DNA of 28,776 nucleotides from a virus (IMGVR_UViG_3300044799_000400:1-28776), one strand, 5' to 3'; counted from the stretch's first letter, positions 1 to 28,776 are shown. Program-made: numbers and translations. Notes: generated from the letters alone by a model not told the origin.

Positions 1-188
1 ACATCCTCCCACCGGCAGTTGAGCGCCACCGGCGCATCCTTCCGCCCCATGGCCATGATGTGCTGGGTGCTCCGCTCCGGCCCCTGGACATCGAGCATGA
101 TGTGAACCATGACCGTGGCCCTGTCCGCCGTACCTGCGCCGTTTGCAGCGGAGGAGGATGTCTGCGCTTTCTGAGATTCTGTTGCCAT
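1..188 (-). CDS. Partial phage gene downstream of the tape measure gene
   Basis: The first 62 codons of a minus-strand gene that runs off the left edge. The ATG is at 188-186, one base after the tape measure TAA (192-190), with GGGAG about nine bases upstream inside the end of the tape measure gene. The N-terminus is polar and low-complexity (residues about 4-20, rich in Ser, Ala, Gln), followed by a beta-like stretch with VMVHIMLDVQGPER and APVALNCRWED. By position it should be a tail or baseplate protein, because the gene after the tape measure in such phages usually encodes a tail-tip or DNA-circulation-type protein. I do not recognise the family from this fragment. That it is coding is well supported by position and spacing; the function is inferred. 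Confidence 0.6.
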   Translation of the reverse strand, partial: MATESQKAQTSSSAANGAGTADRATVMVHIMLDVQGPERSTQHIMAMGRKDAPVALNCRWED

Positions 189-189
189 C

Positions 190-2580
190 TTAGTAGCTCC
201 CGCTCGTCGCAAACTGCTGATCGAGATGCCGGTCCACAAATGCCCGCATCTGCCTGGGATCGCTGAACTGCATCGCGTTGATGTTGAGCACATTGACCGT
301 CTGCCCCCTCTGCATACTCATCTCCGGTCCCACTCTCTCGGGGACGTGATAGGCCGGCATCGCCTGCGCCTGAGCCACCGTCGCCGCCGCCGACAGGTAT
401 CCCCTCCCGCCCTTCTGAGGCTGCATCTGCTGCAAGTATTGCTCGCGTGCCGCCTCTTGTTGTTTGCCTATCACCCAGGTCTGAAACTCTTGCTGGGTGG
501 TGAACCCCAGCGCCTTCGCATCCGGGCTCAACGGCGCCGGCTGCGCCATGGCCACCTGCGCCACCGCCCCTGCCCTCTGCTGGGTCGCCGCCTGCCGAGC
601 TGCCGCGGTCTCCCGCTCCTTCCGCACGCCGTGCTCCGGCCCGCCCCTGGCCCTCTGCGCCGCCACCTGCCTCAGGTATTCCTGTCTGACCCGCTCCTCG
701 TCTTTCCCCTTCAGCCCCCGCTGGAATTCCTTCTCGCTGTATCCCATCCCCAGGGCCACATCCTGCATACTGATGTAGCCCCGCTGCTTGGCCTCGACCC
801 GCGCCGCCTTCTCCTCCTCTTGCTTCCTCTTCGCCTCTTCCTCCGCCGCCTTCTTCTCCTTGTACGACTTGGACAGATAGTAAAGCTCCACCGTCAGCGC
901 CGCGATGGCCGCGATCGCAACTCCCACCGGCGACACCAGGAATGCCAGGGTCGCCTTTCCGAATGTCACGGTCGCCGTAGCCGCCGCCTTCAAGCCAGCG
1001 GGGATGCCCTTGATCCACGCCGCCAGGTTTGCCAGGCTAAAGGCGCTCAGGCTCGTCTTCGTCGCTGCCCACTGGGCCGCCCAACCAAACCCTCTGGTCG
1101 CGCGAGCCGCCTCTCGCCCACCCTTCTTCAATATCTCAAATCCCCCGGCGCTCAGATTTTGCATCCAGATCGCCAATGTTTCGGCGCGCGGCCCTGCGGC
1201 TGCCATCGCGGTTTCGGTCGCGGCCACTCCCGCCGCCGCGGCCGCCCCGCCTGTCCCCAATCCTGCCAGCCACCTCCCCGTCCCTGCCAGCCACCTCCCC
1301 GTCGTCGCTATCACTCCCACGAATTGCGGGCCCGCCGCGATCAAGTTCAACACATTCGAGGTCACCATCCCCAGCCCGCCCGCCAGGATCAGAACCCCCG
1401 CCGTCGCCGCTACGGCCTCCATCCCGGTTTTCTTCACCCCAGGCGGCAGCTTGTCGAACCACTCCACTCCCTCCCGCACTTTCCCGATCAGCCTCTCCAT
1501 GATCGGCAGGACATCCTCCCCCAACCCCATTGCCTCGATCCGGACCGCCTGCAGCGCCTTCTCATACTTCGCCATCCCACCCTCGCCGATCTGCCGCGCT
1601 GCCTGATCCGCCGCCCCCGTCGAGTTCCTGATCCTGTCCAGGCTGCTTCTGAATGCCTCCGCTCCCGGCCCGGTCAGGGCCAGCACCGCCCGCAGGGCTT
1701 CCATCTCAGGCACGAGTTCTGCCAGTTTCTGCTGATCTCCGCCGGCCGCTTGCTTGAGCATGTTCATGGCGCCGGCCAGCCCCAGTTGTTTCACCGCCGC
1801 GCCCGCGCTCTCATATCCCTGGCTCTTCACCAGTTTCGTCAGGGCCTCACTCGGCTTGATGAAAGACCGCATCGCCCCCTCTATGTAGGTTGCGCTCTCT
1901 GCCACGTTGAAGCCCTGGATCGTCATTGCCGCCAGCGCCGCCAGTGGCTGCTCGAAGGCGATCCCGAGCTGGGATCCCATCGCCGCCATTCCACCGAGTT
2001 GCCCGGTTATCTGTCCAAACCGAAAGCCGCCCTTCTCGACCGTCGCGAAGAGCTGATCCATCGTCTTCTGCGCCGCCGGCCCACTCTTCTCACCATAGGC
2101 ATTCATGATGTCGGCCAGCGTCGTCGCTGTCCCCGACAGGTCCGCGACTCCCCCGGATGCGCCCTTGGCCGCGATCTTCAGCGTCACCAGTCCCAGGGCT
2201 CCGCTGAACCCCCGGCTCTGCAGTTCATACAATCCACCGGCAAGTTGCGCCGGCATGTCCCGGATCAGCGGGTCCTTGGCGATGTCTATGACCGACTTCT
2301 TCAAATCCTGAAAGCCCGCCTCATTGAGGTGGGCCATGGTATTGACTTCACGTGCCCGCTGATCGAACGTGGCCGCTTCCCGCCCCAGCAGTGCCAATCC
2401 CCCGGCCAGCGCCACCCCTCCGCCCAGGGCTTTCATGCTGGCCGATCCCAGCCCCATGGAGACGGTCCGCAGCCCCTCCATCTGCAGCCGTTGCTTCCGC
2501 ACCTCGTCGCCCACGCGGTTCAGCAGCGCGATCGCGCCCTGGTCTTTCCCTCTAACGATGATGCTCAGCACGTTAGCCAT
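190..2580 (-). CDS. Phage tail tape measure protein (TP901-type core)
   Basis: A 796-residue protein that should set tail length and leave the capsid with the DNA. Visible features are an N-terminal coiled region (about 10-45) with LLNRVGDEVRKQRLQMEGL, a hydrophobic Gly/Ala/Leu patch (about 50-70), then the TP901-like core (about 70-340) with the FDQRAREVNTMAHL block, repeated Gly/Ala helices and DLSGTATTLADIMNAYG. Further hydrophobic segments lie near 390-425 and 555-575, followed by a Lys/Glu/Ala-rich charged helix (about 575-600) and a Gln/Ala-rich C-terminus. ATG 2580 is preferred over the TTG at 2586. It overlaps the upstream gene's TAA (2575-2573) by eight bases, suggesting translational coupling. 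It is the largest gene of the minus arm and follows the tail tube and chaperone genes, as expected for a tape measure. Confidence 0.9.
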   Translation of the reverse strand: MANVLSIIVRGKDQGAIALLNRVGDEVRKQRLQMEGLRTVSMGLGSASMKALGGGVALAGGLALLGREAATFDQRAREVNTMAHLNEAGFQDLKKSVIDIAKDPLIRDMPAQLAGGLYELQSRGFSGALGLVTLKIAAKGASGGVADLSGTATTLADIMNAYGEKSGPAAQKTMDQLFATVEKGGFRFGQITGQLGGMAAMGSQLGIAFEQPLAALAAMTIQGFNVAESATYIEGAMRSFIKPSEALTKLVKSQGYESAGAAVKQLGLAGAMNMLKQAAGGDQQKLAELVPEMEALRAVLALTGPGAEAFRSSLDRIRNSTGAADQAARQIGEGGMAKYEKALQAVRIEAMGLGEDVLPIMERLIGKVREGVEWFDKLPPGVKKTGMEAVAATAGVLILAGGLGMVTSNVLNLIAAGPQFVGVIATTGRWLAGTGRWLAGLGTGGAAAAAGVAATETAMAAAGPRAETLAIWMQNLSAGGFEILKKGGREAARATRGFGWAAQWAATKTSLSAFSLANLAAWIKGIPAGLKAAATATVTFGKATLAFLVSPVGVAIAAIAALTVELYYLSKSYKEKKAAEEEAKRKQEEEKAARVEAKQRGYISMQDVALGMGYSEKEFQRGLKGKDEERVRQEYLRQVAAQRARGGPEHGVRKERETAAARQAATQQRAGAVAQVAMAQPAPLSPDAKALGFTTQQEFQTWVIGKQQEAAREQYLQQMQPQKGGRGYLSAAATVAQAQAMPAYHVPERVGPEMSMQRGQTVNVLNINAMQFSDPRQMRAFVDRHLDQQFATSGSY

Positions 2581-2959
2581 CGTCAATCACGCCCGCCACT
2601 TCCCTGTAGTACCGCTCTCTCTCTTCTCGCCGCCTGTGGTACTGCCGTCTCTGATATTCGTTTTGCCTTGTCTTCTGATCTCTCGTATCGCCCTCTGTCG
2701 CAGGCCCCTCTTTCGTAGGCCCGACAATCCTGTCGGGCATCCCCTCCGTCTCCTGCTCCGCATACCTCACGCCACATTCACCATTCCCCCTCCGGTATAG
2801 CTTTGGCGTCCATGTCTTCCCTCCCACGACGACCCTCCCCCGCCTCACCAACGCTTCCCCCGTCAGCCATGATGCCGTCCTGCGTTGCCGGTTGAACTCC
2901 TCCGGATCCTTTCGGAAGTCGGCCTCCAGGATCTCCGCGATCCTCTCCTCATCTCCCAT
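2573..2959 (-). CDS. Unknown phage protein between tail chaperones and tape measure, carrying an in-frame REP
   Basis: About 128 residues if it starts at ATG 2959 (GGGATG nine bases upstream). ATG 2968 and TTG 2992 are in-frame alternatives, so the start is uncertain. The N-terminal half is acidic and alpha-helical (DEERIAEILEADFRKDPEEF) and continues into a compact segment with GRVVVGGKTWTPKLYRR. After that the protein reads through a REP copy as PDRIVGPT, then becomes an Arg/Tyr/Glu-rich helix (RRQYHRRREERERYYREV). I do not recognise the family. The position between the G/GT chaperones and the tape measure suggests a tail assembly role. The REP separates the folded-looking part from the charged tail, as if inserted into a linker. 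Its stop overlaps the tape measure start. Confidence 0.7.
   Translation of the reverse strand: MGDEERIAEILEADFRKDPEEFNRQRRTASWLTGEALVRRGRVVVGGKTWTPKLYRRGNGECGVRYAEQETEGMPDRIVGPTKEGPATEGDTRDQKTRQNEYQRRQYHRRREERERYYREVAGVIDDG
2715..2738 (+). repeat. REP element (family 1), inside a CDS
   Basis: A full 24-bp copy: GTAG, then stem GCCCGACA, loop ATCC, stem TGTCGGGC. It lies antisense to the host gene and is translated from the minus strand as PDRIVGPT. Confidence 0.9.
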
Positions 2960-2985
2960 GATTCTCATCCCTGCGTATTGTTCTT

Positions 2986-3013
2986 TGCTCAATGCTCAGC
3001 GCTCAAAACTCAG
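2986..3013. repeat. CTCA-cored short repeat run at a gene junction
   Basis: Four spaced CTCA units (GCTCAATGCTCAGCGCTCA, then AACTCA) sit between the tail chaperone stop and the next gene. Similar runs occur at 4834, 7471-7540 and 24941. Confidence 0.6.
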
Positions 3014-3040
3014 ATAGAGCGGGCGTCGCCCGCTCTATCT
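3012..3040. other. 13-bp perfect hairpin overlapping the GT stop codon
   Basis: The arms AGATAGAGCGGGC and GCCCGCTCTATCT pair perfectly around a 3-base loop. On the minus strand the hairpin contains the TAG that ends the frameshifted chaperone (3037-3035) and is followed by GAGTTTTG, so it could be a weak terminator or attenuator. It could also be another dispersed palindrome. The structure is plain; the role is inferred. Confidence 0.55.
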
Positions 3041-3678
3041 CTTCGCTCTCTGCGCTGCCAGTTTCTCCGCAATGATCGTCAGCAGCGCATCCTGGTAATC
3101 TGGCGGCAGCTCTTCGACCGTGGCGGGCGTCCAGCCGAAGTGCTCCATCAGCAAGAACTCCTCGATCAGGGCGCTTTCTGCAGGGCAGGTTGCTCTGAGG
3201 TTTCGGGTAGGGAAACCTCGGAAGAGCCGGTTGGCGAACCTGGCAAGTTTCCCAGTTCACCACCACCCTCTCCCCCGGTAGCACCTATCCCGGTAGGCCC
3301 TATCCCGGTAGGCCCGACAATCCTGTCGGGCAACGCCTTTTCCCCCTCCCCAATCCGTATCCCGTTGATATCCAGGACCTGCAACACGATCCAATCCTCC
3401 AGTTCCTCATCCAGATCGTTGTAGGTTTCCCAATTATGCAGAGTCCCCCCGAACCTCAGATCCCCCTCATCTCCGGGCAGAAGGAAATCGCAGATACCGT
3501 GTTCGAGTACTGTCTCCACTCGTCGCCGCAACCTCCCCTCCAGCATCGCCTCATTCCACTCATCCCGGCCCATCCGGTCGAACTGCTGCACCTCCACAAA
3601 GTAGGTCTCGCTCACCGCCCCCTCGGTCCCCTCCGGCAGATGTCTTTGTTCTCTCCGCCTCTTCTTGACAACTCTCAT
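3035..3678 (-). CDS. Tail assembly chaperone GT fusion, made by predicted -1 frameshift
   Basis: The predicted 214-residue product reads 144 codons of the G frame, slips -1 at GGGAAAC (3253-3247) and continues for 70 codons to the TAG at 3037-3035. The extension is not an ATG-initiated ORF and would be missed by standard gene calling. It reads as a good helical protein (ALIEEFLLMEHFGWTP, VEELPPDYQDALLTIIAEK, LAAQRAKR), like T domains of other phages, where EF-WTP-type helices bind the tube protein or tape measure. In long-tailed phages a G protein and a G-T fusion are produced in a set ratio and load the tape measure for tail tube assembly. Gene order here (tube, G/GT, unknown, tape measure) fits. 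The frame, heptamer phase and coding character are seen directly; use of the site is inferred. Confidence 0.75.
3166..3678 (-). CDS. Tail assembly chaperone G (unshifted product)
   Basis: A 170-residue product from ATG 3678 (GGGGG seven bases upstream) to TGA 3168-3166. A TTG start at 3729 is possible but lies inside a REP. The N-terminus is basic (MRVVKKRRREQRHLPEGT), followed by an alpha/beta domain with TYFVEVQQFDRMGRDEWNEA and DLDEELEDWIVLQVLD, typical of small acidic tail chaperones. After about residue 115 the protein runs through a REP and its tandem partial units (PDRIVGPTG, IGPTG, IGATG), then a Gly/Ser/Pro linker to the stop. The slippery heptamer lies 78 bases before the end of the sense frame. 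The role as G-type chaperone is inferred from gene order and the frameshift arrangement. Confidence 0.75.
   Translation of the reverse strand: MRVVKKRRREQRHLPEGTEGAVSETYFVEVQQFDRMGRDEWNEAMLEGRLRRRVETVLEHGICDFLLPGDEGDLRFGGTLHNWETYNDLDEELEDWIVLQVLDINGIRIGEGEKALPDRIVGPTGIGPTGIGATGGEGGGELGNLPGSPTGSSEVSLPETSEQPALQKAP
3247..3253 (-). promoter_or_regulatory. -1 ribosomal frameshift slippery site
   Basis: The minus strand reads CTG GGA AAC TTG in the G frame, so the heptamer G GGA AAC has exact X XXY YYZ phase. Lambda uses the near-identical GGGAAAG at the same gene position. Two bases downstream a GCC-A-GGTT / AACCGGC stem with a bulged A and a CGCC loop could act as a stimulator. Confidence 0.8.
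3278..3331 (+). repeat. REP (family 1) with tandem 5' partial units, inside chaperone G
   Basis: A full REP at 3308-3331 is preceded by two partial 15-bp units built on GGTAGG and CTATCCC. Translated on the minus strand this gives PDRIVGPTG, IGPTG, IGATG. The 15-bp step keeps the frame. Confidence 0.8.
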
Positions 3679-3716
3679 CTTGACAGCCCCCTGTCGTGAT
3701 ATATCCGACATCCCCG

Positions 3717-3740
3717 GTAGGCCCGACAATCCTGTCGGGC
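3717..3740 (+). repeat. REP element (family 1), intergenic
   Basis: A full 24-bp copy lies between the tail tube gene and chaperone G, followed by AATGCCTTTAT. Related bases (AATGCCGTTAT) follow other copies, so the conserved unit may extend past the hairpin. Confidence 0.9.
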
Positions 3741-3756
3741 AATGCCTTTATCTGAA

Positions 3757-4602
3757 CTATCCGCCGTATGCGAAGCTCACTGCCTCCGCCGTCTGCGTCC
3801 GGCAAGCCTTCAGTTCCAGCGGCTGCATCCCCTCTTCGATGTCCCCCTCCATGATGATGCAGGCCGGGAACGTCCAGGTGAAGTAGTTGTCGGCCCGCGT
3901 GAACCTCATCACCGCGGTGATCCACTGCCGCGCCATGGCCGCATCCCACAGGTCCGGGTGCTCATACTGATGGTCCAACTTGAGCGAGATCTTCCGGCCG
4001 TCGGTCGGGACCTCCCGCAGCAGCCCCGTCCCGTCCGACCCGTACTTGTCATCCTTGCACTGGTGGTCAATACCGAGTTCGACGGTCTCGAGGTGATACT
4101 CATTGCCCCCCCGCACCATCGCCAGCAGCTCCTCGAAGACGTAGGGCGCGGGGGGCGCATTGAAGTTCGGTATGGCCGGCGCCACCCGCGCCCGCGAGCG
4201 CCCGATGCAATCGAAGTCCACCATCAGGTCCTCGCCCTTGGCGCACTTCATGGTTGCGGTGTTGACGGTGACGCCGGCGGTGGCAAAGCCATCCACGTCT
4301 CCCAGCGCTTCCGTCACCGTGGCGCTATTCATGGTCCGGCGTGTCTTGCGGGTCAGCATGGCGATCAGGATGGCTTCCCGCCCGGGCGCGACCTCCAGGC
4401 TCAGGCCTCCCTTGACCTTGGTCGGCTCGGTGGTCACTCGCGCCTCATCCCACTCACCGATCGTGTTATCGAGTTCCCGGACCCCGGGTGATCGCTTCAG
4501 GGTCGACTTCCCCGGCACCCAGATGCTCGGCGCCACGGGCGACCCGAACGTCGGCTCGATCCCGATCCCTATGCTATGTTCCCATTCCCTCGGTTGTGGC
4601 AT
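3757..4602 (-). CDS. Probable major tail (tube) protein
   Basis: A 281-residue protein starting at ATG 4602, with GAGGA seven bases upstream directly after a REP variant. It is beta-rich: an N-terminal segment with HSIGIGIEPTFGSPVAPSIWVPGKSTLKRSPGV, then EPTKVKGGLSLEV, VNTATMKCAKGEDLMVDFDCIG, and a C-terminal half with KISLKLDHQYEHPDLWDAAMARQW and YFTWTFPACIIMEGDIEEGMQPLE. The layout (entry segment naming a fusion to the protein's own resin-like beta sheets, then a late VTFPA/MEGD-type stretch) resembles tail tube subunits of siphophages. It is followed by the chaperone pair and tape measure, the usual order for a tail tube gene. A longer in-frame ORF reaches 4713 but crosses the REP and lacks a better start. 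The family is inferred from position and fold-like pattern, not from a decisive motif. Confidence 0.65.
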   Translation of the reverse strand: MPQPREWEHSIGIGIEPTFGSPVAPSIWVPGKSTLKRSPGVRELDNTIGEWDEARVTTEPTKVKGGLSLEVAPGREAILIAMLTRKTRRTMNSATVTEALGDVDGFATAGVTVNTATMKCAKGEDLMVDFDCIGRSRARVAPAIPNFNAPPAPYVFEELLAMVRGGNEYHLETVELGIDHQCKDDKYGSDGTGLLREVPTDGRKISLKLDHQYEHPDLWDAAMARQWITAVMRFTRADNYFTWTFPACIIMEGDIEEGMQPLELKACRTQTAEAVSFAYGG

Positions 4603-4613
4603 CTTTGTCCTCG

Positions 4614-4650
4614 GTAGGCCCGACAATCCTGTGCGACCCGGTCGCCGGGC
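4614..4650 (+). repeat. REP variant with nested palindrome, intergenic
   Basis: A 37-bp form: GTAG, GCCCGACAATCCTGT, then GCGACCCGGTCGC (itself a palindrome), then CGGGC. The same form occurs at 5618. The unit is not a multiple of three and both copies lie outside genes. Confidence 0.75.
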
Positions 4651-4833
4651 ATTCCCCCTCCGATTCATTCCCTGGTTGGCCCTTCCTCTGCTTCCACTCT
4701 CGGAGGTCCCCACAAGTGGGGCCTTGCGATTGCTTCGAACTTGGTTGGGCCACTCCAGTCAACGGTGGGCGGGGGCTGTATTCCCACCCCTGAACCTCGG
4801 TTTGTCAATGTTGTTCCCCCCCTCCCAGCCCAA

Positions 4834-4860
4834 TGCTCACCGCTCAACTCTCAGCGCTTC
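4834..4860. repeat. CTCA-cored short repeat run
   Basis: TGCTCACCGCTCAACTCTCA followed by GCGCTT. It lies directly after the stop of the next minus-strand gene. The 259-base gap 4603-4861 also holds the REP variant at 4614 and a small CCCCAC-AA-GTGGGG hairpin (4708-4721), and no convincing gene. Confidence 0.6.
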
Positions 4861-4861
4861 C

Positions 4862-5596
4862 CTACAGCGCCATCGGCCGGTCCAGCTTGCTCCTGAACTT
4901 TACCTGCTCCCCGTTCTCTCCCCCGCTCACGATCGCCACCAGCGTGATGTCGATGTAGATGTCGCCGCCGTCGCCGATGTCCACCGTATCCCCGGCCTCC
5001 CCGTCAACGGTGATCTGCTTGACCTCGGTCGTCGTGTCCGGCTTCTTGCAGGTGACGTTGAGCAGCACATCCGTGGCCGCCTTCCCCTCCGGGATATAGG
5101 CCTCGAGGTTGTTCCCACCCGTGTAGGCGCTCAGTCCCAACCCATCCACCCAGGTCCCGCTCCCGGAGCCGGTCACGTTGTAGGCTCCCATCTCCACCAC
5201 GTCGTCATAGACATTGGCCACGGCCAGCCGCGCCCCGATGGTCCTGTTGTGCAGCTCCGATACCTGGATAGCCACTCGCCACTCCACGGCCGCCAGGTAG
5301 TCATCCAGGGTCGTGTAGACCTCCTTGGTCTCACCGCTCTCCGGCTGTCGCTGGAGATGCTGCAGGAAGCCGTTCAGCAGTTCGCTTTGCAGGTTGGAGT
5401 AGAAGGCTCCGGAGGCGATGGCCAGGTCCACATTATGGGCGGCCAACCCCAGGGGCAGTTCCACGCTCGGGTCCTCACTCGTGGTCACCCGATCGTAGAA
5501 GACGGTCCCACCGTCTATCGCCGCGGCGAGGTTCTTCTCGATATAGGCGACCCGGTCGAATATCCCCTGCGCAATTGCATCATCAATGATGGCCAT
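4862..5596 (-). CDS. Unknown phage structural protein (244 aa)
   Basis: It starts at ATG 5596 with GGAG nine bases upstream. The N-terminal half is mainly helical (DDAIAQGIFDRVAYIEKNLAAAI; ELLNGFLQHLQRQPESG; YTTLDDYLAAVEWRVAIQVSEL). The C-terminal half is beta-rich and acidic, ending with a repeat-free sandwich-like stretch (EVKQITVDGEAGDTVDIGDGGDIYIDITLVAIVSG, then EQVKFRSKLDRPMAL). It lies between the capsid cluster and the tail tube gene, where head completion, neck or tail terminator proteins are usually encoded. I do not recognise the family. There is no signal peptide or membrane segment. It is clearly coding on length, start signal and composition. Confidence 0.75.
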   Translation of the reverse strand: MAIIDDAIAQGIFDRVAYIEKNLAAAIDGGTVFYDRVTTSEDPSVELPLGLAAHNVDLAIASGAFYSNLQSELLNGFLQHLQRQPESGETKEVYTTLDDYLAAVEWRVAIQVSELHNRTIGARLAVANVYDDVVEMGAYNVTGSGSGTWVDGLGLSAYTGGNNLEAYIPEGKAATDVLLNVTCKKPDTTTEVKQITVDGEAGDTVDIGDGGDIYIDITLVAIVSGGENGEQVKFRSKLDRPMAL

Positions 5597-5617
5597 CCGT
5601 CTCTCTCCTCAATCCCG

Positions 5618-5693
5618 GTAGGCCCGACAATCCTGTGCGACCGGGTCGCCGGGCAATGCCTTCATCGGAGCCCGACAGGATTGTCGGGCCTAC
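5618..5693. repeat. REPIN-like inverted pair (37-bp variant plus standard REP)
   Basis: The nested-palindrome variant (5618-5654, GTAG on plus) faces a standard copy (5670-5693, GTAG on minus). The GTAGs are outermost, as in REPINs. The minus-strand GTAG supplies the TAG stop (5692-5690) of the next gene. Confidence 0.8.
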
Positions 5694-6022
5694 CCCTCTC
5701 TATCCAATGCCTTCTCCAACCTCTCCATCAGTGCACCCAACCGCCCATCCTGCGCCGTGGACAGATCCCTCATCTCCGCCAGGAACGTCTCCTGCGCATC
5801 TCTCCCGCCGCTGGTCAGCTTCACGACCGTCTCCATCAGCAGGCCCGCACTCTTGATCTGATTCTCCGCCGCATCCACCAGTTGCTGGATCTGGCCGTTC
5901 TTCTCGTCAATCTTGCCCTTCATCCATGCGAACATCCCGCGCGCCAGAAAAGCCAGGAGGGCGAACAACCCCGCCATGGTCCCTGCCACGATGCCGATCT
6001 CGCCCCCTGTCAGATGCTGCAT
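5690..6022 (-). CDS. Small membrane-anchored coiled-coil protein
   Basis: A 110-residue protein starting at ATG 6022 (GGGAG three bases further upstream). It has one clear membrane segment near the N-terminus (about 9-33, GIVAGTMAGLFALLAFLARGMFAWM), then a charged coiled-coil-like helix (KIDEKNGQIQQLVDAAENQIKSA) and a second amphipathic helix to the end. The architecture could fit a holin-like or spanin-like protein or an inner membrane factor, but its position between the capsid and tail genes does not settle this. The stop codon is part of a REP: GAG GGG TAG uses the GTAG of the minus-oriented copy, so the C-terminus may have been reset by the insertion. Function unknown. Confidence 0.65.
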   Translation of the reverse strand: MQHLTGGEIGIVAGTMAGLFALLAFLARGMFAWMKGKIDEKNGQIQQLVDAAENQIKSAGLLMETVVKLTSGGRDAQETFLAEMRDLSTAQDGRLGALMERLEKALDREG

Positions 6023-6035
6023 GATCTCCCTATCC

Positions 6036-6944
6036 TTACGCCGTCAAGCATGTCGTCAGCAGCGAGCCCGCCTCCGCGCAGACGACCTTCTCATCCTGCA
6101 CCAGGTTGACTTCGATGAAGTCGGAGTGCCGGGGTTCCTCGCGCCAGCGCCTCGTGTAGAACGGCTTCTGGCGGAAGGTGTAGCCCGCCGAAACCTGCTT
6201 CAGGCCGGGCCGCGCCGCCACATACCCGATCCACACGTCGTCTCCCCAGATGTCGCCGATGACCGGGTCCTGCCCCTCGATGGCGCTGTCGTACATCGCC
6301 TCCGCCACCAGGATGCGCGGGATCTCAAACAGCGTCTGCAGGTGCTCTATCGTCACCTGCACCCGCATCAGCGGGTTGATCCACTCGATGATCTCCGCGT
6401 TCCCCTTGAGCGCGTTGAAGACCGAGAAGGGCAGCACCATGGTGTTCGGGCGCAGGCCCGACGCCAGCCGGATCGTCTCCCGCGCCGCCAGCACATCCTC
6501 CACCGGCGTGCTCGCATCCTGATCCCACTTGGTGCCCGGCGAGTCGTTGTCCCACGTCCCGGTATCGGTCAGGAGCGTCATCACGCGGATCTCATAGTCC
6601 AGCAACATGAGATCGGTGAGTAGCTCGGTGGTGTCCACGTCCAAGTTGAGCGGCGCGTCGGCGTTGTCCCGCTCCTCGTCGTCAATGCCCTGAGCCAGGG
6701 CATAGGACCGGCAGGAGTAGCTGCCCGTGGTGACGGTCCAGTCCACCTCAGGGGCCCGCGTCATCCGGGCCCGCGCGGTCCGCACCGGCCGGAACCGTTC
6801 CGCCCCATACTTGTAGTACAGGTCGGACAGCTTCCGCACGGGCACGATCGGCCACACGTCCTCGGCCACATAGTCCGAGTTGCGGTAAGCGATGCTGACA
6901 TTGGTCAGCGGCACATTCACATGGACTTCATTGCGCTCCGGCAT
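6036..6944 (-). CDS. Major capsid protein
   Basis: A 302-residue protein starting at ATG 6944 with GGAGG six bases upstream. It opens with LTNVSIAYRNSDYVAEDVWPIVPVRKLSDLYYKYG, a pattern I associate with major capsid proteins of many phages. It continues with a central helical region (LLTDLMLLDYEIRVMTLLTD), TMVLPFSVFNALKGNAEIIEW, and a C-terminal beta part with GDDVWIGYVAARPGLKQVSAGYTFR. It lies directly after the decoration protein and the protease/scaffold gene, the usual capsid order (Mu I/Z then T). It contains no REP, unlike the protease gene beside it. The HK97 fold is inferred from family knowledge. Confidence 0.85.
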   Translation of the reverse strand: MPERNEVHVNVPLTNVSIAYRNSDYVAEDVWPIVPVRKLSDLYYKYGAERFRPVRTARARMTRAPEVDWTVTTGSYSCRSYALAQGIDDEERDNADAPLNLDVDTTELLTDLMLLDYEIRVMTLLTDTGTWDNDSPGTKWDQDASTPVEDVLAARETIRLASGLRPNTMVLPFSVFNALKGNAEIIEWINPLMRVQVTIEHLQTLFEIPRILVAEAMYDSAIEGQDPVIGDIWGDDVWIGYVAARPGLKQVSAGYTFRQKPFYTRRWREEPRHSDFIEVNLVQDEKVVCAEAGSLLTTCLTA

Positions 6945-6975
6945 CTCGATCCTCCGTCAGCCCCCGCTGACTGCC

Positions 6976-7038
6976 GTAGGCCCGACAATCCTGTCGGGCA
7001 TCCCCTTTCGCAGAGCCCGACACGATTGTCGGGCCTAC
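6976..7038. repeat. REPIN-like inverted pair of REPs, intergenic
   Basis: A plus-oriented copy (6976-6999) and a minus-oriented copy (7015-7038; loop variant CACGATTG) face each other with a 15-base spacer. The minus GTAG begins four bases after the decoration gene stop. Confidence 0.85.
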
Positions 7039-7041
7039 GAT

Positions 7042-7446
7042 CTAACTCCCCGACCCACTCCCATACAACTGCGGCCGAATGTACATCTCGATGATGTCAT
7101 CCGGGGCCGTCGCGGCTTCCAGCGCCACCCCGACCGACCAGGTGGGCTCTCCGCCGGCCCCTACGGACGTCGCCGTATCCACCGTGCCATCGGTGTCCGC
7201 CACCATCAGCTCGTCAAGCTTGCTGAAGGCCCCATTTGCCTTCACCTTGGAGGTCCCCAGCATCCGCACTTGGGCCTCCTGCCCCTCGGTCGGCTTGTTC
7301 TGCAGGATGCCGATCGGGACGTCCGTATCCTCGCAGATCTTGCAAGTATTGGCGTTCGTCCCCAGCGTCACCGCGCAGAATTGACTCGTCGAGAGGTCCT
7401 CCTCAGCGACGAGGGTCATGTCGAAGACTGCTTGACTGACAGCCAT
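7042..7446 (-). CDS. Capsid decoration protein (DUF2190-like)
   Basis: A 134-residue protein starting at ATG 7446 with GGAGG six bases upstream. The sequence is almost wholly beta-type with a small-barrel pattern: VAEEDLSTSQFCAVTLGTNANTCKIC, then PIGILQNKPTEGQEAQVRMLGTSKVKA, then SVGVALEAATAPDDIIEMYIRPQLYG. GILQNKP-G--A-VR--G resembles DUF2190-type head proteins, which stabilise capsids at symmetry axes and are usually encoded between scaffold/protease and major capsid protein, as here. The C-terminus ends in a Gly/Ser tail that stops four bases before a REP, so it may be partly REP-adjacent sequence. No membrane segment or REP lies inside the gene. Confidence 0.7.
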   Translation of the reverse strand: MAVSQAVFDMTLVAEEDLSTSQFCAVTLGTNANTCKICEDTDVPIGILQNKPTEGQEAQVRMLGTSKVKANGAFSKLDELMVADTDGTVDTATSVGAGGEPTWSVGVALEAATAPDDIIEMYIRPQLYGSGSGS

Positions 7447-7470
7447 GATCGTCCTCCCGAACTGAGATTG

Positions 7471-7540
7471 TTGAGCTTCGAGCATTGAGCTTTGAGTCCC
7501 GACTCTTTGATCCGTTACTCAACGCTCAACTCTCAACGCT
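7471..7540. repeat. Inverted arrangement of CTCA/TGAG short repeats
   Basis: A TTGAGC-type run (7471-7496) faces a CTCAACGCTCAACTCTCAACG run (7518-7540) in the gap between the protease and decoration genes. Together they could fold into an imperfect stem. They are the longest example of this second dispersed repeat. Confidence 0.6.
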
Positions 7541-7548
7541 TCTCCCTA

Positions 7549-8343
7549 CTACTCCCCCTCGATGCCTCTTTGTGCCAACCCCGGGTTCTCCGCGATGACG
7601 GCTCGCACCGCATCGCCGTATGTCATCCCCTGGATCTCGGTCATCTTCTTCCGCGCGGCCGTGTCCAGCTCGCCCTCCGGCGATTGCTGCCCCTCCTGCG
7701 CCACGAATCCGCGCGCCCCCATCGGCACCGGCACCAGGCCCTTGATCAGGTCCAGGAACCGCTGTCGTTCCGAGATCTGAGCCGTTGCTCCGGTAGGCCC
7801 GACACTCTTGTCGGGCACATCGGAGAACCGCATGGCGAAGTCGGCCAGCGCTTCCCTCTGGGCCGGCGCGATGATGCCCCTCTGATCCTCGCCAAACCGC
7901 CAGGCGCGGATGCTCTCCATCACTGCCGCCCGGGCCTCGCGGTATTCCCCCAGGGCCACTCGCTGCTCGAGCCCTTGGATCGTCGCTTGCTGGTGCTCAT
8001 ACATCCGCCGCGCCTCATCCCCTCCCGTAGGCCCGACAATCCTGTCGGGCTCCGGCGTCACCGGAGCACTCCCTGCTATGGGCTGCGCGACTCCCGTAGG
8101 CCCGACAATCCTGTCGGGCTTCGGCGTCACCGGAGCACTCCCTGCTATGGGCTGCGCGACTCCCGTAGGCCCGACAATCCTGTCGGGCTTCGGCGTCACC
8201 GGAGCACTCCTTGCTATGGGTTGCGCGGTTGGCGAAGGAGAAGAACCGGCCGGCGCCGGGCTGCCCGGTCCGGCGCCGGCGGTCTGCGCCGTCGCGGCCT
8301 GCGTCACCGAAACCTGATCGTTATTGGTCACGTCGTCAGCCAT
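7549..8343 (-). CDS. Nested scaffold protein (Mu Z-like internal start)
   Basis: An in-frame internal ATG at 8343-8341 (residue 232 of the protease precursor, MADDVTNND) has a very strong ribosome binding site, GGGAGGTA, ending five bases before it. The predicted 264-residue product contains the Pro/Ala linker, the three-copy tandem repeat and the helical C-terminal scaffold domain, and lacks the protease. This mirrors Mu, where scaffold Z is read from inside gene I, and lambda Nu3 inside C. The ribosome binding site is stronger than that of the full-length gene, fitting a scaffold made in excess. The site and frame are seen directly; the function follows from the families. Confidence 0.65.
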   Translation of the reverse strand: MADDVTNNDQVSVTQAATAQTAGAGPGSPAPAGSSPSPTAQPIARSAPVTPKPDRIVGPTGVAQPIAGSAPVTPKPDRIVGPTGVAQPIAGSAPVTPEPDRIVGPTGGDEARRMYEHQQATIQGLEQRVALGEYREARAAVMESIRAWRFGEDQRGIIAPAQREALADFAMRFSDVPDKSVGPTGATAQISERQRFLDLIKGLVPVPMGARGFVAQEGQQSPEGELDTAARKKMTEIQGMTYGDAVRAVIAENPGLAQRGIEGE

Positions 8344-9036
8344 CGTGTTACCTCCCATGCTATCCCCCCAGCCCGCAAAGACTCGGACCTCATTGACCGG
8401 CGCCGTCACGTGCTGCTCCCCCGTCTCCATCATCGTCACCGGCGCCAGGTCCTTGAAGAAGGGTCGGTTGGTCAGCGCCGCCGACGTCAGGACGTTCCTG
8501 AACTTCAAGCCATCCGCCGCCCGCGTGTACTCGGGATAGAACTCGGGGGAGATGTACCGGAACCTGTGTTGCGCCAGCAGCCTCTCGCCATAGTCGGTCC
8601 ACTCGATGCGCCCGTAGAGCCTCTGGTCATCGGCGCGTACCGACATGATCCATCCGGGCGCCCCCTCCGGGCTCGGCTGGTGCTCGATGTCCAGCGCCAC
8701 ATCCTGCCCGTAAACCCTCTGGTTGAAGTTGTCCTCAAACTGCCTCAGGTCGGCGGCGGTGACATTGAACTTGCCGTAGATCGGATGGTTCCATGCCCCC
8801 GCCGGCACCAGTTCGATCTCGCTCCTCGGGTCCCCCGGCAGCGCCACAAATGTTCTGATTATCGTAGGCCCGACAATCCCGGTAGGCCCGACAATCCTGT
8901 CGGGCGTCGGTTCACTCGCATTCTTCTGGGCCAGGTAGGCCTGATAGGCCGCGGTCGCGGTCTCCTGCGTGTCGTAGATGCAGGGCCCGCTCCCGATCCG
9001 CCACTTCTCGTTGTGTGGGCACTTGCTGACTGGCAT
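7549..9036 (-). CDS. Mu I-like head maturation protease / scaffold precursor
   Basis: A 495-residue protein starting at ATG 9036, with GGGAG about ten bases upstream and the first gene of the minus late arm. Residues about 60-200 match the Mu-type protease: RSEIELVPAGAWNHPIYGKF, D-x-E-H at 116-119, GWIMSVRADDQRLYGRIEWTD, and Y-x-S-P-E-F at 161-166. Residues 205-340 are an Ala/Pro/Gly linker, and the C-terminus is a helical scaffold (EHQQATIQGLEQRVALGEYREARAAV). In Mu this polypeptide yields the capsid protease and, from a nested start, the scaffold. Five REP translations lie in frame: one after residue 44 (with a partial copy), three in a 23-residue tandem repeat (about 283-338), and a variant at 409-417. 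All are in linkers and none breaks the protease core. A Cys-containing N-terminal 40 residues precedes the protease and is unexplained. Confidence 0.85.
   Translation of the reverse strand: MPVSKCPHNEKWRIGSGPCIYDTQETATAAYQAYLAQKNASEPTPDRIVGPTGIVGPTIIRTFVALPGDPRSEIELVPAGAWNHPIYGKFNVTAADLRQFEDNFNQRVYGQDVALDIEHQPSPEGAPGWIMSVRADDQRLYGRIEWTDYGERLLAQHRFRYISPEFYPEYTRAADGLKFRNVLTSAALTNRPFFKDLAPVTMMETGEQHVTAPVNEVRVFAGWGDSMGGNTMADDVTNNDQVSVTQAATAQTAGAGPGSPAPAGSSPSPTAQPIARSAPVTPKPDRIVGPTGVAQPIAGSAPVTPKPDRIVGPTGVAQPIAGSAPVTPEPDRIVGPTGGDEARRMYEHQQATIQGLEQRVALGEYREARAAVMESIRAWRFGEDQRGIIAPAQREALADFAMRFSDVPDKSVGPTGATAQISERQRFLDLIKGLVPVPMGARGFVAQEGQQSPEGELDTAARKKMTEIQGMTYGDAVRAVIAENPGLAQRGIEGE
7793..7816 (+). 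repeat. Diverged REP inside the protease/scaffold gene
   Basis: GTAG, then GCCCGACA, CTCT, TGTCGGGC. The stem is intact but the loop has changed. It is translated as DKSVGPTG. Confidence 0.8.
8027..8233 (+). repeat. Three-copy 69-bp tandem repeat, each with a REP
   Basis: Units start at 8027, 8096 and 8165. Each has a full REP followed by 45 bases of linker sequence (CGGCGTCACCGGAGCACTCC and GCTATGGG motifs). At 23 codons per unit the gene stays open and gives repeats of PDRIVGPTG, VAQPIAGS and APVTPK. The units differ at only a few bases, so the duplication is recent. Confidence 0.95.
8350..8356 (-). promoter_or_regulatory. Internal ribosome binding site for the nested scaffold
   Basis: The minus strand reads GGGAGGTAACACG-ATG inside the protease gene, a near-perfect anti-SD match at ideal spacing. 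Confidence 0.75.
8864..8905 (+). repeat. Partial plus full REP in tandem, inside the protease gene
   Basis: A 16-base 5' part (8864-8879) and a full copy (8882-8905) lie 18 bases apart. The same arrangement occurs at 16390-16431. The minus-strand translation is PDRIVGPTG then IVGPT. Confidence 0.85.
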
Positions 9037-9085
9037 CGGCGGCGCTCCCTACTCTCGCTGACTTTTCCTCGCACCTGTGTTCGAT

Positions 9086-9113
9086 GTTATCCGATGGGCT
9101 CAACCCAAGTCAA
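9086..9113 (-). promoter_or_regulatory. Candidate late promoter for the minus arm
   Basis: On the minus strand TTGACT (9113-9108), a 16-base spacer and GATAAC (9091-9086) lie about 50 bases upstream of the protease start. The spacer contains TGGGTTGAGCCCA, an interrupted palindrome that could be an operator. Confidence 0.5.
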
Positions 9114-9158
9114 CGAACGGACGGGAACGCTGTTTTGGCTTGTATAAAACCGCAAAGA

Positions 9159-9176
9159 CCCCCGCTTTCACGGGGG
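9159..9176 (-). terminator. Candidate terminator of the lysogeny operon
   Basis: CCCCCG / CGGGGG stem with a 6-base loop. On the minus strand it is followed by TCTTTGCGGTTTT. It lies after the membrane-anchored gene and before the candidate late promoter. Confidence 0.5.
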
Positions 9177-9197
9177 CCTCTCTCCCTTGCCGACGTT

Positions 9198-9223
9198 GTA
9201 GGAGCGGTCACCGACCGCGCTCC
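9198..9223 (+). repeat. GTAG-led hairpin, family 2
   Basis: GTAGGA, then GCGGTC-ACC-GACCGC and a closing GCTCC. It has the same GTAG-plus-hairpin plan as family 1 with a different stem. Confidence 0.7.
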
Positions 9224-9232
9224 CTCATCTGG

Positions 9233-9745
9233 CTACTGCTGGTCCCAGATCACCACCCCCCAGGTTTGCGTCGCGCTGATCTCCAGATAGTATGTCCCAG
9301 CCTGGTGCTTGTAGCTCAAATCGCGCCCGGCTCCGGAGATGTTGGCCTCCAATCCAACGTACCCTCCCTGAGCATCATGCACATCTATGCTGAAGGTCCC
9401 CTCATACTCCTGATCTGGCCGCGTGCTCCACCCGATGATCCATTCCGGCCCAACCGTGAACAACTCGGTTGACTTATTCCCGGAGCCAACCCAGTTCCCA
9501 ATCACGACCCAAATCGGCTGTCTCGCTGCCGGGGCTGAGGGCATGGCCGCCGGCGAGCCACCTTCCGGCAGATCAACTCTTGCCCCGTGACCATTCGCCT
9601 CTTCGGGCCGATCCGCCAGCGGCCTATTCACCAGCCAGGTCGCCGCCAAGTACCAGGCTATGATGATCACCGCCGCACAGCCAAGTATTTCGAGTCCTTG
9701 CTTCGCTGCCTTAGGATCTCCTCGTCGCACCTTTCTTGCTGGCAT
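9233..9745 (-). CDS. Membrane-anchored protein with beta-sandwich ectodomain (moron candidate)
   Basis: A 170-residue protein starting at ATG 9745, with GGAGGAAGGG four bases upstream; an upstream in-frame start at 9787 has no better signal. A basic N-terminus (MPARKVRRGDPKAAK) precedes one membrane segment (about 19-37, ILGCAAVIIIAWYLAATWLV), then an Ala/Pro/Gly linker to about residue 75. The remaining 95 residues are a beta-rich domain (NWVGSGNKSTELFTVGPEWIIGWSTRP; GTFSIDVHDAQGGYVG; GTYYLEISATQTWGVVIWD). The topology suggests a small extracytoplasmic domain held at the cell surface. It is on the repressor strand, downstream of it, so it is likely expressed in the lysogen. A role in lysogenic conversion or superinfection exclusion is inferred; the family is not identified. 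Confidence 0.7.
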   Translation of the reverse strand: MPARKVRRGDPKAAKQGLEILGCAAVIIIAWYLAATWLVNRPLADRPEEANGHGARVDLPEGGSPAAMPSAPAARQPIWVVIGNWVGSGNKSTELFTVGPEWIIGWSTRPDQEYEGTFSIDVHDAQGGYVGLEANISGAGRDLSYKHQAGTYYLEISATQTWGVVIWDQQ

Positions 9746-9878
9746 GTTTCCCTTCCTCCAGTCCGCTTCCCAGGCGCGCCCTCGCACGCCGCGCGATGTG
9801 GCCGATGCAATCGGCTACAATGATGATACCCCTGAGCATGAGGTCAAACACCCGCGTGTGAAAGTTCAACCAGTACAT
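9711..9878 (-). CDS. Tiny ORF in the lysogeny operon (55 aa)
   Basis: ATG 9878-9876 lies 17 bases after the repressor stop, with GGGGGG four bases upstream, and ends at TAA 9713-9711. It overlaps the next gene by 35 bases in another frame. The product starts MYWLNFHTRVFDLMLRG, continues with a short hydrophobic IIIVADCIG stretch and ends in an Arg/Lys-rich tail, so it could be a small membrane-associated peptide. It is supported by its start signal and position; its length alone is weak evidence. Confidence 0.5.
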   Translation of the reverse strand: MYWLNFHTRVFDLMLRGIIIVADCIGHIARRARARLGSGLEEGKHASKKGATRRS

Positions 9879-9895
9879 CGGTCCCCCCTCTCATC

Positions 9896-10582
9896 TCAGA
9901 AGCGCATCCCCGCCGTCTCGCCCCTTTCCGCTTTCAACCGGATCAGGTAGGTCGCCCAATCCTGGTCGTTGTTGGGCTTCCCGAAGAGCCCGTGCTCTGC
10001 CATCGCAGCCAGCAAGGGAACTTCCTCCGGCAGGAGTTTGAGGCTGGTTGCCCACTCTGACGTGATGAACTCCTTCAGCCCGTCCGGCCAATGCCTCGGC
10101 ACCTTCAATTCCGCTACCCAATCCCGCAAGCCTTGGTAGGCGCTCATGTTCATGTCCAGCACTCGCAGCAACATCATCCACATCCGGTTGCTGGGTAGCC
10201 TTTCGCCCTTCTCCCACCGGCACACCAGGCTTTCCGTCACTCCGATCCGCTCCGCCACTTCCCTCAATCTGAGACCGAGTTCCCCTCGCCGTTGCGCGAT
10301 TCTCGCCCCGGCCTCCCTGTTCATCATTGCGAGTTCCAGGGTGGCCGCCGACAGTTCGCCCCCCTCCCCATCCTCCGGCAAATCCGTCTCGCCCACCAGA
10401 TAGGTCAGCGGGACATCCAGCGCATCTGCCAGTGCTCGAAGCAACCCTTCATGGACCTTCCGTTGTCCCTTTTCCCATTTCACTATTGAGGTATGGTCTC
10501 GGCCCATAATATTCCCTAACTGTATGGTGCTCAGACCGCGATGCAACCGGGCTCTCCGTATCCGGGCTCCTATGCTGTCCAT
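9896..10582 (-). CDS. Prophage repressor with two XRE-type HTH domains
   Basis: A 228-residue protein starting at ATG 10582 (AGGA adjacent, GGAGG about 15 upstream); an in-frame TTG at 10630 is less likely. HTH 1 covers about residues 3-60 (IGARIRRARLHRGLSTIQLGNIMG, TSIVKWEKGQR, LADALDVPLTYLVGE). HTH 2 covers about 84-140 (ARIAQRRGELGLRLREVAERIGV, SLVCRWEKGERLP, LLRVLDMN). The C-terminal 80 residues are helical without a recognisable peptidase motif, so induction through self-cleavage is not indicated. It is divergent from a second double-HTH regulator and the transposase, as expected for an immunity repressor. Two HTH domains in one chain suggest binding of paired half-sites. The role as the lysogeny repressor is inferred from position and strand. 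Confidence 0.8.
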   Translation of the reverse strand: MDSIGARIRRARLHRGLSTIQLGNIMGRDHTSIVKWEKGQRKVHEGLLRALADALDVPLTYLVGETDLPEDGEGGELSAATLELAMMNREAGARIAQRRGELGLRLREVAERIGVTESLVCRWEKGERLPSNRMWMMLLRVLDMNMSAYQGLRDWVAELKVPRHWPDGLKEFITSEWATSLKLLPEEVPLLAAMAEHGLFGKPNNDQDWATYLIRLKAERGETAGMRF

Positions 10583-10601
10583 ATTCCTGGTCCTATCCTC
10601 C

Positions 10602-10613
10602 GAAAGCGCTTTC
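10602..10613. promoter_or_regulatory. Candidate operator palindrome
   Basis: GAAAGCGCTTTC is a perfect 12-bp palindrome in the divergent switch, about ten bases upstream of the -35 of the early promoter and 20 bases upstream of the repressor start. It is a candidate site for one of the two double-HTH proteins. Confidence 0.5.
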
Positions 10614-10623
10614 CGGGAAGTCC

Positions 10624-10652
10624 TTGACAAACGCTGGGCTAACTGCTACCAT
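10624..10652 (+). promoter_or_regulatory. Candidate early promoter (plus arm)
   Basis: A consensus -35 TTGACA (10624-10629), 17-base spacer and TACCAT -10 (10647-10652) lie 73 bases upstream of the second regulator. Confidence 0.65.
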
Positions 10653-10665
10653 CTGGGCCAACAGG

Positions 10666-10695
10666 ATAATACATCATCGCCAGGCACCGACGCAA
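10666..10695 (-). promoter_or_regulatory. Candidate repressor promoter
   Basis: The minus strand shows TTGCGT (10695-10690), an 18-base spacer and TATTAT (10671-10666). Transcription from it would cross the early promoter, so the two would interfere. Confidence 0.4.
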
Positions 10696-10724
10696 CCAAT
10701 TCGACCGCCATCGGAGATGAACAA

Positions 10725-11321
10725 ATGAATACCATCGGACAGCGCATCCGCCAAGCCCGTCAGGCCCGGGGATTGACCCAGCGCGAACTTGCCGCAATTG
10801 CCGGGATCAGCATAGCGGTTGTCTACAACCACGAACTCGGGAATAGCCTGGACCCGATGACCAGCAGTTTGAGGAAAATCGCGATCGTCCTGAATGTTCC
10901 CCTCGGTTACTTGCTCCCCGATCCCGACCCGGCTATCAGCCGCATCCAATACATGCTCGGTCTGATAGCCATCCATCACTTTTGTGAGCTGCCACACAAC
11001 CCCGTACCGAGAGCATTGCCGGACTCATCCGGTGGCCGTGTCAGAGAAGCCCGCATCCGAAAAGGCTTGGGTCTCAATGACTTCGCACGTTCCATCGGCA
11101 TGGCGCCCAGCACTCTTTCCAATATCGAAACCGGGAAGGTGCGCATGAACAGATCCGCCCTCGTCAAGATATCGGCCGGCCTGGACATGCCGCCCGTCCA
11201 GTTGCTTTACCCCCGTGCCGGCGAGGCCGCCGACCCGGCCACTGATGACGGCGCTGCCGGACAGGATTGTCGGGCCTACAATGAGGACCTCGCGTCCGCG
11301 ACGATCGCCGGGCTGATCTGA
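10725..11321 (+). CDS. Early regulator with two XRE-type HTH domains
   Basis: A 198-residue protein starting at ATG 10725, with GGAG eight bases upstream; upstream in-frame codons to 10524 cross the repressor start and are rejected. HTH 1 spans about 3-62 (IGQRIRQARQARGLTQRELAAIAGISIAVVYNHE; LNVPLGYLLPDPD). HTH 2 spans about 103-160 (GRVREARIRKGLGLNDFARSIGMAPSTLSNIETGKV; LDMPPVQLLYPRAG). It sits where Mu carries Ner or where other transposable phages carry a Cro-like factor, so a role in turning off the repressor is inferred. The C-terminal tail contains an in-frame, minus-oriented REP read as AGQDCRAY, well after the second HTH. It shares its two-HTH plan with the divergent repressor, which suggests an old duplication. 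Confidence 0.8.
   Translation: MNTIGQRIRQARQARGLTQRELAAIAGISIAVVYNHELGNSLDPMTSSLRKIAIVLNVPLGYLLPDPDPAISRIQYMLGLIAIHHFCELPHNPVPRALPDSSGGRVREARIRKGLGLNDFARSIGMAPSTLSNIETGKVRMNRSALVKISAGLDMPPVQLLYPRAGEAADPATDDGAAGQDCRAYNEDLASATIAGLI
11256..11279 (-). repeat. REP (family 1) in the C-terminal tail of the early regulator
   Basis: A GTAG-on-minus copy with one stem mismatch (GCCGGACA). Read on plus it gives AGQDCRAY. Confidence 0.8.
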
Positions 11322-11485
11322 CCCGCCCTCCGTCTGCCGTCTCGCACCTATCCTTGAGCAGAGCGCACCAGCCTAATGGCCTCCACAGCCGATCTCAACT
11401 TGACCAAGTTTTCCCCCGGAAGGCCCCGCCGTCGCCTCAGGGCCAGCCGGTCACACCCCAAATCGAGGCGGCCGTCTGGTGCGCT

Positions 11486-11523
11486 GGGAGGGGCGGTTGT
11501 GGAGGCCGCCCCTCCCTTTCTAC
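11486..11523 (-). repeat. GTAG-led hairpin, family 4, in front of the transposase gene
   Basis: An 11-bp perfect stem (GGGAGGGGCGG / CCGCCCCTCCC) around a 9-base loop, followed on plus by TTTCTAC, which is GTAG at the 5' side on minus. It lies 17 bases before the transposase start, in the otherwise empty 11322-11539 gap, and could also affect its translation. Confidence 0.65.
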
Positions 11524-11539
11524 ATCGAGGCGATCACCA

Positions 11540-13105
11540 GTGACTGAAGCCAAGGCCGAGTCCCTTGAGCTGACCATCCGCACCGACATCCTCGACCCCC
11601 GCCTCGACGGGGCCGAACGAAAGAGACGAGTAGTTGCGCTGGCAGCGGAGACAGGCATGTCACCCGCGACCATCTACCGCCAGGTCAAGAGGCTATCCGA
11701 GGGCCAGCCCGCCCGCAAACAGAGGGCCGACCGCGGCCATCCCCGAGGGCTCGACCCCGAGGTCGCCAGCGCCGCCTTCGCCATCTTCGTCGGGCCCATC
11801 ACTAAGGACCTGAACACTACCCTCATCCACAAGCAGTTGCTCCACCAGTTCCCCGATCGCAAGATCAGCTACGCCTCCCTCGGCCGCCTCCGCGCCAACC
11901 TGAAAGAGCATCTCGACAGCTACTCCAAGGCCTTCGCCACCATCGAGGTGGAGCGGCCCAACCAACAGTGGCAGATAGACTGCAGCATCGCTGACTTCTT
12001 CGCGGTCGTGCCCGGCGCCGACCGCCCCGTCCGCCCTCAGCTCACCTGTTGTGAGGACGCCTGCACCCGCAGCATCATGTATGGCCGCTATGCGACGACG
12101 ACGAAGTACATGGAGATCGCGGGCGTCCTTTTCCAATCCATTCGCAAGCAGTCCGACGAGTGGCCCCAGGCCGGGATCCCGGAAGCGATCCTGATGGACT
12201 GGGGCAAGGCCTTCATCTCCGGCCACCTGAAGGCGGCCCTCTCGACACTGGGCATCGCCCGCGACCTGTCCCATCCCTACTACCCGCAAGACAAAGGCAA
12301 GGTGGAGCGCTGCATCGGCCTCATCCACCAGCAGGCCGAGCCGCTCCTGCCGGGCTACTGCGGCCCCGACAACAAGAGCGAGCACGCCCTGGACCCGGCC
12401 AAGGACTTCCGGCAGATCGGCGACGGCTGGGTGGACAAGCGCGACGACCGCCCGCTGATGACGCTCGCCGAGGCCAACCATTACCTCCGCAACTGGATCA
12501 CCGGCGTCTATCATCATCACCAGAGCCGGACCCTGGGTTGCTCGCCTTTCGAGAGTTGGCTCGCGCACCAGCCCAAGACCCACACCTATTCCGACGCCTT
12601 CCTCGAGCAGACCTTCCTCCCGCGCAGGGAGCGTCAAGTCCACCATGGTCACCTGCGCTTGTTCCGGCTCAGCTATCACCATCCGATATTGCTGCGGTGC
12701 CATGGCTTGAAGGTGGAGGTCCGGTACGATCCCGACGATGTGCGCGAGGTCTACATCTACTACAACGGCCAGCGCTACGGCAAGGCTGTGGTGGACAACC
12801 CCTTGCTGCTGGGCCACCAGTTGAGCTTGGACAAGCTCGCCGAACTCAAATCTCAGAATGCCCAGGTCGCCAAGGAGAAGCGGGAATTGCTCGACAGTCT
12901 CCTGGCCAACCCGGCCGCCCGGGCCGATCTCACTGACCGCATCTCTCAGGCCGAGCGCGAGGCCCCGGCCGCGGCGCTGTTTGCGCCCGACCAGCTTCCC
13001 GATCCCACCGTTCCCGGCCTCACTCACGAGCAGATCGAGGCCCTCCGCGGCCTGACCATCATGGGCCTCCCGGTCATCCCCGGCGATCTCGCCGTAGCCC
13101 TGTAG
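11540..13105 (+). CDS. Mu-type DDE transposase (integration and replicative transposition)
   Basis: A 521-residue protein starting at GTG 11540 (GAGG nine bases upstream); the in-frame extension to 11354 is low-complexity and crosses the family 4 hairpin. Residues about 27-60 form an HTH (RRVVALAAETGMSPATIYRQVKRL). The catalytic core carries D147 (QWQIDCSIADFF), D220 (AILMDWGKAF) and E256 (DKGKVERCIG), giving exact DD35E spacing. The C-terminal part (about 375-440) has the beta-barrel pattern of Mu/IstA-type transposases (GLKVEVRYDPDDVREVYIYYNGQRYGKAV). A charged helix with KEKRELLDSLLANP follows and may contact the ATPase. Shorter than MuA (663 aa), it lacks an obvious enhancer-binding N-domain. 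The stop TAG is the GTAG of a REP, so the last residues may be altered. Confidence 0.9.
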   Translation: MTEAKAESLELTIRTDILDPRLDGAERKRRVVALAAETGMSPATIYRQVKRLSEGQPARKQRADRGHPRGLDPEVASAAFAIFVGPITKDLNTTLIHKQLLHQFPDRKISYASLGRLRANLKEHLDSYSKAFATIEVERPNQQWQIDCSIADFFAVVPGADRPVRPQLTCCEDACTRSIMYGRYATTTKYMEIAGVLFQSIRKQSDEWPQAGIPEAILMDWGKAFISGHLKAALSTLGIARDLSHPYYPQDKGKVERCIGLIHQQAEPLLPGYCGPDNKSEHALDPAKDFRQIGDGWVDKRDDRPLMTLAEANHYLRNWITGVYHHHQSRTLGCSPFESWLAHQPKTHTYSDAFLEQTFLPRRERQVHHGHLRLFRLSYHHPILLRCHGLKVEVRYDPDDVREVYIYYNGQRYGKAVVDNPLLLGHQLSLDKLAELKSQNAQVAKEKRELLDSLLANPAARADLTDRISQAEREAPAAALFAPDQLPDPTVPGLTHEQIEALRGLTIMGLPVIPGDLAVAL

Positions 13106-13125
13106 GCCCGACAATCCCGTCGGGC
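13102..13125 (+). repeat. REP (family 1) supplying the transposase stop codon
   Basis: GTAG with stem GCCCGACA and a diverged second arm (CGTCGGGC). Codon phase makes its TAG (13103-13105) the stop of the transposase. Confidence 0.9.
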
Positions 13126-13191
13126 ACTGCCGTTATATCAATTCCGCCGCTCTTTGACAATCCGTTTTTCCGCGAAAGGAGCCCATCGCCT

Positions 13192-13413
13192 GTGTCAGTG
13201 CCTACCTCCCATGATGAGTCTGCAAGCATAGATGAGGTGCAAAGCGATTGCCTTCTGAAGGCTGCGCCGTTGCGCAAAGCCCTGCGCCTTTTGAAGGTCG
13301 CCAGGGAACGAAAGACGACAGATGACTGGGATGCCTACTTTTCCTTCACATTCTCCTGCGCCATCGCCCAGGGGTTGCCGCCATCTCTTATCCGCCGTTC
13401 GATCAACGAGTAA
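13192..13413 (+). CDS. Small unknown early protein (73 aa)
   Basis: It starts at GTG 13192, 12 bases after AGGAG, or GTG 13198 in the same frame. Acidic N-terminus, then a basic helical stretch (LRKALRLLKVARERKTTDDWDAYFSFTFSCAIAQGLPP). No known motif. It lies between the transposase and MuB-like ATPase, with 24 bases to the latter, so it belongs to the early operon. The gene is moderately supported by position and composition. Confidence 0.55.
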   Translation: MSVPTSHDESASIDEVQSDCLLKAAPLRKALRLLKVARERKTTDDWDAYFSFTFSCAIAQGLPPSLIRRSINE

Positions 13414-13437
13414 CATAGAAAGGAGCCTCTCCCTCCC

Positions 13438-14160
13438 ATGCGTCGCCCGGTCTTGAAACCCCACATCTGGAAGGTCAAGGCCTTCACCGGCACGGTCAAG
13501 GCGCTCGAGGCTGCGCGGGCACTCGCCAGTTCCCGCCGCCCTCTGTCTCTGATCGTCGGCCCTGCCGGCACCGGCAAGACCTTCGCCGCCGAGTTCGTCG
13601 CCAGCCGCCACGGCGGGATCCGCATTGCGGTCTGCCCGCCCAGGGACCTGTTGACTCCCATGACTTTGCTGCAGGCGCTCGCCCGCGCCACCGGCCTCCC
13701 GGCCGAGACCTTTTCCAAGTCCGCCTCGCTCTGTGATGCCGTCACGGCCCGCCTGGCCCAGGGCCAGCATTTCATCATCCTGGATGAGGCCGATCGCTTG
13801 CACGCCTCCAACGCCGACTTGCTTCGCGACATCGCCGAGAATGCGGACGTGGCGATCTGTTTCCTGGGCTGCCCTGGTGCCCAGGCGGTCATCTCTCGGG
13901 TCCCGGCTACTCATCACCGGGTCGGCCTTGCCTACATCATCCCGCCGGTGGACCTGGACGACATGACGGGGATACTCTCCGGCTCTTTCGACGAGCCGAC
14001 CATCGTGGAGATCTACGAACAGACTGCCGGCAACCTGCGCCACCTGGAGGCTCTGGTCGGCCTCTTGGGCGAGGCCACCGCCGGCGCCAAGAAGCCCGAT
14101 ATGACTCCGGCTCTGGTCAAAGCCGTAGCCAGCCAATTCCTGCTGAAGGTGGCCGCGTGA
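13438..14160 (+). CDS. MuB-like AAA+ ATPase, transposition target factor
   Basis: A 240-residue protein starting at ATG 13438 (AAGGAG upstream). Walker A GPAGTGKT is at residues 41-48 and Walker B FIILDEAD at 112-119, followed by a sensor-like segment (ADVAICFLGCPGA) and a helical C-terminal domain (about 180-240) with DEPTIVEIYEQTAGNLRHLEALVG. MuB-type proteins coat target DNA, stimulate the transposase and direct it away from DNA already carrying the element. The location after the DDE transposase is diagnostic. It lacks the long N-terminal HTH appendage of Mu MuB (312 aa), so it is closer to IstB/TnsC-type minimal forms. TGA overlaps the next gene's ATG. Confidence 0.85.
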   Translation: MRRPVLKPHIWKVKAFTGTVKALEAARALASSRRPLSLIVGPAGTGKTFAAEFVASRHGGIRIAVCPPRDLLTPMTLLQALARATGLPAETFSKSASLCDAVTARLAQGQHFIILDEADRLHASNADLLRDIAENADVAICFLGCPGAQAVISRVPATHHRVGLAYIIPPVDLDDMTGILSGSFDEPTIVEIYEQTAGNLRHLEALVGLLGEATAGAKKPDMTPALVKAVASQFLLKVAA

Positions 14161-14450
14161 TGAACACCAAACCCGCCTATCACGATCCCTCCCCTGACGA
14201 GCTTTCGGTGCTCGATTTCCTCGGCCGCCGCGGGCGTCGCCAAACCCGCTCCGCCATTGACGGTGCTGTTCACCTCGGTGCCGATCTCGATGGCGTTATC
14301 TCGTCACTGCAGGTCGCCGGTTACATTCAACGCGTTGACGCGCCATCCATGTTTGAGGAAGAGACCCGTTGGCAGATCACTATCGAGGGCGCGCGCGCCC
14401 GCTACGCCAGCTCCCTCGTGGACATGTATTCAGAGGACGTCCCCGCATGA
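14160..14450 (+). CDS. Small winged-helix-like protein
   Basis: A 96-residue protein. ATG 14160 overlaps the ATPase TGA (ATGA junction). The fold pattern is helix-turn-helix plus wing: DELSVLDFLGRRGRRQTRSAIDGAV, DLDGVISSLQVAGYIQRVD, then RWQITIEGARARYASSLVD, consistent with a DNA-binding domain that reads paired sites. No named family is recognised. It belongs to the early operon through overlapping codons on both sides, so a regulatory or accessory replication role is inferred. Confidence 0.7.
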   Translation: MNTKPAYHDPSPDELSVLDFLGRRGRRQTRSAIDGAVHLGADLDGVISSLQVAGYIQRVDAPSMFEEETRWQITIEGARARYASSLVDMYSEDVPA

Positions 14451-14620
14451 GCCACCTCTTCCCAATCGGCCTCGCCTCGGCTATCTGCGTAATTGGATTG
14501 CTCGTCTATTCCGCCCTGTGGCTCGGGGTGCTCATCTATTCCGCTATCTGGGTCGGCGGCCGAGCCGACGAGAGTATAGAGGTCTGGCCGGCCCCGCCGG
14601 AGGAGGACCAGTCCCGATGA
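14447..14620 (+). CDS. Small membrane protein (57 aa)
   Basis: ATG 14447 overlaps the preceding TGA (ATGA). It is almost entirely hydrophobic for residues about 5-40 (LFPIGLASAICVIGLLVYSALWLGVLIYSAIWVGG), enough for one long or two short membrane spans, then ends with a polar acidic tail (ADESIEVWPAPPEEDQSR). Located inside the early operon, it could act in immunity, superinfection exclusion or lysis timing. No family is recognised. The next gene overlaps it in the same manner, which supports expression. Confidence 0.65.
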   Translation: MSHLFPIGLASAICVIGLLVYSALWLGVLIYSAIWVGGRADESIEVWPAPPEEDQSR

Positions 14621-14928
14621 GTTCTCATGCCCTCCTCGCTCCTGTCCTTGCCCGCCTTGATGGCGACCCGCCTCCGCCCGAGGCCTGGCGCCCCTGCGAG
14701 GACAAAGATCTCCTTCGCGCGCTCGCCGATAATCAGGCCCTGGCTGACATCGCCTGCGATCTCGGCCGCCCCATCGTGGACATCGAGTACCGTCTTCTGC
14801 AACTCGTGAACATGGGCATCCTGCCCGATACCATGTCTCCTGACACGAAGATCTCCATCCACCAGCACTATGTGATGCTGCACGCCCAGTCCGGGCGCAA
14901 ACCGTATACCCGCCGCCAAGTGGGATAG
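14617..14928 (+). CDS. Small helical, HTH-like early protein (103 aa)
   Basis: ATG 14617 overlaps the preceding TGA, and GGAGGAGGA lies ten bases upstream. The central part (DKDLLRALADNQALADIACDLGRPIVDIEYRLLQLVNMGIL) has the spacing of an HTH of the sigma or winged type. The C-terminal part is basic and polar. A long alternative ORF in this frame (from 14257) covers the two upstream genes and is rejected. Function unknown; a DNA-binding role in early transcription is inferred. Confidence 0.65.
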   Translation: MSSHALLAPVLARLDGDPPPPEAWRPCEDKDLLRALADNQALADIACDLGRPIVDIEYRLLQLVNMGILPDTMSPDTKISIHQHYVMLHAQSGRKPYTRRQVG

Positions 14929-14940
14929 GAGCCGACCGCC

Positions 14941-15537
14941 ATGCCGACCAACCGCCAAATCGCTCGCCTCTACGCCCTGGCCAATCGCGCGGGTTTGCCG
15001 CGTGACCAGGTCCACAAGGAGATGCTCGACCGCTATGGGGTGATGTCCTCAAAGGCATTGCTGCCTCACCAGTATGAGAGTTACACCACTGATCTGCAGC
15101 GCCGCGACAAGCCGCCCAACCGCACCTATCGCGCCGGCGACCTGGCCTCCGAGATGGAGATCCGCCGCGCCGTCACCTCGGCGGTCCTCTGGGGCCCGCT
15201 GAAAGATTGGGGTACACCCGACAATCCTGGCAGGCCCGACAATCCTGGTAGGCCCGACAATCCTGTCGGGCAATCCCGTTCCGAAGCCAACACCCTGGCC
15301 GTCATCATTGACGACTTCCGCCGCTATCGCGTCCGCACCCAGCGCATCTCTGAGAAGCAGTTCGCCGAGATCTGCGCCAAGGTCCGCGCCGTGCCCGTCG
15401 AGATCTTCCGCCAGGCGGCGAAAGTCTGGTTGGAGCAGTACCGCACGAAAAATGAGCGGTACTTCTTCGGCATCTGCCAGCACATCATGGCCGACACAGA
15501 GGCCGCAGCCGCGGCCCAGGTCCGCGCCGTTTCCTGA
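14941..15537 (+). CDS. GemA/gp16-like protein with an in-frame triple REP unit
   Basis: A 198-residue protein starting at ATG 14941, with TAGGAG nine bases upstream. The N-terminal 55 residues (NRQIARLYALANRAGLPRDQVHKEMLDRYGVMSSKAL) match the small helical domain shared by Mu gp16/GemA and the ends of several phage recombination proteins. The C-terminal half is a helical domain (LAVIIDDFRRYRVRTQRISEKQFAEIC; IFRQAAKVWLEQYR). Between them lies GTPDNPGRPDNPGRPDNPVG, produced by one full REP and two 18-bp partial units. The insertion falls in the linker and does not interrupt either domain. GemA modulates host gene expression in Mu. Placement with Gam in the early region fits, but the C-terminal half is not identified. 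Confidence 0.6.
   Translation: MPTNRQIARLYALANRAGLPRDQVHKEMLDRYGVMSSKALLPHQYESYTTDLQRRDKPPNRTYRAGDLASEMEIRRAVTSAVLWGPLKDWGTPDNPGRPDNPGRPDNPVGQSRSEANTLAVIIDDFRRYRVRTQRISEKQFAEICAKVRAVPVEIFRQAAKVWLEQYRTKNERYFFGICQHIMADTEAAAAAQVRAVS
15212..15271 (+). repeat. Triple REP unit (18-bp steps) inside the GemA-like gene
   Basis: Two partial units (15212-15229 and 15230-15247) and one full REP (15248-15271). The 18-bp steps preserve the reading frame and give the RPDNPG repeats. Confidence 0.9.
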
Positions 15538-15539
15538 TT

Positions 15540-15597
15540 GTAGGCCCGACAATCCTGTCGGGCGATTCCGAGTGCCCGACAGGATTGTCGGGCCTAC
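15540..15597. repeat. REPIN: perfect inverted pair of 24-bp REPs
   Basis: A plus copy (15540-15563) and a minus copy (15574-15597) are exact inverse complements with a 10-base spacer. GTAGs are outermost. The pair sits between the GemA-like stop (two bases away) and the Gam start. Confidence 0.95.
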
Positions 15598-15617
15598 AAC
15601 GAAAGGGGCTATCTCCC

Positions 15618-16163
15618 ATGGCCAAGTCCAAAGTCTCCGCCGAGCCCGTAATCAAGTCGTGGCAGGAGGTGGACGATGCCGCCCGCGATCTCGCCATCGC
15701 CGAGCGTACCATCTCCTCAGCGACGGCGAAGATCAACGCCAAGATGGAGAAGCTCCGCCAGGAACTGGCGGAGGCGACCGCCGCCGACATGGTCATCGCC
15801 GACCGCCTCAAGCGCGACATCAAGGACTTCGCCAAGGCGAACAAGTCCGCCTTCGGGCCTCCGGGCGGCGGCGAGAAGCGCAGCCGCGCCCTCAATCACA
15901 TCGTCCTGGGGTTCCGCCTGAGCCCGGCCAAGCTGGTCAACTTGAGCGGCTGGACCTGGAAGAAGATCGCCGAGGCCCTCCAGGCGGCCAAGCAGAAGGC
16001 CCTCTATCGCACGGTGGTCGAGGCCAACAAGGAGGCCATCCACGAGGGTTACAAATCCGGCAACCTGGATGATGCCGGCTTGAAAGACTTGGGCATGAAG
16101 GTCGAGCAGGCTGACGAGTTCGAGTACGAACTCATCAACACCGCCCCCCAGCCCACAACCTGA
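15618..16163 (+). CDS. gam: Gam-like host-nuclease inhibitor
   Basis: A 181-residue protein starting at ATG 15618 (AAGGGG 11 bases upstream, just after the REPIN). The N-terminal half is a long helical hairpin (EVDDAARDLAIAERTISSATAKINAKMEKLRQELAEATAADMVIADRLKRDIKDFAKANKSAF), then a short beta segment (GEKRSRALNHIVLGFRLSPAKLVNLSGWTWKKIAEAL) and a C-terminal helix. This is the layout of Mu Gam, which binds linear DNA ends and shields them from exonucleases. Mu Gam is 174 residues. The start next to the REPIN means transcription passes through that hairpin pair. Confidence 0.8.
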   Translation: MAKSKVSAEPVIKSWQEVDDAARDLAIAERTISSATAKINAKMEKLRQELAEATAADMVIADRLKRDIKDFAKANKSAFGPPGGGEKRSRALNHIVLGFRLSPAKLVNLSGWTWKKIAEALQAAKQKALYRTVVEANKEAIHEGYKSGNLDDAGLKDLGMKVEQADEFEYELINTAPQPTT

Positions 16164-16170
16164 TCTCTTC

Positions 16171-16240
16171 CGTCCTTCCCGTCCGAAGGACGGTCAGCCC
16201 CGCCATGCGGGGCTCACCTGCCGGGTGTTTCAACACTCGG
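16171..16240 (+). other. Cluster of three stable hairpins
   Basis: Three back-to-back stems with short loops: CGTCCTTC/GAAGGACG (16171-16192), AGCCCCGC/GCGGGGCT (16196-16214) and CCGGGTGT/ACACTCGG with one wobble (16221-16240). They lie eight bases after the Gam stop and could be a terminator or attenuator cluster, although no T-tract follows, or a small structured RNA. Confidence 0.5.
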
Positions 16241-16254
16241 CCTCGGAGCCCATC

Positions 16255-16455
16255 ATGCCGCCAACCTGCAAACACTTGGATCCGCGCGGCCACTTCGCGC
16301 CCCAGTCGCCCTCCTGGTACTGGTGCCAGCGCCGGTCATTTCAGCCGATCCCGGTTCTGAACTGCGGCCCGCAGTGCCACGCATACTCGGTAGGCCCGAC
16401 AATCCCGGTAGGCCCGACAATCGTGTCGGGCAATCCATCCAAGGAGATGACCGCC
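16255..16455 (+). CDS. Possible small Cys-rich protein fused in frame to the next gene
   Basis: ATG 16255 has GGAG six bases upstream. The reading frame is open through a partial and a full REP directly into the next gene at 16456 with no stop, so a 214-residue fusion is possible. The first 45 residues contain four Cys and two His (TCKHLD, WYWCQRR, LNCGPQCH), which suggests a small zinc-binding unit. The REP read as VGPTIPVGPTIVSG may have removed the original stop. Two separate genes and one fused gene cannot be told apart here. Confidence 0.35.
16390..16431 (+). repeat. Partial plus full REP in tandem
   Basis: A 16-base 5' part (16390-16405) and a full copy with one loop change (16408-16431), the same layout as at 8864-8905. 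It is translated as VGPTIPVGPTIVSG if the fusion ORF is used. Confidence 0.85.
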
Positions 16456-16899
16456 ATGCCGAAAGGCAAGCAGATCGAATGGACCGAAGCCGCCAACCTC
16501 ACCGTCGAGGGCGCACCGGAGGAGCTGCAGCTCTGGGCTTGGGCCCAGGAGCAGCGGGATCAAGGTGTGAGCCTGAACAAGTTGGGCCAGCAGATCGGCT
16601 GCGCCGGCACCTCCGTCCGCAAAGCGATCGAGAAGCATAGCCCCTGGAAGGCATCATCGCAGCCCTCTGCCGCCCCCCCTCCGCCCGTCCCACTGCCCAC
16701 AAGCCCGGCCCTTGCCCCCGAGCCCGATCCGGACTTCCAGCCTATCGCCTTCCGCCTCGCCGAAGGCGATCTCTCCTCCAGCAATCGTGGCGTCCTGATC
16801 GCCTTCATCGAGTTCATGGACCTCGGCGAGGCAGCCCTCTACTTCGCCGCCGGCTGGAAGGAGCGCGGCCTGCAGCCCGTCCTCCCATCGCCCAACTGA
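16456..16899 (+). CDS. Unknown protein with HTH, Pro-rich linker and C-terminal domain
   Basis: A 147-residue protein starting at ATG 16456 with AAGGAG about ten bases upstream. Residues about 23-60 resemble an HTH (LQLWAWAQEQRDQGVSLNKLGQQIGCAGTSVRKAIEKH). A Pro/Ala linker (about 65-92) leads to a 55-residue C-terminal domain (FQPIAFRLAEGDLSSSNRGVLIAFIEFMDLGEAALYFAAGWKERG). It may be a middle-gene activator or packaging-related DNA-binding factor, as it lies between early and packaging genes, but no family is recognised. See 16255 for a possible N-terminal fusion. Confidence 0.65.
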   Translation: MPKGKQIEWTEAANLTVEGAPEELQLWAWAQEQRDQGVSLNKLGQQIGCAGTSVRKAIEKHSPWKASSQPSAAPPPPVPLPTSPALAPEPDPDFQPIAFRLAEGDLSSSNRGVLIAFIEFMDLGEAALYFAAGWKERGLQPVLPSPN

Positions 16900-16921
16900 T
16901 CGCCGCCCAGGGGAATCTCTT

Positions 16922-17173
16922 ATGGCCGCGAAAATCGAACATCATTACACACTCCGAGAGGCCGCGGAGATCATCTCCGGGCGGACCGCCTTGCACATTA
17001 CCTACGACATAGTCCGAATGCGTCTACAGCGCGATGCTGCCCGCGCGCAACCAACTTGTCCGGCCAGGTTCGTCTACCTGCGCAAGTCCGCCCGCCACCC
17101 GTTCCCAATCCGTTGCATCGCCGAGGGCAAGCAGCTCGAGTTGCTGCAAACCTGGCTTCTGCAGAACACGTAA
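16922..17173 (+). CDS. Small DNA-binding-like protein (83 aa)
   Basis: It starts at ATG 16922 (GGGG eight bases upstream). The first half (YTLREAAEIISGRTALHITYDIVRMRLQRD) has the spacing of an excisionase or MerR-like winged HTH (TLREAAEIIS ... VRMRLQRDAA). The second half (FVYLRKSARHPFPIRCIAEGKQLELLQTWLLQNT) could be the wing and a dimer helix. It sits 10 bases upstream of the small terminase gene. No catalytic motifs. The role is inferred from pattern only. Confidence 0.6.
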   Translation: MAAKIEHHYTLREAAEIISGRTALHITYDIVRMRLQRDAARAQPTCPARFVYLRKSARHPFPIRCIAEGKQLELLQTWLLQNT

Positions 17174-17182
17174 GGGGATCCG

Positions 17183-17944
17183 ATGAGACGAACCTCCGAG
17201 TGGAACAAAGCCCGGCCCGAGAAGGAGCCGGGCAAGCCGGGCCAGCACTGGGCCGGTGTCACTGAACTGGCCGGCTACAAGGCCCCGGACCTCCCCCACG
17301 GCTATCCCGAGGTCCCCGGCGTCATAGAGGCTCGCTGCAAGATCTGCCAGATCTATCGGACCAACCGGGAACTCTTCCATTGGGTGAATGCTAAGCTGAT
17401 GGATGGCAGCCCCCCCAGCGAGATCCATGCCAGGCTCCTGGATGAGGGCATCGAGGTCCGGGGTCAGACCCTCTCTCGTCACAAGAGTTGGCACCTCCTC
17501 CCCTTCCTCATGAAGAGCATGGAGTTGCACCACCAGATCATGGTCTGGACATCTACCATCTCCGACGACGTGCAGGATCAGAACCTGGCGGTGTTGCTGG
17601 CCCGAATGTTGGCCACAGCCTGTCTGATTGCCGTAGGTCCCCTGGATCCGGCAGAGATCCAAAAGCTCCCCGTCGAGAAGCGGGTCAAGTTGGCGCTGGC
17701 CGCGGCGGAAACCCTGGGCAAGGTGCAGGCCGGCGATGCCGCCACCAGGCTTGCCATCGAGAACCTCAAGCTCAAGGCCATCCAACTCAAGGAGAAGGAC
17801 AGGGCGCTCTTCAACGTCGCGATGGACGCCTTCCGGAGCGAGCTCCAAAGCCGCCCCGAACTGCTCGCCAAGATCGAACCCATCCTCCAGCAACTGGCCG
17901 AGGGCGCGGGTCCCTCCGAAGTGGAGCATGAGCCTGATGGGTAG
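17183..17944 (+). CDS. Small terminase subunit (Mu gp27 / DUF3486-like)
   Basis: A 253-residue protein starting at ATG 17183 with AAGGGG five bases upstream. An HTH covers about residues 62-95 (HWVNAKLMDGSPPSEIHARLLDEGIEVRGQTLSRHKSWHL), the type found in Mu gp27 and other small terminases, preceded by a possible metal site (ARCKICQIYRTN). The remainder is alpha-helical with a long coiled segment (KLPVEKRVKLALAAAETLGKVQ; LKLKAIQLKEKDRALFNVAMDAFRSELQ). Small terminases recognise phage DNA and load the large subunit. Its stop overlaps the large terminase start by 17 bases, supporting the assignment. Confidence 0.8.
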   Translation: MRRTSEWNKARPEKEPGKPGQHWAGVTELAGYKAPDLPHGYPEVPGVIEARCKICQIYRTNRELFHWVNAKLMDGSPPSEIHARLLDEGIEVRGQTLSRHKSWHLLPFLMKSMELHHQIMVWTSTISDDVQDQNLAVLLARMLATACLIAVGPLDPAEIQKLPVEKRVKLALAAAETLGKVQAGDAATRLAIENLKLKAIQLKEKDRALFNVAMDAFRSELQSRPELLAKIEPILQQLAEGAGPSEVEHEPDG

Positions 17945-19598
17945 CATCGCCTCCCAGCTTCTGGGCACATCCCTCTCCGTGCCGGCCTCCCCGGTCGCTT
18001 TCTTCCGGGATCACATCCGACCCGACAATCGCGCCTGGTCGTTCACCGGCCATGAGTATCTGCGCGCTATGATTGCCGATGAGTGCGATCATATTGTCGT
18101 GCAGAAGGCCGCTCAGATGGGCGTTTCCACCGTCGCTATCGGCCGCCTCATCCACTGGTCTCTCTTGGGCCACAAGGTCGGCTACTACCTCACCGATCGC
18201 GATTTCATGGCACACTTCGTGCAGGACCGCTTCGACCCGATCATCAACTCCGACGAACTCCTCGCCCAGGCCACGATGGAGGGCGCAACCTTCGAGGATC
18301 CGGCCGCGGCCGCGCGCCGCCGCCGCAAGGGCGCCGATAACCTGCGCCTCAAGCACATCGGCCAGGGCTCCGCCTGGTTTATGGGCCTGCAGAAACGCAA
18401 GGACGTCAAGTCGCTGGACCTGGACGCCTTCATCCTGGATGAGGTGGATGAGACCGATCAGGACCTCGCCGCCTGGCTGGACGACCGGGTGCTTCACTCC
18501 GCCTTCCAGCGCCGGATCGAGTTGTCCCAGCCCTCCGTCCCCGAGTGGGGCATTGCGGAGCGGTACGACGCCTCCGACCAGAAGTGCTATCTGCACCGCT
18601 GCCCGCGTTGTCGCACCTGGCACTGCCTGGAGGAGGAATGGCCCGACTGTCTGGTTTCTCACCAGGGCGCCGCGAGGATCGTCTGCATCCGTTGCGGCGC
18701 CCGCATCCGCGGAGGTAAGACTGAATGGGTGGCCAAGCACGCGGACCGCCCCATCTCCGGCTATCGGCTCTCCCAACTCTTCGGCCCGGCGATCTCCGAT
18801 CAGCAGATCGCCACCAGGTGGCAAGCCGCCGAGAAGTCCCGCACTCTCCGCGAGAACTTCAGCATCTCTATCCTGGGCCTGCCCTTCCCTGGCGATCGCC
18901 AGCCCCTCTCCGAGGAAGTCCTCAAGCGCTCCTGCGGCGACTGGGGCCTCGGCCTGGGTTCTTACTTGGCCAGGCTGCCCGGCCACGTCAGGCCGCTGGT
19001 GCTGGCCGGCATTGACGTCGGCGATCTCCTGCACCTGGTGATCGGGGTCCTGCATGAGGATCGTCTCTCCGTGGTGGAGGCGCAGATCCTTCACGACGAT
19101 TGGGACGGGCTCGCCGATGTACTGGCCCCCGTCGACTTCTTCGTCATTGACGCCATGCCCTATAAGTCCGATGCCAAGCGCCTCTGCCGCCGCCCTGGCC
19201 TCAATGGGGCGCTGGTCTACACCAGCGCCGAGAGCCAGAGCGTGGACTATGAGGAGAAGCACGCCCAGGTCCCCGTCCGAGTGATCAAGGACAATCGCAC
19301 CGGCCTGGTGGATGAGATGGCCAGCGAGATGGCCTCGGGCTTCCTGAGGCTCCCTGCCGCCCGCCTCGACGCCACGCAGCTCCTCAAGCGGCACTGCAAG
19401 CGCCTGGTGAAGGACTTCAACCCGCTCAGCGGCAAGTTCGAGTACAAGAAACACACCGAGAACCATTACGGGATGGCCCTGACGCATCTTTCCCTCGCCC
19501 GCCGCGTCGCCGAGGATCTGCATCTGGGCCCCTGCGACCCCCTGGGCGACCCCGATAGTTTCAGCGGAGGTGAGCGCATTGTTCCATCCGACTTCTGA
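17928..19598 (+). CDS. Large terminase subunit (ATPase/nuclease)
   Basis: A 556-residue DNA-packaging motor starting at ATG 17928; ATG 17937 is an alternative. The ATPase half has a Walker A-like segment (KAAQMGVST, about 60-68) and Walker B LDAFILDEVDE with D171/E172. A zinc-binding pair, CPRC (225-228) and CIRC (253-256), separates the ATPase from the nuclease half, an arrangement seen in GpA-type terminases. The nuclease half has LAGIDVG (about 364) and FVIDAMPYKSDA, acidic motifs expected in the RNase H-like fold, and ends with NHYGMALTHLSLARRVAEDL. Mu packages by headful, and this enzyme should do the same. It overlaps the small subunit gene and is free of REPs. Confidence 0.9.
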   Translation: MSLMGSIASQLLGTSLSVPASPVAFFRDHIRPDNRAWSFTGHEYLRAMIADECDHIVVQKAAQMGVSTVAIGRLIHWSLLGHKVGYYLTDRDFMAHFVQDRFDPIINSDELLAQATMEGATFEDPAAAARRRRKGADNLRLKHIGQGSAWFMGLQKRKDVKSLDLDAFILDEVDETDQDLAAWLDDRVLHSAFQRRIELSQPSVPEWGIAERYDASDQKCYLHRCPRCRTWHCLEEEWPDCLVSHQGAARIVCIRCGARIRGGKTEWVAKHADRPISGYRLSQLFGPAISDQQIATRWQAAEKSRTLRENFSISILGLPFPGDRQPLSEEVLKRSCGDWGLGLGSYLARLPGHVRPLVLAGIDVGDLLHLVIGVLHEDRLSVVEAQILHDDWDGLADVLAPVDFFVIDAMPYKSDAKRLCRRPGLNGALVYTSAESQSVDYEEKHAQVPVRVIKDNRTGLVDEMASEMASGFLRLPAARLDATQLLKRHCKRLVKDFNPLSGKFEYKKHTENHYGMALTHLSLARRVAEDLHLGPCDPLGDPDSFSGGERIVPSDF

Positions 19599-19869
19599 CC
19601 CCACATCGGGCGACCGCATCGGGTCACCCCTACCTTCCTCCATAGGGGCAGGCCTATCTGCCTGCCCGAACGCCTTCGACTATAGCCGCGCTGTCCTGAT
19701 CGCCGAGGGCCAGATGCTGACCGACCGCATAGATGTCCTCGCCGCGAATGGCAATCACACTATGGCGGATCGTTCCCGCCGCAACCTATCCTCGATCAAT
19801 GATGCCCTGGCCGCCCTGCAGCTCCCGGCCGTCCGGCTCGCCGCCCTCACTGGCAATCTGAAACATTGA
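19579..19869 (+). CDS. Small phage protein containing a translated family 3 hairpin
   Basis: A 96-residue protein starting at TTG 19579 (GGAGG eight bases upstream) or GTG 19570. It overlaps the terminase stop. After a polar N-terminus the frame passes through a palindrome read as GAGLSACPNAF. The rest is a helical unit (YSRAVLIAEGQMLTDRIDVLAANGNHTMADRSRRNLSSINDALAALQLP). The helical part resembles small head-tail proteins encoded between terminase and portal, but no family is recognised. Confidence 0.6.
   Translation: MFHPTSDPTSGDRIGSPLPSSIGAGLSACPNAFDYSRAVLIAEGQMLTDRIDVLAANGNHTMADRSRRNLSSINDALAALQLPAVRLAALTGNLKH
19642..19667 (+). repeat. ATAG-led hairpin, family 3, inside a CDS
   Basis: ATAGG before a perfect 8-bp stem GGGCAGGC/GCCTGCCC with loop CTATCT. 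It has the same plan as the REPs and a different sequence. Confidence 0.65.
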
Positions 19870-19884
19870 CAGAGGTGCAATCTC

Positions 19885-19947
19885 ATGTCCTGGACAGCGA
19901 GGATAACCATTGACGATCATCGCCCGGCAGTGGGCGGCCTGGTTTGA
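19885..19947 (+). pseudogene. Truncated duplicate of the next small gene
   Basis: ATG 19885 opens MSWTARITIDD and stops after 20 codons. The next gene (20073) opens MPWTARITLDG, and the bases before both ATGs match (AGGTGCA). It is therefore a 5' fragment of a duplicated gene. The following bases 19948-20058 contain another open stretch (GVLGGPDILQGLGSPLLITQ and QGYGG, ending in TAA) in a different frame, so a second degraded small gene is likely. Confidence 0.55.
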
Positions 19948-20072
19948 GGACATTGAGGGAGGAGGGGCGGAGCCGCGGAGTGCTGGGCGGGCCGGACATC
20001 CTGCAGGGCCTGGGGAGCCCGCTACTGATCACGCAGGGATACGGAGGATAACGAAAACGGAGGTGCAGTGAT

Positions 20073-20324
20073 ATGCCCTGGACAGCACGCATAACGCTCG
20101 ACGGTGACAAGCCCGACGTGGGCACCGCGACGGCCACCTGGAACGCGGGCGAGCCCGACGAGTTCAGCTACTCGTGCCGGGTGAAGGTCTCGATGACTGA
20201 GGGCAAGGCCTTCGCCAGGGAGGCCAATGCCGCGCACACAAAGGCCGCAGCCAAGACCGCCCGCGAGGGGTCTCTGGCGAAGATATTGACTGACTTGCTC
20301 ACTGCAGAGGAGGCGGCATCCTAA
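20073..20324 (+). CDS. Small unknown phage protein (83 aa)
   Basis: It starts at ATG 20073 with GGAGGTG eight bases upstream. The first half is a beta hairpin type (MPWTARITLDGDKP; TATATWNAGEPDEFSYSCRVKVS), the second a Lys/Ala-rich helix (EGKAFAREANAAHTKAAAKTAREGSLAKILTDLL). Stop and next start share one base (TAATG). Probably a structural or assembly factor of the fibre cluster. A truncated copy lies just upstream. Confidence 0.65.
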   Translation: MPWTARITLDGDKPDVGTATATWNAGEPDEFSYSCRVKVSMTEGKAFAREANAAHTKAAAKTAREGSLAKILTDLLTAEEAAS

Positions 20325-20689
20325 TGGCAATCACTAAGTCCGCAGCAGTCATCTGGAACGGCATCACGCTGACGGCAAGCGCGGGTGACACCACCAGCGC
20401 AGGACAGAACCTGGCCGCTGCCTACGGTGCCGTGCTCGACCTCAAACTCACCAATGGGGCAACCGGCCCAACCGTGGCGGCGCAGATACAGATTCAGGTG
20501 AGCGAAGACAACAGCAACTACTACAACTACGGTGGCGCGCTGAAGGGCTCTACAGTCAACAGCGCCGTCTCGCAATGGGGCGGCATCGAGGTCCCGCTGG
20601 GCACGAACTACGTGCGGCTCGTCGGCGGCAGCAACACCGGCCAGAACGTGACGGCGCGAGCCGAGATCAGCATGGTGACGAAGGTATAG
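20324..20689 (+). CDS. Small beta-rich structural protein (121 aa)
   Basis: ATG 20324 overlaps the preceding TAA by one base. The product is wholly beta-type and Gly/Thr/Asn-rich: SAAVIWNGITLTASAGDTTSAGQNL, AVLDLKLTNGATGPTVAAQIQIQVSEDNSNYYNYG, EVPLGTNYVRLVGGSNTGQNVTARAEISM. The pattern fits a jelly-roll or Ig-like surface module. It lies directly before the LamG-like gene, so it may decorate the virion or form part of the fibre tip. No family is recognised. Confidence 0.65.
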   Translation: MAITKSAAVIWNGITLTASAGDTTSAGQNLAAAYGAVLDLKLTNGATGPTVAAQIQIQVSEDNSNYYNYGGALKGSTVNSAVSQWGGIEVPLGTNYVRLVGGSNTGQNVTARAEISMVTKV

Positions 20690-20690
20690 C

Positions 20691-21494
20691 ATGAGCGGCA
20701 TCGTCAAGCCACAATTCGGCTGCCAGGTGGACTGGAGCCATCCGCTGGCCCAGGGCCTCCCCGGCGGCTGGCTGATGAATGAGGGCAGCGGCGGGAGTGT
20801 CTACGACCTGAGCGGCCAGGGCACCCACGGGATCATGACCAACATGGACCCGGCGACGGATTGGGTGACAGGGCCGGACGGGTGGGCAGTGGACTTTGAC
20901 GGTAGCAATGACCATGTTGAGTTTCCGCAGAACATCCTGCCGAGCGCATGGACAACCGCAGTCATCTGGCTCAAGTTCACAAATACGATACAGACCGGCA
21001 TCATCTTGGGGCACGCCGGAGAGGCGGCTTATTACGACTCCTATGGGAAGAGTCTCCGCTATGACAATGGCATTCTGTCCGCTCAGGCGGAATTCAATAA
21101 TAGCAACCCGCTCACCAGTTACACGTGGGGGGACACGACTACATGGCACCAGGTAGTCGGAGTTTTTGAAACGGCGGGTGTCCTATATCTGGATGGAGTG
21201 TCTGTCTCAACTGGCAATCTCAGTATAGGCACAGCCCTTGATCCATACGCATCTACCTATAGGTTCCGCCTGGGCAGCAACTACGATATCTCGAGGTGTT
21301 TCGCCGGACAGATAGCACATGCCCACATCTACAACCGTGCCCTCTCCGCCGAGGAGGTCGCCTCCCTCTCCGCCCAACCGTACCAGTTCCTCACCCGCCC
21401 GAGGCGCTACTGGTGGCTGGCGCAGCCAGTCAGCGGCAATCGCAGGTTCAATCCCGGCCTCTGGACGCCGGGCACTAACCCAGGAGTGATGTGA
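20691..21494 (+). CDS. LamG/concanavalin-like virion protein
   Basis: A 267-residue protein starting at ATG 20691, two bases after the preceding stop. The first 25 residues look like a virion attachment peptide. Residues about 28-225 have the LamG-type signature: WLMNEGSGGSVYDLSGQGTHGIM, VDFDGSNDHVEFP, WLKFTNTIQTGIILGHAG, a ligand-like LDGVSVSTGNLSIG, RFRLGSNYD and GQIAHAHIYNRALSAEEVASL. Such domains bind carbohydrate or protein surfaces and are common in phage receptor-binding proteins. It is followed by the large propeller protein, so both are probably part of the host-recognition apparatus. Base usage from about 20950 is lighter in G+C than in neighbouring genes, which suggests recent exchange. 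Confidence 0.75.
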   Translation: MSGIVKPQFGCQVDWSHPLAQGLPGGWLMNEGSGGSVYDLSGQGTHGIMTNMDPATDWVTGPDGWAVDFDGSNDHVEFPQNILPSAWTTAVIWLKFTNTIQTGIILGHAGEAAYYDSYGKSLRYDNGILSAQAEFNNSNPLTSYTWGDTTTWHQVVGVFETAGVLYLDGVSVSTGNLSIGTALDPYASTYRFRLGSNYDISRCFAGQIAHAHIYNRALSAEEVASLSAQPYQFLTRPRRYWWLAQPVSGNRRFNPGLWTPGTNPGVM

Positions 21495-21495
21495 C

Positions 21496-23628
21496 ATGGC
21501 ACCAGTCTACGCCGGAGAAGTCCTGGGCGTTCGCAAGCCAGCCGCCGGGGAGACGACTGAGTTGATGGTGTACATGCAGGACAGCGCGGGGGTTCCCCTC
21601 ACCGGGCAGACCTTCGACGCGGCAGGCATGGAGATCTACATCAGCAAGCCCGGAGCGGCGGATGTGATCTGGGCGACCATCGTCGGCGCGGGCTTTGTGA
21701 TCGGCAACTGGTCGGAACGCGGTCACGGCAAGTATGTCATCATCCTGTCTGGCGACGTGGCGGGCGAGGCCAACCTCTGCGACACCCCCGGCGACCTTGC
21801 GGTGTACGTGAAGAACACGGCCAGCAAGGGTGACAACTTCCTGTTTCGGGTGGTGCCGGCGGACGTGGCGCGGGATGACCAGTGGACGGACGGGCGGGCG
21901 GTCCTGATCTCCACCATCCCTACTGATGTGGCGGCGGCCATCCTTGGCACGCCCGCCAACAAGCTCGTCACGGACACCAGCGGACGGGTTGACTTCGTGG
22001 ACAATCCTAATGAGAAGGCGATCTCGGCTATTCAGCGGACTACTCGCCTTGTTAGCCTGTCGGTGACGTCTCAATACTGGAATTGCATGGCGATTGCGCC
22101 CGGTGACCACATGTATGCTGGCGTGGGTGGCGGCGGCACTGGAGACGTGTACTACCAAGAGGTGGCCGGGATTGGACCATTGCTGCCGTTGGGAGAACCG
22201 GCCCGGAACTGCTTCGGGATGGCAACCCCGCCTGACGGTAGCGCCTATGTTTGTGTGTATAACGATCGCATCTACAAGAGGCCCGCTACTGGCGGTCCCT
22301 TTCAGGACCTCAATCAGACAGTGCGGCCGTGGAGAAAAATGGCCGCTCATCCGGGCGGAAATGTCTATGCCTGTACGGGTCCCTGGTCGGCAGCCGGTCG
22401 CGTCTATGTGCAGACCGCTGGCGCTGGTGACTTCGTTGATGTCGGTTCGGATCTCCCGTGCGATGGCGTTTGGTACGGAATGGCGTGCCCGCCCGATGGC
22501 AGCGTTTATGTCTGTGAATATGGTCACAATAGTGGTGACATCTGGAAGCGGCCTCCCGCTGGCGGCGCCTTCGTTCGCCTCAACCAGACGCCGAGGGACT
22601 GGTCTGCCATGGCGGCTCACCCAAATGGTGATGTTTACGCCGTGGCTGTCGGATGGATTTACAAGCAGACTGGTGGCGTCGGCGATTTCCTCATTCAGAC
22701 ACCACTGGGGGGAGGCTGGACATCAGTGGCGGTCGGGCCGGATGGAAACCTCTATGGTTGCGTCCAGAATGGCAGCATCTACCTCTTGGCTACGCTCACC
22801 AGCATCGGCGAGCGGATCATAACCTATCTGGACGCGGCGGTGACGGGCCGGGAGGCCAGTGGGGCGGCGGCGGTGGCGGTGGGGATGCTCAACAACCTGT
22901 CCGCCCAGAACACCCGCGACGCGATGAAGCTCGCACCAGCCGCCGGCAACCCGGAGCCAGGCAGCGTGGACGCACACCTGGACGATGCGGCCTTAGAGAC
23001 GACCCTCACTGCAATCATCGGTAGCGGTCTCCGCACGGTCACGGTGAGCATCCAGAATGAAGACGGCGATTTTCTGGAGGGTGTCGTCGTCAGCATCACC
23101 AACCAGGCCGAGACCTCGGACATCGCCGGCCCGCGGACGACCGACGAAAACGGCCAGGTGCAGTTCCACTTGAATGACGGCGCCGATTATCGTGCCATCC
23201 CGCGCAGCACCGTCATCTTCTCCGGTGGCGCCACGAACTTCGCGGTCTCCGGGGCCACTCCGGTCACCTGCATCATGGAGCAGGTTGCCATCCCGACGCC
23301 CTCCGACCCCAGCAAGTGCGCCGTTCACGGGTACCTCTATCACCCCATCGGCGGTCAGCCCCTGGCCTCCGTCGAGAATGCTGTCATCATCCGCCCGGCC
23401 ACGGTTCCTCTCCTCGGCGATGGCCAGGGCTTCACCGAAGAGGAGGGAGCCGCCGATACTGACGATGACGGCTACTTCTGCCTGAGCGTGGTGCGCTCGA
23501 CCATCGCCCGCGATCGCGGCCTCAGCGATGGCATCTACCGCCTTTCCATTCCAAGCATCCGTCTCGATCGCCGCGTGATCATCCCGGATCTGGATGCCTG
23601 CCTCTTCACCGATCTGCAATCCGGGTAG
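21496..23628 (+). CDS. Fibre-like protein with six-unit beta-propeller and Ig-like C-terminus
   Basis: A 710-residue protein starting at ATG 21496 (AGGAG ten bases upstream). Residues about 1-130 form a beta N-domain (TTELMVYMQDSAGVPLTGQTFDAAGMEIYISKPG) typical of phage baseplate or fibre proteins. Residues about 195-435 contain six units of about 40 residues built on xMAxxPDGxVYxC, xxIYKRPxxGGxF and a W in the last strand, most likely a beta-propeller. Next comes a linker (about 440-510, MLNNLSAQNTRDAMKLAPAAG), then an Ig/transthyretin-like domain (about 515-595, VTVSIQNEDGDFLEGVVVSITNQAE) and a final domain. The stop TAG is the GTAG of a REP. Likely receptor recognition; which domain binds is unknown. 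Confidence 0.75.
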   Translation: MAPVYAGEVLGVRKPAAGETTELMVYMQDSAGVPLTGQTFDAAGMEIYISKPGAADVIWATIVGAGFVIGNWSERGHGKYVIILSGDVAGEANLCDTPGDLAVYVKNTASKGDNFLFRVVPADVARDDQWTDGRAVLISTIPTDVAAAILGTPANKLVTDTSGRVDFVDNPNEKAISAIQRTTRLVSLSVTSQYWNCMAIAPGDHMYAGVGGGGTGDVYYQEVAGIGPLLPLGEPARNCFGMATPPDGSAYVCVYNDRIYKRPATGGPFQDLNQTVRPWRKMAAHPGGNVYACTGPWSAAGRVYVQTAGAGDFVDVGSDLPCDGVWYGMACPPDGSVYVCEYGHNSGDIWKRPPAGGAFVRLNQTPRDWSAMAAHPNGDVYAVAVGWIYKQTGGVGDFLIQTPLGGGWTSVAVGPDGNLYGCVQNGSIYLLATLTSIGERIITYLDAAVTGREASGAAAVAVGMLNNLSAQNTRDAMKLAPAAGNPEPGSVDAHLDDAALETTLTAIIGSGLRTVTVSIQNEDGDFLEGVVVSITNQAETSDIAGPRTTDENGQVQFHLNDGADYRAIPRSTVIFSGGATNFAVSGATPVTCIMEQVAIPTPSDPSKCAVHGYLYHPIGGQPLASVENAVIIRPATVPLLGDGQGFTEEEGAADTDDDGYFCLSVVRSTIARDRGLSDGIYRLSIPSIRLDRRVIIPDLDACLFTDLQSG

Positions 23629-23648
23629 GCCCGACAATCCTGTCGGGC
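23625..23648 (+). repeat. REP (family 1) supplying the fibre gene stop
   Basis: A full copy whose TAG (23626-23628) ends the fibre-like gene. It is followed by AATGCCGTTAT, as at other intergenic copies. Confidence 0.95.
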
Positions 23649-23686
23649 AATGCCGTTATGGCGTCGGCCAATCAGGTCTCATCATC

Positions 23687-24610
23687 ATGAGCATCTCCTC
23701 TACAATCGGCGACATCCTCCAGGGCACCACCGGCGCCCTCGGCCCGCGTATGCTGCAGCTCGGAAAGGACACGGCCGTCAACGCGGTGGACTTCCCCCTT
23801 GCGCAGATCATCGAGACGCTCCATGGCAATTTCTGTGCCCTCTGCGCCCATGTCCATGGGATGATCCTCCGCAAGGGCACTCCGGAGTACTCCCGCTGGC
23901 GACTCCCCTCTCACATCAACTGCCGGCGCATCATGGTGGACATCCACCGCGATGAGGTGGGGCCTGACGGCCGGCCCACCGAACCCGACTTCAGCGAGCC
24001 CTCCGATGAGCTCATTAGGCAGCACGGCCACTTCGTCCTGCGGCCAAAGGATTATGAGGCGCTCCGGCTCCCTTCCCGCCCCACCGGCCGCGACTTCATC
24101 TTCTCCCATGGCGCCCGGGGAGAAGCCGGCACCTTGGTTTTCGCCCCGGCCCTCCCCGACTTCGCCTTGCGCGAGACGGTTTCCCATCTCAGCACCGCCG
24201 CCATCTCTCTGATCGGCGCCATCCCGGACGGCCAGATCACTCCGACCCTGCGGCAGTGCGCCTATCAGTGCGCGCGCCGGCGCGAACGGTTCTTCGACAA
24301 CCTCGATAGGGACTTCCAGCGCCACGGCGCCGACTGGGGCGGCGACCTCACTCCGCAGGGCTACGCTGCCATCCCGGAGCGCATTCTTTCCGGTGAGCCC
24401 TGGGTCGCCACCAGGCCCCTCTACTCGCATCGCCTGCGCAAGCAGATGCGCTGTGTGGTATTCTACGATGAGGCCGAGGATGCGTCATTCTTCTGGGACA
24501 CGGCTACAGGCAACATCATCCATCCGGCCCGCACAGACATGGCCAAACTCTGGCGTGTCGCCGCCCCCAACGAGGAATTCATGCCGCTAAGAGGAGCCTG
24601 GGATCTCTGA
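23687..24610 (+). CDS. MuF-like head morphogenesis protein (C-terminal part only)
   Basis: A 307-residue protein starting at ATG 23687; no strong ribosome binding site is seen, and upstream codons cross the REP. The MuF/SPP1 gp7 signature is close to the N-terminus: GNFCALCAHVHGMIL with C-x2-C and LPSHINCRRIMVDI (about 47-85). Full MuF proteins have about 150-200 helical residues before this motif, which are missing here. A helical segment of that kind is present at the C-terminus of the portal protein (see finding). The remainder has a compact alpha/beta pattern (HGARGEAGTLVFAPALPDF; YSHRLRKQMRCVVFYDEAEDASFFWDTATGNIIHP), perhaps a C-terminal domain of the kind attached to MuF. TGA overlaps the next ATG. 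Confidence 0.7.
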   Translation: MSISSTIGDILQGTTGALGPRMLQLGKDTAVNAVDFPLAQIIETLHGNFCALCAHVHGMILRKGTPEYSRWRLPSHINCRRIMVDIHRDEVGPDGRPTEPDFSEPSDELIRQHGHFVLRPKDYEALRLPSRPTGRDFIFSHGARGEAGTLVFAPALPDFALRETVSHLSTAAISLIGAIPDGQITPTLRQCAYQCARRRERFFDNLDRDFQRHGADWGGDLTPQGYAAIPERILSGEPWVATRPLYSHRLRKQMRCVVFYDEAEDASFFWDTATGNIIHPARTDMAKLWRVAAPNEEFMPLRGAWDL

Positions 24611-24915
24611 TGCCTTCCGACACATTCATTGATGCCCTTTCTGACTGGACGCTCTCGGCCCTCCGCATAGAGAGTCTGGAGACCATTGATCTCTGGGAAC
24701 TCTTCGATGGCCGCGACCTCCTCCGCCGCGAGATCATGTCCGGGCGCGATCTGTCCGAAGACAATGCCGCCTTCCTCTCGAGTGCGGACGAAGTGTACGC
24801 GTGTCATGCCGACACGATCATCCCGGCCCTGCAGGCCCACGATTGGCTCGCCGACCTTCCCGCCGATCACTATGCCCATGCCTTCGTCGCCCAGCATTCG
24901 CCAACCGCCGCCTGA
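24610..24915 (+). CDS. Small acidic unknown protein (101 aa)
   Basis: ATG 24610 overlaps the MuF-like TGA (TGATG); AGGAG lies 12 bases upstream. Acidic and helical throughout (FIDALSDWTLSALRIESLETIDLWELFDGRDLLRREIM; AHDWLADLPADHYAHAFVAQH). No motif recognised. The coupling suggests it acts with the MuF-like protein, for instance as a chaperone or immunity-type partner of its C-terminal domain; this is inferred. Confidence 0.6.
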   Translation: MPSDTFIDALSDWTLSALRIESLETIDLWELFDGRDLLRREIMSGRDLSEDNAAFLSSADEVYACHADTIIPALQAHDWLADLPADHYAHAFVAQHSPTAA

Positions 24916-24940
24916 CCTGCCGTTGCCTTCCCGTCCGTCT

Positions 24941-24972
24941 CTCAAAACTCAGCGCTCAGCGCTCAACGCTCA
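24941..24972. repeat. CTCA-cored short repeat run at a gene junction
   Basis: Five CTCA units (ACTCAGCGCTCAGCGCTCA and neighbours) fill most of the 75-base gap before the gp36-like gene. Confidence 0.65.
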
Positions 24973-24990
24973 CAACTATCCAGGTGTCCC

Positions 24991-25419
24991 ATGGCCTACT
25001 GTGAAGCCAATGAAGTTCTCGAAGAGATCGGCTCTAACCTTGCCTTCGGCACCGGCACCGTACCCTCCGAAGAGCGCATCCGCGACATGATCACGGAGCA
25101 TGACGAGTTCATAGACGGCATGGCCCGCGATCGGGAGACTGTGCCGTTCGAGCCGGTGCCGAGGATCATCAGGAGCATCTCCAAGGACCTGACCGTCGCC
25201 CGTCTCTTGCCGATCATCTACCGGGGTGAGGGTTCCGAGCAGCACCTCGCGCGCGCCAAGGAGTTGCGCCGCTTCGCCGAGGATCGTCTGGAGAAGATCC
25301 AGGCCAACAAGCTCTCCCTGACCGCGACGGATACCGCGGCCGAGAGCATCGGCGGCCGGGCCATGATCTCTCCCGATGTCCCAGACAATCCGATCTTCTC
25401 CGTTCAGGATTTCTTCTGA
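24991..25419 (+). CDS. Mu gp36-like protein (DUF1320)
   Basis: A 142-residue protein starting at ATG 24991 with AGGTG six bases upstream. It is helical with the gp36 layout: YCEANEVLEEIG near the N-terminus, ERIRDMITEHDEFIDGMARDR in the middle, then PRIIRSISKDLTVARLLPIIYRGEG and HLARAKELRRFAEDRLEKIQANKLSL. DUF1320 proteins are head completion/connector proteins of Mu-like and related phages (gp6/HK97-like helical fold). It lies next to gpG- and gp37-like genes, as in Mu. REP partials start right after its stop. Confidence 0.8.
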   Translation: MAYCEANEVLEEIGSNLAFGTGTVPSEERIRDMITEHDEFIDGMARDRETVPFEPVPRIIRSISKDLTVARLLPIIYRGEGSEQHLARAKELRRFAEDRLEKIQANKLSLTATDTAAESIGGRAMISPDVPDNPIFSVQDFF

Positions 25420-25429
25420 TCCGACAATC

Positions 25430-25478
25430 GTAGGCCCGACAATCCTGTCGGGCGATGCCGTTGACAATCCTGTCGGGC
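25430..25478 (+). repeat. Full plus partial REP in tandem, intergenic
   Basis: A full copy (25430-25453) followed eight bases later by a 3'-part copy (25461-25478, TTGACAATCCTGTCGGGC). A short CCGACAATC remnant precedes the first. Confidence 0.85.
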
Positions 25479-25493
25479 AACCAAGGCGCCATC

Positions 25494-26015
25494 ATGGACT
25501 CTGCCTCATTCCTCCAAATCCGATGGACCGTCGCCGGCGATGTCCAACTGTCCCGCGCCTTCACCGGCCTGGCCCTCGAACTTGAGGACTTCCGCGAGCC
25601 GCTGGGGCTGCTCGCCGACGACGTCATCTATCCCGCCATCGAGGAACAGTTCCGCGACCAGGGCAGCCCATCTTGGCCGGCCCTCATGCCCGCCTATGCC
25701 GCCTGGAAACGCCGCAAGTTCCCAGGCAAGACGATCCTGCGCCGCACCGATGCGCTCTATCATTCTCTGACTGATCGCACCGCGACCGGGGCCATCTTCC
25801 GTCTGACCCCGGAGCTGCTGGAGATCGGGACATCCCTCCAGGTCGGCACCGGCCGCAAGTGGAACCTGGGGCTGATCCACCAGAAACCGGGCACCGATAG
25901 CAATCTGGAGCCGCGCCCGCCCATGCGCCTGACCAAAGCCTTCCAGACCAAGGCCATAGCCGTCTTCGCCAACTGGATCAGAAAGAAGGGAATAGCCGCA
26001 GGCGTCGGCGTCTGA
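25494..26015 (+). CDS. Mu gpG-like virion morphogenesis protein
   Basis: A 173-residue protein starting at ATG 25494 (AAGG eight bases upstream). The family's landmarks are present: LALELEDFREPLGLLADDVIYPAIEEQFRDQG, SPSWPALMPAYAAWKRRKFPGKTILRRTDALYHSLT, then IGTSLQVGTGRKWNLGLIHQ and RPPMRLTKAFQTKAIAVFANWI. The W-PL-P-Y-K and L-RTG/D-L-S patterns are diagnostic of gpG (Phage_tail_S). gpG is thought to act in tail completion or head-tail joining. The C-terminal helix leads directly into the gp37-like gene. Confidence 0.8.
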   Translation: MDSASFLQIRWTVAGDVQLSRAFTGLALELEDFREPLGLLADDVIYPAIEEQFRDQGSPSWPALMPAYAAWKRRKFPGKTILRRTDALYHSLTDRTATGAIFRLTPELLEIGTSLQVGTGRKWNLGLIHQKPGTDSNLEPRPPMRLTKAFQTKAIAVFANWIRKKGIAAGVGV

Positions 26016-26016
26016 C

Positions 26017-26493
26017 ATGACCTACCAACCTATTCAGTTTCGCCTCCTGTCCGCCCTCGTTTCCGTCCTGGCCGAGGGCATCAATGCCGAACTCGCACGC
26101 GCAGGCATGGAACCCCTCCCTGCCTCCGCCTTCGGCCCCGTCCCCCCAGGCGACCTCGCCGGCGATACGATCTCCGTCTCCTACCTGGGCGGGACCCGCG
26201 AGAAGGAGGCCCTGCAGCACCGCGACAATACCTTCCATTATGCGATCGGCATTTGGGCTTTCGGCGGGAGCGACCAACTCGCCCAGGAGAAGGCCATCTC
26301 CTGCGAGTTCGCCGTGACCCAGATCCTCGACGACCCCGCCAACCGCTATCTCGGCGGGTTGACCGGCTCGCCGCTGGTCATCGGCAACACCCAGGTGCTG
26401 GACATCCGGGAGAACGAGGCCGGCCTCCTCTGGAGGCTGGCCATCCCGATCGAATGTCCGGTGAGAACCACCAGACCGGAGCAAACGCGATGA
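26017..26493 (+). CDS. Mu gp37-like protein (DUF1834)
   Basis: A 158-residue protein starting at ATG 26017, one base after the gpG stop. Motifs: QFRLLSALVSVLAEGINAELARAG, GDTISVSYLGGTREKEALQHRDNTFHYAIGIWAFGG, EKAISCEFAVTQILDDP and a beta C-terminus with TQVLDIRENEAGLLWRLAIPIECPV. The family belongs to the tail terminator group that caps the tail tube. It follows gpG as in Mu (gp36, gp37). The TGA is overlapped by the ATG of the portal gene. Confidence 0.75.
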   Translation: MTYQPIQFRLLSALVSVLAEGINAELARAGMEPLPASAFGPVPPGDLAGDTISVSYLGGTREKEALQHRDNTFHYAIGIWAFGGSDQLAQEKAISCEFAVTQILDDPANRYLGGLTGSPLVIGNTQVLDIRENEAGLLWRLAIPIECPVRTTRPEQTR

Positions 26494-28496
26494 ACTTCCA
26501 CTTCGAGGCCGGCTTGCGGCCCTTGCGCTTCAGCATATCCATCGGCGGTCCCTCCGCCGGCGAGGTCGGCTTCAACTCCATCAGCAAGTACGACACGCTG
26601 GCCCCCGGCGAATACAACCCCCGCCTGATGGGCGCCCAAGCCATCAAAATGTACGATCGCATGAGGCGCTCCGACGGGCAGGTCTCCGCCCTCGAGGCCA
26701 TGATCTCCCTGCCCATCCGCGCCGTCCCCTGGTATGTCGAACCGGCCGGCAATGGTAGCGCCGACCTCGAGGCCGCGGAACTGATCGAGACCAATCTCAT
26801 GCGGACGATGTCCGTCACCTGGGATGATTTCCTGCGCCAGCAGCTCACCGCTCCCATGATCGGGTTCGCCTGCCAGGAGCAGGTCTGGGTGGAGGAGGGC
26901 GGCTACATTCGCTGGGCCAAGTTCGTGGATCGCCTCCAGACCACTGTCGAGAACTTCATCTATGATGACAACGGCGACCTGGCCGGCATCATGCAGGCCG
27001 GCACCGATACGGAGGGCCGGTACCGCCGCGAGTCCATCCCCATCGAGAAGCTACTGGTCACCACCTATCGCAAGGAGGGCGGCAACGCCGCGGGCTTCCC
27101 CATCCTGCGACCGGCCTATCCCCATTATTGGATCAAAACCAACCTCTACCGCCTCGTCAACATCGGCCTCGAGCAGAACATGGCCGGGCGTTTGATGGCT
27201 AAGTTCCCCAGGGGCTCGACCCAGGTGGACCGCGATGCGATGCTTGAGGTGCTCAACAAGGTCCGCGTCCACGACAAGGGCGTCTTCCTCTACCCGGAGG
27301 GTTGGGAACCTGGCGTGCTGGAGGGCAAGACCGGCGCCGCGGATGCCATGCCGATGATTGATCATCACGACATCATGATCGCCCGCGCTGGCCTGGCTCA
27401 GTTCCTCAACCTCGGTTCGACCAGCGTGGGGGCCCGCAGTCTCGGCGAGGAGCAGGCCAAAATGTTCCTGGTCGGCGAGCAGACTCTCGCAGATGGGATG
27501 GCCGAGAATCTCAACCGCAATGTGATCCCCCAGCTTTGCCAGTGGAACTTCCCCGGGATGAAGGGATACCCGCGTCTGAAGCACTTCCACCTGCGATCTG
27601 TTCTGCGGCTGGAGGCCATCGGCGAGACCTTGACCCATCTCGCCCAGGGCCAATTGCTCACGCCCGATCGCGACATCGAGAAGCATATCCGCGACATGTG
27701 GGAACTCCCCGAAATGCCCAAAGAGCAACCGGCCCCGGCTCCGTCGGGCCCGGGTGGATCTTCTCCCTCGGATGAAACCCAGCCCCCCGACCCGAACGCT
27801 CCCGCGGATGCGCAACCTCCCGCCGGCGATCAGCGATCTCCGCGGCCGCCGCGGCGGGGCACCGCGCACGTACGGCACGATCATCTCGACGCCCATGCGT
27901 TCGCCGAACCGGATGTCTCCGCCATCGGCACCATCTTCGAGCAGACTGCCGACGCCTTCCAAACCAAAGCCGGCGATCTCATCTCCGCGATGATCGAACG
28001 CCTTGCCCGCACGGCTCGCCCCCTCCTGGACAAACTCTCGCAGGATCAACCTCTCTCCCGCGGCAAGGTCTATCCGATCCTGGCCGCCCTGGAGATCCCG
28101 CAGCGCGCCGCCTATCTCACCCTCATCCGGGAGTACCTCTGGACGCTCATCCAGGCCGGCCGCCAAGTCGCCGCGGATATGACCGGCTCCGCCTCGCCCG
28201 CGGTCCCCAACGAGTTGAGGTCCTACGTCAACGCGCAGGCGGATCTCCTGGTGGAGAAGCACCTGGCCGATCTCAAGTTCGCCTTCACTCAGCAGGTGTT
28301 GGATGGTGCTGCGGGGACTATCACTGTGGATCAGATGGTCAACGACGCGCGCCAGGCGGCGCGCGCCAAGGTCAACACAGACTTCGCCGGCTCTTTCCGG
28401 CTATCCCTTCTCTCCCTGGTCAACGAGCTTCCCTCCGCCCTGGGGATCGGTCCCGGCGCCGCGCCTTCGTCTCCTTCGGCTCCCGCCGAGCCATAA
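26490..28496 (+). CDS. Portal protein (DUF935 / Mu gp29-like) with a C-terminal helical extension
   Basis: A 668-residue protein. ATG 26490 overlaps the gp37 TGA. The portal part covers about residues 1-415: RLMGAQAIKMYDRMRRSDGQVSALEAMISLPIRAVPWYVEP, IGFACQEQVWVEEGG, PIEKLLVTTYRKEGGNAAGFPILRPAYPHYWIKTNLYRL, LEVLNKVRVHDKGVFLYPEGW, and LGSTSVGARSLGEEQAKMFLVGEQTLADGMAENLNRNVIPQL. After a Pro-rich linker (about 410-465) a 200-residue helical region (LTLIREYLWTLIQAGRQVAAD; YVNAQADLLVEKHLADLKFAFTQQVL; VNDARQAARAKVNTDFAGS) resembles the N-terminal half of MuF proteins. Mu gp29 is 512 residues, so about 150 are extra. Portal is unusually the last gene of its arm. Confidence 0.85.
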   Translation: MNFHFEAGLRPLRFSISIGGPSAGEVGFNSISKYDTLAPGEYNPRLMGAQAIKMYDRMRRSDGQVSALEAMISLPIRAVPWYVEPAGNGSADLEAAELIETNLMRTMSVTWDDFLRQQLTAPMIGFACQEQVWVEEGGYIRWAKFVDRLQTTVENFIYDDNGDLAGIMQAGTDTEGRYRRESIPIEKLLVTTYRKEGGNAAGFPILRPAYPHYWIKTNLYRLVNIGLEQNMAGRLMAKFPRGSTQVDRDAMLEVLNKVRVHDKGVFLYPEGWEPGVLEGKTGAADAMPMIDHHDIMIARAGLAQFLNLGSTSVGARSLGEEQAKMFLVGEQTLADGMAENLNRNVIPQLCQWNFPGMKGYPRLKHFHLRSVLRLEAIGETLTHLAQGQLLTPDRDIEKHIRDMWELPEMPKEQPAPAPSGPGGSSPSDETQPPDPNAPADAQPPAGDQRSPRPPRRGTAHVRHDHLDAHAFAEPDVSAIGTIFEQTADAFQTKAGDLISAMIERLARTARPLLDKLSQDQPLSRGKVYPILAALEIPQRAAYLTLIREYLWTLIQAGRQVAADMTGSASPAVPNELRSYVNAQADLLVEKHLADLKFAFTQQVLDGAAGTITVDQMVNDARQAARAKVNTDFAGSFRLSLLSLVNELPSALGIGPGAAPSSPSAPAEP

Positions 28497-28733
28497 CACT
28501 GAGTGCCACCAGAGCACATTGATATATGTGTCCAATTGTCCACACAGAGGAGCGCTTCACTACCTCGTCTGACTGTAAATTTGCGCTTTATTTGCGACTG
28601 CGTTCAGAACGCGGAATCTCATATAGCGCGTTTATCTCCGCTGTTTCTCTTCCCCCGATACCCCCGGAACAGTCAGAAATGCGCCTCTCAGTCTCACAAA
28701 GCGCGTAAAAAATCCGGTTTCCAGTCTCAAACA
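28497..28733. other. Probable right end of the prophage with transposase-binding-type repeats
   Basis: This gene-free stretch is richer in A+T than the rest. Two direct repeats, R1 (28705-28730) and R2 (28672-28697), match at 18 of 26 positions, share CAGTCTCA and are 33 bases apart. R1 lies three bases from a terminal CA at 28732-28733, giving 5'-TGTTTGAGACTG on the other strand. Weaker related sequences lie near 28602-28622 (GTTCAGAACGCGG-ATCTCA) and 28575-28600 (GTAAATTTGCGC). Repeated sites next to a TG/CA terminus are the design of Mu-type ends. The repeats and terminus are seen; their function is inferred. Confidence 0.65.
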
Positions 28734-28776
28734 ATTCGCGCGCCGACAGGTCTTCACCGGCTACAACGAGATGCTG
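28734..28776 (+). other. Probable host sequence to the right of the phage
   Basis: The last 43 bases are open on plus from 28735, reading FARRQVFTGYNEML, which looks like internal coding sequence of a cellular protein. It has no start codon or ribosome site of its own. It is consistent with a host gene interrupted by the prophage. Confidence 0.45.

Follow-up and report, generated by a model that had tools for sequence, protein, structure and literature searches.

Dispersed GTAG-type REP palindromes in the genes and intergenic gaps of a Mu-like phage

A 28,776-base IMG/VR virus sequence (28.8 kb), analysed here at its full length and called the window, carries a short hairpin repeat at about 16 loci, some of them inside genes that read through the repeat in frame. 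The reading that we favor, at a probability of about 0.78, is that these are GTAG-type REPs with REPIN pairs: non-autonomous elements moved as single-stranded DNA by a Y1/HUH transposase of the RAYT kind encoded by the host, placed in the phage, and subsequently filtered.

The phage and its repeat unit

Genes for a MuA-type transposase, a MuB-like ATPase, Gam, terminase, portal, major capsid, and scaffold proteins were identified in the window, along with those for a Mu-like head protease, a tape measure protein, and repressors. The presence of MuA, MuB, Gam, and Mu-type protease genes makes this a Mu-like phage. Gene models were made by hand from open frames, homology, and likely starts, and they include the following.

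3757-4713, minus strand: minor tail gene
7549-9036, minus strand: Mu-like head maturation protease (gene I type), carrying five REP copies
10725-11321, plus strand: double-HTH early regulator of 198 residues
11354-13105, plus strand: MuA-type transposase, which marks the phage as Mu-like
14941-15537, plus strand: GemA-like gene

The ORFs at 2573-2992 and 3166-3729, both on the minus strand, had no PHROG or Pfam match, and the names that the first-pass annotation gave to these two genes were not confirmed. The minus strand carries the head protease, scaffold, capsid, and tail genes (190-9036) and the plus strand those from terminase to portal (17183-28496), an arrangement unlike that of Mu. In three relatives (L025, L026, and L197), the capsid gene has a homologue of the ORF at 25455 or 24991 nearby on its own strand. 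The ORF at 20691-21494 has a Laminin_G_3/concanavalin-like lectin domain and is possibly a tail or surface-binding protein. GC skew is negative over most of the window, with no reference to compare it against.

The repeat unit is 24 bp long and reads GTAG-GCCCGACA-ATCC-TGTCGGGC, with the GTAG abutting an 8-bp stem and a 4-nt loop (an 8/4/8 hairpin). The first-pass annotation of this DNA had counted more than 20 copies, and the recount agrees: 14 exact 24-mers and 7 copies with one to three mismatches, 21 in total, were found in the window, where a backward (reversed-pattern) control gave 0 matches. With the 20-bp core and up to three mismatches, there were 24 matches in the window, one site being matched on both strands, against 0.02 expected from dinucleotide shuffles. 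The loci are as follows.

2715-2738, plus: exact REP; antisense PDRIVGPT in ORF 2573-2992 (minus)
3308-3331, plus: exact REP with a 15-bp partial step before it; PDRIVGPT near the C-terminus of ORF 3166-3729 (minus)
3717-3740, plus: exact REP in the intergenic gap that follows the minor tail gene 3757-4713 (minus), just beyond its stop codon
4614-4650, plus: REP variant with the GCGACCSGGTCGC hairpin in the right arm; upstream of the minor tail gene's likely start
5618-5693: REPIN; variant REP (plus) with an exact REP (minus) at 5670-5693
6976-7038: REPIN between the major capsid and scaffold genes; exact copy (plus) at 6976-6999, one-mismatch copy (minus) at 7015-7038
7793-7816, plus: REP with a CTCT loop; protease gene, C-terminal part, read as PDKSVGPT
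8027-8188, plus: array of three exact REPs at a 69-bp tandem step; protease gene, on the C-terminal side of the Pfam domain, with PDRIVGPT read three times
8864-8905, plus: 18-bp half unit and exact REP, PDRIVGPTGIVGPT; protease gene (8864/8882), between the N-terminal module and the protease domain
11256-11279, minus: one-mismatch REP; early regulator, residue 178 of 198, read as AGQDCRAY, C-terminal to both HTH domains
13102-13125, plus: one-mismatch REP; its TAG terminates the MuA frame (11354-13105, plus)
15212-15271, plus: three tandem 18-bp steps, the last an exact REP, TPDNPGRPDNPGRPDNPVG; RPDNPVG inside the GemA-like gene 14941-15537 (plus)
15540-15597: REPIN of two exact REPs, 15540-15563 (plus) and 15574-15597 (minus), between the GemA-like gene and gam
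16390-16431, plus: 18-bp half unit and one-mismatch REP; probably in the leader that precedes the ATG near 16447
23625-23648, plus: exact REP; its TAG terminates ORF 21496-23628 (plus)
25430-25482, plus: exact REP followed by part of a second unit (25463-25482), in the intergenic gap downstream of ORF 24991-25419 (plus)

The three inverted pairs, or REPINs (5618/5670, 6976/7015, and 15540/15574), fold as long hairpins and span 58 to 76 bp. Tandem steps of 18 bp occur at 8864, 15212-15271, and 16390, a step of 15 bp occurs near 3293, and the triple at 8027/8096/8165 has a step of 69 bp; the annotation's observation that all of these are multiples of three was thus reproduced. The unit is open in five of six frames, and the peptides that had been read from it (PDRIVGPT, RPDNPVG, and AGQDCRAY) were confirmed in translated copies. 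The extra palindrome in the right arm of the two variants (4614-4650 and 5618-5654) is 13 bp long. A second dispersed repeat, of CTCAACG/CTCAACT-type heptamers, lies at 2988-3012, 4829-4860, 7518-7542, and 24948-24972, mostly in intergenic gaps.

The REP family in Planctomycetota and in other phage records

REPs are defined by a GTAG or GTGG located 0-2 nt 5′ of a hairpin with a stem of 7-20 and a loop of 2-5 (PMC6006769), a description that covers the window unit. Outside the window, the exact 24-bp unit was found on one contig among 84,980 species genomes, in the Planctomycetota MAG G002, and on one other viral contig; neither the phage's own host nor that host's RAYT turned up in these collections. 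G002 contains about 30 copies of the hairpin in 4.7 Mb, mostly with GTGG heads, and the hairpin is dispersed in five genomes (G002, G008, G009, G032, and G279) at 7 to about 30 copies each. GTAG-headed versions with CTCY and TTCY loops are present in G032 and G279, which belong to the same phylum; G032 also has REPIN pairs and shares its CTCT loop with the window copy at 7793 (the class of G032 consists of this one genome, and class-level comparison there is uninformative).

In G002, G008, and G009, two inverted GTGG-headed copies flank a Y1/HUH transposase gene (RAYT). The RAYT proteins of G002 and G009 have the HVH, WQ, and YIRMNP motifs, and the G002 ORF bearing them (locus L037), which shows both the HUH motif and the YI..NP tyrosine motif of a RAYT, scored above the cut-off for PF01797. 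Since the unit combines a GTAG head, an 8/4/8 hairpin, inverted pairs, dispersal outside the phage, and a cognate RAYT flanked by the hairpin, its identification as a genuine GTAG-type REP is supported. Two proposals of the first-pass annotation are thereby upheld: the unit is a REP of the RAYT kind, given the published definition and the hairpin-flanked RAYT of three genomes, and it is a dispersed REP rather than a local phage repeat, given the copies in Planctomycetota chromosomes. The RAYT is not encoded by the phage itself; a search with PF01797 (Y1) gave no match in the window or in a second phage record, G001.

Y1 transposase genes number 24 in G002, 14 in G008, and 28 in G009 (L037 1378-1895, L148, and L149), and several of them lie between GT[AG]G hairpins that are distinct from one another; these genomes therefore harbor many REP/RAYT systems side by side. 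Most of the G002 copies examined are intergenic, about 25 bp past stop codons, and often within longer elements; at L048 5379-5496, a repeated element of about 100 bp, often found at that distance from a stop codon, has the GTGG hairpin at one of its ends. The orientation of the REPs in G002 is clustered along contigs (permutation P = 0.003). A link to replication in this genome was dropped, because the GC skew is too flat for replichores and most copies are oriented like the gene upstream of them. One further locus (L202) was discarded as a probable low-complexity match.

The REP family is also present in two other phage records. G001 (27.75 kb), which has tape measure, capsid, head morphogenesis, and terminase matches, contains one inverted pair and a single copy. 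L195 is a fragment of a Mu-like phage with MuA and repressor matches and weak matches to MuB and GemA; at 6036-6105, a compound REP with two different arms lies in frame in MuA, after the Mu-transpos_C domain, and reads GGPDIPVGPDRPLSGRGAGMPRLP. The window's own REPIN had no convincing match in phage or plasmid collections. As a yardstick, an E. coli REP, queried as the published consensus, matched only 56 of 50,697 phage records. Among the best of these matches are one record whose annotation is a transduced bio locus and several others that are either very short or as long as a chromosome; some of the 56 are therefore host DNA. To our knowledge, phages are normally without REPs.

Insertion site, reading frame, and strand

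The only exact GTAG copy in G002 sits in a 2-oxo acid dehydrogenase E1-alpha gene, where it reads KYYTGRPDNPVGQSPVVF. Twelve REP-free E1-alpha orthologues read KYYKSDAVVY or similar and are shorter by exactly 24 bp, and solved structures have a gap in the alignment at the same site. These alignments show the copy to be a clean 8-residue in-frame insertion in a loop, and the gene gives a base-by-base view of what one REP insertion adds. G009 has a 45-bp tandem version at this gene and G008 a decayed copy. Translated copies occur elsewhere in the phylum: in G032, an ATPase has a translated REPIN in the linker that joins its N-terminal part to its AAA domain, and two copies in G279 are translated as RPDRNVGPTG.

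The annotation had expected clean 8-residue insertions relative to REP-free homologues, and this was borne out in the bacterial E1-alpha gene rather than in the genes of the window. Phage relatives sought with the capsid, terminase, protease, and MuB proteins yielded only 40% capsid relatives or nothing useful, and the larger Planctomycetota prophage regions were without a homologue of the protease, 2573, or 3166 genes. No close REP-free homologue of the window genes was found, so insertion there is inferred. The annotation's placement of copies inside genes stands for the ORFs at 2573 and 3166, the protease (five copies), the early regulator, and the GemA-like gene. It probably does not stand for the copies at 16390/16408, which the annotation had listed only with a perhaps: that ORF shows its main homology from residue 72 on, past these copies and beside the ATG near 16447, which makes a 5′ leader their probable location.

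Of the 16 REP loci, 7 are genic, and the other 9 lie between genes or coincide with a stop codon. Coding sequence makes up 87% of the window, and genic loci are thus fewer than expected (binomial P = 5e-5 on the hand-made gene models); the extragenic share of 9/16 compares with 13% non-coding sequence. All seven genic loci are in frame. The antisense ones (n = 5) give PDRxVGPT or PDKSVGPT, the early regulator AGQDCRAY, and the GemA-like gene RPDNPVG. In three genes, the REP supplies the TAG stop: MuA (13102), ORF 21496-23628 (23625), and, on the minus strand, ORF 5690-6022 (5670). In the protease, whose Pfam domain spans residues 88-213, the REPs are located outside that domain, near residues 44, 283-336, and 407, and the in-frame copy of the early regulator likewise falls outside the matched Pfam domains. 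Excising the repeats hardly changed the PHROG match of the GemA-like protein (E from 0.020 to 0.015).

Among the in-frame copies that could be compared, seven of eight antisense copies read PDRxVGPT and all five sense copies read (R/G)PDxPVG; this frame bias, a small and post hoc count, is consistent with a filter at the protein level. The GTAG strand is on the plus strand in 12 of 13 unpaired loci, with the left arm of the window transcribed on the minus and the right arm on the plus strand (P = 0.003). That one REP orientation dominates even though the two arms are transcribed in opposite directions suggests that insertion is linked to one replicating strand. Relatives in the IS200/IS605 family insert as single strands into the lagging-strand template (PMC6006769), and the orientation bias would be consistent with single-strand insertion here.

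Proposed origin, rival explanations, and known systems

Under the favored explanation, a small non-autonomous REP would be mobilised as single-stranded DNA by the RAYT of a bacterial host, which may have put REPs into the Mu-like phage during the prophage state or during replication. Copies that disrupted genes would then have been lost through selection. The survivors would be those beside stop codons, in intergenic gaps, or in frame in poorly conserved linkers, where a 24-bp unit, being a multiple of three, would add short peptides rich in Pro, Asp, and Gly. The density of about 21 units in the 28.8-kb window is far above that of G002 (about 30 in 4.7 Mb), which implies either that the host is REP-rich or that something keeps REPs in the phage.

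That the copies are very dense and nearly identical, with several directly past stop codons, could also be expected of an immobile, phage-specific repeat serving as terminators, mRNA stabilisers, or packaging or replication signals. We regard this as highly improbable and, as a full account, already contradicted: the same hairpin is dispersed in chromosomes, flanks a RAYT, and forms a clean insertion in a bacterial enzyme gene, and in the window its orientation is independent of transcription and seven loci are genic. Alternatively, the record could be a decayed resident prophage, no longer functional as a phage, that gathered REPs like other chromosomal DNA. REPs do build up in chromosomes, IMG/VR includes prophages, and neither a host flank nor a phage end was identified in the window, which makes decay a possibility to be weighed, although an unlikely one. 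Against it, there are open frames for capsid, portal, terminase, protease, MuA, and MuB, all with matches to their families, every genic copy keeps the frame, implying selection on the genes, and two other phage records hold the REP family.

The annotation had described the REP family as adapted to, or filtered for, in-frame insertion. Filtering fits the data; the intergenic excess in the window and the position of most examined G002 copies after stop codons do not favor adaptation. If the 24-bp length and the open frames had been selected for life inside genes, one would expect main steps that are all multiples of three and a prevalence of the PDRxVGPT (7/8) and (R/G)PDxPVG (5/5) frames, as observed. 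Survivorship alone yields the same pattern, however, the frame count is small and post hoc, and most G002 copies are intergenic, often in longer elements, so we consider selection for coding compatibility improbable.

REPs are regarded as inherited mainly from parent to daughter cell together with their RAYT. With three phage records carrying the REP family, carriage of REPs between hosts by phage is plausible. The fuller proposition that transposable phages are reservoirs and carriers of REPs and REPINs, which enter by way of a host RAYT, survive as translated linkers, are delivered to new hosts, and have been selected for a unit length harmless to coding, is speculative and on balance doubtful. 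This Mu-like phage, with several translated REPs among its more than 20 copies, offers a natural test case for RAYT-driven spread into a mobile genome, for strand preference, and for tolerance of REP-encoded peptides.

The closest known systems are REPINs/BIMEs with their TnpA-REP/RAYT (REPtrons), which the family resembles in the GTAG head, the short hairpin, the inverted pairs, the dispersal, and, in the related genomes, a Y1/HUH transposase flanked by inverted copies. The window differs from them in its high REP density in a phage, the E. coli REP matching only the 56 phage records noted above. A 2013 survey described GTAG REPs inside ORFs, REP-encoded residues, and REP-supplied TAG stops in hosts including Planctomycetes and Verrucomicrobia (PMC3733652). 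The intragenic GTAG REPs of Opitutus terrae and others in that survey likewise add amino acids and often give a TAG stop, but its main text does not mention phage, whereas the targets here are phage protease, regulator, GemA-like, and MuA genes. Translated REPs and TAG-supplying REPs are thus already known in bacteria, and what is new is a densely colonised phage; we found no report of REPs in phage genes in the open-access literature searched. The classic palindromes inserted in frame in protein genes are the Rickettsia palindromic elements (PMC10969869). Those are palindromes of about 150 bp with a conserved coding frame, located in bacterial genes, and the window unit falls outside that class, with its 24-bp unit and its pairs of 58-76 bp located in phage genes.
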